Shown: positions 1 through 64,000 of the stretch, piece after piece
How positions within the stretch are numbered: the stretch's first letter is position 1
Layout: every line of letters starts with the position of its first letter
From: Mycolicibacterium sp. YH-1
GTDB lineage: Bacteria > Actinomycetota > Actinomycetes > Mycobacteriales > Mycobacteriaceae
Reading direction: 5' to 3'
Assembly: GCF_022557175.1 (NCBI RefSeq)
Contig: NZ_CP092915.1
Coordinates: 6,448,001 to 6,512,000 of the forward strand
Length of the DNA: 64,000 nt
The notes under the pieces: generated by a model
Database searches by the model: none
What the model was told of the DNA's origin: nothing
What the model saw: the letters and a program-made list of their open reading frames with translations, nothing else
Program-made: the position numbers and the translations under genes

Positions 1-388
1 GTTCGACTTTCGTGCCGATCCGCACGTCGGTCGGGTCGCCGACGACGCCGGCCGTGAAGCGCAGACCCGCCTGCTCGACCAGTTCCACCGCGGCCAACGG
101 ATAGCCTGCGTCGTAATCCACCCCCGAAGCGGGCGATCCCACTCGCAGAACCGTGAGCAGCGCGATTCTTCCCCTGCCACACACTTCACGCGCTTCCACA
201 CGATCGGACCAGCACTTTGCACACACCGGGCGCGGCGGTTCGTGCCACCAACCACATTCGCGGCAGCAGTGCACAAGCAGCTTGTGCGTCAGCCTGCCCC
301 GGTAGTGGGCGACGTTGTCCTGATCGACCAAAGCGTTCGGGAACGCAGCGATCACCTCTGCATCCGTCCACGTCACCATCTCGGCCAT
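1..388 (-). CDS. DUF35 (OB-fold/zinc ribbon) acyl-CoA-binding protein, partial
   Basis: The reading frame is open from an ATG at 388 to the left edge, giving 129 codons without a stop, so the 3' end is missing. A rubredoxin-like zinc ribbon is visible: CCREC near residue 43 and CAKC near residue 58, followed by an OB-fold-like stretch (RIALLTVLRV, AAVELVEQAG). Known DUF35 proteins pair with thiolase-like or hydratase partners in acyl-CoA and steroid side-chain degradation, so a thiolase gene just outside the window is likely (inference). The gene is divergent from the molybdopterin oxidoreductase at 560. A possible -10 (TACGCT on the coding strand, 396-401) would place the transcript start at or next to the ATG. 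Confidence 0.8.
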   Translation of the reverse strand, partial: MAEMVTWTDAEVIAAFPNALVDQDNVAHYRGRLTHKLLVHCCRECGWWHEPPRPVCAKCWSDRVEAREVCGRGRIALLTVLRVGSPASGVDYDAGYPLAAVELVEQAGLRFTAGVVGDPTDVRIGTKVE

Positions 389-430
389 CGCGACGAGCGT
401 AGTCCGATCACTTACGATGCGGCACTACTG

Positions 431-482
431 ATTCCGGTGAGCTGAACACCGCATTGCGACATTGGAGAGCGGGGCTGATGAT
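431..482 (+). promoter_or_regulatory. Palindromic box plus promoter for the 560 gene
   Basis: Positions 431-447 read ATTCCGGTGAGCTGAAC, a palindrome-like 17-mer of the RTTCC-N7-TGAAC type found at five other promoters in the window. A TTG-type -35 (TTGCGA, 454-459) follows after 6 bp. A -10-like GATGAT (477-482) follows after a 17-bp spacer. The same box also faces the divergent DUF35 gene, where TGCCGC (419-424) and TACGCT (396-401) on the minus strand have a 17-bp spacer. The first base of the box deviates from the GTTCC consensus. Confidence 0.5.
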
Positions 483-559
483 CGCGGTTAGTCGCATGAG
501 CTCGCCCTAGTCGGTCGCTCGCCGTACCGGCTTTCGAACCCCACTATAGAGGACTATCG

Positions 560-2746
560 ATGAAGACGGTGTACACCAGCTGCCGAATCTGCACGTCGAA
601 CTGCGGCACGAAGGTGACCGTGGACGACAATCGGGTGACACACATCGGCCCTGATAAGGAGAACCCATACACCTGGCGGGACTTCTGCCGCAAGGGCCAG
701 ACAGCCGACGAAAGCCTGCACCATCCCCTGCGCCTGACATCACCGATGCGCCGCGACGGTGACCGATACGTCGAGGCCACCTGGGACGAAGCGATCACGG
801 ACATCGCCCAACGAATGAGAGCGATTCGGGACCAGTACGGCCCCCAGGCCATAGGCATGTACATCGGCAATCCGGCGTACTACGCCTCTGCAAACGGCTT
901 CTTTTCCACAGCACTGCTTGACGGCATCGGCACTCACAACCGCTTCAGCGCAATATCTCTCGATACCAACAGCTTTCACCGCGTCAATCACGAGATGTAC
1001 GGAACTCCCGCCCTCGGCCTAATGCCGGATGTCGACGACTGCAAGTGCTTTCTTCTGATCGGAATGAACCCGGCGGCGAGCGGTGTCGGGTGGGGTTGGA
1101 CGGTTCCCAACGGATGGCGCCGCATACTCGCGGCCAAAGACAAGGGCGCTGATCTGATAGTCGTCGATCCCCAGCGCACTGCGAGTGCCGACAAGGCCAC
1201 CACTCATCTTGCCGTTCGCCCACGAGGGGACTGGGCGCTGCTGCTGGGCCTTCTCAAGGTCATCTTCGACAACAGGTGGGAAGACCAGGAGGCGTGCGCT
1301 CTGCTAAAGGATCTCGACGTCGTCCAAGATCTCGCCGCCGACGCGGACCTGGAGGATCTGGCTCTTCGCTGTGGCATCAAAAGCGATGTGATCACCGATG
1401 TGGCCCGTCGCTTCGCACTTGCGGAAACCGCCTTCTGCGAGGCCCATACCGGGGTTTCGCAGCATCCCACGGGAACCGTCGGTGAATGGTTATCGCATGT
1501 CCTCAACTTCGTCACGGGCAGGGTCGACAAGCCCGGTGGCAAGCGGTTCGAGAGGGGGTACGTTGACACCATCGCTCTCTGGGAACTTTTGGCGCCGGCT
1601 CAGGAGCAGGTATCCCGGGTGCGCGGACTGCCGGCTACGGCGGGCTACCTGCCGGCTGCGGAATTGACCAATGAGATCACCGTTCCGGGCGACGGTCAGA
1701 TCCGTGCGCTGATCATCAACGCGGGTAATCCCGTTGTGTCGGCACCCGGGGGTAATCAATTGGACTCCGCTCTCGCGTCGCTTGACCTCCTCGTAGCTGT
1801 AGACATTATGCAGCGGGAGAGTCACCGCCACGCGCACTGGCTGATTCCAGACACTCATTTCCTGGAGCGGGAGGACCTGTTCGTGCTCATCTCGCAATTT
1901 CAGGACATGCCGTTCTTGCAGTTCGCGCAGCGAGCTGTCGAGCCACATCCCAATGTGCGCGAGGCTTGGCGCTTTTTTACAGACCTAGCGCTGGCGATGA
2001 AGGTGCCCATGTTCGGCAAGCGCGGGTTCAACTCGGTAATCAAGGCCTCCCGACTATTGGCGAAGCTGACGGGTCGCCCACTCCTCGAATTCAATCCCCG
2101 GTGGCTGTTCCGGGCACTCGTCATCAGCGGTCGGAGGCTCAAGTGGAAGGACATTCTGGCTCACGAACACGGGTGGCTGTACGGCGAGAAGGAGTTCGGC
2201 AACTTCGTGAAAAGGGCTCTTAGGAACCCTGATCGGCTGGTTCATGCAGCACCGCCAGCGTTCGTCGCCGAGGCACGCCGCCTGTTAGCGATCCCGCCAG
2301 CCGACAATGCCCCCGACACGTTCACACTGGTCGGCCTCCGCCACAGTCACACGATGAACACCTGGCTGAGCGACCTGCCGGGCATACGGACCAAGAAGAA
2401 GTACAACGAAGCCGCCATCCATCCCGCCGATGCCCACCGCCTCGGCGTGAGCACCGGCGATATCGTCCGAATCACCTCGCCTGTGGGCTCGATTGAGCTG
2501 CCCGCCTGCGTGACCGACGGTGTCCGGTGCGGCGTCGTGGTGGTTGAACAGGGTTGGGGTTCTAGAGTTTTCGACCCCAGAGGAACCGCAGAGCCTGTGT
2601 CATTCGGGGTGAACCGGAATGTCTTGGTCGATACTGAGGAGCTTGATCCGCTCTCACAGATGCCGGCACTCAACTCGCAGGCCGTGACGATCGAACGCGT
2701 CGAATCAGCGCAGGGTGCCGTAGGCGGGAACGAAGATGAAGCGTAG
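560..2746 (+). CDS. Molybdopterin-dependent oxidoreductase, DMSO reductase superfamily
   Basis: The 728-aa product has an N-terminal 4Fe-4S motif with C8, C11, C15 and C43, the bis-MGD oxidoreductase domain (residues about 50-500) and a C-terminal molydopterin-dinucleotide-binding domain (about 590-720, with HSHTMNTWLS and NEAAIHPADAHRLG). The ATG at 560 has a GAGG 8 bp upstream. There is no Tat signal, so it should act in the cytoplasm. At the position where formate dehydrogenase-like enzymes carry the Mo ligand (RV[C/U]H), this protein reads RVNH (N143), which is odd. It starts a run with an SDR and an aldehyde dehydrogenase on the same strand, so it probably belongs to the oxidation pathway. 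The exact substrate cannot be inferred. Confidence 0.85.
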   Translation: MKTVYTSCRICTSNCGTKVTVDDNRVTHIGPDKENPYTWRDFCRKGQTADESLHHPLRLTSPMRRDGDRYVEATWDEAITDIAQRMRAIRDQYGPQAIGMYIGNPAYYASANGFFSTALLDGIGTHNRFSAISLDTNSFHRVNHEMYGTPALGLMPDVDDCKCFLLIGMNPAASGVGWGWTVPNGWRRILAAKDKGADLIVVDPQRTASADKATTHLAVRPRGDWALLLGLLKVIFDNRWEDQEACALLKDLDVVQDLAADADLEDLALRCGIKSDVITDVARRFALAETAFCEAHTGVSQHPTGTVGEWLSHVLNFVTGRVDKPGGKRFERGYVDTIALWELLAPAQEQVSRVRGLPATAGYLPAAELTNEITVPGDGQIRALIINAGNPVVSAPGGNQLDSALASLDLLVAVDIMQRESHRHAHWLIPDTHFLEREDLFVLISQFQDMPFLQFAQRAVEPHPNVREAWRFFTDLALAMKVPMFGKRGFNSVIKASRLLAKLTGRPLLEFNPRWLFRALVISGRRLKWKDILAHEHGWLYGEKEFGNFVKRALRNPDRLVHAAPPAFVAEARRLLAIPPADNAPDTFTLVGLRHSHTMNTWLSDLPGIRTKKKYNEAAIHPADAHRLGVSTGDIVRITSPVGSIELPACVTDGVRCGVVVVEQGWGSRVFDPRGTAEPVSFGVNRNVLVDTEELDPLSQMPALNSQAVTIERVESAQGAVGGNEDEA

Positions 2747-2909
2747 ACGCCTGCAGGCCGACGCCGGAAGCCGTTAACCCTTCTGCGGATTGATGCCGAC
2801 GACAGGCAATGGGACTGAGGCACGCAGGCGTGGTCGCGGAATGGCGAAATATTCCGGTCCGCTGAATTGCGGATTGCGAGATACGTGCGCAGTGGCAGAC
2901 GATCTCCGA

Positions 2910-3764
2910 ATGAGTCCCCTTCTCCCGTGGTCAAAATCGTCGCGCCCCTCGCCGATTGTCCCGCGCGTCGCGCTGGTCACCGGTGGCGGTAGCGGTATGG
3001 GGCAACTCGCGGTGTGGCGATTGGCGGAGAGCGGTGCGGCAGTCGGGGCGCTGGATATCAACTCGGCGGGCCTAGACGAGACGGCCGCTCGCTTCCCCGG
3101 ACTGATCAGACCGATCACCGTCGACGTCACCGACGAGGCTGCAGTCAACGACGCCGTCGATGAACTCGAAACCCACCTCGGTCCCATCGACCGAGTTATG
3201 AACGCCGCGGGTGTCGCTCAGACCGTGCCGTTGCTAGACCACCCTCCTGCACAGATCAAGCGGATGATGACCATCAACTACTTCGGGACGGTCAACGTCA
3301 GCGCTGCTACGCTGCCGCGGATGCTGGAACGACGTCGCGGGCAACTGATCAACTTCGCGTCGTTGCTCGGACTCGTCGGAGCTCCGAATCTCGGCGCATA
3401 TGTTGCCAGCAAGGCGGCGGTCATCGCGTACACCGAGGCCCTGTGGTCGGAGAATAGGGACTGCGGGGTACGGATCATGTGCTACTGCCCGCCAGCGGTC
3501 AGCACACCCATGTTCTCCGACTTCATTCCCGAAGCAGCCCAGCGAAAGACAGCTCAGAGGCTCCGCCTCGCTATCACACCTGAGCGTGCTCTCGACTCAC
3601 TCGAGAGTGCCACCGGAGACAAGGGATTTCTCATCGTTCCGACTGCGGTCGCACAAATCATGTGGTGGATGCGGCGACAAAGCCCCGGACTGATGGGCAA
3701 GCTGATGAGCATCTCGACGAACATGCAGGGCGGCGATCACCCAGCCGTCGGGCCGCGCGCCTAA
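2910..3764 (+). CDS. Short-chain dehydrogenase/reductase (SDR)
   Basis: This is a classical SDR of about 284 aa from the chosen ATG. It shows the cofactor motif TGGGSGMG, NAAG, a catalytic Ser in INFASLLG and the YVASK active-site pair. It should oxidise or reduce an alcohol/ketone with NAD(P)(H). The frame is open from 2790, and ATGs at 2790 and 2841 would add a low-complexity leader. 2910 was chosen because it brings the first beta strand (PRVALVTGG) near the N-terminus, but no strong ribosome binding site decides this. The gene ends 6 bp before the aldehyde dehydrogenase start, so the two are probably cotranscribed. Confidence 0.85.
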   Translation: MSPLLPWSKSSRPSPIVPRVALVTGGGSGMGQLAVWRLAESGAAVGALDINSAGLDETAARFPGLIRPITVDVTDEAAVNDAVDELETHLGPIDRVMNAAGVAQTVPLLDHPPAQIKRMMTINYFGTVNVSAATLPRMLERRRGQLINFASLLGLVGAPNLGAYVASKAAVIAYTEALWSENRDCGVRIMCYCPPAVSTPMFSDFIPEAAQRKTAQRLRLAITPERALDSLESATGDKGFLIVPTAVAQIMWWMRRQSPGLMGKLMSISTNMQGGDHPAVGPRA

Positions 3765-3770
3765 CTCGCC

Positions 3771-5207
3771 ATGACCGAATACACGAATGCCCCGCCGCCC
3801 GAAACCGTGGACGAACTCGTCGACAGGGCACGCACAGCACAACGAGCCTGGGCTTCGCTCGATCATCGCGAGCGCGGCCGGCGACTTCGCGCAGTCCGAG
3901 CCCGGTTAGCCTCGACGGCACCGGAGATCGCCCAGGCGATCGCCGACGAAACAGGCAAGCCGGTAACCGATGCTCTCTTCGAGATCGCATCGGGCTGCGT
4001 CATGCTCGGCTGGGTTGCGAACAACGCCCATCGTCATCTCAGAGATCGCCGCGTCTCTTCGCGGCCGTACGTGATGAAGCAGGCCCGCGTCCAATACGCA
4101 CCGCTCGGGGTCGTCGGGATCATCGCTCCGTGGAATTACCCCGTCGCAATCTCGATGCAGTCACTCCCATTCGCACTTGGCGCCGGAAACGCTGTCGTCT
4201 TCAAACCATCTGAACTCACCCCGCGCACTGGCCGTCTGCTTGTCGAGTGTTTCGCTCCCGCCGGCGAGGACCTCGTCGTGCTGGCCGATTGTGACCCCCG
4301 AGTCGGGGCGGAACTCGTTCGGTCGGATATCGACAAGCTGGTGTTCACGGGAAGCAGCGCCACCGGTCGCAAGATTCTCGCCGGGGCCGCCGAACGGATT
4401 CTTCCCGTCGTGCTCGAACTCGGCGGGAAAGACGCCATGCTCGTCTGCCATGACGCCAACATCCAGGCGGCGGTCGATGCCGTTGTGGCAGCAGCATTCT
4501 CGAACGCCGGACAAACCTGTATGGCGACCGAACGTGCGCTGGTCGTGGAATCCGTCTATGACGAGTTCGTCGATCGACTGGCGCAGGCGACGCGCCGGCT
4601 GCGCGTGGGACCGTCGAGCGACGCCCAGGTCGGTCCGATAGCCCAACCCCAACGTCTGCAACTCATCGAAAGCCGTCTCGATGAAGCTCAGCATCGCGGG
4701 GCCAAGATCGTCGCCGGGGGACAACGCCTGCCTTACGGCGCAGGCTGGTTCGAACCGACGGTGGTCGTTGACGTTCCCACTGACACCGAACTCTGGCGCG
4801 AGGAGAGTTTCGCGCCGGTCCTCTCGGTCGCGAGAGTTCGTGACGAGAATGCGGCTGTCGAGCTAGCCAACGACACCCAATTCGGGTTGAGTGCAAGTAT
4901 CTTCACGCAAAGCCGGAAACGGGCCGATCGCCTGGCGAGGTTACTCCATTCCGGCGGGGTGGTGATCAATGACGCAGTGACCGGAGGCGCGCTGCCAGGG
5001 CTCACGTTCGGCGGCGTGAAGAAGTCCGGTTTCGGACGACTCCAGGGACCCGAGGGGCTCCGCGAACTCTCCCGCACGACCGCGGTCGTGTCACCGATCT
5101 CCATGCGCTTGCCAAGCTTGATTGGCATGATGTTCAACAGAAAGCGGCCACCGAAGCGGTTCATCGAGATCCTGCTCCGGTCGCGGTATGGACGCGGCGA
5201 CAAGTGA
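3771..5207 (+). CDS. NAD(P)-dependent aldehyde dehydrogenase
   Basis: This 478-aa aldehyde dehydrogenase has the general-base Glu motif LELGGKD and the catalytic Cys motif NAGQTCMA, and its length is normal for the family. It should oxidise an aldehyde to a carboxylic acid, plausibly the product of the neighbouring SDR or alcohol oxidation. It starts 6 bp after the SDR stop. Its 3' end lies in a duplicated segment: a deleted copy of residues near 385-405 and of the last codons is found again at 5445-5559. Confidence 0.9.
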   Translation: MTEYTNAPPPETVDELVDRARTAQRAWASLDHRERGRRLRAVRARLASTAPEIAQAIADETGKPVTDALFEIASGCVMLGWVANNAHRHLRDRRVSSRPYVMKQARVQYAPLGVVGIIAPWNYPVAISMQSLPFALGAGNAVVFKPSELTPRTGRLLVECFAPAGEDLVVLADCDPRVGAELVRSDIDKLVFTGSSATGRKILAGAAERILPVVLELGGKDAMLVCHDANIQAAVDAVVAAAFSNAGQTCMATERALVVESVYDEFVDRLAQATRRLRVGPSSDAQVGPIAQPQRLQLIESRLDEAQHRGAKIVAGGQRLPYGAGWFEPTVVVDVPTDTELWREESFAPVLSVARVRDENAAVELANDTQFGLSASIFTQSRKRADRLARLLHSGGVVINDAVTGGALPGLTFGGVKKSGFGRLQGPEGLRELSRTTAVVSPISMRLPSLIGMMFNRKRPPKRFIEILLRSRYGRGDK

Positions 5208-5446
5208 GGACGCAACCAGGCCCACCGCGGGCTACCCCGCGAATAGACTTCTGGCCAGCCGCGTTCGGTGCCACTCGAATGTAACCGTCGTTGCAATGCA
5301 GTGCGGCAATGGACACCGCATCGGAATCACCCGCCGGATACGTTCCAAAGCCGGCCACAGCGGATTCCGACGCCACTCTGACCATCTCCGTGTCGACCAC
5401 CATCGACGCGCACCGGTGCTTTACCGCCTGGAACGCGCCGACTGGA
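5208..5446 (-). pseudogene. Fragment of acyl-CoA dehydrogenase (duplicate of the 5583-6701 gene)
   Basis: On the minus strand this segment still encodes near-identical pieces of the neighbouring acyl-CoA dehydrogenase, for example VVDTEM-RVASESAVAGFG and the stretch around ALHCNDGYIRVA. These are followed by a jump into the C-terminal codons in another frame. It lacks the GGIGFTWEH segment and any start. It is a non-functional relic of the local duplication. Confidence 0.8.
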
Positions 5447-5559
5447 TCGCCTGGCTAGGTTAGTCCATTCCGGCGGGGCGGTGGTCAATGACGCAATGAC
5501 CGGAAGAGCGTTCGTCGAGATTCTCCTCCGGGCGCGGTATGGACGCGGCCCCAGCTGAG
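5445..5559 (+). pseudogene. Fragment of aldehyde dehydrogenase (duplicate of the 3771-5207 gene)
   Basis: This plus-strand segment repeats part of the aldehyde dehydrogenase (the LHSGGVV-INDA-T region, original at 4926-4985) and then jumps directly to the last codons (original from 5160). About 168 bp are missing between the two. It carries a stop near its start and no initiation site, so it is a relic. Confidence 0.75.
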
Positions 5560-5582
5560 GACGCAACCAGGCCCACCGCGGG

Positions 5583-6701
5583 CTACCCCGCGAATAGATT
5601 TCTGGCCAGCCGCGTTCGATGCCAAGCGGTGTCACCTGCCAGCACCTGATTGAGCCGGGCGCGCTTGAGGTAGAGGTGCGTGTCGTGCTCCCAGGTGAAT
5701 CCGATGCCACCGTGCATCTGCAGAGCGGCTGATGCCACTCGAATGTAACCGTCGTTGCAATGCAGTGCGGCAATGGACACCGCATCGGAATCACCCGCCG
5801 GATACGTTCCAAAGCCGGCCACAGCGGATTCCGACGCGACTCTCGCCATCTCCGTGTCGACCACCATCGACGCGCACCGGTGCTTTACCGCCTGGAACGT
5901 GCCGATTGGACGACCGAATTGCACACGCTCCTTGGCGTATTCGGCAGTCATCTCCGTCAACCGTTCGGCGCCCCCGAAGCTGTCACAAGCCAGTGCCGCG
6001 GCGAAGCGGTTCAGCAGCGCGCTGAGGACTGGGCCGGCCTCCCCAACAGCGCCCAGTGCAGCGTCGGCCGTTACCTCGACACCATCCAGACGCACATCGC
6101 ACAGCCTGCGAGTTTGATCGACACTCGGCGTGATCCGAATCTCGGCTTGCGACGGTTCTACGGCGAACAGCGAGAGAGCACCGCTTTCCTCACGAGCGGC
6201 GACGATGAGAAGGTCAGCGGTATGGGCGTCAAGAACGAAAGCGGCTCTCCCGGTGAGGTGATAAGCGCCGCGAAGCGGTCTGGCGACGACACCGGGTTCA
6301 GCGGCACCCTGCGCCCCCGAGTCGGTGAACGCTACCGCTGCCTTCGCCTCTCCCGAAGCCAGGCGAGGCAGCCACTCGGCGCGCTGCTGCGCCGAGCCGG
6401 CCAGCATCAGTGCACCGATCCCCAGGGTGACCGTTGACAGCAGAGGCGTCGGTGTCACGTGACGCCCGAGTTCTGCAAGTACGACGCCGAACTCGACGAA
6501 CGAACCGCCCGCACCGCCGAATTGCTCGGGCACCGCAATTCCGCACCAACCGAGTTCGCTCAGCCGAGACCACAACACCGGATCGTGGCCGACGGGGTCG
6601 TCCAAGAGCTCTCTGACCTTGGTCGAGGACGAACCTTCGGCAAGGACGTCCCGCACGATCTCCCTGAGATCGTCGAGATCCACCACCGGGCTGTATACCA
6701 C
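5583..6701 (-). CDS. Acyl-CoA dehydrogenase, beta-type subunit (FadE-like)
   Basis: The product is 372 aa from a GTG at 6701, chosen because AAGGAGT (6708-6714) lies 6 bp upstream. The C-terminal acyl-CoA dehydrogenase domain is clear (FGRPIGTFQAVKHRCA, LQMHGGIGFTWEH). The N-terminal half is divergent and lacks the usual FAD/substrate-loop signatures seen in its neighbour. In steroid-degrading actinobacteria such pairs form alpha2beta2 heterotetramers, and the adjacent 6713-7951 gene is the probable partner (inference). It is the last gene of the minus-strand operon starting at 11619. Confidence 0.88.
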   Translation of the reverse strand: MVYSPVVDLDDLREIVRDVLAEGSSSTKVRELLDDPVGHDPVLWSRLSELGWCGIAVPEQFGGAGGSFVEFGVVLAELGRHVTPTPLLSTVTLGIGALMLAGSAQQRAEWLPRLASGEAKAAVAFTDSGAQGAAEPGVVARPLRGAYHLTGRAAFVLDAHTADLLIVAAREESGALSLFAVEPSQAEIRITPSVDQTRRLCDVRLDGVEVTADAALGAVGEAGPVLSALLNRFAAALACDSFGGAERLTEMTAEYAKERVQFGRPIGTFQAVKHRCASMVVDTEMARVASESAVAGFGTYPAGDSDAVSIAALHCNDGYIRVASAALQMHGGIGFTWEHDTHLYLKRARLNQVLAGDTAWHRTRLARNLFAG

Positions 6702-6712
6702 TTCGATACTCC

Positions 6713-7951
6713 TTAGTCCATCAGTGGGTCTCGGGGTAGACCGAGCACCTTCTCGGCGATCAGACTTCGCTGAATCTCGTTGGTTCCGGCGGCGATCGTC
6801 CACTGCCACGACATGATGTAGTCACGCATCCAGTAGCCCGACTCCCACCCGACCGATAGCGGCAGATCGCGTAACAGCTGCGCTTCCAGGCCGCCACAGC
6901 GGACGGCGAACTCCATCAAGCGTTGCAACAGCTCGCTGTAGTAAAGCTTGATGATCGAGGCCTCTGGGCCGACACCGCCGTGCCGCACGAGATTCTCGAC
7001 CATCCGACCGCAAATCAGACGAAGAACCTCCACGTCCGCGTGAAGTTGAGCGAGCTCCTGAGCGACGGAGTCGCGGGTTTCAGCGCCCGCGCGGCGAGCC
7101 GTCTCAACGAGTCGAGGAACGATTCCCCGCAACCGCTCGCTCAGCTCCACCATCGACAGGCCGCGCTCGGCTACCAACGTGCTCTGCGCAATCCGCCAGC
7201 CGTCGTTCTCCTCACCTATGCGGTCCGTAACCGGGATCCGAACATCAGTAAGGAAGATCTCGCAGAACTCGTCGTCACCGGTCGCCTGCCGAATTGGTCT
7301 GACTTCGACTCCGGCGCTGCGCATATCGAGAAGGAAGTACGAAATTCCCTTGCGTTTGGGCGCCGCGGCGTCTGTTCGTGCCAATAGGATGCACCAATCG
7401 GCGAACTCCGCGTAGCTCGACCAGATCTTCTGCCCGTTGACGACGTACACATCACCATCGCGCACGGCGCGCGTCTGCAAACTGGCGAGATCGGAACCGG
7501 AGTTGGGCTCGGAGAATCCTTGGCACCAGATCTCGCCGTTCAGGATTCCCGGCAGGTGGCGTTGCTTCTGCGTCTCGTTACCCGCATGAAGCAACGTCGC
7601 AGCTGCGTGATTGAGTGACACGAAGTAGAGCGCGAGCCGTGGCGCGTCGGCCTTTGCCAACTCTTCGTACAGTACGACCTGTTGCGCGAGGGAGAATTCG
7701 GCACCACCCCACTGCTTCGGCCAGTGCGCTACGGCGTAACCCACCTCCCTCTGCTCCTCGATCCACCACCGCTGAAATTCGAGGTAGTCCTGCTTGCCGA
7801 CGCCTGTCTGTCGCACTCGCCAATCGGACGGCACGTGCTTGGACAACCAATCGCGCACCTCCAGACGAAAGGCATCGAGATCGCTGAGAGCATCCTCGGC
7901 GTCACCCGTCTGCGTCAACTCGCACCTTCCCAGCTCCATATCCTGCGTCAA
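6713..7951 (-). CDS. Acyl-CoA dehydrogenase, alpha-type subunit (FadE-like)
   Basis: This 412-aa acyl-CoA dehydrogenase has the QGFSEPNSGSDLASL flavin/substrate motif, the NGQKIWSS strand and the C-terminal AAGTNEIQRS nucleotide-binding motif. It should introduce an alpha,beta double bond into an acyl-CoA, probably with the downstream beta-type subunit (11 bp between genes). The TTG at 7951 overlaps the preceding stop (TTGA). An ATG at 7939 is an alternative start and gives 408 aa. The paired domain order is mirrored in the fused gene at 15699-18029. Confidence 0.9.
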   Translation of the reverse strand: MTQDMELGRCELTQTGDAEDALSDLDAFRLEVRDWLSKHVPSDWRVRQTGVGKQDYLEFQRWWIEEQREVGYAVAHWPKQWGGAEFSLAQQVVLYEELAKADAPRLALYFVSLNHAAATLLHAGNETQKQRHLPGILNGEIWCQGFSEPNSGSDLASLQTRAVRDGDVYVVNGQKIWSSYAEFADWCILLARTDAAAPKRKGISYFLLDMRSAGVEVRPIRQATGDDEFCEIFLTDVRIPVTDRIGEENDGWRIAQSTLVAERGLSMVELSERLRGIVPRLVETARRAGAETRDSVAQELAQLHADVEVLRLICGRMVENLVRHGGVGPEASIIKLYYSELLQRLMEFAVRCGGLEAQLLRDLPLSVGWESGYWMRDYIMSWQWTIAAGTNEIQRSLIAEKVLGLPRDPLMD

Positions 7952-9081
7952 CTCGCGGAAGTCACAGGTGGCGCAGACACGTGCGGGAAGAGATCTGTGA
8001 ACGATCCTTGTGTAATACGCTGACGCACTTCTGGTTTGACATCATCAAACAACTTATGAAGCGTTTCCTGGGTGTGACCGAACGTCCCTTCCAGGTGCGG
8101 GTAGTCGCTGCCGAACATGACATTCTGGTAGCCCATCGCCCACAACGCAGCCGGCGCCGTTTCGTCGTGCTGGAAGCTCGCATAGACCTGCCTGTAGAGG
8201 ATCTCCTTCGGTAACATCGAGAGTTGAGGTCGCACGAATGTGCCGTGCTGGCGGTACGCCTCATTCATGCGGTCGCCGATGAAGGGAACCCAACTGGCCC
8301 CGCCCTCGGAGACGAGGACCTTCAGCGTCGGATGCCGGTCGAGCGCGCCGCCGGCTACCAGCTTCATCGCGGCATACTGACCGCCGTACGTGGTTTGGAC
8401 GTAGTTGAGCACTGCACCGCCCGGACCTCTGAACGCACCTCCTTGATCATCACCGTCAGTGCCGATGTGAAAGCCGATGACCATCCCGGTTTCCTCAGCC
8501 GCAGCCCACAAGGGCTCCCAGGAGTCATCGTTCCAGTCCCTCGTCCCAGGCGGATTTCCAGTCGTCAAGGACACCAGGTGGAGGCCGATCTCGGCCGCGT
8601 GATACAGCTCGGCAACAGCGTCTTCAGGAGTCAACAACGGCATCAATGCCGCCGGGACCAATCGATCCGGCGCATGCGACTGGATCTCGGAGACCAACCA
8701 CTCGTTCTCGGCACGAGCAGCATCCCTGATCAGTTGCGGGTCTTCAATCAGGTTGCACCAGAGTCCGATCGACTGGTACATCACCTCACCCCAGACACCC
8801 TCATTGTCGAGGTCCTTGAGGCGGAGGCCGATATCGCGAGCCCCAGGTGGCCTGTGACTCATCTCCATGATCGTTTCGCCCGTCGAACTCTTGGCAGTCT
8901 CGATCTTCGGCAGCGCACGAGTGAAGCTCTTGCCGTCGACGGTCACCCGTTCCTCGGTCTCGCTGAGCCGCTCAGTGCGTGGCATCCGGTCGGCCTGCTT
9001 CTTCGGCAGGATCTGATGCCAGAGGTCGTCCGGCTCGAGAAAGTGTGAGTCGCCGGAGTGCGTCCAGATCTTCTCAGTCAT
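7948..9081 (-). CDS. Amidohydrolase family 2 (ACMSD-like) metal-dependent hydrolase
   Basis: This 377-aa TIM-barrel amidohydrolase starts at the ATG at 9081, which has GGAG 8 bp upstream; an in-frame ATG at 9099 lacks this. Metal-site motifs are present: DSHFLEP (H13), GFHIG near residue 195 and FGSDYPHLEG near residue 330. Members of this family decarboxylate or hydrolyse ring-cleavage and cyclic acid products; several in actinobacteria act on CoA-linked or terpenoid intermediates. It overlaps the next gene by 4 bp and is one of three paralogues in the operon. Confidence 0.87.
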   Translation of the reverse strand: MTEKIWTHSGDSHFLEPDDLWHQILPKKQADRMPRTERLSETEERVTVDGKSFTRALPKIETAKSSTGETIMEMSHRPPGARDIGLRLKDLDNEGVWGEVMYQSIGLWCNLIEDPQLIRDAARAENEWLVSEIQSHAPDRLVPAALMPLLTPEDAVAELYHAAEIGLHLVSLTTGNPPGTRDWNDDSWEPLWAAAEETGMVIGFHIGTDGDDQGGAFRGPGGAVLNYVQTTYGGQYAAMKLVAGGALDRHPTLKVLVSEGGASWVPFIGDRMNEAYRQHGTFVRPQLSMLPKEILYRQVYASFQHDETAPAALWAMGYQNVMFGSDYPHLEGTFGHTQETLHKLFDDVKPEVRQRITQGSFTDLFPHVSAPPVTSAS

Positions 9082-9114
9082 AATCTTGCTCCGTTTCATT
9101 TCACCGCTCGCAGA

Positions 9115-9432
9115 TCAATCCGATGCAGGAAGTGCTTTGGCTTGCTTCTGGGGAAGTCGGTCACCGTTGACCGCCAGCGCCCCGGCTCCGCCCTTTGTGC
9201 AGAGCACTTCCAAGCCGCTACTCGCATCTTCGTATCGCTTGCCGATGATTGTTCCCTCGTCATCCGCCTCGAGCGTCAACGCGGTATCGGCTTCTTCGCC
9301 CTGCAGCAGCATCGGCGCACCGCCGCAACAGATCGTGGCGGGTTGCGCTGGCGATCGCACGACGATGACCGCGGTATCGCATACAGCGCTACGTAAACGC
9401 GTTCCGGGTTTCAAGTTGTTCTGGTCGGTCAA
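9115..9432 (-). CDS. Conserved small protein of unknown function between amidohydrolases
   Basis: The product is a 105-aa acidic protein with a possible two-strand repeat (RSAVCDTAVIVVR; CCGGAPMLL), without membrane segment or signal peptide. The TTG start overlaps the stop of the upstream amidohydrolase-like gene as TTGA, typical of translational coupling, and the gene lies inside the operon. Similar short proteins are familiar next to acyl-CoA genes in actinobacteria, but I do not know a function. A partner or chaperone role for the flanking amidohydrolases is only inference. Confidence 0.7.
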   Translation of the reverse strand: MTDQNNLKPGTRLRSAVCDTAVIVVRSPAQPATICCGGAPMLLQGEEADTALTLEADDEGTIIGKRYEDASSGLEVLCTKGGAGALAVNGDRLPQKQAKALPASD

Positions 9433-10364
9433 GGCATCAGTCCGCTCGCGTTGGTGGCGAAGAACTTCTCGGTCAAGGTCGGTCCGAGTTGTTGAGGAAG
9501 GTCGGTGTACTGATTGGCTGGATCGACGTCATCGGTTGGGGATACGATGCTCGATCCGTAGATGTAGACGTCGTCGAGCCCATATCGTTCGAAGTAGGTG
9601 TGCACCGGTTCCCACGCAGCGCACGTGACCCGGACGTTCCTTTCTATGTACTGCGAGGGCCTGAGACTCAGAGTCTTGGAAAGAGTCTTGGAGAACCAGT
9701 TCTTGGCGACGCCGTCGAGATTCTCAGCCATCGGACCGATCCAGCCAGCCCCCATCTGCACGCAACCGACCATGAGATCTGGGTGCCGATCGAACACGCC
9801 GCCGTAGACCATGGGCGTCAGATAGTTCTTCGCCATCACATGGCCCTGAGCCAACGAAAACAGCTCGGCTCCATCACCTTCGACGTCCCACGTCAGCGAC
9901 CGGAACATGTTCAGTCGCGACTCTGCGCGAAGCACAATCGGAACACCGCTGGAGGCGAATACCTGCCACAACGGATCCACATCGGGATGGCCGGGGGAGA
10001 TCCCGCCGGGGGGGATTCCTGCAGGCACACACACCGCGCGCACCCCGGCGTCGATCACCCTCTCGGCCTCTGCGATCGCATCGGTGATCGAATCGGTGTC
10101 GATCACCGCCACCGGGCGCAGACGACTGCTGATCTTCGCGATATCAGCACACCAATCGTTGTGGGCCTTGAGTTTAGTCAGTCCCGATTCTGCTGACCCG
10201 CCGTCGGTTTCCAACGGACCAGCAGGAAAGAGCAGAGCCCGATCCACCCCAGAGGAATCCATGAGATCCAACCGACGCGACATGTCAGCGGCGGTATCCG
10301 CACCACTGTCCACTCTCGAGTCGGCATCCAGAATCCTGCCCGTCACCGCATCCACAACCGCCAT
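9429..10364 (-). CDS. Amidohydrolase-like protein lacking metal ligands (probable pseudoenzyme)
   Basis: The product is 311 aa from the ATG at 10364, with AAAGG upstream. It is clearly paralogous to the 10414-11619 product along its length (WEPVHTYFERYGLDDVYIYG versus WEPVDVYIERDGLEDVYALG), but the active site is gone. DSH is DSR (R17), the second-site LH is LR (VLRAES) and the TDYPH motif is replaced by SSIVSP. The reading frame is intact, so it is probably not decayed DNA. It may be a structural or regulatory partner of an active paralogue. Confidence 0.85.
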   Translation of the reverse strand: MAVVDAVTGRILDADSRVDSGADTAADMSRRLDLMDSSGVDRALLFPAGPLETDGGSAESGLTKLKAHNDWCADIAKISSRLRPVAVIDTDSITDAIAEAERVIDAGVRAVCVPAGIPPGGISPGHPDVDPLWQVFASSGVPIVLRAESRLNMFRSLTWDVEGDGAELFSLAQGHVMAKNYLTPMVYGGVFDRHPDLMVGCVQMGAGWIGPMAENLDGVAKNWFSKTLSKTLSLRPSQYIERNVRVTCAAWEPVHTYFERYGLDDVYIYGSSIVSPTDDVDPANQYTDLPQQLGPTLTEKFFATNASGLMP

Positions 10365-10413
10365 TGCAAAACAACCTTTCACCGACTTGAACGACCAGAA
10401 ATTCCACGCTGAC

Positions 10414-11619
10414 TTAGTCAGGCAGCAACAGACGCCCGTTCTCGACGAAGAACTTCTCCATCACCTCGGGCCCGAGCCGCTCCAGCATCTGTGCGTGCCC
10501 GGTCATCGGATCCATCCCGCCCTCGAAGTGCGGATAATCCGTGCCCAGCGCATACACATCCTCGAGACCATCACGCTCGATATAGACATCAACGGGCTCC
10601 CACCAGAAACACGTCGCCCGGATATTGCTCGCAAAGTACTCCGAAGGCTTGCGTTGCAACGTCTGCGGCAACGTCGCTGCGATGCTGTCCAGGCGCTTGG
10701 CCAACGGACCCACCCAGTAGCCGCCGGTCTCGATACAGCCGACCAAGAGATCGGGATGCCGATCGAAAACCCCACCGCAGATCATCGCCGCCAGGTAGTG
10801 CTCCACCCCGACGTGCATCTGAGCCAACGAGTACGGATCGAGATTCAACTCCGTACTGGCCAGCACGGTGCCCACCTTGTTGGACTCCACGCCGTAGCTG
10901 GGCCATGTCGGCGACGCCATCAACCCGAAATCGCCACCCACGTGCAATAGGAACGGCACACGATGGCGTGCCAGAAGTGCCCACAACGGATCGAGATCTG
11001 GATGTCCCGGCGACTTCCCCGCTGGCACCAACCCACTAGGCGCCATCACCGCACGCACACCACCGGCCACTATCCGCTCGACCTCGGCCAGCGCCCCCTC
11101 CAACGTCGAGGTGTCGAGCGAAGCGACCGGCCGCAGCCGATCGCTGATCTTGGCCGTCTCGATGCACCAGTCGTTGTGCAATCCACACATCATTCGGCCG
11201 ATCGCCGGCAGATCAAGTGCACTGAGATCGATATCGGTATCGCCGGCGAGCTGGCGCATTAACGACAACGGCGGCTCACAGAGGCAGATGAACCCCAAAC
11301 CCCCTGGACCAGTGGCGAATACCAGCATCCGGTCAATGCCGAAGTGATCCATGAACTCCAGACGTCGATGCATGTCCCATGAACCGGGCGCATACCCCCC
11401 GCGCGTCCAGATCTGCTCAGGAGTAGCACCCACCAGAGGCGCATCGTCACGTTCGGCACTCGGATTCAATGTGTTGGGCGCATCCGGATGATGTGCCTTG
11501 AACACGTCCGCGAATAGACCTGCCGCAGGACCGAACACCGTCGCCCATTGATGAGCCGGCGTCATCTCATGGGAATCGAGATCCATCATCCGACCCGCAA
11601 AACGCTCCAGAATCGACAT
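10414..11619 (-). CDS. Amidohydrolase family 2 (ACMSD-like), first gene of the operon
   Basis: This 401-aa amidohydrolase starts at the ATG at 11619 with AAGGAG 6 bp upstream. Metal-site motifs are intact: DLDSHEM (H17), LLHVGGDF in the middle and LGTDYPHFEGG near the C-terminus. It leads a six-gene minus-strand operon (two active amidohydrolases, one pseudoenzyme, a small protein, two acyl-CoA dehydrogenases) under the conserved promoter at 11652-11704. This fits hydrolysis or decarboxylation of a cyclic CoA-pathway intermediate. Confidence 0.88.
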   Translation of the reverse strand: MSILERFAGRMMDLDSHEMTPAHQWATVFGPAAGLFADVFKAHHPDAPNTLNPSAERDDAPLVGATPEQIWTRGGYAPGSWDMHRRLEFMDHFGIDRMLVFATGPGGLGFICLCEPPLSLMRQLAGDTDIDLSALDLPAIGRMMCGLHNDWCIETAKISDRLRPVASLDTSTLEGALAEVERIVAGGVRAVMAPSGLVPAGKSPGHPDLDPLWALLARHRVPFLLHVGGDFGLMASPTWPSYGVESNKVGTVLASTELNLDPYSLAQMHVGVEHYLAAMICGGVFDRHPDLLVGCIETGGYWVGPLAKRLDSIAATLPQTLQRKPSEYFASNIRATCFWWEPVDVYIERDGLEDVYALGTDYPHFEGGMDPMTGHAQMLERLGPEVMEKFFVENGRLLLPD

Positions 11620-11651
11620 CACACGCTCCTTCACACCGTTGGACTATCGCG

Positions 11652-11704
11652 ACACTAAAGCCGCCGCCGCCACCACCCCAACGAACAGTTCAATCACACG
11701 GAAC
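11652..11704 (-). promoter_or_regulatory. Palindromic box plus promoter of the amidohydrolase operon
   Basis: Read on the minus strand: box GTTCCGTGTGATTGAAC (11688-11704), 6 bp, -35 TTGGGG (11676-11681), 18-bp spacer, -10 TAGTGT (11652-11657). The start codon is at 11619. The 17-bp box is identical to the one at 28479-28495, and flanking bases are also shared. Confidence 0.65.
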
Positions 11705-11824
11705 AAGCCCGAGAATCGCTTGTACGGTCCACCGCGGGTAACTGCCCGGCACCTTCGCCACTGTTGTGACCAATCACCCGGACGAGCGAGGAACGCGTTG
11801 GGACACAAGTTTTCTGGCGCACAT

Positions 11825-12595
11825 CTAGCGCCACTGCCACTGCGGCACCCGACGTTCGAGGAAGGCCAGGCGTGCCTCCGTCGAGTCATCGAGGCGAAGC
11901 AGCCGGTTGGTGTAGTCCTGCTCCAGGCGATACGCCTCATGAACCGGCGACCCCTCGGTACGGTCCATAGCCTGTTTCGCCAGCCGCAAGGCAAGGGGGC
12001 TCTTCGTCGCGAGTTCGTCGGCAACTCGAACCACTGTGGCGTCGAGTTCGTCATGAGGCACTAGGTGGGTGATGCCGCCGTAGCCCGCCATCTCCGCGGC
12101 GTCGACTATGCGGCCTGTGAAATACAACTCCCTGGCACGCTTTTCACCGACCATGCGTCGCAGATGCGCGCTCGCGCCAAGTAGACCGACGTTTATCTCG
12201 ACGGCGCCGAATCGGGCGCGCTCGCTAGCGATCACTATGTCGCTCAACGCAACAAACGACAGTCCGCCACCCACCGCCGGTCCGTCGACCGCGACGACGA
12301 CCGGTACTGCGCAGTGGGCCACCGCCTCCAGAGACCTCCGCGCCAGCGCACCGTCGTCCACCGCTTCCGCCGGACTCAGTTCCCGCTGCGTGTCGATCTC
12401 CTTGAGGTCGGCTCCGGCAATGAAGGCCTTCTCGCCGCCAGTACGGAAAACTGCAACCGAAACTCGCTGATCGGCCAGGGACTCGAACGCTGTTGCGATC
12501 TCCTCAAGAGCCTGACGGGTAAGGGCGTTCACGGGCGGCCTCGAAAACGTGACGGTCGCGACCCGCCCCTGGATCACCGTATCGACGAACTCCAT
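11825..12595 (-). CDS. Enoyl-CoA hydratase/isomerase
   Basis: This 256-aa crotonase has the oxyanion-hole motifs AFIAGADLKEID and GPAVGGGLSFVA and the VEINVGLLG segment bearing one of the catalytic acids. It should hydrate or isomerise an enoyl-CoA. It is separated from the amidohydrolase operon by 205 bp and is divergent from the crotonase-like genes at 12782. About 180 bp of upstream DNA contain the palindromic box at 12692-12708. Confidence 0.9.
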   Translation of the reverse strand: MEFVDTVIQGRVATVTFSRPPVNALTRQALEEIATAFESLADQRVSVAVFRTGGEKAFIAGADLKEIDTQRELSPAEAVDDGALARRSLEAVAHCAVPVVVAVDGPAVGGGLSFVALSDIVIASERARFGAVEINVGLLGASAHLRRMVGEKRARELYFTGRIVDAAEMAGYGGITHLVPHDELDATVVRVADELATKSPLALRLAKQAMDRTEGSPVHEAYRLEQDYTNRLLRLDDSTEARLAFLERRVPQWQWR

Positions 12596-12691
12596 GAGCG
12601 CACTTCCTCCACTGCTGCAGTTGGTTTTTCATCTCACACTCGCGTGCAATGCGGCACGTTGCACGGCGACGATGCGTGCAGACCACCGCCA

Positions 12692-12743
12692 GTTCCATAG
12701 GGCTGAACTAGGCCGTTGCTTAGGGACGCGACCGACATAGCCT
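12692..12743 (+). promoter_or_regulatory. Palindromic box plus promoter of the crotonase-like genes
   Basis: Box GTTCCATAGGGCTGAAC (12692-12708) is followed after 7 bp by TTGCTT (12716-12721), a 16-bp spacer and -10 TAGCCT (12738-12743). The distance from box to -10 is 29 bp, as at the other sites. The ATG at 12782 follows about 32 bp after the expected transcript start. Confidence 0.55.
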
Positions 12744-12781
12744 CGCCTTACAGATCACCCCGGACAGGAGCGAACTACCAT

Positions 12782-13393
12782 ATGCGCCAACCCGCCAAGT
12801 TCTCCATCGGAGATCCTCAGAACTCCCCTGCGGTCACCCACGGACTCATCGTGGAGACCACATCGGAGGGGCTGGTGCGGGTTCAGCTCAATCGTGTACA
12901 CAGACTGAACGCGATCGATTCAAAACTCGCCCACATCCTTGGCGCCCTGTGGGACGAGGTGTCGGAAATGGCTGGCGTCGCGGCGGTGATTGTGACAGGT
13001 TCGGGCACCGAGGCCTTCTGCATCGGTTGTACAGACGATTCAATAGAGTCCAGTCCGCTGTCGCCACGTGCGCACGGTGTTGAGGTGCCGGTCGTCGTGG
13101 CAGTCAACGGGCTGGTGCGCGCGGCTGCGTACGATCTACTGGCCCAGGCCGATCACGTAATCGCGGCTGAGCACGCTTCTTTCCTCGAGCCGCCAGCACC
13201 CTGGCGTGGCGTAGAGGCGAGCGGACGCTGTACCAGAACGCCGTCGGCGAGATCGGCTGCCCTGTCTGCTGTCGAAGCCCAGGCGGCAGGCATGGTCAAC
13301 GATGTTGTTCCGCTTGCAGAACTTCGACAGCGCTCAGAGGAGGTTGCGCATCGATACGGGTCAAGCCGCCGTTGCACGACGCCTCATGCTTAG
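12782..13393 (+). CDS. Degenerate crotonase (enoyl-CoA hydratase-like), C-terminus shifted
   Basis: The product is 203 aa from the ATG at 12782, with AGGAG about 11 bp upstream. The crotonase fold is recognisable (VRVQLNRVHRLNAID, AAVIVTGSG), but the oxyanion-hole motifs are altered: FCIGCTDD instead of F.AGAD, and NGLVRAAAYDLLAQAD without the GG pair. After VPLAELRQRSEEVAHR the frame ends quickly, while the next frame continues with a crotonase-like C-terminus (TGQAAVARRLMLRRS). A frameshift near 13355 is the likely cause. It is probably inactive as a hydratase. Confidence 0.6.
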   Translation: MRQPAKFSIGDPQNSPAVTHGLIVETTSEGLVRVQLNRVHRLNAIDSKLAHILGALWDEVSEMAGVAAVIVTGSGTEAFCIGCTDDSIESSPLSPRAHGVEVPVVVAVNGLVRAAAYDLLAQADHVIAAEHASFLEPPAPWRGVEASGRCTRTPSARSAALSAVEAQAAGMVNDVVPLAELRQRSEEVAHRYGSSRRCTTPHA

Positions 13394-13997
13394 ACGGTCC
13401 AGAGGTCAGTCTGCGGCGCGTGTCACGGCGGCGTTCGACTCAGCGGGCGTGGCGGATCTCAAGCTCGATTACGGCCAGCCGGCGAGGCCGACCGGCGAGA
13501 TGGTCGAAGAACTCATGCACCATTTGGCGGTGGCTTCGCAGCGTGACGACATCGACTGCATCGTCATGCGCGCCGCTGTCGGATCGGACTTCGGTGTGCC
13601 ATCGCACGGTGAGATGCCCCACGTTGCCTCGCTCTTAGAGCAGATGGAACGGATTTCAAAACCATGTGTCGCGGCTGTGTCTGGATACTGCGCCGACCTA
13701 GGGCTCGCACTGGCATTGGCATGCGACGTCGTAGTCGCAACGCGCAGCAGCCGGTTTCAGTTGAGTCTGGGGCCGCAGGCCGATCAGGTGGCTGGTGCTT
13801 TGGCCGTGCGCATTGGTCGGGTACGGGCCAACGCAATGCTTATCTCCGATAGCTTCATCGACGGGACGGCCGCGACGAACGTCGGCCTTGCGCACCAATG
13901 TGTTACCGATAAGCAGCTAGACAGGCATGTTCAGATTCAGGTGACTTCGATACGTGAGGCGCTAGCTGACTGCCGGAGAGTGTTGGGACAAGACTGA
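13386..13997 (+). CDS. Second degenerate crotonase-like protein, possibly fused to the first by frameshift
   Basis: The frame is open from 13302. The first in-frame ATG after the predicted shift is 13386 (203 aa). It begins with the end of one crotonase (RRSRGQSAARVTAAFDS) and continues into a second crotonase-like domain (GQPARPTGEMVEEL, CVAAVSGYCADLGLALALACDVVVA). The usual GG of the oxyanion hole and the catalytic acids are missing. No ribosome binding site is evident. It may be the 3' half of one broken double-crotonase gene with 12782-13393. It stops 1 bp before the convergent synthetase gene. Confidence 0.5.
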   Translation: MLRRSRGQSAARVTAAFDSAGVADLKLDYGQPARPTGEMVEELMHHLAVASQRDDIDCIVMRAAVGSDFGVPSHGEMPHVASLLEQMERISKPCVAAVSGYCADLGLALALACDVVVATRSSRFQLSLGPQADQVAGALAVRIGRVRANAMLISDSFIDGTAATNVGLAHQCVTDKQLDRHVQIQVTSIREALADCRRVLGQD

Positions 13998-13998
13998 G

Positions 13999-15477
13999 CT
14001 ACAGGCTCGCGACCAGCTCGCGGCGCAGAACCTTGCCTGTGGGATTCGTCGGAAGCTCAGCGCGGAACACTACTCGATCCGGAGTGCGCGAACCCCGTAA
14101 ATGGGCACGAACGTACTCGCGCAATGCCTCCGGATCCGGGTCGGCGCCCTCGATCGGAACCACGACAGCGACGATAGCCTGGCCCCAGGCAGAATCCTCG
14201 ACTCCGACGACCGCCACATCACGAACATCGGGGTGTTCGATGAGGACGTCTTCGACCTCGGCCGGCGCGATGTTCTCACCGCCCCGGATGATCGTGTCGT
14301 CACTCCTTCCGCCTATGAATAGATAGCCCTGCTCGTCGATTTCTGCGACATCTTTTGTCGGGAACCAGCCCTCCTCATCGAGCAGCGAGCCGATACCGGT
14401 GTACGTGCCGGACACCTGCTCACCGCGCACGAATAATTCGCCCCTTTCGCCCGGACCGACGACTCGTCCATTGTCGGCACGAACTTCAACCTCGATTCCG
14501 GGGACCGGGCGGCCAACGGACCCGAGGCGCCGGGCGATGGAACCGTCGCTGCTCGCCAACGCGATTCGATGATCCGCCGGCGTGAGGATTGAGATTGTTG
14601 AACTCGTCTCCGTCAGACCGTAGGCATTGACGAATCCGACGTGAGGTAGCAACTCCAACGCTCGCCGCACCAAGGGCAGGCCGACTCTGGACCCGCCGTA
14701 TGCCAGACTGCGCAACGCAGGTAGGTCCGTTCGCCGTTCTTCGAGCACAGACACAACGCGGTCGAGCATCGTCGGAACGAGCGTCGCGGTTGTCACTTTC
14801 TCGGCGGCAGCGAGCCGTACCCATTCGAGCGCGTCGAATGTGGGCAGGTACACCATTCGACGTCCGGCATAGAGATTGGACATCGCGGCGGTTACGCCGG
14901 CGATGTGATAGGGCGGAACGCAGATGAGGGCGGCGTCCTCAGGGTCGGCACTATCGAAATCAACGGTGCCGGTCGTGTAACTAGTGAGATTCGCATGGCT
15001 CAGTTCGACCGCTTTGGGCTTCGACGTCGTACCGGAGGTGTACAAGACCACGGCAGTCGCTCCAGGATCCGCGAACCGATCGGCAGGTGGAGTGTCTCGT
15101 GCCGCGAGGAGGAAGTCCTCAGAACTGAGGACACACTTTCCCGCGTTGCCCACCACATCGCGGTACCGGCGATCGACCACGACCAGGGGGTTCGGGAGGC
15201 GCTCGATCAGTTCTCCGATCGCCTCACTCGACAGTCGGTAGTTGACCGGAGTGAATCCACACGCTGCCCTTGCTGCCGCGAACAGCAGGGCCGGCAACAT
15301 GGCCCCACCGACACCGACGTACACAACATGCTCCACATCCGACTCCGCAATCACGCCTGAGCCACCATCTGCAATGTCGCTGAGCTGCTGGGTGGTCCAA
15401 TGCTCTTCACCCGAAACGACTGCGATGCGATCCGGTCGAGCGTTGACCGCCATCTCCAACAGCAGCGAGATGCTCAC
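13999..15477 (-). CDS. Acyl-CoA synthetase (AMP-forming)
   Basis: This ANL-superfamily enzyme is 492 aa from the GTG at 15477, which has GGGGG 7 bp upstream. It has the P-loop YTSGTTSKPK, NAYGLTETSS, the hinge region YLFIGGRSDD and the C-terminal catalytic Lys in NPTGKVLRREL. It should activate a carboxylic acid to the CoA thioester with ATP. The frame extends upstream to 15591, but that leader is unlike the family. A weak copy of the palindromic box lies at 15585-15601. Confidence 0.88.
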   Translation of the reverse strand: MSISLLLEMAVNARPDRIAVVSGEEHWTTQQLSDIADGGSGVIAESDVEHVVYVGVGGAMLPALLFAAARAACGFTPVNYRLSSEAIGELIERLPNPLVVVDRRYRDVVGNAGKCVLSSEDFLLAARDTPPADRFADPGATAVVLYTSGTTSKPKAVELSHANLTSYTTGTVDFDSADPEDAALICVPPYHIAGVTAAMSNLYAGRRMVYLPTFDALEWVRLAAAEKVTTATLVPTMLDRVVSVLEERRTDLPALRSLAYGGSRVGLPLVRRALELLPHVGFVNAYGLTETSSTISILTPADHRIALASSDGSIARRLGSVGRPVPGIEVEVRADNGRVVGPGERGELFVRGEQVSGTYTGIGSLLDEEGWFPTKDVAEIDEQGYLFIGGRSDDTIIRGGENIAPAEVEDVLIEHPDVRDVAVVGVEDSAWGQAIVAVVVPIEGADPDPEALREYVRAHLRGSRTPDRVVFRAELPTNPTGKVLRRELVASL

Positions 15478-15575
15478 TATCAAACCCCCGTCGAAATCGG
15501 ATCCAACACCGTTAAAGAACCCTGCAACTCTGATGGGCACTGATTGGTACCAGATCACAGTCGATTCACGATGCG

Positions 15576-15601
15576 CAATGGCATGTTCCATCCACCAAAA
15601 C
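15576..15601 (-). promoter_or_regulatory. Weak copy of the palindromic box upstream of the acyl-CoA synthetase
   Basis: On the minus strand, GTTTTGGTGGATGGAAC (15585-15601) is followed after 4 bp by CATTG (15576-15580), the same placement as the CGTTG/-35 at the other sites. One half-site (GGAAC) is perfect and the other is degenerate. No good -10 was seen at the expected distance. Confidence 0.3.
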
Positions 15602-15698
15602 AGTTAAGTAGCAATCTCTTCCACAGCGTGTAGAACATTCGCAGCGGTTACTTGTAGTAGACGGGCCACCTCGGCCCCCAACGCCGATGCGAGGCAAT

Positions 15699-18029
15699 AT
15701 GAATCAGTCCGACGATTGGCGGGAGCGCCTGCAGGCACTGATCGCCGACTACAGCCAGCGCGAGAACGACGCCGCGACAAAGAACCAGGATGACGGAATC
15801 AAGCCCGACCGAATTAGAGCCGCACGAGCGTGGCACGCCGAACTTGTCGACCAGCGACTCGCTGGACCGGGCTGGCCGAAATCAGCTGGGGGCTTGGATC
15901 TCTCCGTAGCAGACCAGATCGACTACTACCAGCTGACCACGGCAGCTGGAGCTCCGCCCCACCCGTGTCCACTGTCGTTCATAGTCGCCCCTACGCTGAT
16001 CAAGCACGGCACCGACGAGCAGAAGGCCCGATTCCTGCGACCGTTGTTGCGAGCCGATGAGTTCTGGTGCCAGGGGTTCTCCGAACCGGGAGCCGGCAGC
16101 GATCTGGCGTCTCTTTCCGCGCGGGCGGTTCGCGACGGCGACGTCTACCGGATCAATGGTCAAAAGGTGTGGACCACCATGGCCGAGCGCGCCGATTGGA
16201 TGTTCGCCTTGGTCCGCACGGGCCCCGCCGTCCGGAGCACGGAGGGCATCACCTACTTGCTCGTACCGATGGACAGCAAGGGGATCACCGTGCGGCCACT
16301 CCGGGACATCTCGGGCGGCGTGCATTTTGCCGAGGTGTTCTTCGACGACGTCGAAGTCAGCGTGCACAACCGCGTCGGAGAGGAGGGGCAGGGCTGGTCG
16401 ATAATGCGCACATCCCTCGGCCATGAACGCGCGACGGCGTTTCTCGCCGACGAGTTCAAGTATCGGCGCACTCTTGACCAGGTTCTCGCGTTCATCGTCG
16501 ATCGCGGACTCGATGCCGATCGGCTGGTTCTGCAAAGCGTCGCCGAACTCGAGTCCGGCGTACGCACGATCGCCGCAAATAGCGCGCGGGCTCTTTCGGC
16601 CGTACTGGACGGTGCGGATCCGGGTGGCGTCGCATCGGTGAACCGGTTGGTCAAGTCTGAGTTCGAGCAGCGCCTACATGCTCTGGCGTTGAGGGCGGCT
16701 GGGCCGTACGCGGCGCTGGGCAGCCGGGCTGCCGGCGCCGTTGATGGCGGTCGGTGGACATACGGCTATCTGATGAGTCGAGCCACGACCATCGGTGCTG
16801 GGACGGCGGAGATTCAGCGCAACACCATCGCCGAGACGGTGCTCGGTCTCCCTTCGCATCGCGGAGAGGGAACGCGGTCCGCCTCGGGTCCGGCAGGAGC
16901 GCCACTCCTCATCAGCGATCCAAACGAGACTACGCTGCGCGAGGTACTCTCCAAGGCTCTGGCGACCGTCGTCGATCTCGAAGCGGTGTTGGCTGAGCGG
17001 GCCTCAGATAGCGGCGTGGACCGTGCGGTCTGGTCGGCCCTGACCGACTTCGGGCTTCCAGGGCTGTCCGTCGACGAATCCCTGGGCGGTGCGGGCGCTG
17101 CACCACGTGTGCTTTATGCGGCGATAGAAGAGGCGGCGAAGGCACTGTCGCCGGCCCCACTCGTGCCGACCGTGATCGCGCTTGAAGTCGCCGTCTCAGT
17201 CGGTGCCTCGCCTTTGGCACGTCGTGTCACTTCCGGAGCCGCAGCGGCTTTCGCCGTGTCACTGGACGACGGCGGCTGGGTAACCGACGGCCGAGCTCTT
17301 CCAACCTGGGACGGGACTCGACTCAGCGGCGTGGTACCCGTGGTGGCCGGTGCGCCCATGGCCGAGGTGATACTCGCTCTCGCTCGATCCAGTGTGAGCG
17401 GGGAATCGGTCCTCATCGCAATCGAACCGGGTGACCCCGGCCTGTCGGTTGTCGCACATCAACCACTCGACCTCACGTCGACGGTCGGCGCTGTGACATT
17501 CGCGGGCGTACGTGGTGAAGTCGTCTCCGCAGGAGACGATCTCGTGCACGCGCTGCGAATAGCTCGGCGACGAGGCCTACTGACCGTTGCGGCGGACTCC
17601 GTGGGCGTGGCGGCCCGCGCACTCCACATGGCGGTGACATGGGCTACCGAGCGTGAGCAGTTCGGCAGACCGATCGGTAGTTTTCAAGCGATCTCGCACC
17701 GCTGCGCCGACACCCTCGTAGCGCTTGAGGGGGCACGCAGCCAGGTCTTCGCCGCAGCGGACGGCGTTCTCTCTGACGACGCGTCTGACGGTGTCGTTGA
17801 ACTAGCAGCGGCGGCGGCAATGGACTGCGCTATCTCCGCTGCCGAAGCAACGATCCAGATCCACGGCGGCATCGGGTTCACCTGGGAGCATCCAGCACAC
17901 CTCCTCCTGCGTAGAGCCAAAGCCAACGCCGTCGCGATCGGCCGACCCGAGATGCTCCGCGAGCGTGCTGCTCGGCAGATGATCGCGCGGTTCCGGAAGT
18001 CGCAAACCGACGGTTCTCCGACCTCATGA
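15699..18029 (+). CDS. Fused tandem acyl-CoA dehydrogenase (two ACAD domains)
   Basis: The product is 776 aa from the ATG at 15699 (GAGG 5 bp upstream; an ATG at 15687 is less likely). The N-terminal domain (1 to about 390) has CQGFSEPGAGSDLASL, NGQKVWTT and IGAGTAEIQRN. The C-terminal domain (about 400-770) has EQFGRPIGSFQAISHRCAD and IHGGIGFTWEH. The order matches the separate alpha/beta pair at 6713-7951 and 5583-6701. Known fused ACADs of mycobacterial steroid degradation (FadE34 type) have the same build, so a bulky polycyclic or branched acyl-CoA is a plausible substrate. Confidence 0.9.
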   Translation: MNQSDDWRERLQALIADYSQRENDAATKNQDDGIKPDRIRAARAWHAELVDQRLAGPGWPKSAGGLDLSVADQIDYYQLTTAAGAPPHPCPLSFIVAPTLIKHGTDEQKARFLRPLLRADEFWCQGFSEPGAGSDLASLSARAVRDGDVYRINGQKVWTTMAERADWMFALVRTGPAVRSTEGITYLLVPMDSKGITVRPLRDISGGVHFAEVFFDDVEVSVHNRVGEEGQGWSIMRTSLGHERATAFLADEFKYRRTLDQVLAFIVDRGLDADRLVLQSVAELESGVRTIAANSARALSAVLDGADPGGVASVNRLVKSEFEQRLHALALRAAGPYAALGSRAAGAVDGGRWTYGYLMSRATTIGAGTAEIQRNTIAETVLGLPSHRGEGTRSASGPAGAPLLISDPNETTLREVLSKALATVVDLEAVLAERASDSGVDRAVWSALTDFGLPGLSVDESLGGAGAAPRVLYAAIEEAAKALSPAPLVPTVIALEVAVSVGASPLARRVTSGAAAAFAVSLDDGGWVTDGRALPTWDGTRLSGVVPVVAGAPMAEVILALARSSVSGESVLIAIEPGDPGLSVVAHQPLDLTSTVGAVTFAGVRGEVVSAGDDLVHALRIARRRGLLTVAADSVGVAARALHMAVTWATEREQFGRPIGSFQAISHRCADTLVALEGARSQVFAAADGVLSDDASDGVVELAAAAAMDCAISAAEATIQIHGGIGFTWEHPAHLLLRRAKANAVAIGRPEMLRERAARQMIARFRKSQTDGSPTS

Positions 18030-18331
18030 CGAGCCTGATACGCACCGTCGTCGACGGACTCGTCCACTCGTCGATGACGGCGCTGGCCACAACCTGCGAT
18101 CGCATGGCGAATGCGCTGTGTCCCATGGACACTGCAGACCAAGCCCGTGCACTCGCGCAGCAAACGGCCCTGCGTGACGCCGCAGCGAACGCGGCGCCAG
18201 ACAGTCCCACTACCGACGCCGCGCACACCACTGGCCCGATCTACGGCCGCGGGATGCCCAAGCACACCTGTTCAGCCCAACAGAACGCAAACCCGACAGC
18301 ACACACCTGCAGATTGCACACTGCCACCTGA
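18026..18331 (+). CDS. Hypothetical ORF overlapping the fused ACAD stop
   Basis: This is a 101-aa frame starting with an ATGA overlap with the preceding gene. It has no recognisable domain, and the C-terminal half (after about residue 60) is rich in Thr, Ala and His and looks non-coding. The overlap is the only support. The remainder of the 18030-18418 interval shows only a weak copy of the palindromic box. Confidence 0.25.
   Translation: MTSLIRTVVDGLVHSSMTALATTCDRMANALCPMDTADQARALAQQTALRDAAANAAPDSPTTDAAHTTGPIYGRGMPKHTCSAQQNANPTAHTCRLHTAT
18270..18286. promoter_or_regulatory. Weak copy of the palindromic box upstream of the ferredoxin reductase
   Basis: GTTCAGCCCAACAGAAC keeps the GTTC-N9-GAAC core, but no matching -35 or -10 is found at the standard spacing on either strand. 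It lies 132 bp before the start at 18419. Confidence 0.25.
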
Positions 18332-18418
18332 CGGCGACGCGATAGAACGAACTCGTACGCCACGCCCTGGCCATAGCCGCATGCCGTGACCAAAAACTGT
18401 TGAAGGATCTTCCCGCTG

Positions 18419-20149
18419 ATGACGTACGTGATCACGCAGAACTGCTGCAAGGACGCCAGCTGCATCTCGGCCTGTCCGGTCGACTGCATCCGTCCCGGCA
18501 TAGATGTCGACGAGTCCGGGCTGCAAATGCTCTACATCGATCCGGGTAGTTGCGTCGAGTGCGGAGCTTGCGAGGGGGCGTGCCCAGTGGACGCCATCTA
18601 CCTTGACGCCGACCTTCCGCCTCAACAACAGCGTTACCTCGACATCAACGCCGAGTATTTCCAGAAGCATCCGCTCGATGACAGACCGAACCCTATCCCG
18701 CGGGACCGCAAGAGCGTCGAAGCGGGGTCGTTGAGGGTCGCCGTCGTCGGAACAGGCCCCGCGGCGTGCTACGCCGTCGCCGAACTGCTCGATATCGATG
18801 GGGCTGAAGTCGACGTCTTCGAACGTCTGCCGACACCGTTCGGCCTCATCCGCGCCGGAGTCGCACCCGACCACCTACACACGAAGTCGATCACTGAATT
18901 GTTCGCCTCCTCGCTGGCCGACCCCCGCCTGCGATGCCACTTCAATGTGGAGGTCGGGAAGGACATCACGCACGACGAGCTCGTCGCGCATTACCACGCC
19001 GTAATCTACGGCGTCGGCGCCTCGCGAAGCCGCAAACTGGGCATCCGCGGCGAGGACCTCCCGGGCAGCGTTGGTGGGGCTGACTTCGTCGCCTGGTACA
19101 ACGGCCACCCCGATCATGCTGACGCCGCCTTCGATCTTTCCGGCCAACGCGCCGTGATCGTCGGCAACGGCAATGTTGCGATCGACATTGCACGCGTGCT
19201 GCTCACAGGACCGGAGGCGCTTCGCGCAACAGACATCGCCGAACACTCCTTGGAAGTCCTCGCAGGCAGCACCATCGAGGAGGTGGTCCTCCTCGGACGC
19301 CGCGGACTGCGGCATGGCGCCTTCTCGGCGGCAGAGTTCCTTGCCTTGGGGCACCTGCCCGGCATCGACGTCATACTCGATGGCACCGCCGACCTGAAAT
19401 CTCAGCCCGGCGATGACACCGAGACCACGCTCAAGCTTCAAATCGCGCGAGAATATGCCGAGCGTCCCTCGACGGCGGGCAACAAGCGAATCGTGTTCCG
19501 CTTCATGACATCGCCGGTCGAAATCGTCGGCGACGACCGCGTCGAAGCGCTCCATGTGGTGCCTAACACCTTCGCCGAAACCGGCGCGCTCGCTTCCGGT
19601 GACGACAGCCAGTTCGAGACAATCAAGACCGGCCTGGTCATCTCGTCTATCGGATACTTCGGTACGCCGGTCGTAGACGTACCGTTCGATCATGTGGCGG
19701 GACGCATCCCCAATGACAACGGCCGCGTCCTGGACGACCAAAGTGAACTCGTGACCGGGGCCTACGTGACGGGCTGGATCAAGCGTGGGCCCAGTGGCGT
19801 CATCGGAACCAATCGGACGTGCGCGCATGAAACCGTGAGAGCGGTATGGAGTGACTTCGGCGCGAATCGACTGTCCAGAACGGTCCAACGTCGCGAGGGG
19901 ATCAGACAACTACTGGAGCAGCGCAACGTCTTACATGTCGACTGGCAGGGATGGCGCGCCATCGACGCGGCTGAACGAGAACAAGGAGCGGCCAACGGTC
20001 GACCACGCCTCAAGATCGTCCGCAGAGACACAATGCTGGACCTCGTGGCGGGCGACAAAGCGTTTCGTCAAGAGAAGGAGGTCCCGAGAAACGGCCGCGG
20101 TTTCGCCAGCACGCTTCGGACAACTGTGCGCTCATGGGCTTCACACTGA
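18419..20149 (+). CDS. fprB: Ferredoxin--NADP reductase with N-terminal ferredoxin domain (FprB type)
   Basis: This 576-aa fusion has an N-terminal 7Fe/8Fe ferredoxin domain with cysteines at 9/10, 15, 19 and a CVECGACEGACP cluster (45-55). From about residue 100 it has an adrenodoxin reductase-like domain: FAD motif VVGTGPAACYAV, NADP motif VIVGNGNVAIDIAR and GRRG. The C-terminus carries the TGWIKRGPSGVIG motif. It moves electrons between NADPH and iron-sulfur partners. It could serve the P450 (31204) or Rieske oxygenase (41112) in the same window, which lack obvious dedicated partners; this is inference. Confidence 0.9.
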   Translation: MTYVITQNCCKDASCISACPVDCIRPGIDVDESGLQMLYIDPGSCVECGACEGACPVDAIYLDADLPPQQQRYLDINAEYFQKHPLDDRPNPIPRDRKSVEAGSLRVAVVGTGPAACYAVAELLDIDGAEVDVFERLPTPFGLIRAGVAPDHLHTKSITELFASSLADPRLRCHFNVEVGKDITHDELVAHYHAVIYGVGASRSRKLGIRGEDLPGSVGGADFVAWYNGHPDHADAAFDLSGQRAVIVGNGNVAIDIARVLLTGPEALRATDIAEHSLEVLAGSTIEEVVLLGRRGLRHGAFSAAEFLALGHLPGIDVILDGTADLKSQPGDDTETTLKLQIAREYAERPSTAGNKRIVFRFMTSPVEIVGDDRVEALHVVPNTFAETGALASGDDSQFETIKTGLVISSIGYFGTPVVDVPFDHVAGRIPNDNGRVLDDQSELVTGAYVTGWIKRGPSGVIGTNRTCAHETVRAVWSDFGANRLSRTVQRREGIRQLLEQRNVLHVDWQGWRAIDAAEREQGAANGRPRLKIVRRDTMLDLVAGDKAFRQEKEVPRNGRGFASTLRTTVRSWASH

Positions 20150-20373
20150 CATACCGCGACCTGCGAGACCCATAGGTCCCGATCGACGGCTGCGGTACTA
20201 CACCCTTGCTGGCACTTTCGACCGCATCTCCAACCGCAGCACCGTGAACTCCGAAATCGACCGCGATGCCACCGTCGCTACCGTATGAAAGACCTTGTTC
20301 TGCAGGTTGATTCTGACGACCTCCATCGTCGCCAATAGCCCGTGCACTGTCGCACCCGTCGCCGCCGGTGTGA

Positions 20374-20454
20374 TTCTCGGGTCTCGCCGAGCAGCCGGTC
20401 GGGTGGCAGAGGAACATTGTCGAATAACGGATCCCCGTAGGCGATCTCATCATG
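20374..20454 (-). pseudogene. Short acyl-CoA dehydrogenase-like relic in a convergent gap
   Basis: In the 381-bp gap between two convergent genes (20150-20530), one minus-strand frame reads HDEIAYGDPLFDNVPLPPDR followed by LLGE. This resembles the 'F-D/E-NV-x-VP-x-x-xLLGE' segment of acyl-CoA dehydrogenases. It has no start, and frames on both sides are broken. Nothing else is recognisable in the gap. Confidence 0.4.
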
Positions 20455-20530
20455 CCCATGGTCTTGAAGGGCTTGCAGTGCATGAGCCCCATCCTGCCCG
20501 CGTCGAGCCTGCCGCGTCGACGGTCGGTCC

Positions 20531-22066
20531 TCAGGATTCGTCGGATCCGCTCGTCAAGTCCGTCAGCATGGCGACGAGCCGTCGATGGTCGATCTTCATC
20601 GACGCACCGCGCGGCAGTTCATCGACAATGTAGACCCGCGCGGGGACCTCGTACGGCGTGAGTGTTTTCCGGCAGAACTCCCGCAGTTCCTCGGCTGCGA
20701 CCGACGTACGAGCACGCAGTTCGACTGCACCAACGGGAATCTGGCCAAGCCTGTCATCGGGCAGTCCTGCGACCGCAGCATCACTGACCGCCGGATGACT
20801 TCGTAGCGAACGGACGACTGTGTCCGGCGAGATCTTGAATCCGCCGCGGATGATCACGCCATCGGCGCGACCGTCGATGTAGAGGAATCCGTCTTCGTCG
20901 ATATGAGCCAGGTCGCTCGTGGTGATCCACTCATCTGACGGTGCACCGGACTGTGGTGAGGCCACCTGCAAAAGGCCGGTTTCGCCGGCGGGAGGCAACT
21001 CGCCTGCGGCGTCAACGACTCGCAGGCGCACACCGGGAAACGCTCGCCCCACGCTCCCCTTCTTCTCCAACCACCGTTCCCGGAAGTCGTTCAGCGTCCA
21101 CCCCGCCACGGCGCCGGAGAACTCGGTCGCGCCGTAGACGACCAGGATCGGAATTCCGAACCGCTCCCGGAAGGCATCGACAAGCGTTGGTTCGATCGGG
21201 CTGGCTCCGCAGTTGATCGCGCGGATGCTGGCTAGGTCATCGGGCGGGATATCGGAGTCGAGCACAACCTGAATCGCCGCCGGAGGGAGGCCGACCAACC
21301 CGGGTCGGTGATTCTTCACCGCGGCGTGCCAGTCGGCAAGGTTGAACCGCTTGAACAGAACAAGACGCCGGGCAGACACCAGCGCTTGCAGGAGGCCCCA
21401 CATACCGCTGATGTGGACGAGGGGCCATGTCAGAATCGCCGCCGATCCCGCGAACGGCGCCTGCGCGGAACCGTCTGACCGGTTGTTGTGCTGCAGCGCA
21501 GCACAGAGCGATGCCTCCAACTGTGCGCGTGACAGCGGAATTCTCTTGGGCGGCCCGGTACTTCCGCTGGTCAGCATCTCGATAACGACTTCGCCGAGAT
21601 CGTCGCCGCTCTCGGCGCTCTCGGCGCTCGCGGCGTGTCGCCTCGCGCCTTGCGCGGCCATCGTCACCGCATCACCGTCAACGCTCCACCCCGTCGCGCC
21701 CAATTTCGACACGGCAGCCGCGAATTCCGTGCTGCACCAGTCTTCTTCGCCGGCCAGAACGTAGTCGACCGCAGTGGCTTCGAGATCCGCAGCGAGGCGA
21801 TGAGGCGGCTGCAGCGGGCTCAGAGTGACCAGGGTTCGCGAACCCCTGATGATCGCGATGAGAGCAGCCACGGACTCGGTGCGGTTCGCCAGTACCACGG
21901 CAACCCGACCACCCGCTGCGCACCCGGCGATGGTCAATTCGGTGTCGATGCGCTCGCTCAGCGATTTGACATAACCCCATGGCAACCACTGCCCATCGCT
22001 CTGCAGCATGGGTGCGGACTCGTCGATATCCCACAACCGCGCTATTGCTCCGCGAAGGCTCATCAT
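20531..22066 (-). CDS. AMP-forming acyl-CoA synthetase/ligase
   Basis: This 511-aa ANL enzyme starts at the ATG at 22066 with AAGGA 8 bp upstream; a GTG at 22099 overlapping the preceding stop is an alternative. Motifs: LTSGSTGPPKR, VVYGATEFSG, YIDGRADGVIIRGG and a C-terminal catalytic Lys in ASMKIDHRRL. It should form an acyl-CoA from an unidentified acid. It is the last gene of a minus-strand run with the cyclase and membrane protein upstream. Confidence 0.87.
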   Translation of the reverse strand: MMSLRGAIARLWDIDESAPMLQSDGQWLPWGYVKSLSERIDTELTIAGCAAGGRVAVVLANRTESVAALIAIIRGSRTLVTLSPLQPPHRLAADLEATAVDYVLAGEEDWCSTEFAAAVSKLGATGWSVDGDAVTMAAQGARRHAASAESAESGDDLGEVVIEMLTSGSTGPPKRIPLSRAQLEASLCAALQHNNRSDGSAQAPFAGSAAILTWPLVHISGMWGLLQALVSARRLVLFKRFNLADWHAAVKNHRPGLVGLPPAAIQVVLDSDIPPDDLASIRAINCGASPIEPTLVDAFRERFGIPILVVYGATEFSGAVAGWTLNDFRERWLEKKGSVGRAFPGVRLRVVDAAGELPPAGETGLLQVASPQSGAPSDEWITTSDLAHIDEDGFLYIDGRADGVIIRGGFKISPDTVVRSLRSHPAVSDAAVAGLPDDRLGQIPVGAVELRARTSVAAEELREFCRKTLTPYEVPARVYIVDELPRGASMKIDHRRLVAMLTDLTSGSDES

Positions 22067-22095
22067 CGTGTGCGTCCTTGAGTGTTGATCGTCGA

Positions 22096-22803
22096 TCACG
22101 GCTGTGGCGTCGGACCGGGTGGTATTTGCTCCGGGCCTGGAAGCGTCGGCATCACCGCGGTGGGACGGTGCTCGACCGGGAACTCGGTCGAGGACGGTCC
22201 GGCACCTTCGGCAGGCGACGACTGTTCGAGCGCCTTCTGCTGCCGGATCGCCTCATCGCGATCCGCCTTCTCGTCGAGGTCGGCCAATGCCTGCTGTAGG
22301 TCCTGGTCGATTTGATCGGGCGGCGATAAGCCCTGAACCAACTGCGCCAAGTCGGGAGCGACCACTTCCTGCGCCGTCGAACCCACATCGGTCGGCACCG
22401 CCGGTTGACCGTCGGGAACCTCGGCGACGGCGACCCGCGGCGGTTGCAGAGCCGGGATCGGGTTGGCACCGGGAATGTCGCCGAGGACAACCTCGACTCC
22501 TCGCTGGTGCTCCGGGCCGGACCGTTGGAGCCACAAGTCACCCGACGGGTGGTCGAAGGACAGCGCACCCGCCACCCCTGCGCCGGCAACGAATGTCAGG
22601 ACTGGCATGAGAACAAATGCCGGCTTGCGAGCGACGCTTTCGGCCCGGCGTCGCAGCAGACTCACCATCGCTCGCAGTTCGGCGGTGCGTCGCGGCCCTA
22701 CTGCCGCGTGACGAGCCCGATTGGTTCGGTCGTTGGACCGTGGGCCCCTTCTCGCCAGGACCGAAGGTGCCGTCATCGACCGACCCCCGGTGCCGCCCCT
22801 CAT
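22096..22803 (-). CDS. Single-pass membrane protein with Pro/Gln-rich C-terminus
   Basis: The product is 235 aa from the ATG at 22803, which overlaps the adenylate cyclase stop by 4 bp. A basic N-terminus (about residues 10-55) precedes one transmembrane helix (PAFVLMPVLTFVAGAGVAGA, about 60-80), then an extracytoplasmic tail rich in Pro, Asp and Gln. No known domain was recognised. Coupling to the cyclase suggests a membrane partner or a sensor for it, which is inference. Confidence 0.7.
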   Translation of the reverse strand: MRGGTGGRSMTAPSVLARRGPRSNDRTNRARHAAVGPRRTAELRAMVSLLRRRAESVARKPAFVLMPVLTFVAGAGVAGALSFDHPSGDLWLQRSGPEHQRGVEVVLGDIPGANPIPALQPPRVAVAEVPDGQPAVPTDVGSTAQEVVAPDLAQLVQGLSPPDQIDQDLQQALADLDEKADRDEAIRQQKALEQSSPAEGAGPSSTEFPVEHRPTAVMPTLPGPEQIPPGPTPQP

Positions 22804-23891
22804 GAGCCCCGGCGGTGCGCGAGGAACAGATTCATCTCTACCGGCACCCCTTTCAGGTGTCTCATGCCCGCCGAAGACCATGCGAGCGATTCCTCGCAGC
22901 CAACTGCGTCGCGGGCAGATTCAGTCACCAGGACGCCGCCTGGAGGGGCAACTCCGGTCACCCGGTTGGCAATGTTCACAGGACTCCCGAACCAGTCCCC
23001 TGCGCGGCTCACGGCGGGGCCCGCCGCCACACCCACTCGCAACCGAGGCAGCCCGGCTGCCGCTGCAGAGTCGATGAGATCCAGCATGGCGTTGATCAAC
23101 GGCGCCGCTTCGTGGGATACGAGCATCACCGCGTCGCCGATGGTCTTAACGAATCGCACTGGTTCATCGACGATTTCGTACGTCAGGTCCGCGAGTCGAG
23201 CCGCGAGGCGGGCCAAATCCTCAGGTGGAAGCGCCTCTCCCAGCCGGGTGAATCCGGCGAGGTCGGCGAAGGCCACAGCTACCTGGCGCGCCCCCGGAAG
23301 TTGACCCGCGGTCCTCTCAGCGGCATCGATACCTTCCGATTCGTACATACGGCGGAACTCCAGCAGCAGCAGGCCTTCAACTACCAGTAGCACCGGCGGT
23401 ATTGATTCCTTCGCACGCGCCTCGATTACCTCCGCCAACTCGACTTCAGTCGCTCCCGGGGCGAAGAACATCCTGTATGACGTGTCGCGCATCATCGACG
23501 CGAAGCGCCGCAGACTATCCGTCAGGACTCTAATGGCTGCAACGGCCTCTTCCACGTCGAGACCGGCGTCGAGGAAGTACCTCGTGCGCGCCGCCGCCTC
23601 CGCGTCAACCTTGGAGAAGACGGTCGCGTCCGGGTCATCCACGCGTGGTAATCCGACGGCGCGTTGAAGGCGCTCAAGCACACTCACATCGATATTCATC
23701 GACTCGGCAATCTCGCGCGTTGATACGTATTCGCCATCGTCGCCCATGATCCGATATGTGGGAAGGAGCATCGGTGCCGAAGACGCGCGAATCTGTTCCT
23801 CGGTGAACTCGCGGTCGACCAACCACGCCACAAGCTCATCACGATCCCGCTGCGCCTCGTTAGCTCCCAGATCTGGTACCACGATCAGCAC
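22800..23891 (-). CDS. Class III adenylate cyclase with N-terminal regulatory domain
   Basis: The 363-aa product resembles mycobacterial Rv2212/Rv1264-type cyclases. It has an N-terminal regulatory domain (about 1-195) and a catalytic domain (about 200-363). Metal-binding Asp residues are in FADLAGFT (D210) and IGDAVM (D253). The adenine-specifying Lys is K249, and transition-state residues are N307 and R310 in VNIANR. It should make cAMP from ATP in the cytoplasm. Its tight coupling with a membrane protein and an acyl-CoA synthetase suggests cAMP signalling tied to this catabolic locus. Confidence 0.9.
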   Translation of the reverse strand: MLIVVPDLGANEAQRDRDELVAWLVDREFTEEQIRASSAPMLLPTYRIMGDDGEYVSTREIAESMNIDVSVLERLQRAVGLPRVDDPDATVFSKVDAEAAARTRYFLDAGLDVEEAVAAIRVLTDSLRRFASMMRDTSYRMFFAPGATEVELAEVIEARAKESIPPVLLVVEGLLLLEFRRMYESEGIDAAERTAGQLPGARQVAVAFADLAGFTRLGEALPPEDLARLAARLADLTYEIVDEPVRFVKTIGDAVMLVSHEAAPLINAMLDLIDSAAAAGLPRLRVGVAAGPAVSRAGDWFGSPVNIANRVTGVAPPGGVLVTESARDAVGCEESLAWSSAGMRHLKGVPVEMNLFLAHRRGS

Positions 23892-23952
23892 CCTTCGCTC
23901 CGGCGGTTTACGGCCTCCGACTCAGTGCTCAAACATCCTGCACCGATGGCCA

Positions 23953-24750
23953 TCAACGCCCGGTGAACTGAGCAGGACGCCGCTCACGAAACGCCTTTAT
24001 ACCTTCCTTGAAGTCCTGGCCGTGCAGAGATAGTTGAACAAGAGCCGCCTCCTCGGACATTGACGTCGCAAGATCCGAGGTGACGTGCTTGTTCAGCATC
24101 GACTTCGTAAGTTCAAGGGAGAATGTCGGTCCTGCAGCAAGTTCTTCGGCGAGGGCATAGGACGCGGTTTGCAGTTCGAGGTCGCCGTGGGTCTCCGTAA
24201 CCAATCCCCACTCCAACGCCTCCGCTGCCTTGACAGCGCGGCCGAGCAACAACAGCTGTTTTGCTCTCGCGAGTCCGATCAACCTCGGCAAAAGGAATGT
24301 CGCACCACTGTCAGCGGTGAAGCCCCGTTCTCGGAAGGGCTCCTGGAAGCTCGCCGATTCGCCGGCGATGACGAAATCAGTAGCCAATGCCAGGTGGAGC
24401 CCTACCCCGGCCGCCCGACCCTGGACCGCTGCGACAGTCGGCAACGAGCAGTCCCAGATCGCCTGCACCATTCGGTGTGCCGCCGAATTGAGCATACGCA
24501 TGGTGGCCCCGGTCCTGGGCCGCTCTTCGGCTGCATTGACCGAGAACAGGTCCGCACCACCGCAGAAGTGCGTACCTTCGGCACGGATGAGGACCGCCCT
24601 GACCGCGTCGTTCGTAACGGCGGCCGCCATGGCATCTGCAATCCAGGACATATCCGCGACGGTCAAAGTGTTTGCCTTCGCCCCCCGAGCAAGGGTCAAC
24701 ACAAGCACTGACCCGCGCTGTTCGGAGCGAATCGCGATGCCGTCACTCAC
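23953..24750 (-). CDS. Enoyl-CoA hydratase/isomerase
   Basis: This 265-aa crotonase has the oxyanion-hole motifs HFCGGADLFSV and QGRAAGVGLHLA and a typical C-terminal AKQLLLLGRAVKAAEALEWGLV region. The GTG start overlaps the stop of the double hot-dog hydratase (GTGA), so both are translated from one message driven by the promoter at 26107-26159. It should act on an enoyl-CoA made by the acyl-CoA dehydrogenases. Confidence 0.9.
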   Translation of the reverse strand: MSDGIAIRSEQRGSVLVLTLARGAKANTLTVADMSWIADAMAAAVTNDAVRAVLIRAEGTHFCGGADLFSVNAAEERPRTGATMRMLNSAAHRMVQAIWDCSLPTVAAVQGRAAGVGLHLALATDFVIAGESASFQEPFRERGFTADSGATFLLPRLIGLARAKQLLLLGRAVKAAEALEWGLVTETHGDLELQTASYALAEELAAGPTFSLELTKSMLNKHVTSDLATSMSEEAALVQLSLHGQDFKEGIKAFRERRPAQFTGR

Positions 24751-26018
24751 GGCCGCGACTCCCGCAACAACTCGCCATGACGCTCCATCATCGCAACTGC
24801 ACGACGTTGAAGTTCGACAGGTACTTCGGGGAGTGCCGCCGCTCCGTGCTCACGACTCGGGAGGCTGATTGTGGCCTCGCCACGTGCGGTCTCCTCGCCC
24901 CGTTGATTCGTGGCGGCGAACTCGACATCGACGAGGGAGCTGTCGCCTTCGTGCCGCTTACGGATCACCTTGCCGCGGAGAATCTGAAAATCGCCTTGGT
25001 AGTTGAACTTCCGCACCTCATCGTGCTGACGCACAATCCAGGCACTGTCCCCCATCCAATCTGTGAGCAGGTGATGCATCCAGCACTCGCGGAGCACTCC
25101 GTAGTCGTACGCCCTCGGGTTTCCGATAGCCTGGGCCCATTCACTGTCCCAATGCACCCGCTGCGCGACATCCGGCACTCCGAAGGAGTTCTTGATGTAG
25201 AACGGTGCGATTCGCTGACGGTTCTGATAGGCCAGCCTTCCGGTCTTCAATCCGTACGGTACGAATCCGTAGCCGCCGGCATGAAAGACGACCATGTCGG
25301 TGGTCGTCAGCGGTCCCTTGGCCATAGGTCCAAACTCATCGCCCTCGCAGACGTCCTCCCAGTAGCGCGGCTCCCGGCCTCTGACCTTCTCATCCGCGTA
25401 TATCGCGTCCATGGCCGCGATGTCCTCGTCGGAGTAGGACGGTGCAGGAATCTCGCTGTACTTCCCCTTTTCCCGCGCCTTCTTGCGTTCAGTCAAAATC
25501 ATCAGACGCCGGTATACACCGACCACTTCGGCCCGTTGGTTGATCTTCACCTCACGGTCGACCTTGATGACCGATCGTCCTGCGAACTCGGAAGGCTTCT
25601 CCGTGACCGATTCGAGCGCCGTGAAGCTATACAACGTGTCACCGGCATAGACGGGGCGGAACCAGTCCCATGTCGCTCCAGACACGAACGCGTGGATACC
25701 GCGATAGCTACCGCCGCGCAACTCCCTCGGCACTTTGTCACCCAGGAGCGGCGAGTTCAGAACAGCGGCCATGATCTGCGGAGCGATCTGCGCACCCCAC
25801 CGGCTACTCGCGCCATGTACGGGATCGCAGTACAGCGGGTTGTCATCTCCGTAGCCATGCGCGAAATTGCGGATCGCCTCAGCAGTTGCGGTACCCAACA
25901 GCTCCTGGGTGCCCATCGCGCTATCGTGCCCGAGCGCTAGGCGGTCCTTCTCGATGTCGGCGTCGTCGATAGTGGCGATCGTCGCCTTCTCGAACTCTTC
26001 GGACTGGGTCTGCGTCAT
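24747..26018 (-). CDS. Double hot-dog (MaoC/FAS1-like) acyl-CoA hydratase
   Basis: The product is 423 aa from the ATG at 26018, which has GAGAGGG upstream. The N-terminal hot-dog domain carries a hydratase-like YGDDNPLYCDP segment near residue 65, with Tyr where MaoC enzymes often have His. The C-terminal domain carries WMHHLLTDWMGD. It probably hydrates an enoyl-CoA that is bulky or branched, as MaoC-type double-domain hydratases do in steroid and terpenoid pathways. It is the first gene of a two-gene operon with the crotonase. Confidence 0.82.
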   Translation of the reverse strand: MTQTQSEEFEKATIATIDDADIEKDRLALGHDSAMGTQELLGTATAEAIRNFAHGYGDDNPLYCDPVHGASSRWGAQIAPQIMAAVLNSPLLGDKVPRELRGGSYRGIHAFVSGATWDWFRPVYAGDTLYSFTALESVTEKPSEFAGRSVIKVDREVKINQRAEVVGVYRRLMILTERKKAREKGKYSEIPAPSYSDEDIAAMDAIYADEKVRGREPRYWEDVCEGDEFGPMAKGPLTTTDMVVFHAGGYGFVPYGLKTGRLAYQNRQRIAPFYIKNSFGVPDVAQRVHWDSEWAQAIGNPRAYDYGVLRECWMHHLLTDWMGDSAWIVRQHDEVRKFNYQGDFQILRGKVIRKRHEGDSSLVDVEFAATNQRGEETARGEATISLPSREHGAAALPEVPVELQRRAVAMMERHGELLRESRP

Positions 26019-26106
26019 ATCGCGCCCTCTCTCATCTGCAATGCGTCGACTGTTCGCCACCGGCGTCGAATACACTGGTACATCAGCAAGTTTGGTGATC
26101 AACGTG

Positions 26107-26159
26107 AGCGTATTGCGCCAACTGCTGCCGTTCCAACGCCGAGTTCAGAGCATCGGAAC
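26107..26159 (-). promoter_or_regulatory. Palindromic box plus promoter of the hydratase/crotonase operon
   Basis: On the minus strand: box GTTCCGATGCTCTGAAC (26143-26159), 6 bp, -35 TTGGAA (26131-26136), 18-bp spacer, -10 TACGCT (26107-26112). Spacing matches the 11652 and 28443 promoters exactly. The start codon lies at 26018. Confidence 0.6.
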
Positions 26160-26234
26160 GGGCCGATGGCTCTATTTCACAGAGTTCATTTCATGAGCGA
26201 CCAACCCGCTACATGAATCACGGCGAAAGGCGGC

Positions 26235-27740
26235 CTAACCTCCGAATGAGATGACCGGCCCCTCGCCCAATCCGATTCCAACGCCCTTGATTCTCAGGAA
26301 CTCCTCGAGGCCCTGTCTGCCGCCTTCTTTGCCGATTCCGCTCATCCCCCAGCCTCCGAACGGACGGTTGACGCCGAGGTTGCCCGCGCCGTTGACATGG
26401 ACGTCGCCGGCCTCGAGTTGTTCAGCGACCCGGATGGCGCGCGCAATATCGCGAGTTCTGACGTAGCCCGCGAGTCCGTACGGGGTGCTATTCGCAATGC
26501 CGATCGCCTCGTCTTCGTCAGCGAAGGGAGTGATCGCCAGCACTGGGCCGAACACCTCCTTCTGGGCGAGCTCCGAAGAAGGAGAAACATCCGCGAACAC
26601 TGTGGGCTCGATGTAGTAGCCGCCCGCCAAATCACCGGGGAGCTCGGGCTGTTTGCCGCCGGCGATTAGCCGCGCACCTTCGGCCGGAGCCCGTTCAATC
26701 AGTCCCATGATCCGATCTACCGCACCTTGGCTGATGACCGGACCGGCAATGACTCCGGGCAGGAAAGGATCGCCGACGCTGATCGAACGCGCGGTATCGG
26801 CCATTCGATCGATCACCTCGTCGTAAATCCCTCTCTGCACCAACATCCGGGTGGGGAAGGAGCACCCCTGACCGGCGAAGAACCCCATCGACAGCATCCC
26901 CGCATGCATGCAGGTGGCGTCCAGGTCGGCATCGTCGAAGACAATGTTGGCCGACTTACCGCCCAGCTCCACGACGACCGGTTTGATCGATTCCGCTGCT
27001 GCCTGCAGTACGCGGGTCGCCGTCGCCGGACCACCGGTGAACGTGATCTTGCGGACCAACGGATGCCGAACGAGCGCCTCTCCGGCAGCGGCGTTTCCGG
27101 GCAGGATGTTGAAGACTCCAGGGGGAAATCCGGCTTGCTCGAAGAGATCGGCAATATACTCACCGGCGTACGGTGTTAGTTCAGACGGCTTCACCACGAC
27201 CGTGTTGCCCGCTGCCAGCACGGCTGGCACCTTCATCGCGATTGAACCGAGCGTTCCGTTCCATGTCACGATTGCGCCGATAACGCCATAGGGCTGTGCG
27301 AGCGTCAGCCCGAACTCGCGGTTCGGGAGCCAGGACGCAACCACATCACTCGTGTACTTATCTGCCCAACCCGCGTAGTAGCGCGTGTAGTTGCTCGCCA
27401 TGCTCTGCTCACCGGTACCAGGAGCGTACGCACCGCCCATATCGATGGTCAGCAACCGGTTGAGCTCGGAGTCGTTCTCATCGAACAAATCCGCTAGCCG
27501 CAGCAACAATCGGCGCCGTTCGGATGGTGGAGTGCGACGCCATGTTTGGAATGCCTGATGAGCGGCCTGCACGGCGCGGTCGATCTCCTCGGCGCCCGCC
27601 AGCGGGATGATGCCGTCGACCTTGCCGGTGATCGGGCTGATGCGTTCATGCCGTCCACCACTTCCGGATGTCAGGCGCGCCGTGCCGATTCGCAGGTGGA
27701 CGGGTATCGGTTCACGGCTCACCACTGCTGTATTCGTCAC
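26235..27740 (-). CDS. NAD(P)-dependent aldehyde dehydrogenase
   Basis: This 501-aa aldehyde dehydrogenase starts at the GTG at 27740, with GGAAGGA about 8 bp upstream; the open frame to 27851 overlaps the neighbouring PPOX gene and is unlike the family. Glu motif VELGGKSAN and nucleophile region FFAGQGCSFPTR are present; the usual GQ.C is kept. The substrate is unknown. It lies 107 bp downstream of the PPOX gene and may share its promoter. Confidence 0.88.
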   Translation of the reverse strand: MTNTAVVSREPIPVHLRIGTARLTSGSGGRHERISPITGKVDGIIPLAGAEEIDRAVQAAHQAFQTWRRTPPSERRRLLLRLADLFDENDSELNRLLTIDMGGAYAPGTGEQSMASNYTRYYAGWADKYTSDVVASWLPNREFGLTLAQPYGVIGAIVTWNGTLGSIAMKVPAVLAAGNTVVVKPSELTPYAGEYIADLFEQAGFPPGVFNILPGNAAAGEALVRHPLVRKITFTGGPATATRVLQAAAESIKPVVVELGGKSANIVFDDADLDATCMHAGMLSMGFFAGQGCSFPTRMLVQRGIYDEVIDRMADTARSISVGDPFLPGVIAGPVISQGAVDRIMGLIERAPAEGARLIAGGKQPELPGDLAGGYYIEPTVFADVSPSSELAQKEVFGPVLAITPFADEDEAIGIANSTPYGLAGYVRTRDIARAIRVAEQLEAGDVHVNGAGNLGVNRPFGGWGMSGIGKEGGRQGLEEFLRIKGVGIGLGEGPVISFGG

Positions 27741-27847
27741 AAATTGGTCCTTCCAATGATCCAACGGCGGATGATTCGACTCTGCGGATCGCCTCTCAAT
27801 GGCATCGCAACAAGTCGAGGTCGAGAAATGCGCACCGCGACATACCG

Positions 27848-28339
27848 TCACCCAGCGATGGAGTTCACGTCGACTTCGGCGGGCGGCGAGTTCAACCGGA
27901 TGCGCGAGTTGTCCCAGCTCAGCGGCGATCCAGCGGGCTGCAACCGCAGGAGCGCCATGCTGGAATAGGCATTCTTCGTCGCTTGAGAGGTCGCCTTACT
28001 CGAAGGCCGGAAGGAGCGATACTTGTCATCGAACGCGGCTGCTGCGCTGTCGAACTCGTCTCCGTCAGCCACTTCACTGGTCGCTACCGGCACCATCACA
28101 GCGCAGAGCTCTGACCACTGCTCACCCCTTTCGACGAGAAAGGAGCCTCGGGGGTCTCGCCTGATCCGCGACACCTTCTTGGACCGACCAGGAGTCTGCA
28201 CGTAGATCCTCTGCTCTACGACGACGAACCAGATCGGCAGCGATACCGGCGAACCATCCGATCGCAGCGTGGTGTAGATACCGGTGTGGGCCGCCTCGAT
28301 CTCCGCCCACACCTCGGTTTCCGACAGGCGGATCCCCAT
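27848..28339 (-). CDS. PPOX-class flavin/F420-dependent protein
   Basis: This 163-aa split-barrel protein of the pyridoxamine 5'-phosphate oxidase/F420 family has TLRSDGSPVSLPIWFVV, VQTPGRSKKVSRIRRDPR and a C-terminal beta strand. Mycobacteria use many such proteins as F420H2-dependent reductases or heme/flavin binders, but no substrate can be inferred. It is directly behind the strongest copy of the palindromic box and is divergent from the TetR gene. Confidence 0.85.
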   Translation of the reverse strand: MGIRLSETEVWAEIEAAHTGIYTTLRSDGSPVSLPIWFVVVEQRIYVQTPGRSKKVSRIRRDPRGSFLVERGEQWSELCAVMVPVATSEVADGDEFDSAAAAFDDKYRSFRPSSKATSQATKNAYSSMALLRLQPAGSPLSWDNSRIRLNSPPAEVDVNSIAG

Positions 28340-28442
28340 CCCAACTCCCTTACATAGCTGTTGATGCCGGCCAGGGCATGAGCGCGTGCGCGATCCTCAC
28401 CCACTTATGCCCGCGCAGAGCGCCAGACCCCCCGCTACGGCG

Positions 28443-28495
28443 ACATTAGGATCCTTGCCACGACAACCTCAACGGACCGTTCAATCACACGGAAC
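28443..28495 (-). promoter_or_regulatory. Palindromic box plus promoter in the PPOX/TetR intergenic region
   Basis: On the minus strand: box GTTCCGTGTGATTGAAC (28479-28495), 6 bp, -35 TTGAGG (28467-28472), 18-bp spacer, -10 TAATGT (28443-28448). With the 11688 copy it shares a 32-bp stretch with only 3 mismatches. The box lies between the PPOX gene (minus) and the TetR gene (plus) and may serve both. Confidence 0.65.
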
Positions 28496-28622
28496 AACCC
28501 CCAACATGTCGGAGGCAGACTCATTACGGTTAGCCTGCTTAGACATGTAACCTCTGATCCACGTTCGGTTGCGAGATGCCAGATGGTGGGTTGCTGGTCA
28601 TCGGTCAGAGTTCGATAAAGCT

Positions 28623-29288
28623 ATGGCACGCCTACCCGGAAGCAAGAATCACGTGGTCTCAGAACCAGAAGAGCCGAACGGCCAGGAAAGCCAGCGCGAA
28701 CGCATCTATCGGGCGGCGGTCGCGTCCTTTGACGCGCGGGGAATCAACCGCGCGAGCATGGAGAAAGTCGCTCAGCAGGCGGGCGTGTCGCGACAGACGG
28801 TCTACTTCTACTTTCCTGACAAGGTATCGCTCATCGCCGAGGTCGTGCTCAGGCATGCCCGGGAGTGGCTGGCGGAGATCAGCGAGAAGCTAGAAGGTCG
28901 GCCCGGCGGCGTACAGCCGATTGTGGAGGCCATGGTCCTGTGCGTCGACGGCGCACTACGTGACACGTACCTCGCCCTGCTTCTTCGGCCGACATCGGAC
29001 AAATTGGCCACCGCGCTGGCTTCCATGCCTGCGGTTCGAGAAGCTCAGGAAGCTCTGTGGTACCCCCTCTTTCGTCGTGCACGCGAAAGTGGCGAACTAC
29101 GCACGGATTTGGCCGACGATGAGCTCATGGCATGGATCACGCTCGTCGGGTTGGCAATCATGACCCATGGCAGTGAACGTGGCCTCGATAACTCCACCAA
29201 AGTCGAATCGTTGCTGAATCAGTTCATGGTGCCCAGCCTGCACAGACAAGCCGAGAACGTGGTGTCCCTCGATCCAACCGAGGATTGA
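28623..29288 (+). CDS. TetR-family transcriptional regulator
   Basis: The product is 221 aa from the ATG at 28623 (a TTG at 28569 extends the frame). The N-terminal helix-turn-helix is clear (RASMEKVAQQAGVSRQTVYF followed by YFPDKVSL), followed by an all-helical ligand domain. It is divergent from the PPOX gene and flanked by boxes at 28479-28495 and 29418-29434. It is a candidate regulator of the palindromic-box regulon, although the box position upstream of the -35 is unusual for a simple repressor. Confidence 0.88.
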   Translation: MARLPGSKNHVVSEPEEPNGQESQRERIYRAAVASFDARGINRASMEKVAQQAGVSRQTVYFYFPDKVSLIAEVVLRHAREWLAEISEKLEGRPGGVQPIVEAMVLCVDGALRDTYLALLLRPTSDKLATALASMPAVREAQEALWYPLFRRARESGELRTDLADDELMAWITLVGLAIMTHGSERGLDNSTKVESLLNQFMVPSLHRQAENVVSLDPTED

Positions 29289-29417
29289 ACCGCCGAGGGC
29301 TTGAACTCGTCAGCAGCTCCCCTAGTGCTGATTTGCGCGTCCGAAATCGACTCTGCTGCCACGTATCAGGACCGTTTCGGCAACTCGCCGATGTATCGTC
29401 ACCTGCGCACGCGGTCC

Positions 29418-29469
29418 GTTCCAATTGTCGGAACTAGAGGTTGGCCTGAAACTGCTCGCGCCCTAGTCT
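29418..29469 (+). promoter_or_regulatory. Palindromic box plus promoter of the GMC/P450/ALDH operon
   Basis: Box GTTCCAATTGTCGGAAC (29418-29434) has perfect 5-bp arms. It is followed after 6 bp by TTGGCC (29441-29446), a 17-bp spacer and TAGTCT (29464-29469). The start codon is at 29566. The rest of the 277-bp gap after the TetR gene shows nothing else. Confidence 0.65.
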
Positions 29470-29565
29470 CGCTATCGGCTAGCCCAAGCTCCAGCCGGGA
29501 TGGCCGCATCGCCTGTCCCGGCACTCGGGCGGGTTCACGAAACACATCGGACTTTCAGGGGCGGA

Positions 29566-31164
29566 ATGACCTTCGATTACATCATCGTCGGAGCGGGATC
29601 TGCGGGTTCCGTACTTGCCGCTCGCCTATCAGAGGATCCGGCGATACGCGTACTCCTCCTCGAGGCCGGCGGCAAAGACAAGAGCCCACTTATCCGTGTG
29701 CCGAAGGGCTTTGGAAAGCTGCTCGGCGACTCCAACTACACCTGGTCATTCCCGACGCGAGCTTTCGGCCCAACCAACCGAGTTGAAGCCTGGGCCAGGG
29801 GCAAGACACTCGGCGGTTCCAGCGCGATCAATGGACTGGTCTACAACCGCGGGCAACGCGGCGACTGGGACGACCTTGCGCGAGTCGGTGGCAGCAACTG
29901 GGGCTGGGATGAAATCGTCCCCGCGTACAAGGCGATCGAGAACAATATCCTCGGAGCATCCACCACACGAGGCGCCAACGGACCGCTCACCATCTCGCGC
30001 GTCGAGGATGCCGATCCGCTGTGTGAGGTGATGATCGATTCCGGCAAGACTGTCGGAATGCAGCGTGCCGAGGACGTCAACGAGACAGACGATGAACGAA
30101 TCGGCTACACGATGGCCAATATCGCCAACGGTCGTCGTGTCAGCGCCGCCCACGCGTTCCTGAACCCCGCACGCCGACGTCCAAATCTCACGATCATGAC
30201 AAAATCGCACGCGGTGAAACTCCTCTTCGACGGAGACCGCGCAGTAGGTGTGCGGAGCCGACAGGGCGGTCAGCTCGTGGATTTCCGGGCCACGAAGGAC
30301 GTAGTTCTGTGTCTCGGCAGCATGCAGACGCCGCGACTGCTGCAACTGTCCGGAATCGGGCCAGCGGAAGTGCTCCGCGCCGCCGGAGTTGATGTCCTTG
30401 TCGACCAGGCGAGTGTCGGTGGCCGAATGCGAGAGCATCGGTGTTTCGTACTGAACTACCGACTGAAGCAAGACCTCGGGCTGAACAAGACGCTGAGCAG
30501 CTCGCTCGGTCAGGGTGTTGCGGCGGTGAAGTACCTGGCCACGCACCGGGGGCCACTGGCGTCACCGTCCTACGACGTCATCGGATTCCTGAAATCCGGC
30601 GAGGCGACCGATCGAGTCGACGGTCAGGTATTACTGGCGCCCTTCTCGGTTGCCTCCATGAGGCCGGGTCAGAATCCGGAACTCGAGCGGGAACCGGGGC
30701 TTCAGGCAATAGGTTTCGTCTCACGCCCCACCAGCGAAGGCCATTGCCACATCACCTCGGCCAACCCCGACGCGCCACTCGACATCGAGGCGAACTATTA
30801 CGGTTCGGCGGAGGACCGAAGCACCGGATTGGCCGTCTTCGCGAAGATGCGACACATGTTCGAGAACGGCCCGATCTCCGAATACATTGCGCACGAGACG
30901 GTTCCCGGATCCGACGTGACTGACGATCAGGACATCATCGACAACGCCTTAGCGCACGGATACTGCGGATACCACGCCATCGGGACATCGGGGATGGGTT
31001 TGGAGGACACCGCTGTAGTCGACTCCTCACTTCGCGTGCGGGGAGTATCCGGATTGCGGGTGATGGACTGCTCGGTGCTTCCGGTGATGGTGGCAGGCAA
31101 CCTGAACGCGCCGATGATGGCGATGGCGTGGCACGCGGCCGACGTGATCCGCGACGGAGTTTGA
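29566..31164 (+). CDS. GMC-family FAD-dependent oxidoreductase (choline dehydrogenase-like)
   Basis: The product is 532 aa from the ATG at 29566 with AGGGGCGG upstream; the frame to 29500 is a leader without support. FAD motif VGAGSAG (residues 8-14), GMC signature 1 (KTLGGSSAINGLVYNRG), signature 2 (GSMQTPRLLQLSGIG) and the catalytic His region YCGYHAIGTSG are all present. It should oxidise an alcohol. It is the first gene of a plus-strand operon with a P450 and an aldehyde dehydrogenase, an alcohol-to-acid oxidation sequence. Confidence 0.9.
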   Translation: MTFDYIIVGAGSAGSVLAARLSEDPAIRVLLLEAGGKDKSPLIRVPKGFGKLLGDSNYTWSFPTRAFGPTNRVEAWARGKTLGGSSAINGLVYNRGQRGDWDDLARVGGSNWGWDEIVPAYKAIENNILGASTTRGANGPLTISRVEDADPLCEVMIDSGKTVGMQRAEDVNETDDERIGYTMANIANGRRVSAAHAFLNPARRRPNLTIMTKSHAVKLLFDGDRAVGVRSRQGGQLVDFRATKDVVLCLGSMQTPRLLQLSGIGPAEVLRAAGVDVLVDQASVGGRMREHRCFVLNYRLKQDLGLNKTLSSSLGQGVAAVKYLATHRGPLASPSYDVIGFLKSGEATDRVDGQVLLAPFSVASMRPGQNPELEREPGLQAIGFVSRPTSEGHCHITSANPDAPLDIEANYYGSAEDRSTGLAVFAKMRHMFENGPISEYIAHETVPGSDVTDDQDIIDNALAHGYCGYHAIGTSGMGLEDTAVVDSSLRVRGVSGLRVMDCSVLPVMVAGNLNAPMMAMAWHAADVIRDGV

Positions 31165-31203
31165 GCCGATGATCCCAATCTTCACTGAAACGAGGAAGCG
31201 CAC

Positions 31204-32439
31204 ATGCCGGTAACCAAAATCGAGGATCTCGCTGACGAGACTTTCGATCCGCACATCGCCGACAAAGCGGTGTTCGGCGATCATCCGAATCCGTACCCTC
31301 GGCTGAAGGAGATGCGTGCTGAGGGGCCGGTACTGCATACCGACTTCTGGGAGGAATTCGGTATCCCGAGGTGGCCGGCCCCCTGGGCGGACCGTTGGAG
31401 CGTGCTGTCGTTCGACGCGGTCAGCCAGGTCCTCAATGACCCGATCACGTTCTCGAACAAGGCTTTCGATTCGACCCTCGGACTGAGTTTCGGCCAAACG
31501 GTCAGCGTGATGGATCCCCCCGAGCATTCGCCGTTCAAGAAGCTGCTGCAGAAGGCCTTCAACCCCGTCGTCATCCAGGAATGGGGCTCTCGGATCGTGT
31601 CCCCGGTGGTCGATGAGTTGGTCACACCTCTGCGGGCCAGCGGCAAAGCCGAGCTGGTCGAGGACTTCGCCCGCCCCTACCCCTTCAATGTGATCTATCG
31701 GATGCTCGACCTACCGCCGGACGATATCGAGACCTTCTACAAGCTCACGGTCGCTCAGATCATCCACCACCCGACGATGGACAACGCCATCGAAGCGGCC
31801 GGAAAACTCGGGCGCTACTTCCGGAACATGATCGACGAACGCAAGGCCAATCCAGGCAACGATGTGGTCAGCCTGCTCGCCACTGTGGAGCTCGACGGTG
31901 CCCCCCTACCGGACGAGGTGGTCATCTCCTTCCTGCGCCAGCTGATCAACGCCGGCGGGGATACAACATTCCGGACGACGACGGCGTTGCTCACAGGCCT
32001 ACTCACCAACCCCGAACAACTCGACGCCGTCCGGGCAGATCGCTCGCTGATCCCGGCCGCCGTCGAGGAGGCGCTGCGCTGGGATGGCCCCGTTCTGTGT
32101 TCGGTCCGACTCACCATGGCAGACACAGAGATTGCCGGTGTTGCGGTCCCGGAAGGCGCCTTCCTCAACATGGTGTACGGCAGCGCCAATCACGATGAAA
32201 CGGTGTTCGACCACCCGGAGAAGTTCGACATCTTCCGGCCCAAGCACCGCCATTTCGGATTTGCCCACGGCGCCCACAACTGCCTCGGCCAAACACTGGC
32301 CCGTCTCGAGATGACGCGGGCGCTCAACGCCATGCTGGACGATCTGCCGAATGTCCGATTGGATCCCGATTATCCTGCGCCAAGCCTCAAGGGCGCGGCG
32401 ATGCGGATTCCGGACGAGATTCGCGTCGTCTGCGAATAG
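31204..32439 (+). CDS. Cytochrome P450
   Basis: This 411-aa soluble bacterial P450 has the I-helix NAGGDTTF near residue 250, EEALRW in the K helix near 288 and the heme-binding FGFAHGAHNCLG with C360. It should hydroxylate a hydrophobic substrate using electrons from ferredoxin; no ferredoxin gene is adjacent, but an FprB fusion lies at 18419. It is 39 bp behind the GMC gene and 11 bp before the aldehyde dehydrogenase. Confidence 0.93.
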   Translation: MPVTKIEDLADETFDPHIADKAVFGDHPNPYPRLKEMRAEGPVLHTDFWEEFGIPRWPAPWADRWSVLSFDAVSQVLNDPITFSNKAFDSTLGLSFGQTVSVMDPPEHSPFKKLLQKAFNPVVIQEWGSRIVSPVVDELVTPLRASGKAELVEDFARPYPFNVIYRMLDLPPDDIETFYKLTVAQIIHHPTMDNAIEAAGKLGRYFRNMIDERKANPGNDVVSLLATVELDGAPLPDEVVISFLRQLINAGGDTTFRTTTALLTGLLTNPEQLDAVRADRSLIPAAVEEALRWDGPVLCSVRLTMADTEIAGVAVPEGAFLNMVYGSANHDETVFDHPEKFDIFRPKHRHFGFAHGAHNCLGQTLARLEMTRALNAMLDDLPNVRLDPDYPAPSLKGAAMRIPDEIRVVCE

Positions 32440-32450
32440 GTGGAGCTGGA

Positions 32451-33854
32451 TTGACACTCACAACGTACAACCCGGCCACTGGCGCGGTGTTGCAAACCTA
32501 CGATGAGACGCCGGAACGCGACGTCGAGGCGATCCTGGCGCGAGCGAGCGCGGCGGCCGACGTCTGGCGGAACGCTCCGTACGAAGAGCGGGCGGCCGCG
32601 CTGAGGCGGCTGGCCGCGGCGTTGCGTGATCAGCGAGACGCACTTGCCCGATTGGCAACGCTCGAAATGGGCAAGCCGCTGCGTGAAAGCTTGGCCGAGA
32701 TCGACAAATGCGCGGTGACGTGCGAATGGTTTGCTGATCACGGCGCGGAATTCCTCACGACCGACCGTGCCGAAACCGAAGCCATCGACACCCGGATCGT
32801 GTTCGAACCTCTCGGGGTTCTGTTCGCGATCATGCCGTGGAACTATCCCTTCTGGCAGGTGATCCGGGCGCTGGCCCCGGCAGTGGTCGCAGGAAACGTC
32901 GTCGTGCTCAAACACGCCCCCTCGACGACCGGTTGCGCACTGCGACTCGCCGAGCTGGCGGCCGCGAACCTCGCCGATGGCATTTTCTCGGTGGTCGTCG
33001 TTGGACCTGAGCGAACCCCGGATGTCTGCGAGCGGATAATCGGTGACGCTCGGATTTCCGCTGTCACGCTGACGGGCTCGACCGGTGCGGGTCGTTCCGT
33101 GGCGGCGATCGCCGGGCGTCATCTCAAGAAGGCAGTTCTCGAACTGGGCGGAAGCGACCCGTTCATCGTTCTGGCAGATGCCGATATCGATGCCGCGGCG
33201 AAGTGGGCCGCCCGCAGCCGATTCCAGAACGCCGGCCAGTCCTGCATCGCGACAAAACGCATCATTGCAGTCGAAGCGATCGCCGACTCCTTCACCGACC
33301 GATTTCTCGCCGAGGTGTCACTCATGGTCCTCGGAGACCCGCTCGCGGAAAGCACCACTATCGGCCCGATGGCACGCGAAGACCTGCGTGACGGTCTGGC
33401 CCGCCAGGTCGAGCTTTCCGTCGACAAGGGCGCCAGGGTCCTGGCCGGTGGCCTGGCACCCGACCTGGCCGGGTACTACTATCCGCCGACGGTGCTCGAT
33501 CAGGTCACCAGCGATATGCCAGTCGTGGACGAGGAAACGTTCGGGCCCGCCGTACCACTGATACACGCCCGCGACGCGGAGGAGGCCATCCGCCTCGCGA
33601 ATGCCACCCCGTTCGGACTCGGCAGCAATATCTGGACTGCGGATCTGGACCGAGGGCGCGACCTTGCGGTCAGGCTCACCGCTGGCCATACCGCCATCAA
33701 CGGTATGACGGCTTCAGACCCTCGGCTGCCGTTCGGCGGCCTCAAGGACTCAGGCTATGGCAGAGAGCTATCTCATTACGGCATACACGAATTCGTCAAT
33801 GTGCATGTCATCGTGACGAATGGGCCCGGCGGCCCCGCGGAAGCGCGCAAATGA
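32451..33854 (+). CDS. NAD(P)-dependent aldehyde dehydrogenase (succinate-semialdehyde-type)
   Basis: This 467-aa aldehyde dehydrogenase starts at a TTG with GGAG close upstream and no better start. It has the Glu motif LELGGSDPF and nucleophile NAGQSCIATKR, and the length and sequence order are typical of GabD-like enzymes. It is the last gene of the GMC/P450 operon, so it probably oxidises the aldehyde made after P450 hydroxylation and alcohol oxidation. Confidence 0.9.
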   Translation: MTLTTYNPATGAVLQTYDETPERDVEAILARASAAADVWRNAPYEERAAALRRLAAALRDQRDALARLATLEMGKPLRESLAEIDKCAVTCEWFADHGAEFLTTDRAETEAIDTRIVFEPLGVLFAIMPWNYPFWQVIRALAPAVVAGNVVVLKHAPSTTGCALRLAELAAANLADGIFSVVVVGPERTPDVCERIIGDARISAVTLTGSTGAGRSVAAIAGRHLKKAVLELGGSDPFIVLADADIDAAAKWAARSRFQNAGQSCIATKRIIAVEAIADSFTDRFLAEVSLMVLGDPLAESTTIGPMAREDLRDGLARQVELSVDKGARVLAGGLAPDLAGYYYPPTVLDQVTSDMPVVDEETFGPAVPLIHARDAEEAIRLANATPFGLGSNIWTADLDRGRDLAVRLTAGHTAINGMTASDPRLPFGGLKDSGYGRELSHYGIHEFVNVHVIVTNGPGGPAEARK

Positions 33855-33928
33855 CCGGGCGACGTCGATGCGACATCGTGCCAGCTGCGGATGAACACCT
33901 GGCAAGGGCGCTGCGGCGCTGTTGAGCG

Positions 33929-36559
33929 ATGGACTGGCCCTTTGTCGGACGTGACGCCGAGGTTGAGCGTGTCTGCACATCGCTGATGGACCCCAAGGCT
34001 CGTGGAGTCGTGGTGGCCGGACCATCCGGCTCGGGGAAAACGCGTCTCGCGCTCGAATGCATCACAAGAGCTGAGGGGGCCGGCCTTTCGGTGGCACGTG
34101 CGATGGCCACCCGCGCATCACAGGGACTAGCCTTCGGTGTTCTTGCGCAGCTGTTGCCACCGGATCACGGTGGCGGCAGCGAGTACGACAGTCGACCCAT
34201 TGAGGACTGGGGCGAACGCCTCCGCCGCTCGGCGGCCACACTCGTCTCACGGGGTCGGGGACGCCGCGCCGTTCTCTTCATCGACGATGCCCACCTTCTG
34301 GACGATGCGTCGGCGGTGCTGATCTCGCAGATCGTCATCCGCAACGAAGCGGTGGTGCTCGCCACCATACAAGCGCGCGAGCCTGCCCCGGAGCCGCTGA
34401 CCGCGCTCTGGAAGAACGAGTTGGTCGATCGCGTCGAGTTGCAAAGCCTTGCGAGCGAGGACATCGAGAGCCTCCTCTCCGCTGTCCTCGACGGTCACCT
34501 TGACGGAGCTCTCGCCACCGAGTTCTATTCGCGGTGTCAAGGTGACTACCTGTTCCTGCGCGAGCTCGTACACGGCGCGATCGAGGACGGAACACTCCTG
34601 TTCGACGACGGCATGTGGAAACTGACGGGTCCACTCTCACCGTCGATCAGACTGGTCGAACTCATCGACAGCAGGCTGAGCAACCTGTCGGTAGACGAGC
34701 GAGCGCTGCTCGAACTGGTCGCCGTCGGCGAGCCACTGGCATCGGGTGAGCTGTCATTGTGTCCCGACGCGACTGCGCTCGAAACCTTAGAAGCCAAAGA
34801 CATTCTGACAACCCGACTCGACGGTCGTCGCTTGGAAGTTCGCCCCGCCCATCCCCTATACGGTCAGGTGGTGCGCGGACAGATCCCCGACGCCCGTAGG
34901 CGCGAACTCTCACGGCTTCTCGCAGAAGCCGTGGAAGCCAACGGCGCTCGGCGCCGCACCGATGTGCTGCGCATCGGGACGTGGCGTCTCGAGGCCGGCG
35001 GCGGCAGTCCCGATCTGCTGATGGCAGCTGCCAGGGCGGCGCGCTGGTCATACGACCTCGCCCTGGCCCAGCGGCTGGCCAGAGCGGCTGTACAGGTCGG
35101 AGCGGGCTTCGAGGGACGGCTGCTGCTGGGGCAACTCGCCAGCCGGCGCGGTCAGTCTGCAGAAGCAGAGTCGATTCTGACAGCGCTGAGTGTTTCGGCG
35201 GTCAATGACGAGCAACGCTGCCAGATCGCGTTGACGCGCATGCGCAATGCGACGTGGAGTGTCGGTCCGTCGGACGGGTTGCGAATCGCGCAGGAAGTAC
35301 TGCAGTCCGTCAACGATCGGCACCTGGCCGATGAGATCCTGGCGTTGCGTTGCTGGGCACTGCTGGCCGCGGAGGGACCCCGAGTATCCGCGGAGGCAGC
35401 CCAGGATCTGATGGCTCACGCACAGGGCAGAGCCTTCGTGTTGGCCTGTGTGGCCCAGGCTTTCGGACTCAGCCGAATGGGTCGGCTCGAGGAGGGGATG
35501 AAACTGATCGATCGCGCGCAGACGGCGCAGCGCGCACTCAGCAGCAGGTTCGAGTACCCGCATCTGTTCGTTCCTGTCCAATGCGAATTCCTCATATGCG
35601 CAGGAAGACTCAAGGAAGCCGAGAGCCTCGCCAACACACAGTATGAACGTAGTGTTCGAGAACGTTCAGTCGAGGAACGAGCGCACTTCGCTCTGCAGCT
35701 AGCGAGAGTCCTGCGGACACGCGGCATGATCGAACGTGCCTCCCACTACGCGAGGGAGGCCACGACGATATTCCGGCAACTCGACCTCACGACATTTGTC
35801 CGCGATGGGCTGCAAGAACTCGCGCTGGCCTGCGCGCTCGGGAAACGTGTTCAAGAGTGCGAAGACGCGTTGGCCGCGATCGATGGCTTCGAGCTACCGC
35901 TCAGCATGCACAAGGCAGTTGAGATCGTAGAGGCCCGCGCCTGGGCCACAGCAGCAGCCGGTGATCTGGCCGGGGCCCGGCGAATGTTCGAGGAAGCCGC
36001 AGCGCTCGGAGAGTCCATCGGAGACACCGTCGGCGCCCTCAGCGCGCTGCACGCGCTTGCCCGGGTGGGACGAGCGAAGAATGTCGAGCAGCGACTCATC
36101 AACGCAGCCGTTCAGGTGGACGGCCCACTGGCCCGTTTGCGGACCGCCCACACAGTCGCGTTGGCCACCAGCGACGCCGGCGGGTTGGAAGCTGCTTCCG
36201 AGGGATTCGAAGAGTTGGGATCGGAACTCCTGGCCGCCGAAGCGGCGGCTGACGCAGCGACGGCTTGGATCAAGGCGGGGTTCGGGCGCCGGGCGGCCGC
36301 AGCGCAGAATCGTGCAGCAGGGCTGGCCGGCCAGTGCGAGGGTGCAGACACTCCTGCCCTCCAGTCCGCCAGCCTGCGAGCAACTCTGACAGCAAGCGAG
36401 TACGAAACCGCACTGCTGGCCGCGGCTGCTCGCTCGAATCGTGAAATCGCGGACGAATTGGGACTTTCAGTCCGCACAGTGGAAAACCGCTTGCAACACG
36501 TCTACACGAAACTCGGGCTGTCCAGCCGGCATCAGCTTGCTGACGCATTCAGTGCCTGA
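33929..36559 (+). CDS. Large LuxR-type ATP-binding regulator (LAL/STAND)
   Basis: This 876-aa regulator has Walker A GPSGSGKT (31-38), Walker B RAVLFIDDAHLLDD (about 113-126), a long helical tetratricopeptide-like middle and a C-terminal LuxR helix-turn-helix (SNREIADELGLSVRTVENRL, about 825-850). LAL proteins usually activate nearby catabolic or antibiotic genes in response to a ligand. It follows the GMC/P450/ALDH operon and is the best local candidate for an activator that recognises the palindromic boxes (inference). It overlaps the convergent LDH2 gene by 28 bp. Confidence 0.93.
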   Translation: MDWPFVGRDAEVERVCTSLMDPKARGVVVAGPSGSGKTRLALECITRAEGAGLSVARAMATRASQGLAFGVLAQLLPPDHGGGSEYDSRPIEDWGERLRRSAATLVSRGRGRRAVLFIDDAHLLDDASAVLISQIVIRNEAVVLATIQAREPAPEPLTALWKNELVDRVELQSLASEDIESLLSAVLDGHLDGALATEFYSRCQGDYLFLRELVHGAIEDGTLLFDDGMWKLTGPLSPSIRLVELIDSRLSNLSVDERALLELVAVGEPLASGELSLCPDATALETLEAKDILTTRLDGRRLEVRPAHPLYGQVVRGQIPDARRRELSRLLAEAVEANGARRRTDVLRIGTWRLEAGGGSPDLLMAAARAARWSYDLALAQRLARAAVQVGAGFEGRLLLGQLASRRGQSAEAESILTALSVSAVNDEQRCQIALTRMRNATWSVGPSDGLRIAQEVLQSVNDRHLADEILALRCWALLAAEGPRVSAEAAQDLMAHAQGRAFVLACVAQAFGLSRMGRLEEGMKLIDRAQTAQRALSSRFEYPHLFVPVQCEFLICAGRLKEAESLANTQYERSVRERSVEERAHFALQLARVLRTRGMIERASHYAREATTIFRQLDLTTFVRDGLQELALACALGKRVQECEDALAAIDGFELPLSMHKAVEIVEARAWATAAAGDLAGARRMFEEAAALGESIGDTVGALSALHALARVGRAKNVEQRLINAAVQVDGPLARLRTAHTVALATSDAGGLEAASEGFEELGSELLAAEAAADAATAWIKAGFGRRAAAAQNRAAGLAGQCEGADTPALQSASLRATLTASEYETALLAAAARSNREIADELGLSVRTVENRLQHVYTKLGLSSRHQLADAFSA

Positions 36560-37623
36560 GGCAGCTCCACCCCCAGCTTGCGAGCCAAACCTTCCATGGG
36601 CGCCCAATAGGCGTCCAGTATTGGGATGCCGCTCTGCCGGCGCTCAGCTTCGGTCCTGAAGCCGCGGTCACCGGGAATGAGGATCTCGCCATCGGCATTG
36701 TTCTTGCGTGACGATCGGATCGCACGCAGTCGGGAGTCGACGCTGTGCAGGAACGCATCACGGTCCTGGAAAGCAGGCACGTGTAGGGCGAGCACGAACG
36801 AGGACACAAGGGTCGTCCTCATCGAGTCATTTCCGGTGCACAGACCAGCCAGCAGGCCGGCTATCATCTCGACTGCGAGTTGTATCGCGTAGCCTTTGTG
36901 ATCCCCGCTCAAGTTTGCCAGGGATCCCTTCGGGTCCGAGCCGCGGCCGAGAGCGAACTCCTTTGTGTCGGCAGTGAAGTCACCATTGTCGTCGAGTACG
37001 GTCCGCGGCGGGAAAGCCTGCCCCGAGCCGGCCAGCCCAAGGGCTCCAAAGATGCTGATGGCGGTGGTCGCCATATCGATGACCAGCGGGCCCTCTTCGT
37101 CGCCGGGCACCGCGATCGCGACGGGGTTCGTCCCCAACATGCGGTCGGCGCCGCCGAACGGAGCACTCATTGCGCCCGAATTGGTGAGCACGATCCCGAT
37201 ACAGTCAGCCTGCGTCGCCATCTCGGCGTAGTAACCCAAACTCCCGTTGTGAGTCATATTGCTGACGGTTACACCACCGACACCCGTCTCTTGAGCCTTC
37301 CGGATGGCGAGTTCCGCGGCGTGGTAGGTCACCACTTGACCGGGGCAGCCCTTGCCGTCGATGGATGCCGCCGATGCGGACTCCCTAGTGACCTCCCAAT
37401 CTCCAGTCGTATTGACCGGAGGCAGGCCGACACCGAACGGATCCTCGCCGAGATACATCATGGCGTACAGCGGCAGGTGGCCGACTCCATGTGAGTCGTG
37501 GCCACGCAGACTGGCCCAAAGTAGTTGGCGAGCCTGTATTGCCGCGTCCTCTTCACGAGCGCCCGCTTTGATCAGCAGGTTGCAAGCGAAGTCTTCAAGG
37601 TCTTCTGGGCGGAGACGTATCAT
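36532..37623 (-). CDS. Malate/L-lactate dehydrogenase family (LDH2) oxidoreductase
   Basis: This 363-aa protein of the LDH2/MDG2 family has SLRGHDSHGVGHLPLY near the N-terminus, the central NSGAMSAPFGG and GTNPVAIAVP motifs, and a C-terminal IPGDRGFRTE region. It oxidises 2-hydroxy acids, or reduces 2-keto acids, with NAD(P). It is the last gene of the minus-strand aromatic module, so it may act on a 2-hydroxy/2-oxo acid from ring cleavage (inference). Confidence 0.9.
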   Translation of the reverse strand: MIRLRPEDLEDFACNLLIKAGAREEDAAIQARQLLWASLRGHDSHGVGHLPLYAMMYLGEDPFGVGLPPVNTTGDWEVTRESASAASIDGKGCPGQVVTYHAAELAIRKAQETGVGGVTVSNMTHNGSLGYYAEMATQADCIGIVLTNSGAMSAPFGGADRMLGTNPVAIAVPGDEEGPLVIDMATTAISIFGALGLAGSGQAFPPRTVLDDNGDFTADTKEFALGRGSDPKGSLANLSGDHKGYAIQLAVEMIAGLLAGLCTGNDSMRTTLVSSFVLALHVPAFQDRDAFLHSVDSRLRAIRSSRKNNADGEILIPGDRGFRTEAERRQSGIPILDAYWAPMEGLARKLGVELPQALNASAS

Positions 37624-37648
37624 GATCTATCAGCCGTTCTCGTCGTCG

Positions 37649-38701
37649 TCAGGATTCGGTGGCGCAGTCGCCGGGTTGCTCTCCCCGAGGCCAGATGATC
37701 GCGCTGTTGTCAGGCGTCACAGGCCCTACCACCGAGAGCAGGCGGGCCGGGCGATCCCCGAGGTTGCGCACCCCGTACGACTCACCGTTGACAACGAAAC
37801 CCACCATTCCTGAACGGAATTCACGTCGCTCGACCGATCCATCGTCAGAGCCGATCCAGGAGAACTCGGCTTGGCCGTCCAACATCACTACCACTTGATC
37901 GGCGCCGCTGTAGCGATGCAACGGCAATTCGCCCGTAACGGTATGGGTCACGACGGCCAGCTGAGCGTGCTCGTAGGCCGGGATGTGCACTCGCGAGGAG
38001 AATCCCGCACCGATCCGAACCTGATCCTTGACGTCGAGGGCCGAGAAAGTGCGGCCCGGCACGCGATCGAATAGCCGCCCCGTCACCTCACTGGAAAGTG
38101 CCGGGAACAACCCCGGCTCAACCAGCCAGTCTCCCGGCTCCTTGTCCTGCCAGGCCACCTCTGACCGGGTGACCGGGCCGCCGGACGCGAAAATGTTGGA
38201 GTTCCCGCTGCGCCCGAAACTACCGACTGCGCCACCGGTTATCGGGTTCTCGGGGTCGGCCAGTGGGTACAGGGTGCACTCGCAGGTTGGGAATTCCGTA
38301 GTCAACGGCAGGGGACCCTCCATGTAGATCCACCGGCACACGTTCACCCCGGTGTTCTGCATCCCGTGCGGCCGACCGCCGGGCGAGAGCAACACATCAC
38401 CGGGCCTGGCCTTGATCCGCTGCTGTCCGCCGATCAGGAAATCGGCTTCCCCCTCGAGGAACACGATGATGCTGTCCTTGCCTGGGTGAGTGTGCACCAG
38501 CTTCTGCTTGTCAGGGAACGACCCGGCGAAGTTCGAGAGGAACTGCGCATTGTCCGGAGTCAGCCATCGAACGAAGTATCCGACGTAGCCGAACAACTCC
38601 GCCGCCCAGAACTCGGAGAACGGGATGCTGAACGGATCGGACAACCGACCCGCCAGCACATCGGGCTCAGCACTGACGGATACATCCCTGACAACCGACA
38701 C
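37649..38701 (-). CDS. Bicupin protein (dioxygenase-like)
   Basis: The product is 350 aa from a GTG with GGAG 8 bp upstream. The first cupin domain has HTHPGKDSIIVFLEGEADF and GDVLLSPGGRPHGMQN. The second has HRYSGADQVVVMLDGQAEF and VVNGESYGVRN. The two-cupin build recalls gentisate-type ring-cleaving dioxygenases, but the metal ligands of domain 2 are incomplete, so a non-oxygenase role is also possible. It lies between the LDH2 and SDR genes of the aromatic module. Confidence 0.8.
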   Translation of the reverse strand: MSVVRDVSVSAEPDVLAGRLSDPFSIPFSEFWAAELFGYVGYFVRWLTPDNAQFLSNFAGSFPDKQKLVHTHPGKDSIIVFLEGEADFLIGGQQRIKARPGDVLLSPGGRPHGMQNTGVNVCRWIYMEGPLPLTTEFPTCECTLYPLADPENPITGGAVGSFGRSGNSNIFASGGPVTRSEVAWQDKEPGDWLVEPGLFPALSSEVTGRLFDRVPGRTFSALDVKDQVRIGAGFSSRVHIPAYEHAQLAVVTHTVTGELPLHRYSGADQVVVMLDGQAEFSWIGSDDGSVERREFRSGMVGFVVNGESYGVRNLGDRPARLLSVVGPVTPDNSAIIWPRGEQPGDCATES

Positions 38702-38777
38702 AACAGGCTCCTCAACGAACGAATGGGTTTTATGAACTGATGTCTCAATGAATTCGAGACGGCGACCAAGTCCTACG

Positions 38778-39617
38778 TCAGAGCATCGAGCTTCCTCCGT
38801 TGACGCTCAGCACCTGGCCGGTCACGAAGCTCGCTTCGTCGGAAGCGAGATAGGTCACTGCCGATGCGATCTCTTCCACAGTGCCGTGCCGTGCCATCGG
38901 GATGAGGGCGACAGTCCTGCGCTCGACCTCGAGGATCTCCGCGGCCGGAATACCCAGGATCATCTCCCCCGCGGTGCCCGTCGGCCCATCCGAACCCTGA
39001 CCACTTGCCGCGACTTCACCTTCTAGCCGGCTCAGGAGTGCGGCTACCGCCGGGGTTTTCGTTGATCCAGGGGCGACGGTGTTGACGGTGATCCCGTTCT
39101 CGGCGAACTCTCGTGCCAGCCCGGTCGTCAGCCCGTGGACCCCACCCTTGGCCGCGTTGTACACCGCGTGCATGTAGAGGCCGTTACGAACCGACTCCGC
39201 ACCGATGTTGACTATCCGGCCGTAACCCCGCTCAACCATGTGCGGAAGAACAGCAAGAGTGCAGTGCAGAACCGTCCAGAGATTTCGATCGAGTGTCGCG
39301 CGTAGCGTCTCCTCGGTGTGCTGCAGCGTAGGTCTAATGACACCGCCGCCGGCGTTATTCACCAAGATGTCCACTCCCCCGAATCCGGTGACAGCCTCCT
39401 GTAACAGCAAGGCTGCGCCGTCTCCGGTCGAGAGATCGACCTCCACACCGATCACGTCAGCGCCGCCACCGAGCGCCTCGACCGCACCCTTCAGCTTGTC
39501 GCCGTCGATATCCCCCACAACCAGCCGAACGCCCTCGGCCTGCAGTCGCTGCGCGATGGCCAATCCGATCCCGTGCGCTGCGCCGGTGACTATGGCTGTT
39601 CGATTGCTGAATAGCAT
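38778..39617 (-). CDS. Short-chain dehydrogenase/reductase
   Basis: This 279-aa classical SDR has TGAAHGIG, NNAGGG, IVNIGAESV and YNAAKGG, and a C-terminal TGQVLSVNGG. In Rieske clusters such enzymes typically dehydrogenate the cis-dihydrodiol made by the oxygenase, which would fit its place here; a 3-oxoacyl reductase role cannot be excluded. Confidence 0.9.
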   Translation of the reverse strand: MLFSNRTAIVTGAAHGIGLAIAQRLQAEGVRLVVGDIDGDKLKGAVEALGGGADVIGVEVDLSTGDGAALLLQEAVTGFGGVDILVNNAGGGVIRPTLQHTEETLRATLDRNLWTVLHCTLAVLPHMVERGYGRIVNIGAESVRNGLYMHAVYNAAKGGVHGLTTGLAREFAENGITVNTVAPGSTKTPAVAALLSRLEGEVAASGQGSDGPTGTAGEMILGIPAAEILEVERRTVALIPMARHGTVEEIASAVTYLASDEASFVTGQVLSVNGGSSML

Positions 39618-39671
39618 GTTTGCTTCTAACTCCAGGTCTTGGGGATGTCGAGACTCGGCGGACTCAAACGA

Positions 39672-40565
39672 TCACAGGCGTGAGGAGGAACTTGCTGCAG
39701 GGATGGGGATCTCAGGAAGATCTGTCTGCCACATGTCGAGTAGGTCCAGGCTCGGCTTCAGGGAACGCGGCCGGTAATCCGGATCAGTGATCTTGCAATG
39801 CCCGTGGCAGAACTCCATCGAGTTGCCGTGCTTCGGATCCACCACGTAGACGCCCATGGACCCCGACATCGAATGCCGTAAGAGGTCGTTTCGTAGGGTC
39901 ATTCCCGCTCGGACCGCATTGTTGCGGGCGCGCATGACATCGTCGATCGACTCGACTTCGACACAGAAATGGTCGAGCTTGCCGATCGAGTCCGACGATT
40001 GCAGCAGAACCAGCGAGTGATGGAACTGGTTCTCCGCGCGCAACAGGGAAACCACGCCCTCGACGCGATCGGAGGTCTTGAACCCAAGAACCTCGCGGTA
40101 GAAGCGTTCTGATACGGCCGCACTTTCGACGTAGAACCCGACGTGCAGCAATTCCTGCATCGTGACTCCGGTGGACCACCCGGCCAACGGCAGTTCGACC
40201 ATGTCGATGTAGACCTCGAACTCCATGCCGTTCAGATCGTGGAAACGCACCCAACGCGAAACTCGATCCTCTTCAGCGCTACCGCCTTCGGCCCAGGGAA
40301 TGCCCCAGTCGTCGAGCCGCTTGGTCACCTCTTCCAGCGCCTGCTCGTTCACAGCCCGATACGCCACACGAGAGCAGGCCGACTGGTCGGCTTCATCAAG
40401 CCGGAGCCAGTGATGGGCGGTGCCGCCACCCCGCAGGAAGGCCGTCTTGTCCCGTCGCTCGGATACCCGGAATCGTCCGACCCTGGTGTAGAACTGCAAG
40501 GCCGCGTCGAGATCATCGGTAGCCAGCGCCACGTAGCCCAGGCCCTGAATCAAACCCTTCTCCAT
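39672..40565 (-). CDS. Type I extradiol dioxygenase (VOC superfamily)
   Basis: This 297-aa two-domain VOC protein has the BphC-like build. The C-terminal domain keeps the full metal triad: H141 (LLHVGFYV), H199 (KLDHFCVEV) and E251 (SMEFCHG). The active-site FHHSLVLL His pair is at 182-183. It should cleave a catechol ring meta to its hydroxyls. The ATG at 40565 has AAAGGGG upstream. It sits between the SDR and the Rieske beta subunit. Confidence 0.88.
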   Translation of the reverse strand: MEKGLIQGLGYVALATDDLDAALQFYTRVGRFRVSERRDKTAFLRGGGTAHHWLRLDEADQSACSRVAYRAVNEQALEEVTKRLDDWGIPWAEGGSAEEDRVSRWVRFHDLNGMEFEVYIDMVELPLAGWSTGVTMQELLHVGFYVESAAVSERFYREVLGFKTSDRVEGVVSLLRAENQFHHSLVLLQSSDSIGKLDHFCVEVESIDDVMRARNNAVRAGMTLRNDLLRHSMSGSMGVYVVDPKHGNSMEFCHGHCKITDPDYRPRSLKPSLDLLDMWQTDLPEIPIPAASSSSRL

Positions 40566-40592
40566 CACATGCCCCTTTCTTGAACTGGCCGG

Positions 40593-41093
40593 TTAGACGA
40601 TGATGCTGACGGACCGTTGCGGCCTCAGCGCATCCAGATCGAGGGTTACCCGGCGCCGCCGGATTTTCAGCTCACCGTCTTGCATCAACAACGAGTGTTC
40701 GTAGCGGCCGACGAAGAGAATGCTCTCGGCAAATCTCGTCCGATAGACCGCGAAATTGGATTCCACCGAGACCAGATCCCCCTCTGCCTCCCTGATACGA
40801 ACGTTGGTGATGAGCCGACGGGTGCGGGAGTGCGGAAACTCGGCGTGCCCGTTCGGCTGAAGTAGCCGATTAACCCGCTGCTCGATCATGAACCGGTTGT
40901 CATTGATCAGGAAGAGGCTGTCCGCCGCTTCAGCTTTCGGATTCGATGGGGACGGGATTTGGTACTTGCCGTCATCTGTGAAGAGATCCAGCCATTCACG
41001 TAGCCGCCAGTCGTCGAGTAACGCGGCCTCCTCGTAGAGGAAGTCTTCGGCATCTGTGCGGTTGAGCTTGGCCTTGACGCTGCTGAGTTCCAT
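40593..41093 (-). CDS. Ring-hydroxylating dioxygenase, beta subunit
   Basis: This 166-aa protein of the ring-hydroxylating beta family (NTF2-like fold) has FLYEEAALLDDWRLREWLDL, FTDDGKYQIP and the C-terminal RRVTLDLDAL. GAGG lies 7 bp before the ATG. It is 18 bp downstream of the Rieske alpha subunit and should form the structural subunit of the same oxygenase. Confidence 0.92.
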   Translation of the reverse strand: MELSSVKAKLNRTDAEDFLYEEAALLDDWRLREWLDLFTDDGKYQIPSPSNPKAEAADSLFLINDNRFMIEQRVNRLLQPNGHAEFPHSRTRRLITNVRIREAEGDLVSVESNFAVYRTRFAESILFVGRYEHSLLMQDGELKIRRRRVTLDLDALRPQRSVSIIV

Positions 41094-41111
41094 GTCTTCG
41101 CCTCGTCCTGG

Positions 41112-42425
41112 TCAGACGTCCACCGGACGCGGAAGTGAAAGGCCGCCTGGCTCTGGTGCCGCCGGCTCCCCGGTCATAAGCTCGTTCCATCTGCGCCAGA
41201 AGAGCCGCATCTGCAACTCGTCGTCCATAGCGGCCTGGTCTCTCGCCATGCCGCGGGATATGTCGGACCAGACCGACTGGGCGCCGGTTCCGAATCCTCG
41301 CTGGCAGGACTCCAGCGCCTCCACGTCGTCTGGCGTCGCCAATCCGCCGGGACCCCAGAACGCCAAGTAGCTTTGGCCCCGCAGTTCGCCGGCCTCCTTA
41401 CCCTCCTCTGGGATCCGCAGTTCCCAACCGGTGACTTCGAGGTAGTCCGGGTTAATCGGCTGCAGCGTGCGGATTAGGATCCCGAAGTCGGTCCAGATCA
41501 ACAGCAGCGAGGGAAAGATGAACATGTTTCCGCCCCATGTGTTGACCTGGTCCCCCCGTACCGCGCCGTACTCATCGATGATTCGCGCTTGATTGGCGGC
41601 GACTTTCGCCTCGGCCTCGGGGTTGCCGAGCTCCATCCCGATGCCTAGGTTCGCCCCACCAACGAGGCTGTGCCCGTTTCCGAGATCGAAGCATCCACGG
41701 TTCCCGCCCGAGGTGTTCTTGACCGTCGCCATTAGCTTCGCCAGGTCTACACCCGAAGCGATCAGCATCTCGAAGTACGTCGGGTGGGTGGTCGCGGCGT
41801 GATATCCATCGATACTGTTCTCCACCAAAAGCTTCCAGTTGGCGCGTATCGAGTACTCATGCGTTCCCTGCGCGACCCTGAGACCTTCGCTGGACTTGTC
41901 ACACAGCAGATCGATCCAATCCTTGGCATCCCCGAGGTAGGTCGCAAGATCTTCGATCTCGTCGTTGAAGCTGGCGAACACGAACCCTCGATACGACTCG
42001 AACTTCGCCGGCCTGCGCAATCCGGGACGGCTGAAGTCCTCGCCATAAGAGGCTTGATCGGGCACCAGAACACACTGACCGTTCGAATCGAAGCTCCACC
42101 CGTGGTAGAAGCACGTGTGAATCTTTTTATTGCCCTGATCCTCTCGGCAGACTTCCGCTCCTCGGTGGGGACATGAGTTGTACAGAACCTGCACATCGCC
42201 TTGCTTGTCGCGTGTGAAGATCACGGGTCGGCCGCCCACTTTGCGGGTGCGGAAGTCGAACGGTGCTGGGATCTCGGATTCGTGACCGACGAAGAGCCAG
42301 CAACGGTCAAAGATCTGGGCGCGTTCCTGTGCAAGAACGTCGGGCGACACGAAGACTTCCCGGTTGATCCGGAAGCTCGACGCGGCGCGGTCGTCGATGA
42401 CGAATGGGGGCTGTTGAGTTGACAT
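41112..42425 (-). CDS. Rieske ring-hydroxylating dioxygenase, alpha subunit
   Basis: The product is 437 aa from the ATG at 42425 with AAGG close upstream. The Rieske cluster ligands are C85, H87, C105 and H108 (CPH...CFYH). The mononuclear iron site has D206, H209 and H214 in ENSIDGYHAATTH. It should dihydroxylate an aromatic ring. No reductase or ferredoxin gene is in the cluster, so electrons must come from elsewhere; the FprB fusion at 18419 is one option (inference). Confidence 0.95.
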   Translation of the reverse strand: MSTQQPPFVIDDRAASSFRINREVFVSPDVLAQERAQIFDRCWLFVGHESEIPAPFDFRTRKVGGRPVIFTRDKQGDVQVLYNSCPHRGAEVCREDQGNKKIHTCFYHGWSFDSNGQCVLVPDQASYGEDFSRPGLRRPAKFESYRGFVFASFNDEIEDLATYLGDAKDWIDLLCDKSSEGLRVAQGTHEYSIRANWKLLVENSIDGYHAATTHPTYFEMLIASGVDLAKLMATVKNTSGGNRGCFDLGNGHSLVGGANLGIGMELGNPEAEAKVAANQARIIDEYGAVRGDQVNTWGGNMFIFPSLLLIWTDFGILIRTLQPINPDYLEVTGWELRIPEEGKEAGELRGQSYLAFWGPGGLATPDDVEALESCQRGFGTGAQSVWSDISRGMARDQAAMDDELQMRLFWRRWNELMTGEPAAPEPGGLSLPRPVDV

Positions 42426-42624
42426 CGGTGCCTTGTCCTCGATCGGCGAGAGCATTACTGGTATCGAGTCAAACATCGACAGAGGATGCTGTCAGGAGTA
42501 GGGACTACTCTCCTTCTGCCCGCCCACCCCAATGCGCAGACTTTTCGACCATGCAGATAGGCACGCGCGTTGACGACCTTCAATCATGATGCAGTGCCGC
42601 AGTATTCAGGCACGGCAAGCTCAC

Positions 42625-43365
42625 CTAGATCTTCAGTGGAGGAATCTTGGCTCGCGGAACGACTGATATCACTCCGCCGACCGCGGCGGGAAGGACAGCC
42701 GACTGGTCTATATAGAACACCACGGCGTCATCGGTGATCGCGAAACTACGGTAGGTGGCCGGATTTCGAATGCCGTTCGACACGGTGAAACCTCTTATCG
42801 TGAACTGTCGCGTCAGATCTGCAGCGACCAGCGGCGAAAGAACGTCCACGGGGTCGACACCGGGCTCGAACAGGTCGTCGAGTGTCACAGGGCGATTCTG
42901 ATCGAAATCGAATGTGAAGCTCTTGTAGATGCTGTCCGACCGGGCTGATTCGATGTCGGCGAGGATCTTAAGCACGAGACTTCGCGTACCCGTCTGCGGT
43001 GTGCTGGGAATCGCGTTGGTGTTGTATCCCTGTGTGGTTTGTTGCGGCTGACCAGAACTGGTGGACACTGAGGTGACCAATAGGCTGTAGGGGAGCTTCG
43101 TCGCGCCCGGCGCTCGCGCCAACCCGATCACTCGATTGCGTTCCTGAGCCAGGTAGGCGGCGACGGCCCCGTCTTCCGGGTGGCCGATGCCGAAACGCAG
43201 ATCGATCGTGTACTCGGGAGCTATCTCCAGCGCATGGCAGACATCTCCCGACTGCACATTGCCTCCCATGTCGGTACACGGCGACTGCGCGGCAGCCGCA
43301 GGCGCGGTACTCAGCAACGGCAGCGCGATGATCACAGCTGCCACAGCTATCCCGGTGGTGCGCAT
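42625..43365 (-). CDS. Secreted MPT64-like protein (DUF3298/RsiV fold)
   Basis: The product is 246 aa from the ATG at 43365, which has AAAGG 8 bp upstream. A Sec signal peptide (about 1-26, ending ALPLLSTAPAAAA) is present. The mature part matches the MPT64 family pattern: Cys residues near the start, a central SLVLKILADIES, YKSFTFDFDQNRPVTLDDLF and the C-terminal AVVFYIDQSAVLP. MPT64 proteins are secreted antigens of unknown biochemical role. It closes the mce region. Confidence 0.83.
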   Translation of the reverse strand: MRTTGIAVAAVIIALPLLSTAPAAAAQSPCTDMGGNVQSGDVCHALEIAPEYTIDLRFGIGHPEDGAVAAYLAQERNRVIGLARAPGATKLPYSLLVTSVSTSSGQPQQTTQGYNTNAIPSTPQTGTRSLVLKILADIESARSDSIYKSFTFDFDQNRPVTLDDLFEPGVDPVDVLSPLVAADLTRQFTIRGFTVSNGIRNPATYRSFAITDDAVVFYIDQSAVLPAAVGGVISVVPRAKIPPLKI

Positions 43366-43427
43366 CGTCTCGCCTTTCGCAGAATCCAACACGTGCGTAC
43401 TGCAGCGGATCGTCGGGGGGACTGAGA

Positions 43428-43979
43428 TTAGTCGCCCGCCACGACCACCGCGGCGACGCTGTAGCTCCTCGGTGCCGCCGACGGCCAGCCCTGACTACTG
43501 TCATTGCTCAGAGCTCCGAACCCGTACTTCGTATAACCGCAGTCGGAGAAGACTTCGAAGCCCAGCCCTTGGAGGACGACCGCTGTGACCGCTTTCGTCT
43601 CGTTTCCGCCGTGACCGCCTGTGTTCGCGTCGCCGTACCCAGAGAGCATTCTGACCTTGGAGGGGTTGTAGCCGACATCCCGCAGTGCTTGCGTAACACT
43701 CGGCACGCCTTGCACGTTGGTATCCGATACCGGTAGGACCTTACCCGTGTGGCTCACCCAGCCGTCCGATTCGCGAACTGCGCGCTGACTCACTTCGTTC
43801 AGAATTGCGTCGAACTGGAAAGGGGGGCACCCCGTGGCACTTCGGGCCGCATCGACAGCTGCCTTCAGATCCTCAGTCGTGTCCGCTGTCGACGTCGGCG
43901 CGAGGACCAGCGTTGAGCACACGACGACAACACTCGTTGCACAGGCCCGGGTTCGCCGAAACCATTTGCTGTGCAGCAT
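43428..43979 (-). CDS. Secreted CAP/SCP-like protein
   Basis: The product is 183 aa from the ATG at 43979; the frame is open further upstream into the Mam gene, but that part is not plausible. A signal peptide or anchor (about 1-32) precedes a CAP-like domain (AARSATGCPPFQFDAILNEV followed by SQRAVRESDGWVSHTG) and a Gly-rich middle. The typical CAP His/Glu pair is not clear. It lies downstream of the mce operon and may be cotranscribed. Confidence 0.7.
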   Translation of the reverse strand: MLHSKWFRRTRACATSVVVVCSTLVLAPTSTADTTEDLKAAVDAARSATGCPPFQFDAILNEVSQRAVRESDGWVSHTGKVLPVSDTNVQGVPSVTQALRDVGYNPSKVRMLSGYGDANTGGHGGNETKAVTAVVLQGLGFEVFSDCGYTKYGFGALSNDSSQGWPSAAPRSYSVAAVVVAGD

Positions 43980-44025
43980 TACAGCGGCGGCCACATTCTC
44001 GCTTGGCCCCGTATTGCCGATGCGG

Positions 44026-44715
44026 CTACTTCTGCCCGACGACTGCACCGACCCCACCCACTTCGCTGATTTGCCAGTCATGATTGCTGTCAATCGTGAT
44101 GCTGTAGGTGGCGGTCGACTCCAGTCCCTCGGGCGCTTGCACGGTCTTCGTCTGAACACTGACGAATGTGTCGACCACGTAGGTTCCGTTGTCGTCCGAC
44201 CGAACCTTGGCCACGAGCGGTACGGCGGTCGAATTCCACTGCAATGGAACGAGAATCTGCTCCATCGAGGTCGCCGCGTTGCTGAGTTTGTCCTTGAGCT
44301 CGGGTGTCGTCCCCCTCACGAGCTCGGTCTTCCACGGGCCCAGGTCCTTCGCGTCGATCTTCGCTGCGCCGACGGCGTAGTCGAGCGCGATTTGCTCTGC
44401 CCGGCTGGTCGCGGCTGCCTGTCTCGCCTGTGCGTCCAGCTGCGCCTTAGCACCCAGGTACAGCCATGTGGTGACGCCGGCCGCTGCGAGCAGACCGATG
44501 ATCACAGCGCCGACTAGGAGCGCGCGGATCGAAATGGAGATCGACCGTCGCTTGGACTTCGCGGACTTGCCCCGATCCTCGCGAATGCCATCATCGGCTT
44601 CATCGGCTTCATCGGCTCCTGCGGTCGCCTCGACTTCAGCCGGATCAACGGCTTCCCGAAGCTTGTCGCGTTCTTCGATTTCCGCTGCGTCGTCCTTGAT
44701 ATGCAACTGCGGCAT
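44026..44715 (-). CDS. Mce-associated membrane protein (Mam)
   Basis: The 229-aa product has an acidic N-terminus (about 1-45), a basic patch, one transmembrane helix (ALLVGAVIIGLLAAAGVTTW, about 63-82) and an extracytoplasmic domain of the Mam/LucA-like type (TYVVDTFVSVQTKTVQ). Mam proteins stabilise Mce complexes. It starts 12 bp downstream of mceF in the same operon. Confidence 0.88.
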   Translation of the reverse strand: MPQLHIKDDAAEIEERDKLREAVDPAEVEATAGADEADEADDGIREDRGKSAKSKRRSISISIRALLVGAVIIGLLAAAGVTTWLYLGAKAQLDAQARQAAATSRAEQIALDYAVGAAKIDAKDLGPWKTELVRGTTPELKDKLSNAATSMEQILVPLQWNSTAVPLVAKVRSDDNGTYVVDTFVSVQTKTVQAPEGLESTATYSITIDSNHDWQISEVGGVGAVVGQK

Positions 44716-44727
44716 TGAGACCGCCTC

Positions 44728-45693
44728 CTATCCCGGTGGAATTGCGACGTGTAGGTCGATGGCCCCGTCTTCAGGAACCGTCGCGATCAGATTCGCCAGT
44801 ATTTGGCTGCTATCCAGATTTCTTATCGCCGCAGCGATCAGCTTCACGTTGGCCGATGTCGCTTCGCCGAGAACCCGCAAGTCAACGCCGCGGTTGTCGA
44901 GGAACTTCTGGATTCGGCCGACGAACGCCGAAAAGATGAGAATGTTTCCAGGGTTAACGCCCATCATGACCTGGTTGTAGCCGTCGTTGAAGACCGTATT
45001 GATCCTGGTTCCCAGCGCACGGATCGGCGGCGCAGCATCGGCAAGCGCCTGCCCGACGAAGCCCGCATTCTCCAGCAGAGCCTGAAAGTTTCTGAGCATC
45101 GCTCGGCCCTGACCGTTGAGATCGGCTGTCGTGTTGCGCAGCAGCATGCTGGTACGAGCGAGGTTGGGCAGCACCAGATCGGGGGGCGGAAGCCCCGCGT
45201 CCGCCTCGTTGATGACGTTGTTCAATTGCTGTGGGTCCATCTGGTTGAGCACACGTACGACACTGGCGCCCAGCTCGGAAATCGACGGGCTCTCCTTGAC
45301 GGTGTCCGAGGCAATGCGTTGACCGTCGCGCAGTACGGGACCACCGCTGCTGAGTGGCTCCAGTTCGATATAGGACTCGCCGAGTGCGGATAGGTTCTCT
45401 AGGCGGACGTCCGAGTCCTCCGGGATCCGGTACTGCCCGTCGACGTAGAAGTGCACTGTCGCATTCGATGTCGTGGCGTCGATCGCCGTGACCTTCCCCA
45501 CACGCACACCGCGCAACAGGACACTTGCATCGACGACCAGATTGTTAATGTTGGCGACGTCCATCGACAGATTGGTACGGTCCGTTGGCGGCGAGATCCG
45601 CACACCCAATGACCCGATGTACGTGACGAACACAACGATGACGGCGAGAAATGCCGCGAATGTGGCAATACTAAGTAGGGGCTTCGACCTCAT
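44728..45693 (-). CDS. mceF: Mce-family protein, MceF position
   Basis: This 321-aa MCE protein has an N-terminal transmembrane helix (about 6-28), an MCE/MlaD domain (ANINNLVVDASVLLRGVRVG followed by KVTAI, about 45-130) and a helical needle-like part. It overlaps mceE by 4 bp. It is short compared with well-known MceF proteins. It should form part of the Mce hexameric lipid channel across the periplasm. Confidence 0.9.
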   Translation of the reverse strand: MRSKPLLSIATFAAFLAVIVVFVTYIGSLGVRISPPTDRTNLSMDVANINNLVVDASVLLRGVRVGKVTAIDATTSNATVHFYVDGQYRIPEDSDVRLENLSALGESYIELEPLSSGGPVLRDGQRIASDTVKESPSISELGASVVRVLNQMDPQQLNNVINEADAGLPPPDLVLPNLARTSMLLRNTTADLNGQGRAMLRNFQALLENAGFVGQALADAAPPIRALGTRINTVFNDGYNQVMMGVNPGNILIFSAFVGRIQKFLDNRGVDLRVLGEATSANVKLIAAAIRNLDSSQILANLIATVPEDGAIDLHVAIPPG

Positions 45694-46685
45694 TGCAGCG
45701 CTCCGAGCATGCGTAGAACCTGTTCGACGTTCCCAGATAGTTCTCGTCCATCAGGACCCACGATCGAGGTGATGTTTATCGCCGGGTACTTCCTCTCCGG
45801 GAGGTAGTAGTTCTTGATCAAGTCGTACCAGCGCGGTACTTCCTCATCGAACGCGTACTTTGAATGCTGCAACGCCTCAAGGGCATTGGCGCCAGATTCG
45901 AACACCGGGACCAGCCAGTAGCCGTTGTTGTAGATCGTTCCAAGGCTCGGCAGGAGCGTTGCCAGGTAGTGAGAGAGTGGGAAGAAGTGGTGGAATCCCA
46001 TCACGCCCTCGTCGCTAAACCAGTACTGCAGCTTCGGTGTGTAGCTGTGGAGTACATTGCTCGTGTCGGCCACCCCGTTAAGCCACTTGTCGACGCTGTC
46101 GACGTTGCTCGACAGATCTGACAGGTCTACTGCAACTCTCGAGGCGATCTCTTGCACCTCGGGACGCGGGGGTGTCACTGCGTTGATTTTGATCACCGTG
46201 TTCTGCGCGCGCTGGATCGATCCGCTGCCGATGAAGTTCGCAAGACTGGCGAGAGTGTCCTCAAGCTGCGGCGACGGGGTCGTCTGGGTCAATGGGACCC
46301 GTCCCCCCGCATCGAGTGCTGCGGCGGTCGCGGCGGCGTCGGCGTTGCGTTCGAGAGCGACATAGGTGTCGCCGAGCACGGTGCCCTGCTGCAGAACAGC
46401 GTGGATGTCGGATGGCACGACGACGTTCTCATCGATGTGTGAGGTCACGTCCACCCCACGATCGGTCAGTTGGATCGCCGTTACGGAACCCACTTTCGTA
46501 CCGTCCATGAGGACCTTTGCCTGATCTGGCAAATTCAGCACATTGGCGAACTCGAGAGTGATGTCATAGCCGCCGCCATAGGAAGATCCGGGCAAGGGGA
46601 TCGAGTTCGCGCTGACTGATGCGCAGGCGACCGTGCTGAGGGTGGTCCCGATTATCGCTAAGCTCAATGTAATTCGAGTTCTCAT
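45690..46685 (-). CDS. mceE: Mce-family lipoprotein, MceE position
   Basis: This 331-aa MCE protein carries a lipobox (LSTVAC) at the N-terminus. The MCE domain follows (SIPLPGSSYGGGYDITLEF; AKVLMDGTKVGSVTAI). The SIPLPG motif and lipobox are hallmarks of MceE/Lpr proteins. It overlaps mceD and mceF by 4 bp each. Confidence 0.9.
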   Translation of the reverse strand: MRTRITLSLAIIGTTLSTVACASVSANSIPLPGSSYGGGYDITLEFANVLNLPDQAKVLMDGTKVGSVTAIQLTDRGVDVTSHIDENVVVPSDIHAVLQQGTVLGDTYVALERNADAAATAAALDAGGRVPLTQTTPSPQLEDTLASLANFIGSGSIQRAQNTVIKINAVTPPRPEVQEIASRVAVDLSDLSSNVDSVDKWLNGVADTSNVLHSYTPKLQYWFSDEGVMGFHHFFPLSHYLATLLPSLGTIYNNGYWLVPVFESGANALEALQHSKYAFDEEVPRWYDLIKNYYLPERKYPAINITSIVGPDGRELSGNVEQVLRMLGALQ

Positions 46686-47779
46686 CGTCGCTGAGCCTCC
46701 ATCAACACGTACTGCAGCAGTGCGACGTCCACTGCGTGAGGCTGCCCGTTAACATCCGCACAGCTACCCGGCATGGACGCGTTCATCATGCCGCACAGAG
46801 CCAGTCCATCCGGCGTCCGAATACGGAAGAGGGGTGGGCTCCAGGCAATCAGAGCGAACTGGTGGTTGTTGGCGTGGTACGACATCGTATTGATCCAGCG
46901 CGGCACTGGGTTGAGCATGTTTGCGAAACCCTTGTAATGCGGGCTCAGATGCCGCAACGTATCCGCGGTGGTGTCCAGGCCGAGCTGGATGTCGTCGCCG
47001 AGTGTCAGTTCGATATCGTTGACCATCAGAATCAGCTCGGTGATCGTGTTCGTCAATCCGTTCGTACCGCGAAGTGCATTGACTAGATTGGGCGTGGTGT
47101 TGGGCATGTCCAGCAGAATCTCCTTCAGCGGAGCGCTGGTTTCGCGCAACATGTCGGTCAGTTGCACAACGTTCTTGACGATCGAGCCGATGTCGGCGAT
47201 CGACTGGTCAGGGCTGTCGAGCAGCTCAGACGACGTGCTGAGTAAGTTGTTGAGCGCGGGTCCGTTTCCGCGAACCGCTTTGTCCATTCCGCTGAGTGCG
47301 TCCTGAATGTTCGTCGACTGAGAGGGGTTGATTCCGTTCACGAAGTTCGTGGCGGAACCGATTACCTGCGAAATGCTCAACGGTGTAGCCGAGCGGCTAC
47401 GCGGGATGCACCGTCCAGCCACGAGCTTCGGCCCACCGCTGAAGTTGCCGACGAGTTCGAGCGAGCGATCCGCCAGGATCGAAGTCGATCGGATTACAGC
47501 CTTTACATCCTCAGGTATCGGATGATCGACATCGATCGTGAAGCGCACTTCGACGTCGGCGTCTCGCGGCGTAATGTTCGAGACTGTTCCGATTCGATAA
47601 CCCATCTGGGTCACAGGGTTATCGACATACAGGCCGACGCTGTCGGACATGACGGCACAGAACTCAGCACCCTGGTTGTGCTGCCGTGCACCGCATGAGG
47701 TGACAACTGTGGTCAGTACCACGGCGCCTACCGTGCACGCTGAAACGGTGCGAACCACCGAACGCGATAGCGACGACAT
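46682..47779 (-). CDS. mceD: Mce-family protein, MceD position, predicted lipoprotein
   Basis: This 365-aa MCE protein has the MCE domain (about 40-130: VGLYVDNPVTQMGYRIGTVS) and a long helical part, and ends with a Cys-containing tail. Unlike most MceD proteins it is short and its N-terminal hydrophobic stretch ends in VVTSC, a lipobox, so it may be lipidated. Its start overlaps the mceC stop. Confidence 0.85.
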   Translation of the reverse strand: MSSLSRSVVRTVSACTVGAVVLTTVVTSCGARQHNQGAEFCAVMSDSVGLYVDNPVTQMGYRIGTVSNITPRDADVEVRFTIDVDHPIPEDVKAVIRSTSILADRSLELVGNFSGGPKLVAGRCIPRSRSATPLSISQVIGSATNFVNGINPSQSTNIQDALSGMDKAVRGNGPALNNLLSTSSELLDSPDQSIADIGSIVKNVVQLTDMLRETSAPLKEILLDMPNTTPNLVNALRGTNGLTNTITELILMVNDIELTLGDDIQLGLDTTADTLRHLSPHYKGFANMLNPVPRWINTMSYHANNHQFALIAWSPPLFRIRTPDGLALCGMMNASMPGSCADVNGQPHAVDVALLQYVLMEAQRR

Positions 47780-48756
47780 CAGCAGGGACTCCCGTGGACC
47801 GGAACGCAGATGTCCGTGGCCAGCAGTTCAGGGCGGATGTACGTGTTCTGGTTGCCGATGGCGCGTTCCATTCGGTCGTGGACGCGGCCGAGCACTCGCA
47901 CCATTACTCCGTTGCGGCTCTGTATCGTCCGAAACTCGGTGAGGATTCCTTCCATTCGATCGAGAAAGTCCTTGCGATTGGTGAAGTACATCTTCAGCAG
48001 ACCGTACTTCGCCGCCTGCACGACCGCACCGATTCCTTGGAGCGCATCGGCGAAACTTTTGCCGTACAGGACCAGCGTGCCCTCAAGAATCGCGATCTTG
48101 CGTATGTACTCCTGGAGTTGACCGCGGTAGTCCGTCAAGGTTTGGACGTACTCGTCAGACATCCTGAGTATCTTTGAGATCTGACCGCGTTGCCTATCCA
48201 TCGTATTGACTATGGAGTTGGCCGCGTCGAGTACAGCTGAAACCGAATCGGTGTTGCCACCCGTCAAGCCCTGTTGCAACTGATCCAGGGAGTCTTTGAT
48301 CGGTTGCGGAGCAACGTCATCGGTGATCTTCGTGGTGTCCGCGAGTGTCTCGACGAGGCTGTACGGCATTGTCACTCGCTCCTTCGGAATCGGACGTGCG
48401 CCGAGCTCCGCGTCACCGAGCGGAATAATCGTTACGAAGTAGCCCCCGACGACCGTGAGCATGCGCACCTGCACTTGTGACTGATCACCAACGAAGGCAT
48501 CCCGCTTCACGCTGGTCCGCACTCGGATCTGACTCGGCTCGATCGCAAGGTCTTTGACGTCACCCACCACAATGCCGGCTATCCGGACGGTGTCGCCCGG
48601 GCGTATCGAAGCCGCGTCGTCCGTGTAGAAGGTGACGATCTTCTCGTCAGGCGGGCTGACGTAGATCGCGCCTGCAACTATCCCGATGATCGCGACGATT
48701 GCCACCAGCGCGGCGCCCCAAAGTCGCTCGCGTCGTACCGTATTCACTTGTTGCAT
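47779..48756 (-). CDS. mceC: Mce-family protein, MceC position
   Basis: The product is 325 aa from the ATG at 48756, which overlaps the mceB end by 13 bp; an upstream frame to 48825 lies inside mceB and was not used. One N-terminal membrane helix (AALVAIVAIIGIVAGAIYV), an MCE domain (SIRPGDTVRIAGIVVGDVKD) and a helical C-terminus are present. Same operon and likely complex as the other Mce proteins. Confidence 0.88.
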   Translation of the reverse strand: MQQVNTVRRERLWGAALVAIVAIIGIVAGAIYVSPPDEKIVTFYTDDAASIRPGDTVRIAGIVVGDVKDLAIEPSQIRVRTSVKRDAFVGDQSQVQVRMLTVVGGYFVTIIPLGDAELGARPIPKERVTMPYSLVETLADTTKITDDVAPQPIKDSLDQLQQGLTGGNTDSVSAVLDAANSIVNTMDRQRGQISKILRMSDEYVQTLTDYRGQLQEYIRKIAILEGTLVLYGKSFADALQGIGAVVQAAKYGLLKMYFTNRKDFLDRMEGILTEFRTIQSRNGVMVRVLGRVHDRMERAIGNQNTYIRPELLATDICVPVHGSPC

Positions 48757-49751
48757 AGCACCACCCGCTGACCATTCAAGAGCACGTCCATTGCTTCCGG
48801 AAGCTGGACCCGACCGCGCGAGCACGGTACGGGTGCACCAGCCTCTGGAGGTGGTGGGAGGTTCTCCCAGATTACGGGAGTCCTCTTCACGACGTCGATC
48901 GCGTCATAGGCGTTGGTGATAGCCCTGTCCAAAGCCCTGTCAGCATCGACGCCCGGCCTGATGCCCGCTGCCGAGAGCAGATGAACGACTGCTCGGGTGA
49001 AATCCGCTCCGGCGATCTGCGACTTCCGAAACTCATCCAGCACCGCAATCGCTCCGCGGATCGGGGTATCGAGCTCGTTGAGAATCTGGATCAGGTGGTG
49101 GGAACGACCGTTGACGCCGTCGGCGAGGGCGGCCAGGTTGTTCATGATCGTCGAGACAACCTCCTGACGATCGGAAACGAATGCAGTGAGGTTGCGAATG
49201 CTGTCGAGCATGGGTCCTAGCCCACTCCCGTCGCCCTGAAGAAATGCGACTGCGTTGTCAGTGAACGTGTTGATCTCATCCGGGCTGAGGGTGGCGAGCA
49301 CTGGTTGAAGACCGTTGAATAGGACCGTGATGTCGAATGACGGCAGAGTCATAGTGGTCGGAACGTCGATGACTCGATTCGGGGCCGTCTGCCCTTGTAC
49401 GGGGTTCTGCACATCGACGTAACGCAGCCCAGTGAGGGCTTGGTATCGAACGGCCAGGCGGCTTTCCCGCACTATGCTGAATCTCTGATCCAGGGTGAAG
49501 TTCACGACGGCGAGACTTCGCCCGTCGCCAGACCGCTCCAGGGCGATGTCACTCACCTTGCCCACTCGAACACCCCGGACGCGTACGTCGGCTCCGTTCA
49601 TGAGGCCGGAAACGTCGGTGAATTCAGCGTGGTATGTCGTGCTGGGAGCGTCGAGGGGATGGCTCAGTTCGTTGCCAATCGTGACCAGTAGAAATCCGCT
49701 CACGACAGCGGCGAGTGCAACCCGCCACGCCGCACCCCTGGCCGTAATCAA
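48744..49751 (-). CDS. mceB: Mce-family protein, MceB position
   Basis: This 335-aa MCE protein starts at a TTG overlapping the mceA stop (TTGA). It has an N-terminal helix (VALAAVVSGFLLVTIG), an MCE domain (GLMNGADVRVRGVRVGKVSD) and a helical needle region, with paired Cys near the C-terminus. Member of the Mce complex. Confidence 0.88.
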   Translation of the reverse strand: MITARGAAWRVALAAVVSGFLLVTIGNELSHPLDAPSTTYHAEFTDVSGLMNGADVRVRGVRVGKVSDIALERSGDGRSLAVVNFTLDQRFSIVRESRLAVRYQALTGLRYVDVQNPVQGQTAPNRVIDVPTTMTLPSFDITVLFNGLQPVLATLSPDEINTFTDNAVAFLQGDGSGLGPMLDSIRNLTAFVSDRQEVVSTIMNNLAALADGVNGRSHHLIQILNELDTPIRGAIAVLDEFRKSQIAGADFTRAVVHLLSAAGIRPGVDADRALDRAITNAYDAIDVVKRTPVIWENLPPPPEAGAPVPCSRGRVQLPEAMDVLLNGQRVVLCNK

Positions 49752-50890
49752 GACGGACCCATCATTGTTCCGAGTGGTGCTGCGACGCCTGGAAGCTGGT
49801 CCAAGATTATCCTCACTTGCAGCGCACGCTGCTCACCCGAGCCCGCGTACATGCGCTCGAACCGCGACCGGATCTCGGTGATGGTGGTCGCAAAGGCCTC
49901 AGCGCTCAGCACCTTCGGGACTGTGTCGGTCAGCGCCCTCACGCTCTCGATAACCGGGAACAGGTCCTCCACGTGAGAGGACAGCAACACGCCGATTGGT
50001 GTGAAAAGTTCATTCTGTGCATTCGTCATCGTCGGAATGAGGTGGTTGTCGTACCAGACGTCGTTGTCCCTGTTCGCCAGCCACAGCTGTACGTTCTCGC
50101 GGTACTGGCGCTGGTTGGCTTCGCCCAACGCCGGGAAGAAGTTCCACTTCTTCTCGACCTCGTCGGCAGTCTCCGGCGTGAGAGTGTTGGGGTACGTGTT
50201 CAGCACCAGATCACCGGTACGGATCAACGCTTCGATGTAGCCCGGGAACGCCACGCTGATACCGGTCGTGTTGCGCAGAAGCTGCTCCGTGCTGACCGTC
50301 TGCACGACGGCCACGGAATTCGCCACGACGAGCGCGGTTTCGAGCAGCGGATTGAGACCGTCAACATACCGTGTCGCGCGATCGATGACGCTTACCAGTC
50401 TTTGGTCGAACACCCCGTTCGACAGTTCGCCCAACCGATACAGCAGTGTCTGCAAGCTGTAGTTGCCTTGAGGGGCGACATTGATCTCCATGCCGTCCCG
50501 GAGCGGACTGCCGTCCTGTACCGGTGTGATATTAATCCCTGTAACACCAAAGTAGTTCGATGGCCGATAGTCGATCGACATTGCGTCGGTGAGTCCACGG
50601 GTTGGCTTTGACTGCAAGTCCGTAGTCAGTCGAACCCCACCACCGGAAAGGCTCGATACGTCCGTCACTTCGCCGATCTTCACGCCGTGCATGATCAACG
50701 GGGTGCCGGTGGCTACTCCTTGACCGACGTATGTCGTTTCGATCGCGACCGAAATGACGTCCTTCTTGTGGCCGAACGGGTCGACGGCGAAGTACACGAC
50801 TGCTGCGACCATTACGGCTACAACGGCGACCACACCGACTCTCGTCAGCGTTCGACTCTCTGATTCGGCTGTTGTGTGAAGCAGTGTCAT
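49748..50890 (-). CDS. mceA: Mce-family protein, MceA position
   Basis: The product is 380 aa from the ATG at 50890, 8 bp after the yrbEB stop. It has an N-terminal membrane helix (VGVVAVVAVMVAAVVYFAV), an MCE domain (GVATGTPLIMHGVKIGEVTD) and a helical part. In Mce systems the A-F proteins form a heterohexameric tunnel for lipids or sterols. Confidence 0.9.
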   Translation of the reverse strand: MTLLHTTAESESRTLTRVGVVAVVAVMVAAVVYFAVDPFGHKKDVISVAIETTYVGQGVATGTPLIMHGVKIGEVTDVSSLSGGGVRLTTDLQSKPTRGLTDAMSIDYRPSNYFGVTGINITPVQDGSPLRDGMEINVAPQGNYSLQTLLYRLGELSNGVFDQRLVSVIDRATRYVDGLNPLLETALVVANSVAVVQTVSTEQLLRNTTGISVAFPGYIEALIRTGDLVLNTYPNTLTPETADEVEKKWNFFPALGEANQRQYRENVQLWLANRDNDVWYDNHLIPTMTNAQNELFTPIGVLLSSHVEDLFPVIESVRALTDTVPKVLSAEAFATTITEIRSRFERMYAGSGEQRALQVRIILDQLPGVAAPLGTMMGPS

Positions 50891-50898
50891 CTGGTTGC

Positions 50899-51771
50899 CT
50901 AGCCCTTGAATACGAACGTTGGCTTGAAGCCCCATAGGGCAATGGTCATGATGAAGTCGAGGGTCATGATCGCCACCAGGCTGGCTCGGACGGCACGACC
51001 GGATGCTCGGCCCACCCCGACAGGTCCTCCTGACGCGAAATAGCCGTAGTAGCAGTGGATGATGATCACGGCGGTGGCGAACATGACCGCTTTGATGGTC
51101 GAATAGATGATGTCTCGTACAGGTAGAAACTGGACAAGGTAGTGCTGGTAGGTCCCGCCGGAAGCCGCGTAGATGCCTTCGATCAACAGGCTCGAGACGA
51201 AGAAACTAATGAGGAGTGTCAGGAGGTAGCCGGGGATCATGCACAGGAGGCCACCAATGAGGCGGGTGCCGACGACGAACGGGATGGGCCGCAACCCCAT
51301 CACCTCGAGCGCGTCGATCTCCTCCGAGATGCGCATGGATCCGATTTCTGCTGTGAGTCGACATCCGCATTGGGCTGCGAACGCGATTCCAAGGCAGAGT
51401 GGCGCCATCTCCCGTACGTCGCCGAGGCCGGCGATGATGCCCGCGAGCGCTCCGAAGCCGATCATGTTCAAGATCGCCCACGCCTCGATGGCCACCATCC
51501 CACCGATCGCGATGCCCAAGACGACTAGGACGCTGATCACTCCCCCGTCCACGACCAACGATCCGCGTCCCCATGCGAGGTCGATCATTCGGGCGAGGCA
51601 CTCGCGACCGTACTTTCGTGCCGTCAGCGGTAGGTAATAGAAGGTTTGCCCGATGAAGACAAGCCACTGGCCGACTTCTTCAAACGGTCTGCGCACTGCT
51701 TGTGCCAGTTTTCGCCAAGGCCTGAAGTAGGCGGACGGTTCGGCCTGGCTGGTTGACGACCCGACATCCAT
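50899..51771 (-). CDS. yrbEB: Mce permease YrbEB (MlaE family)
   Basis: This 290-aa MlaE-type permease has several membrane helices and the conserved EEIDALEVMGLRPIPFVVGTR loop (middle of the protein) expected to contact an ATPase. The ATG at 51771 overlaps the yrbEA stop (TGATG). No MceG ATPase gene is in the window; in mycobacteria one ATPase serves several Mce systems. Confidence 0.93.
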   Translation of the reverse strand: MDVGSSTSQAEPSAYFRPWRKLAQAVRRPFEEVGQWLVFIGQTFYYLPLTARKYGRECLARMIDLAWGRGSLVVDGGVISVLVVLGIAIGGMVAIEAWAILNMIGFGALAGIIAGLGDVREMAPLCLGIAFAAQCGCRLTAEIGSMRISEEIDALEVMGLRPIPFVVGTRLIGGLLCMIPGYLLTLLISFFVSSLLIEGIYAASGGTYQHYLVQFLPVRDIIYSTIKAVMFATAVIIIHCYYGYFASGGPVGVGRASGRAVRASLVAIMTLDFIMTIALWGFKPTFVFKG

Positions 51772-52667
51772 CACGCCACCTGCAAAGGGAAGAACATGGT
51801 CTGCAGCTGCGTGATCGCGAGATTCACGACGAGAATGAGGACGACGTTGATCACTACGGACGAGTTCACGGCGTCCGCGACGCCGCGGGGGCCACCTTTC
51901 GCTTCCATACCTCGCAGCGATGAGACGATCCCGGTGATGGCAGCGAACACGATCACCTTACCGATGGCGAAGTAGACGTCGACTGTCTTTGCGAAAGCAC
52001 CGAAGGATTGCCAGTACGTGCCAGGCGCGGCGTCGCTGACCGCCAGGGAGAGAAGAAACGACGCGGTGATCGCCGAGGCGAGGATGACGGCACACAGGAT
52101 CGGTGCGAGCACCAACAACGCCAGGAAGCGCGGTACAACTAGATACCGTACGGGGTTGATGCCCATCGTTCGAAGGGCATCGAGTTCGTCCCGGACAGCG
52201 CGAGCACCGAGATCGGAAGCGATCGCCGACGCCGCCGCGCCGCCCATCAGCAGCCCTGCGGTTATCGGCGTGCCCTGCCTGATGACCGCCACACCGCTCG
52301 CCGCTCCCACCAGTGAACTCGCTCCGACCTGGTTGATGAGGCCCGAGATCTGGACCGCGACCATCGCGCCGAAGGGGATGGCCATGAGCACCGCCGGCAG
52401 CGCCGTCACCTTGTAGAGCGACCAGGCTTGAATAATCAAGTCGCGCAGCGGCAGTCGCGCGGAGAGCGTGTCGGTCACACAGAAGCGAAGGACTTCGCCC
52501 GTTAACTTCGCTCCTCGCCCGATGGTCCCCAGCGCTTGCACCGGACGCCCCAGGAAAACCTTCACCGACTTGGCGAGCCGCGATGATGCCGAAGGACCAG
52601 GAGACGGCGCCTGTTGCTGGGGCTCCGACGTCTCAGAAGCCTGGACGAGCGTCGCTACCACTGGCAC
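51771..52667 (-). CDS. yrbEA: Mce permease YrbEA (MlaE family), first gene of the mce operon
   Basis: This MlaE-type permease has the loop DELDALRTMGINPVRYLVVP and about five membrane helices. The open frame runs up to 52901, but family members are about 250-290 aa, so a GTG near 52667 or 52661 is the more likely start; no strong ribosome binding site settles it. The residues upstream of 52667 look like chance frame. It forms the inner-membrane channel with YrbEB. Confidence 0.85.
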   Translation of the reverse strand: MPVVATLVQASETSEPQQQAPSPGPSASSRLAKSVKVFLGRPVQALGTIGRGAKLTGEVLRFCVTDTLSARLPLRDLIIQAWSLYKVTALPAVLMAIPFGAMVAVQISGLINQVGASSLVGAASGVAVIRQGTPITAGLLMGGAAASAIASDLGARAVRDELDALRTMGINPVRYLVVPRFLALLVLAPILCAVILASAITASFLLSLAVSDAAPGTYWQSFGAFAKTVDVYFAIGKVIVFAAITGIVSSLRGMEAKGGPRGVADAVNSSVVINVVLILVVNLAITQLQTMFFPLQVA

Positions 52668-53180
52668 ATCACCAGCGACCCCAAGACAGGTCGGCACCAG
52701 TTGGGCTGGGCCAACACAGCGATTGCGCTCGGGTCGAGGCGTCGCGAGATGCATTCCATGGCTGGTCAGGACCTGCTTCCATCTGGTCCCGCAGCTCCCC
52801 ACGTTGGGAACTTCGAGACGTCCATCGGGGGCTGTAAACCGTGTGCGGACGGACTCATGGTCTGGCAATCCGGCGAGTAGGTAAAGAGCGGCGGCCCACA
52901 TAGCTGAACTTTGCCAGAATCACCGCAGCGATCCGCCATTTTCACGTAAGCTGAAGCCGCAACGTTGATGAGCTGAATCTGCAACGTTGATGAGCGGCTG
53001 TGTTAGTTTGCCATGCCGAATGGTCCGCCGTACCTGCCCGATCGGGCAGGCCCACGACACCTCACCGGTTAAGGCAGGTGCAGCCCTCTCCGCATGGTCT
53101 ATCGAAATCCGAAAATTCAGCAATGTCGGGCATGAAAATTAGGGTGCGATGCCTAACGATCCCGATCCGGCTGTAGTTAC
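52668..53180. other. Intergenic region upstream of the mce operon
   Basis: No gene is supported here; open frames on both strands lack domains and starts. It must hold the mce promoter. The only clear structure is a 22-bp tandem repeat at 52951-52994. Confidence 0.6.
52951..52994. repeat. Two tandem 22-bp direct repeats containing CAACGTTG
   Basis: Unit 1 (52951-52972) and unit 2 (52973-52994) differ at 2 positions. Both contain GCAACGTTGATGAG with the palindrome CAACGTTG. The 22-bp period is two DNA turns, as in tandem operators. Multiple terminal repeats of IS21-type elements look similar, so a transposon end scar is the alternative. Confidence 0.7.
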
Positions 53181-53813
53181 CTATTCGCAAACGTGCGACC
53201 GATTGATCTTGCTTCCCCAGTGTTTGGTTCGCTGCACCGAAGGACCGTAGATCCACGCGGTGTTTCGGGCCTCGATACCAACACTGACGTTCGAGAGGTG
53301 CTGCCACAACCGATAGAATGCCTCACCTTGATAAAGGGGGAAGTACACGTCGCCTGCGAAATCCTGGGTCTGGGTCAGCGCCAGGGCCCGGGGTGCGAGC
53401 CAAGCCACCGTGTCCTTTACGTTGACGACCACGGCATCTGCTTGAGCCTGGATCTGCCCGATCGTCCAATCGTTATTCGCGGCTAGCAAGTTGAAACCGA
53501 AGCCCTCGACTTGACCCATCAGTTCGTCATACGTTGACGTGAACCACTGGCACATCTCACGCTGAGCGTTGATGTCAGCATCCGTCACGTCCCTTCTGGT
53601 CTCGTCGTACGGAATCGGGAACTTCGGCGCCCAATCGCTTGGCGTTACCGTCACGGCAGGTAGTGGCGGTACCGGTGGGTCGAACGGGCTGGCCGCGGCT
53701 GAACCACCGACCGCGGAGAGCGTCGCCGCGAACATCGCTACGCAAGTGAATACTGCACTAGCCGCGCACCGCAGAGCGGTCCGCGCCCGTGTTCGCCTCG
53801 GAGCCATAAACAT
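53181..53813 (-). CDS. Secreted protein of unknown function
   Basis: The product is 210 aa. The ATG at 53813 has GGAGG 6 bp upstream. It has a basic N-terminus and hydrophobic signal peptide (about 18-40), then a Pro-rich linker (FDPPVPPLPAVTV) and a mainly helical domain (MCQWFTSTYDELMGQVEGFG). I do not recognise a family; similar small secreted proteins are common in mycobacteria. A hairpin-forming sequence lies in the leader (53839-53868). Confidence 0.75.
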   Translation of the reverse strand: MFMAPRRTRARTALRCAASAVFTCVAMFAATLSAVGGSAAASPFDPPVPPLPAVTVTPSDWAPKFPIPYDETRRDVTDADINAQREMCQWFTSTYDELMGQVEGFGFNLLAANNDWTIGQIQAQADAVVVNVKDTVAWLAPRALALTQTQDFAGDVYFPLYQGEAFYRLWQHLSNVSVGIEARNTAWIYGPSVQRTKHWGSKINRSHVCE

Positions 53814-53838
53814 CTGAAACCTCCGGAGAAACAGGCAA

Positions 53839-53868
53839 CCACTAGTCCAGCCCGCGGGCTGCTCGCTA
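53839..53868. promoter_or_regulatory. Inverted repeat in the leader of the 53181-53813 gene
   Basis: CAGCCCGCGGGCTG (53846-53859) is a perfect 14-bp palindrome, flanked by ACTAG (53839-53843) and CTAGT (53864-53868). It lies 26 bp upstream of the start codon. It could be an operator or an mRNA hairpin; the rest of the 53814-54067 gap shows nothing. Confidence 0.4.
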
Positions 53869-54067
53869 GTCGATCAGCAATGAAGTGCACCGACAACCGA
53901 CACTCAATCACGAGATCCCGCTACTTCGTGCCATCTTGTTCCACGCATGTGAACGAACCCGCACGCCGCTCGAAAGCTCAAAACGGTGAAATCACTGGAA
54001 TTGTGTTCCCGTCAACGGAGCACAAGACGCAGGCGCGCTTCTGAATCAAGCACGCCAGGCCCTTAGA

Positions 54068-54586
54068 TCACGCGATCTTGTTCAGCCGCAACGGCAAGAT
54101 GATCGTGAGCGGCTTGGCTCGACCGCATGCGTAGCGCTCTCCTACCGTCTTATCGGTTCCTTCAAGATAGGGCGACCCGATCTGGGTGAGACCGTCCGAG
54201 TCCGAGGGATAGAACTTGAACGTCTGACGCCCTGGCAACACTGATCCATCTGGACATGGCTGCCAGTTCGGCAGATCGCGTTCGACGTACCAAACATGGC
54301 CCTCACTCGTGTAAACCGGTGCGGTCCAACCCTGATCGCTCGATACCTGGCCGGTACAGGACACTTCTGTGGTGCAGGTTGACGTGATAGTCCACGTGCT
54401 GATCACCGTCGCCTCCTTGTGGAACGCGTAGTCGGTCGTCGCCCACTCACCATCCGACGTCACGGTGAAGGTTCCGTTGATCGCGAACGCATCTTCGTTC
54501 GCTTGTGCCGACGGCGTGGCACCGACTGCGGTGGCCACGATGATCGGGATCGCCGCTGCACTGGCGGCTGTGCTGATTCGACGCAT
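54068..54586 (-). CDS. Small secreted protein
   Basis: The product is 172 aa from the second of two consecutive ATGs (54586), which has better spacing from AAGGAGG; 54589 is possible. It has a signal peptide (about 1-29, ending in AQA) and a beta-rich mature part with six Cys (ITSTCTTEVSCTG, QPCPDG, YACGRA). It resembles secreted mycobacterial proteins of unknown function. Confidence 0.78.
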   Translation of the reverse strand: MRRISTAASAAAIPIIVATAVGATPSAQANEDAFAINGTFTVTSDGEWATTDYAFHKEATVISTWTITSTCTTEVSCTGQVSSDQGWTAPVYTSEGHVWYVERDLPNWQPCPDGSVLPGRQTFKFYPSDSDGLTQIGSPYLEGTDKTVGERYACGRAKPLTIILPLRLNKIA

Positions 54587-54816
54587 CATGCCCTCCTTGT
54601 CGGGTCACCCTATGCGCCAATACCTCTCGATCAGCCGCGGCGACACCCTCGAGCGGTGACCGTAGCACCGATCATGGCTACAACGGGAGTGATGCTCGAC
54701 GATTTCCGGCTGATAGGGCTGCCAAACAATCGGGTGAATGCACCAGCGAGTCCGCTCGAAGACCGGCTGGACGCGCGAACTCGAGCGCGGACCCGTGTGA
54801 GGCGCGCCCAATCTTC

Positions 54817-55152
54817 TTAATTCGGATGGACCGGTTCGTAGGCGACTTCGCACAATGTCGCCTGGGCGGCCTCCACGAAAGCCGCTAGCTGTTGCGGTGT
54901 GGCGTGGGGAAACTCATAGACGATGTCAGCTTGGGCGTCTTCGGCGGTGAATCCGTAGTGGAACAGCGTACATACAGAGGTGGCGGTGCTGAGCGTATAG
55001 GCGATGTCAGTACCTGTGTCACCGACATCAAAGCCACTGGCAGACACCATGTTCAGGAAATCGTCACTGGCGTCGGCGTGCGCCGGCGCGGCGACGGCGA
55101 GCATCACGGCCGCCGCGATCGCAGTCATCCCGATGCCAAGGCGCGTACGCAT
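54817..55152 (-). CDS. DUF732 secreted protein
   Basis: This 111-aa protein has a signal peptide (about 1-26, ending in AHA) and the DUF732 pattern (DDFLNMVSASGF; CTLFHYGFTAEDA; FVEAAQATLC) with two Cys. Members are small mycobacterial exported proteins with unknown roles. Confidence 0.85.
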   Translation of the reverse strand: MRTRLGIGMTAIAAAVMLAVAAPAHADASDDFLNMVSASGFDVGDTGTDIAYTLSTATSVCTLFHYGFTAEDAQADIVYEFPHATPQQLAAFVEAAQATLCEVAYEPVHPN

Positions 55153-55917
55153 AGTGCCGAACTATAGACCCAAGAGGACGTTGCCGGCGAGAGCTGCCCG
55201 AGTTCCCGTACATACGGTCCGCATGTTGGAACAGCTCACTGGTACTGCCGCCGCCCGCCTGACTGAATCGGCGGCATGGCGGCACGGCGGCGTTAAGCGC
55301 TGCCGACCACTCGTTGAATCCGTACGCGGGTCTGGTGCTTCCACACCGGTAGACGTGACGGATTCGAAGAGCAGGGCACAGGTCTCGAATGCCACAACCC
55401 GGCGGTCGGCCCCGACGGAGGCGACCGCCGCATTACCGATCTCCAGCGTTCCGACTCGCTTCCTGGCGGCGATTGCGCGTACACGTCCACTGTCCGAGGC
55501 GATTTCGCTCGCCACCCCGACGAGCACCTCGTGGTCGATGAGATCGATCCGCTGCTCGGTGAGATCCGCACGGCCCACGTTCGCGCTCACCGGGGTTGTC
55601 TCCGCCGGCAACGTGATCGAGGGCGACGCGAACCATCGTATCCGCCGGCGAAGGGCGGCAACACATCGACTATCCCCGTTCTTTCCAGGGACTTTCCCCG
55701 ATCACGCACCGCCACACCGTTTTTCAGAACAGAGCACCGACGGAGAATCTCAGCCAACTGCGGCCCACGCCCCCGAGAGTACCCTCACCAGATCGTCAAT
55801 CCTCATGTCTGAGGCCACATCAATGGTATTTCCGTCTCCTTACCCGCTGCCGCACGCGTTGCTGCGAAATGGCAGACGGTGACCCACCATCAGGGCCTCT
55901 AGCATTCGCGCTAGCGC
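55153..55917. other. 765-bp stretch without a confident gene
   Basis: Several long open frames overlap here, as expected at high GC. A minus frame (55162-55611, 149 aa) and a plus frame (from about 55318, with GLECHNPAVGPDGGDRRITD) are the most protein-like. Neither has a recognised domain or a supported start, so this may be decayed coding DNA. Confidence 0.5.
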
Positions 55918-56976
55918 TCATCCGCCGATCGCGGACATCGGACGGTTCGGCTGCACGAATCCTGGATCGTTGATGCCGTGACCTGCAGGCTTGCCCCACA
56001 TCGCGGTGCGCCACGCGGCCTCGACGGCGGCGTCGTCGGCGCCCGCGCGGAGAAGGCCCCGCAGATCGGTCTCCTCGCGGAAGAACAGACAGGTGCGCAT
56101 CTGACCGTCGGCCGTGAGCCGGGTGCGGTCACAGGCAGAGCAGAAGGCGTGCGACACCGACGCGACGAGGCCGACGGTGCCCGTGGGGCCTGGGCCGGTC
56201 ACGCGCCACAGTTCCGCGGGCGCGGAGCCACGTGGGGTGGGACCCGGCTCGAGGTCGAAATGGGTGCGTAGCGCCAACAGGATGCTGTCGGCATCGAGTG
56301 TGTTGTCGCGCTGCCAGTGATGGCCGGCGTCCAGGGGCATCTGCTCAATGATGCGGAGTTGGTATCCGTGCTCGAGGCAGAAGCGCAGCAGTGAGACAGC
56401 GTCGGACAGCCCGGTGACCGGGTCGAGCACCGCGTTGACCTTGACGGGTGTGAGGCCTGCCGCTGCCGCAGCGGCAAGCCCCGCCACCACGTCGGACAGC
56501 CGGTCACGCCGAGTGATTTTGGCGAACCGGCGGGCGTCGACAGTGTCGAGCGACACGTTGACCCGATCGAGGCCCGCGGCCTTCAACTGTGCGGCGCGAC
56601 GCGCCAGTCCGAGTCCGTTTGTGGTCAGGGCGATTTCGGGCCGCGGACTGAGCGCCGCCGCGGCGGCGATCGCGGCCTCGAGGTTCGGCGACACCAGCGG
56701 TTCGCCGCCGGTGAACCGCACGCTGGTGACACCGAGTCGCGCGACCGCGATGCCGATCAGCCGGCCGAACTCGTCCGCGTTCAGCAGTTCGTTGCCCGGC
56801 AGCCAGTCCAGTCCCTCCGCGGGCATGCAGTACGTGCAGCGCAGATTGCAGCGGTCGGTCAGCGACACCCGCAGGTCCGTCGCCGCGCGCCCGCAGGCGT
56901 CGACCAGGGGTCCGGAGGCGGGTGCGGTCCCCGTCGCGCGGCGCAGCGATGGCACACCGAGATCGGTGACCGTCAC
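55918..56976 (-). CDS. moaA: GTP 3',8-cyclase MoaA (molybdenum cofactor biosynthesis)
   Basis: This 352-aa radical SAM enzyme starts at a GTG. The N-terminal cluster is C43, C47, C50 (CNLRCTYC). The C-terminal 4Fe-4S motif is FCSACDRTRLT...RTC, and the terminal GG is present. It converts GTP to the first Moco precursor with MoaC. Moco would be needed by the oxidoreductase at 560, although the genes are far apart. Confidence 0.96.
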   Translation of the reverse strand: MTVTDLGVPSLRRATGTAPASGPLVDACGRAATDLRVSLTDRCNLRCTYCMPAEGLDWLPGNELLNADEFGRLIGIAVARLGVTSVRFTGGEPLVSPNLEAAIAAAAALSPRPEIALTTNGLGLARRAAQLKAAGLDRVNVSLDTVDARRFAKITRRDRLSDVVAGLAAAAAAGLTPVKVNAVLDPVTGLSDAVSLLRFCLEHGYQLRIIEQMPLDAGHHWQRDNTLDADSILLALRTHFDLEPGPTPRGSAPAELWRVTGPGPTGTVGLVASVSHAFCSACDRTRLTADGQMRTCLFFREETDLRGLLRAGADDAAVEAAWRTAMWGKPAGHGINDPGFVQPNRPMSAIGG

Positions 56977-57716
56977 TGAACGCGCAGCAGCTGCGAGCTG
57001 CGCTCCTCGGCATCAGCACAATCGCTGCGACACACAGTGGTTACGTCGGTCACGTGTAATCCGCTCCTTTGGGTCCGGGCCGGTCGGTTCGACGGCTACC
57101 ACCCGCCCTGAGACAGGGGCACCCAGTTCGGTCTGATCCGACAAGGCCCGGTTCAGCCTGACGGAACGTGCCGAGATCAAGCGACGGCATATCGAGCCGG
57201 GGGTTAACGAGGCGGGGTTCAGGGTGAAGATTGTCAGCGACCGCAACAACCGCCCCTCCGGGGCACTGCACGTTAGGCGACGAAACGCAGCTATTTCAGG
57301 AGCGGCTGTCGCTTCTCAATCTGAATGGCAATCGTTAACGCTCCCAGCTGCCGTTTACCGCAATTCTCAAGGCGATGGCAGACCGCTTTCTCGCAACCAG
57401 ATGACAAAAGCAACAACGGTACGGTCGTCCACAACTGTGACCGAATGCGAGGGGGCGCGGTAAGAGTGGCCATGCCGCCGCATTCACTTACGCATCGGCG
57501 GCAGCGCGGATTGGCATCACGCAAGCGCTCGGCTTGTTCGACAACCCCATGCACTTCGTTTCGTCACGTGACATGCAGCGCTGCCGGCTGCGGCCCTGAC
57601 ATACGGAATTGATTCCAAGGCAACATATTTCGTGGACACCGGCCGTCATCAGCCGCCCTAGTGGGCGGCTGTTCTGCGACACATCGGGACGCGCCGAGTA
57701 GAGACGCTCCCGGATC
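56977..57716. other. 740-bp stretch without a recognised gene
   Basis: No frame shows a domain. The segment must contain the moaA promoter. A GC-rich hairpin (GCCCCGGAGGGGC on the minus strand near 57255) is present but has no following T run. I searched by eye for a Moco riboswitch and did not see one. Confidence 0.5.
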
Positions 57717-57932
57717 GTGCTGATGGCATCGGGGATTGCCATGGCCTACAAGCTGATCGATGCCGCACAAGCACGCTGGAGGACCGTTGACGCACCACAC
57801 CTGGTCGCCCTGGTGCGCGGGGGCGCCATCTTCCACAATGGCAAACTGCTCGAGCACAGACCAACTGAAAATCGACTGCACTGTTTCCGCTGGCCTCACG
57901 CAGCGGCCTCGTTCGTGGGAACCGACACATGA
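57717..57932 (+). pseudogene. Possible C-terminal remnant of an IS256-type transposase
   Basis: The 71-aa frame contains MAYKLIDAAQARWRTVDAPH directly followed by LVALVRGGAIFHNGKLLE, which looks like the C-terminus of mutator (IS256) type transposases. No catalytic DDE part and no upstream match are present, so it would be a 3' relic. The assignment is from memory of the family pattern. Confidence 0.4.
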
Positions 57933-58183
57933 GTCGGCACGGTCTGGATGGCGCCTTCCGCCCGCCTGGTGGCTACGCGCAGCTCGATATCGACCCCGGC
58001 GTCGTGCTGCTCGCGTACCCACCGGTACCAGCCCCGTACTTGCCCTGCCAGCTCCTCGACAGCGATCGCCCCCACTGGGAACCTGTGCGGCCACGCACTC
58101 AACGCCGGTTCGGGCAGTGCTGAAGCCCAGGTGCGATCTGGGCGCCGCCGGATATCACCGGTAACCCGATCCAGCGACTTCAC
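57896..58183 (-). CDS. Small hypothetical protein
   Basis: The frame is 95 aa from the GTG at 58183, which overlaps the stop of the 58180-58362 frame as GTGA. It encodes a plausible soluble protein (VRGWYRWVREQHDAGVDIEL) with mycobacterium-like third-position GC. No family is recognised. It overlaps the possible transposase remnant by 37 bp. Confidence 0.4.
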   Translation of the reverse strand: MKSLDRVTGDIRRRPDRTWASALPEPALSAWPHRFPVGAIAVEELAGQVRGWYRWVREQHDAGVDIELRVATRRAEGAIQTVPTHVSVPTNEAAA

Positions 58184-58362
58184 GACCACGCTGCGGCCAA
58201 ATTGCCGACAGGTTCGGTGCTCGCTCCGGCTTTTGGAGAAACTCGTAACGCGCGCGAAACCTGGCCTGCCGCCGGAGCCACGGCGGGATCGCCGCGGTGC
58301 CCGCGGCGCAGTGGGTGGGTTCCGCGGAGCGGCGGATCGTGGTTCCAGTTTGGTGCGGTCAT
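58180..58362 (-). CDS. Very small hypothetical ORF
   Basis: The frame is 60 aa from the ATG at 58362 with GAGG upstream, rich in Arg, Pro and Ala. The 4-bp overlap with the next frame is the main support. No domain was seen. Confidence 0.3.
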   Translation of the reverse strand: MTAPNWNHDPPLRGTHPLRRGHRGDPAVAPAAGQVSRALRVSPKAGASTEPVGNLAAAWS

Positions 58363-58450
58363 CGTGATGCCGACCTCAGGACAATCTTGGTCGGGCTTGT
58401 CTGCGCCGTCACGGAGTTGCAATCGGTCTGGTTACGCATGGCCCACGGTC

Positions 58451-61400
58451 CTAGTTTTCTGATGGCGACGAGCGGGGCACTGAGCGCCGGACGGCGATCA
58501 GTAGATCACCGCTTTCCACCTGTGCGGTCGAGGTGACAGCAACTCGGTCAACGGTTCCTGAGGCGGGGGCGGTGATGGCAGCCTCCATCTTCATGGCCTC
58601 GATCGTGGCGACGGTCTGTCCGGCGTCGATCGCGTCACCGGCGTTGACGATTACGGTGACAACGCCGGCGAATGGGGCGGCCACGTGATCTGGATTGGTG
58701 CGGTCGGCTTTCTCGGCAGCCGGAACCTGGGAGGCGATACTACGGTCGCGCACCATGATTGGACGGAACTGGCCATTTATGATGCACATGACGGTGCGCA
58801 TGCCACGGTCGTCAGCATCCGAGATGGCTTCGAGCCCGATCAGGAGCTCAACTCCCCTCTCAAGTTCGACGCGGTGTTCTTCACCTTGCCGCAGCCCGTA
58901 GAAGAACTGGTTGGTACTCAATCGCGAAGTGTCACCATAGAGTTCGCGGTGTGTTTCGAACTCTTCGGCTGGGCGTGGAAAGAGTAGCCGATTCAGTGCC
59001 CCCTGTCGTTTGGGTCCGGGTTGGGCGAGAAGAACCTCGTCGTCCGGTGATAGCGCAGCAGCCTCGACCGCCGGGGCCCTCCCCTGGAGCGCCCTTGTCC
59101 GAAGAGGTTCTGGCCAGCCGCCGGCGGGCTCGCCGAGTTCACCCCGAAGGAACCCGATCACCGAGTCGGGGATGTCGTGATTGGCTGGGGCGGCGGCGAA
59201 TTCCTCGGCGCTGATGCCGGCTCCCACCAGCGCCAGGGCCAGGTCGCCGACCACCTTCGACGTGGGTGTGACTTTGATCAGCCGCCCCAGGACGCGGTCT
59301 GCGGCAGCGTAGTTGGCTTCGATCTCTTCGAACCGATCGTCCAACCCGAGGGCGATGGCCTGCTGTCTCAGGTTCGATAACTGCCCGCCGGGGATCTCGT
59401 GGGTGTGTACGTGGCCGGTCGGTGCGGGTAGGCCGGACTCGAACGGCGCGTAGACCTTACGCAGCGATTCCCAGTACGGTTCCAACTCGCATACCGCACG
59501 CAGATCCAGGCCGGTGTCACGATCAGTGTGGGCCACCGCGGCCACGATCGATGACAGTGCGGGCTGGCTCGTTGTGCCGGCCAGCGGCGCCGCCGCACCG
59601 TCGACCGCATCGGCACCTGCGGCCCAGGCGGCGAGATAGGTGGCTAGTTGGCCGCCTGGGGTGTCATGGGTGTGGACGTGCACCGGCAGGTCGAATCGGT
59701 GGTTGAGCGCCTTGACCAGCGTCGCAGCTGCTGGCGGGCGCAGTAGTCCAGCCATGTCCTTGATTGCCAGCACGTGTGCACCGGCCTCGACGATCTGCTC
59801 AGCAATCCGCAGGTAGTAGTCCAAGGTGTAGAGCTGCTCGTTTGGATCTGAGAGGTCGCCGCTGTAGCACATCGCGACCTCGGCGACGGCGGTGTTGGTG
59901 GCTCGCACGGCGTCGATCGCGGGACGCATAGAGTCGATGTTGTTGAGCGCGTCGAAGATCCGGAAGATGTCGATCCCGGTGGTGCTCGCTTCGTCGACGA
60001 ACGCGGACGTGACGATCTCCGGGTAGGGAGTGTAACCGACGGTGTTACGGCCACGTAGCAGCATCTGCAGACAGATGTTGGGCAGGACTTCACGCAGGGC
60101 GGCCAGCCGCTCCCACGGATCTTCCTTCAAGAACCGCAACGCAACGTCGAACGTCGCGCCGCCCCAACACTCCACCGACAGCAACTGCGGTGTGTACCGT
60201 GCGACGTATGGCGCCACCTGCAGCAGGCTAGCGGAGCGTAGTCGGGTGGCCAGCAGCGACTGATGGGCATCTCTGAACGTGGTATCGGTGACGCCAAGAG
60301 CCGCAGAACCTTTGAGCCAGGCCGAAAATCCCTGCGGACCGAGCTGCATCAGCTTCTGCTTCGACCCTGCTGGCGGCGCCGCGGACAGATCTAGCTCTGG
60401 CAGTTTGTCGTGTGGATACACCGTCGAGGGCCGCTCCCCGTGCGGTTTGTTGACCGTCACATCAGCCAAGTAGTTCAAGATCTTCGTGCCTCGATCAGCA
60501 CTCGAGCGCGCGGTACGCAGTTTCGGTCGCTCGTCGATGAAGCTGGTGGTGATGCGGCCGGCGGCGAAGGCCGGGTCGTCCAATACCGCTTGCAGGAAGG
60601 GGATGTTCGTCGAAACCCCACGGATCCGGAACTCTGCCACCGCGCGGCGTGCCCGCCGCACTGCGGTCGCGAAATCTCCGCCCCGGCAGGTCAATTTCAC
60701 GAGTAACGAGTCGAAGTGCGCCGACACCTCCGCGCCCAGCACTGAGCCACCGTCGAGACGGATGCCAGCACCGCCCGGCGATCGGTAAGCGGTGATTCGG
60801 CCAGTGTCGGGCCGGAACCCGTTGGTGGGATCCTCGGTGGTGATTCTGCACTGCAGCGCCGTGCCATGTGCCTCGAGAGTCTCCTGGCTCAATCCCAGAT
60901 CGGCCATCGACTCGCCCGCGGCGATTCGCAGCTGCGAGGACACTAGATCCACATCGGTGATTTCCTCAGTCACGGTGTGTTCCACCTGGATCCGCGGGTT
61001 CATCTCGATGAAGACGTGGTTGCCGCTCTCGTCGACTAGGAACTCGACGGTGCCCGCACACGAGTATCCGATGTGCCTGGCGAATGCGACGGCGTCCGCG
61101 CAGATCCGTTCTCGCAGTGCGGGGTCGAGATTCGGCGCGGGGGCCAGTTCGACCACCTTCTGGTGACGCCGCTGTACGCTGCAGTCCCGTTCGAACAGAT
61201 GAATGACCTCGCCGTGGGTGTCGGCGAGGATTTGCACCTCAATGTGGCGAGGATTGAGCACTGCCTCTTCGAGGAACACAGTCGGATCACCGAACGCCGA
61301 TTCGGCCTCTCGCGAAGCGGCCTCGATCGCCTCACCCAGCGCGGACGGCACCGTCACCCGCCGCATGCCGCGACCGCCTCCACCGGCGACCGCCTTGACG

Positions 61401-61867
61401 AACACTGGGAATTGCATCGACTCAGCTGCTACCAGCAACTCGGTGACATCTCGGGAAGGAGGCGAGGACGCCAGCACCGGCAACCCGGCTTCGCGAGCGG
61501 CGGCGATTGCCCGCGACTTGTTCCCGGTCAGCTCGAGCACATCGGGCGATGGACCCACGAACGTGACACCGGCTGCCGCACACGCCCTGGCGAGGTCAGG
61601 ATTCTCCGAGAGGAATCCATAGCCCGGGTACACCGCATCGGCCCCGGCGAATACCGCCGTGGAGACGATGTCGTCGACCGACAGGTACGCCCGCACCGGA
61701 TGGCCCATCTCGCCGATCTGGTATGACTCGTCGGCCTTCGACCGGTGCACCGAGTTACGGTCCTCAAACGGGTACACGGCGACCGTACCGACACCCAATT
61801 CGTATGCCGCGCGGAATGCTCGGATAGCAATCTCGCCGCGGTTGGCAACCAGAACCTTCGAGAACAT
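58451..61867 (-). CDS. pyc: Pyruvate carboxylase
   Basis: This 1138-aa enzyme has the family's usual length and order: an N-terminal biotin carboxylase with a GGGGRGMR glycine-rich loop, a carboxyltransferase domain (FRDAHQSLLATRLR), and a C-terminal biotinyl domain with EAMKME (biotinyl K1093). It makes oxaloacetate from pyruvate, bicarbonate and ATP, an anaplerotic step useful during growth on compounds degraded to propionyl-CoA and pyruvate. Confidence 0.97.
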   Translation of the reverse strand: MFSKVLVANRGEIAIRAFRAAYELGVGTVAVYPFEDRNSVHRSKADESYQIGEMGHPVRAYLSVDDIVSTAVFAGADAVYPGYGFLSENPDLARACAAAGVTFVGPSPDVLELTGNKSRAIAAAREAGLPVLASSPPSRDVTELLVAAESMQFPVFVKAVAGGGGRGMRRVTVPSALGEAIEAASREAESAFGDPTVFLEEAVLNPRHIEVQILADTHGEVIHLFERDCSVQRRHQKVVELAPAPNLDPALRERICADAVAFARHIGYSCAGTVEFLVDESGNHVFIEMNPRIQVEHTVTEEITDVDLVSSQLRIAAGESMADLGLSQETLEAHGTALQCRITTEDPTNGFRPDTGRITAYRSPGGAGIRLDGGSVLGAEVSAHFDSLLVKLTCRGGDFATAVRRARRAVAEFRIRGVSTNIPFLQAVLDDPAFAAGRITTSFIDERPKLRTARSSADRGTKILNYLADVTVNKPHGERPSTVYPHDKLPELDLSAAPPAGSKQKLMQLGPQGFSAWLKGSAALGVTDTTFRDAHQSLLATRLRSASLLQVAPYVARYTPQLLSVECWGGATFDVALRFLKEDPWERLAALREVLPNICLQMLLRGRNTVGYTPYPEIVTSAFVDEASTTGIDIFRIFDALNNIDSMRPAIDAVRATNTAVAEVAMCYSGDLSDPNEQLYTLDYYLRIAEQIVEAGAHVLAIKDMAGLLRPPAAATLVKALNHRFDLPVHVHTHDTPGGQLATYLAAWAAGADAVDGAAAPLAGTTSQPALSSIVAAVAHTDRDTGLDLRAVCELEPYWESLRKVYAPFESGLPAPTGHVHTHEIPGGQLSNLRQQAIALGLDDRFEEIEANYAAADRVLGRLIKVTPTSKVVGDLALALVGAGISAEEFAAAPANHDIPDSVIGFLRGELGEPAGGWPEPLRTRALQGRAPAVEAAALSPDDEVLLAQPGPKRQGALNRLLFPRPAEEFETHRELYGDTSRLSTNQFFYGLRQGEEHRVELERGVELLIGLEAISDADDRGMRTVMCIINGQFRPIMVRDRSIASQVPAAEKADRTNPDHVAAPFAGVVTVIVNAGDAIDAGQTVATIEAMKMEAAITAPASGTVDRVAVTSTAQVESGDLLIAVRRSVPRSSPSEN

Positions 61868-61987
61868 GCGTACACCCGTCTGTAGTGGAGATGACGAACC
61901 AGGTAGTGACGAAGATCGGTTGCGACCCGGTCCGGAGCGTGGCAGCTTCTCCGCGTCGGCTACACACGTCGGCGCAGTCAGATCAAT

Positions 61988-63466
61988 TCAGCGCAGGACG
62001 AACGGATTGCCCGTTGTTGCACCGATGTTGATCCACACGCTCTTGGTCTGCAGGTAGTCACGCACCGCGTCGATGCCGTTCTCCCTGCCGATCCCGGAAT
62101 CCTTGACACCGCCGAATGGCATCAGGTAGCTCACGGCGCGGTAGGTGTTGACCCACACGGTCCCGGTCTGGATTGCCGCCGACATCCGAAACGCACGACC
62201 GATGTCGGCCGTCCAGACCCCCGCACCTAGACCGAAGCGTGAATCGTTGGCTATCGCGACGGCCTCGGCCTCGTCCTCGAAAGGGATCACCGCGAGCACG
62301 GGCCCAAACACTTCTTCCTGCGCGAGCCTCGACGAGTTGGCCACCCCGGTGAAGATGGTGGGCTCGATGAATCGGCCGCCCGCGCAGGGACCGGACGTGA
62401 CTTCGCTGCCGCCGAGAGCGAGTTCGGCGCCCTCGGATTTGGCCACGTTGATGTAGTCCAGAACCTTCGCGTACTGGTCTGGCGTCGTGATCGGGCCGAC
62501 CTGTGTATTGGGATCGAGGGGGTCTCCCATCTTCGCAGTCGCGGCAAGCTTGACTACGCGCTCGACGAATTCATCGTGGATCGAGGATTGCACCAATAGA
62601 CGAGAACCTGCGATACAAGTCTGGCCGGTAGCGGCGAAGATCCCCGAGATGACGCCATTGACAGCGGCATCCAAGTCGGCGTCATCGAACACGATGTTCG
62701 GTGACTTACCTCCCAGTTCAAGTCCGACATGCTTGAAGGTCCGCGCCGCCTGCGCACTGATCCGCCGGCCTGTGGTATCCGACCCAGTGAAGCTGATCTT
62801 GGCGACCCGGGGGTGGTCCACCAACGGCTCCCCCACATCAGCGCCGTATCCCGTGACGACGTTGACAACGCCCGGCGGCAGGCCAGTCTCCTCGAGGACA
62901 CGAACGAAGTCCAGCGTCGACGCGGAGGTGAACTCCGAAGGTTTGATCACCACCGTGCATCCGGCCGCCAGCGCGGGCGCGAGCTTCCACGTCAGCAACA
63001 ACAGTGGTGAGTTCCACGGCGTGATGATGCCGACGACTCCGACGGGAGATGTGGTGGTGTAGCCGAAGAAGCCCTTCTTATCGAGAGGTACCACGTCGCC
63101 TACGAGCTTGTCCGCCAGACCGCCGTAGTAATAGAACCACTCGGGAATGTACCCGAGCTGGCCGCGCATCTCGGTCAGGAGTTTGCCGTTGTCGCGCACC
63201 TCCGTCCTGGCCAGCTCGTCGCCACGTTCGGCGATGGCGTCGCCCAGGCGATGTAGCAGTCGGCCGCGCGCAGATGCCGTCAGCTCTGGCCAGGCACCCG
63301 AGGTCAACGCGGCATGCGCGGCATCGACAGCCAACTCGACGTCCTGTGGGCCGCCCCGGGCGATCTCGGCCCAACGAGCGCCGCTGTAAGGATCATCGGT
63401 CGGGAAGAAGCCACCGGTCCGCGACTGGACCTGCTGACCGTTGATGTGAAGCAGATAGCGTTGCAT
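61988..63466 (-). CDS. NAD(P)-dependent aldehyde dehydrogenase
   Basis: This 492-aa aldehyde dehydrogenase has the Glu motif LELGGKSPNIVFDDAD and the nucleophile ATGQTCIAGSRL. It lies 17 bp downstream of the ThDP-enzyme gene and 120 bp upstream of pyc. A ThDP decarboxylase and an aldehyde dehydrogenase together could convert a 2-oxo acid to an aldehyde and then an acid (inference). Confidence 0.92.
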   Translation of the reverse strand: MQRYLLHINGQQVQSRTGGFFPTDDPYSGARWAEIARGGPQDVELAVDAAHAALTSGAWPELTASARGRLLHRLGDAIAERGDELARTEVRDNGKLLTEMRGQLGYIPEWFYYYGGLADKLVGDVVPLDKKGFFGYTTTSPVGVVGIITPWNSPLLLLTWKLAPALAAGCTVVIKPSEFTSASTLDFVRVLEETGLPPGVVNVVTGYGADVGEPLVDHPRVAKISFTGSDTTGRRISAQAARTFKHVGLELGGKSPNIVFDDADLDAAVNGVISGIFAATGQTCIAGSRLLVQSSIHDEFVERVVKLAATAKMGDPLDPNTQVGPITTPDQYAKVLDYINVAKSEGAELALGGSEVTSGPCAGGRFIEPTIFTGVANSSRLAQEEVFGPVLAVIPFEDEAEAVAIANDSRFGLGAGVWTADIGRAFRMSAAIQTGTVWVNTYRAVSYLMPFGGVKDSGIGRENGIDAVRDYLQTKSVWINIGATTGNPFVLR

Positions 63467-63483
63467 CTCAGTACCTTTCGCCG

Positions 63484-64000
63484 CTAGAAGGTCGGGAAGC
63501 CGAGTGCGTCACGGAATCTGTTCTTCACCGCAACCCCATCCCGAGGTGGCAGCGCGCGTGGGGGTGCGCCGGTGTCAATGAAGATCTGGGCAAAGGTGAA
63601 CGAGAGACGGGAGTTCACACATTCGGCGACGTCGGCGACCTGGCCCTGCTCGCGCACCTTCAGCACTTTCGGCACCCCGAAGCCCGCGGCCACCGCGGCC
63701 AGATCGGCGCCGAGGCTGGAATGGCTGCGCTGCATCCCGGTCTCGCCGAAGTGGCCGTTGTCCAGTACTGCGATGGTGAGGTTCGCGGGGCTCTGAACGG
63801 CTGCTGAGCCGAGAGTGCCAATCCCCATCAGCATTTCACCATCGCCGGTGACGACCAGTACTGGTCTGTCCGGCTGCGCCAGCGCCAGTCCAAGTCCGGT
63901 CGGCACAGCGCCCCCCATCGCGCCCCACAGGTAGAAGTTGTACGGCCGATCCCCGGCGGCGAACACGTCATAGGACGGCGATCCCAGGCCCGTCACGATC
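63484..64000 (-). CDS. ThDP-dependent enzyme C-terminal part, cut by the right edge
   Basis: The frame is open to the window end, so the N-terminus is missing. The visible 171 residues contain the ThDP motif GDGEMLMGIGTLGSAA...VLDN and the GAMGGAVPTGLGLALA region. The build recalls the beta/ThDP-binding subunit of sulfopyruvate or phosphonopyruvate decarboxylases. An alpha subunit would lie upstream, beyond the edge. Confidence 0.82.
   Translation of the reverse strand, partial: IVTGLGSPSYDVFAAGDRPYNFYLWGAMGGAVPTGLGLALAQPDRPVLVVTGDGEMLMGIGTLGSAAVQSPANLTIAVLDNGHFGETGMQRSHSSLGADLAAVAAGFGVPKVLKVREQGQVADVAECVNSRLSFTFAQIFIDTGAPPRALPPRDGVAVKNRFRDALGFPTF

Follow-up and report, generated by a model that had tools for sequence, protein, structure and literature searches.

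What reads the palindromic box that recurs among the degradation genes of Mycolicibacterium sp. YH-1, and to what effect? The window analysed here is a stretch of 64,000 nucleotides of this genome, in which the initial annotation had described a six-promoter regulon governed by a new kind of box, with a LAL or a TetR protein as its candidate binder. Our analysis points to a different regulator. The box is probably the operator of an IclR-family factor, most likely the IclR protein encoded on the same island (the island IclR), which would activate from about -50. The sizeable regulon is new; the kind of operator and the kind of regulator are already known.

A box at near-fixed distance from catabolic promoters

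The box is a 17-mer inverted repeat, RTTCC-N7-(T/G)GAAC. All six copies reported by the initial annotation (431, 11688, 12692, 26143, 28479 and 29418; Table 1) are present, the last of them palindromic and matching on both strands, and a TTG follows each box, after 6 bp at five sites and after 7 bp at one. A -10-like hexamer begins after 29-30 bases at all six; the form TANNNT holds at five, and site 431 has GATGAT instead. The near-fixed spacing from box to promoter is thus borne out. The count of six promoters is not, as there are at least eleven; the additional members are 2851 (one mismatch), 57151 and three sites to the left of the window. The window holds 10 pattern matches at nine places against 0.54 expected (100 shuffles, the largest shuffle giving 3). 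Three of these places were absent from the earlier list: 57151 on the minus strand, which has the TTG; 53938 on the plus strand, rejected as a regulon member because no TTG stands at the spacing; and 59137 on the minus strand, rejected for the same reason and because it lies inside a pyruvate-carboxylase-like gene.

Across the 7.27-Mb genome the box alone matches 61 times, at 48 distinct places. Of these places, 11 fall within a 68-kb region for which the rate elsewhere predicts 0.35 (Poisson p ~2e-13). The stop-to-stop frames around background box places (22/37 examined) span 197-921 codons; the frames of the 11 cluster sites measure 74-442 codons, a range that overlaps the background. Equal frequency in unrelated genes, which the initial annotation had named as an outcome that would refute the regulon, is not seen for the box taken together with its TTG. 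The combination box + N6-7 + TTG occurs ten times in the whole genome, each time within the 68 kb of degradation genes, and the reversed-pattern control gives none, which supports the coherent catabolic regulon proposed earlier. A profile model built on the 11 sites scored 150 of 2257 candidates in this genome and 150 of 2079 in Mycolicibacterium sp. P9-22. Among those scored it returns 14 matches here (the 11 training sites at E<=0.0012, the other three at 0.5-1.5) and 11 in P9-22, nine of them on the island contig and one of these nine outside the training set. No further site of equal score is found among the candidates scored by this model, which was trained on the same sites.

Could the repeats be copies left by a mobile element or by duplication, and not regulatory sites at all? 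The segment holding the box at -5597 (left of the window) does appear duplicated within this genome. Outside the arms and the TTG, however, the sequences of the sites and the genes served differ, and between species the arms are conserved and the spacers change, so this explanation is hardly credible, and for the sites taken together the evidence already contradicts it. Four promoters carry CTTGTCGGAT and share more with one another than the rest; TANNNT is absent from all four.

Table 1 Boxes, served genes and candidate regulators (window positions unless marked; P9-22 positions are those of its island contig)
Feature	Position	Strand	Details
IclR protein gene	genome 6432602-6433441	-	14.6-15.4 kb left of window start; 279 aa
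Box ATTCCGGTGAGCTGAAC	431..447	+	TTG after 6 bp; -10-like GATGAT; 5' of molybdopterin oxidoreductase
Molybdopterin oxidoreductase, formate-dehydrogenase-alpha-like superfamily (target gene)	560..2746	+	PF00384/PF01568/PF04879
One-mismatch box ATTCCGGTCCGCTGAAT	2851..2867	+	TTG after 6 bp; -10-like GACGAT
Short-chain dehydrogenase	2910..3764	+	listed ORF start 2790
Aldehyde dehydrogenase	3771-5207		3' of short-chain dehydrogenase
Candidate operon, putative extent	5583..11634	-	three Amidohydro_2 (10414, 9429, 7948), two acyl-CoA dehydrogenases (6713, 5583)
Box GTTCCGTGTGATTGAAC	11688..11704	-	-10 TAGTGT; towards leftward amidohydrolase/acyl-CoA dehydrogenase genes; kept at P9-22 39026
Box GTTCCATAGGGCTGAAC	12692..12708	+	TTG after 7 bp; -10 TAGCCT; 5' of crotonase reading frame
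Weak box candidate GTTCTGTTGGGCTGAAC, one mismatch	18270..18286	-	identical in P9-22
Genes behind box 26143	20531-26102		FAS1_DH/MaoC-like, crotonase, adenylate cyclase, ORF without family match, CoA ligase
Adenylate cyclase with Ad_Cy_reg domain, behind box 26143	22800..23891	-	PF16701 + PF00211
Box GTTCCGATGCTCTGAAC	26143..26159	-	-10 TACGCT; kept at P9-22 54161
Genes behind box 28479	27848-28339; 26235-27851		PPOX; aldehyde dehydrogenase
Box GTTCCGTGTGATTGAAC	28479..28495	-	-10 TAATGT; kept at P9-22 56470
TetR-family regulator	28569..29288	+	PF00440; candidate binder of the initial annotation
Box GTTCCAATTGTCGGAAC, both arms symmetric	29418..29434	+	-10 TAGTCT; kept at P9-22 57412
Genes behind box 29418	29500-36559		GMC oxidoreductase, P450, aldehyde dehydrogenase, LAL
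LAL (AAA + LuxR HTH) regulator	33929..36559	+	PF13191 + PF00196
moaA, molybdenum cofactor synthesis, second copy	55918..56976	-	PF06463 + PF04055
Box GTTCCGTCAGGCTGAAC with CTTGTCGGAT...AACTGGGT element	57151..57167	-	5' of second moaA copy

Layout of an IclR-family operator

The box is probably not of a new kind, as had been claimed for it. Its layout is that of the operators of IclR-family group 1, subgroup GTT-11-AAC, which comprises 54 orthologous groups and has the 17-bp motif GTTYCRYW3RYGRAAC (Suvorova and Gelfand 2021, PMC8222616). The present boxes share the 17-bp length and the GTTYC-N7-GRAAC layout. Across 20 sites positions 2-5 (TTCC) and 14-16 (GAA) are invariant, G1 is found in 15 and C17 in 18, and every site has the purine at position 6 and the pyrimidine at position 12 that the layout calls for. 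The inner consensus letters (Y7, W8-10, R11, G13) are not matched overall: R11 is present in 16/20, Y7 in 7/20 and G13 in 3/20 (T in 17/20), and the centre is not A/T-rich. We treat these letters as non-defining, being majority letters pooled over many factors; the mismatch weakens the claim to membership of the exact GTT-11-AAC subgroup and slightly lowers our confidence in the IclR assignment. The boxes differ from the published operators in T13, in the deviating position 7 and centre, in the near-fixed spacing to the -35 and in the larger number of promoters. Another relative is C. glutamicum GenR (IclR; 3-hydroxybenzoate/gentisate), whose site is listed as ATTCC-N7(5)-GGAAT in PMC8222616. 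The likeness lies in the site, the catabolic genes and the actinobacterial host; here the outer base is mostly G and the genes form a 68-kb island with P450s, a molybdo-enzyme and CoA-ester enzymes.

A working model for the promoters can now be proposed. A dimer of the island IclR would recognise a pair of inverted GTTC(C/A)G half-sites 5 bp apart, centred ~50 bp 5' of the transcription start and 6-7 bp from the -35. The -35 is weak, with little conserved beyond the TTG. Once bound, and given an inducer derived from the compound being degraded, IclR may recruit RNA polymerase. The initial annotation had placed the box centre near -50 and taken this to suggest activation; the position fits, and activation is the better guess. 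An island IclR acting mainly as a repressor, with the box as a repressor site freed by inducer, is unlikely in our judgment, even though repressors, activators and dual regulators all occur in the family (PMC8222616) and PMC9582017 describes R. opacus CatR and PcaR as repressors. The box lies upstream of the proposed -35 and -10 without overlapping them, at a nearly fixed spacing and next to a weak -35, all of which argues against that reading, and PMC9582017 also names IclR activators in R. opacus, HbaR1 and VanR1.

Candidate binders of the box

The island IclR has both domains of its family, an N-terminal PF09339 (HTH_IclR, E 2e-16) and a C-terminal PF01614 (IclR, E 5e-35). Its gene lies inside the block common with P9-22, where it is the sole IclR-type gene among the ORFs run through Pfam, and a homologue at E<=1e-60 exists in two of 297 genus genomes, this one and one other. 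Box and protein are associated beyond these islands. Exact boxes are present in the 1.5-kb flanks of 11/29 IclR homologue loci versus 0/28 LAL homologue loci, and boxes with up to one mismatch in 23/29 versus 13/28. The exact boxes at IclR homologues have the symmetric GGAAC form; the 11 boxed loci span four genera, six of them coming from a single genus, and the remaining 18/29 loci are without an exact box. Self-regulation is the usual habit of the IclR family, not a strict criterion. Neither genome has a strong box 5' of the island IclR gene (best scores 10.0 and -0.3, versus 17.2-24.3 for the sites), and these upstream regions give no indication of autoregulation.

A close parallel is plasmid pRhX5 of R. 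erythropolis X5 (NZ_CP044283.1), where an IclR homologue 45.8% identical to the island protein sits among six exact boxes within 30.6 kb. Four of these lie 74-159 bp 5' of the starts of the genes for ring-hydroxylating dioxygenase beta, dioxygenase alpha, IclR and an ABC transporter; the fifth lies 112 bp 5' of a Zn-dehydrogenase start, and the sixth (20305) is not upstream of a listed start. With the products of 41112-42476 and 40593-41093 in the window the dioxygenase subunits share 52% and 49% identity, and the recognition helices of the two IclR proteins are alike (PKSTTHRLLQIL in the island IclR, PKSTAHRLLKTL in that of pRhX5). The plasmid differs from the island in that none of its exact boxes has the TTG at the Mycolicibacterium spacing, in the symmetric GGAAC right arm, in an otherwise different gene set and in that its listed features over the 30.6 kb include neither a LAL nor a TetR. 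In the window, no box was found for the dioxygenase operon that is boxed in pRhX5 (best score 0.5).

LAL proteins are activators, and the LAL gene of the island lies 3' of the boxed GMC-P450-ALDH genes and has its closest homologue in P9-22 (91%). Such a protein could bind the box and activate the island, and PMC9582017 supplies a precedent in C. glutamicum, where it cites the LAL activator PcaO alongside a repressor of the IclR family. We consider this very improbable, and the earlier proposal of the LAL as binder is probably wrong. The motif layout is of the published IclR type, the 28 boxless LAL loci cover homologues of 31-45% identity, and none of 11 neighbourhoods of homologues of 39-45% identity (40 kb, two of 20 kb) has an exact box with the TTG; three have an exact box and no TTG, and three have one-mismatch boxes with TTG. 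The box is also absent at two Rhodococcus plasmid LAL loci (38-40%), at least one of which belongs to a catabolic cluster. When palindromic dyads of any kind with a TTG behind them were sought, the neighbourhoods of LAL homologues yielded G/C-rich codon-like noise, whereas in both islands the box came up immediately. With homologues lacking the box and the dyad search giving noise, we rejected the LAL as master of the regulon; it is probably one of its targets.

TetR operators can be palindromes of the size of the box, and the TetR protein at 28569 is, like the IclR, restricted to the two island genomes (homologues at E<=1e-25 in 2/297 genus genomes). Beyond these, no homologue of comparable identity turned up. 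One TetR homologue locus does contain an exact box, which falls within the TetR gene itself. Proximity and homologue association are what point to the island IclR as the binder, and other IclR-like genes are present: a first look gave 43 candidate relatives in this genome, and 38.5 kb to the left of the window there is one outside the shared block. That the box is bound by this TetR, or by some regulator encoded elsewhere in the genome, whether of the IclR family or not, is quite improbable, the island IclR being the sole IclR-type gene among the Pfam-scanned ORFs of the shared block. The 5-N7-5 layout also suits LysR sites; a LysR gene ~31 kb left of the window was considered as binder and set aside; its position falls outside the P9-22 block.

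Conservation and reach of the regulon

The initial annotation had suggested related genomes as a place to look for the same boxes, and a syntenic island with boxes is found in P9-22. In nine promoter pairs the arms are identical at 87/90 positions, the spacer at 46/63, the 30 bp upstream at 121/270 and the 45 bp downstream at 231/405, the flank figures being lowered because the comparison was ungapped and anchored on the box. The TTG columns (7-9 bp after the box) are identical within every one of the nine pairs: eight read TTG, and the 12692 pair reads GTT; the P9-22 counterpart of box 12692, at 39939, has TTT instead of TTG. Site 431 is kept and departs from the pattern at one base (TTTCC), and site 2851 is kept at contig position 30564. 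At the latter the ATG at 2910 stands in frame at the predicted transcription start (leaderless), with the same layout in P9-22; promoter spacing and conservation suggest that it is probably the true start of the dehydrogenase. Membership of the weak 18270 site is uncertain: a TTG follows after 8 bp in this genome, and none stands at the spacing in P9-22.

No comparable box set was found elsewhere among 148 genus genomes, the others having 0-4 matches each and 88/148 at least one. With the stricter GTTCC/TGAAC form, 66 of 401 family genomes have a match, and none beyond the two island genomes has more than 2. IclR regulons generally comprise "one or two adjacent operons", with regulogs of up to 55 COGs reported (PMC8222616). 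The promoters that the island IclR would switch on number at least eleven across 68 kb and serve P450s, the molybdo-enzyme, dehydrogenases, CoA-ester enzymes, amidohydrolases, the adenylate cyclase, the LAL regulator and an extra moaA; a box for mce operons was looked for and not found. These results map the regulon of an uncharacterised mycobacterial degradation island and name a candidate regulator that can be tested, and the clear spacing rule is a handle for predicting target genes. They suggest that one IclR may coordinate many more promoters than is general for the family, cofactor supply included. Only tentatively do we go further and picture a rare, perhaps mobile island with a dedicated IclR master activator, at least eleven promoters of near-fixed geometry in two types (TANNNT; CTTGTCGGAT...ACTGGGT), and the LAL, the adenylate cyclase and a private moaA as downstream layers.

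The extra moaA may supply cofactor for the molybdo-enzyme. Matches at E<=1e-20 number two in this genome and one in P9-22; the other copy here lies at 1.06 Mb and is 77% identical. The top-scoring solved relatives of the 560..2746 product are formate dehydrogenases. For the P450 left of the window the best solved relative is P450terp, a likeness that may point to the degraded substrate and serves as a lead only.

Boxed promoters of the catabolic island

The window contains ten matches, at nine places, to the 17-bp palindrome RTTCC-N7-KGAAC (the box), against an expectation of 0.54 matches. All six sites proposed in the initial annotation (431, 11688, 12692, 26143, 28479 and 29418) match the pattern exactly. 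A TTG starts 6 bp past the box at five of them and 7 bp past it at the other. The proposed -10 element, TANNNT after 29-30 bases, is present at five sites, but the remaining one has GATGAT. Among the three further places in the window only 57151, directed at a moaA gene, has the TTG.

The box alone gives 61 matches at 48 places in the genome contig (7,267,399 bases, with the window at bases 6448001-6512000). Eleven places fall between 6437125 and 6505167, where the rate outside this region predicts 0.35. Box and TTG at 6-7 bp together match ten times in the genome, in every case inside this 68-kb region, and the backwards-read control of the same pattern has no match in the whole genome. The background places that were checked (22 of 37) sit in open frames of 197-921 codons. 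At the 11 cluster sites, the open frames span 74-442 codons. Site 2851 has a single mismatch to the box, and an in-frame ATG downstream, at 2910, occupies the expected transcription start position. The six promoters originally proposed are too few; there are at least 11, namely the ten box-TTG matches plus 2851.

The box stands at a near-fixed distance upstream of a weak -35 and leaves the core promoter uncovered. This placement favours activation as the predicted action of the regulator at boxed promoters. If the ATG at 2910 is leaderless, the centre of box 2851 would lie at about -51. Mycolicibacterium sp. YH-1 has two moaA matches, and Mycolicibacterium sp. P9-22, which carries a syntenic island, has one at another location; the position of the extra moaA behind box 57151 suggests that it could supply cofactor to the molybdo-enzyme.

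Conservation in P9-22

The P9-22 island (contig NZ_NPKP01000016.1), reached through the LAL protein match, is collinear with that of YH-1 apart from gaps; in window coordinates the shared stretch runs from about -25 kb to +54.6 kb, and its DNA identity is 73-83%. For nine promoter pairs the two sequences were lined up at the box and compared position by position, no gaps being allowed; -5597 (in a segment apparently duplicated only in YH-1) and 57151 (beyond the synteny) were omitted. The box arms are identical at 87/90 positions versus 46/63 for the 7-bp spacers (p = 3e-5). Flank identities, which ungapped anchoring depresses, are 121/270 in the 30 bp upstream and 231/405 in the 45 bp downstream. 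The P9-22 copies of 431 and 2851 are each one base off the pattern, and TTT replaces TTG at 12692. No comparable box set was found in further genomes among 148 of the genus (YH-1 included), nor, with a stricter box form, elsewhere among 401 of the family. No account of the island or box in mycobacteria was recognised in the literature searched by titles and abstract starts, and "undescribed" holds within that search.

Candidate regulators

Judged from sequence, the boxed promoters make up a genuine and conserved regulon of a known type, the master regulator of which is likely an IclR protein encoded outside the window. The regulator genes of the block shared with P9-22 come from Pfam on part of its ORFs. 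At strict thresholds, TetR (the other binder suggested initially, and still a candidate) and IclR each occur in 2 of 297 genomes; for LAL at >90% identity the figure is 2 of 396. Because each is found in just two genomes, co-occurrence cannot tell the three apart. The LAL protein, initially suggested as a binder, is unsupported by its homologues: 0 of 28 loci (31-45% identity) have an exact box in their flanks, versus 11 of the best 29 listed IclR loci (38-45% identity; 175 of 401 genomes have a match), with 11 exact places. Allowing one mismatch, there are 15 places in 13 LAL loci and 34 in 23 IclR loci. All 11 exact boxes at IclR homologues lie about 150 bp or less from one or other end of the IclR match. 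One genus accounts for six of these loci, and three other genera for the remaining five.

Rhodococcus erythropolis X5 plasmid pRhX5 encodes an IclR homologue (45.8% identity) amid six exact boxes. The recognition helix of this homologue is nearly identical to that of the island IclR, and the plasmid dioxygenase subunits share 52% (alpha) and 49% (beta) identity with those of the window. The pRhX5 boxes, however, are symmetric and without the TTG spacing of the island, which counts against IclR. So do the 18 IclR homologue loci (of 29) that show no exact box, the 3 of 11 LAL neighbourhoods in which an exact box does occur but has no TTG, the second IclR-like gene 38.5 kb left of the window, and the failure to find a strong box upstream of either the island IclR gene or the window dioxygenase operon.

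The island box shares its 17-bp layout with the GTT-11-AAC operator subgroup of the IclR family (GTTYCRYW3RYGRAAC) but often deviates from that consensus at positions 7, 13 and the centre; Table 1 of the same source gives ATTCC-N7(5)-GGAAT for GenR of C. glutamicum (PMC8222616, in excerpt). Family members usually control their own gene plus one or two adjacent operons, with regulogs of 1 to 55 COGs (same excerpt). IclR activators as well as repressors occur in R. opacus aromatic catabolism (PMC9582017, in excerpt).

Other features of the island

Features in and around the island (L023 and L024, stretches left of the window; other coordinates, window)
Feature	Coordinates	Observation
TetR gene	28569	In block shared with P9-22
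LAL gene	33929	In block shared with P9-22
IclR gene	L023:4602-5441	About 15 kb left of window; in block shared with P9-22
Second IclR-like gene	L024 about 892-1476 (-39108 to -38524)	32% identity to pRhX5 IclR over matched part; outside shared block
Three of ten box-TTG sites		Left of window; upstream of P450/FAD-oxidase pair, acyl-CoA dehydrogenase, class III CoA-transferase
pRhX5 exact boxes		Upstream of dioxygenase beta, IclR, dioxygenase alpha, zinc-dehydrogenase, ABC transporter genes
pRhX5 exact box	20305 (plasmid)	No listed start alongside
17-mer	18270-18286	One mismatch to box; identical in P9-22, where promoter spacing is missing
Weaker second boxes, GTTCCG-N5-TTGACC	L023:9074-9090, L023:14363-14379 (genome 6437074, 6442363)	Begin 51 and 40 bp, respectively, upstream of two of the boxes; first also present in P9-22, at about 50 bp
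AveC-like (spirocyclase family) genes	L023:7845-8963, L023:13135-14253	With neighbouring promoter region, apparent duplication in YH-1; both segments align to a single P9-22 segment
mce-type transport operon (MlaE, MlaD proteins) and ring-hydroxylating dioxygenase pair	40593-52901	In island; no strong box upstream
Crotonase behind box 12692	12716-13393, 13302-13997	Two overlapping frames, each matching part of family
Adenylate cyclase with Ad_Cy_reg domain	22800-23891	Amid beta-oxidation-like regulon genes
P450	L023:9241-10524	Left of window; best-scoring solved relative P450terp

The weaker second boxes may have a role for the divergent AveC-like genes. The split crotonase possibly reflects a frameshift or sequence error. 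The likeness of the P450 to P450terp, the substrate of which is terpineol, hints at a terpenoid substrate.
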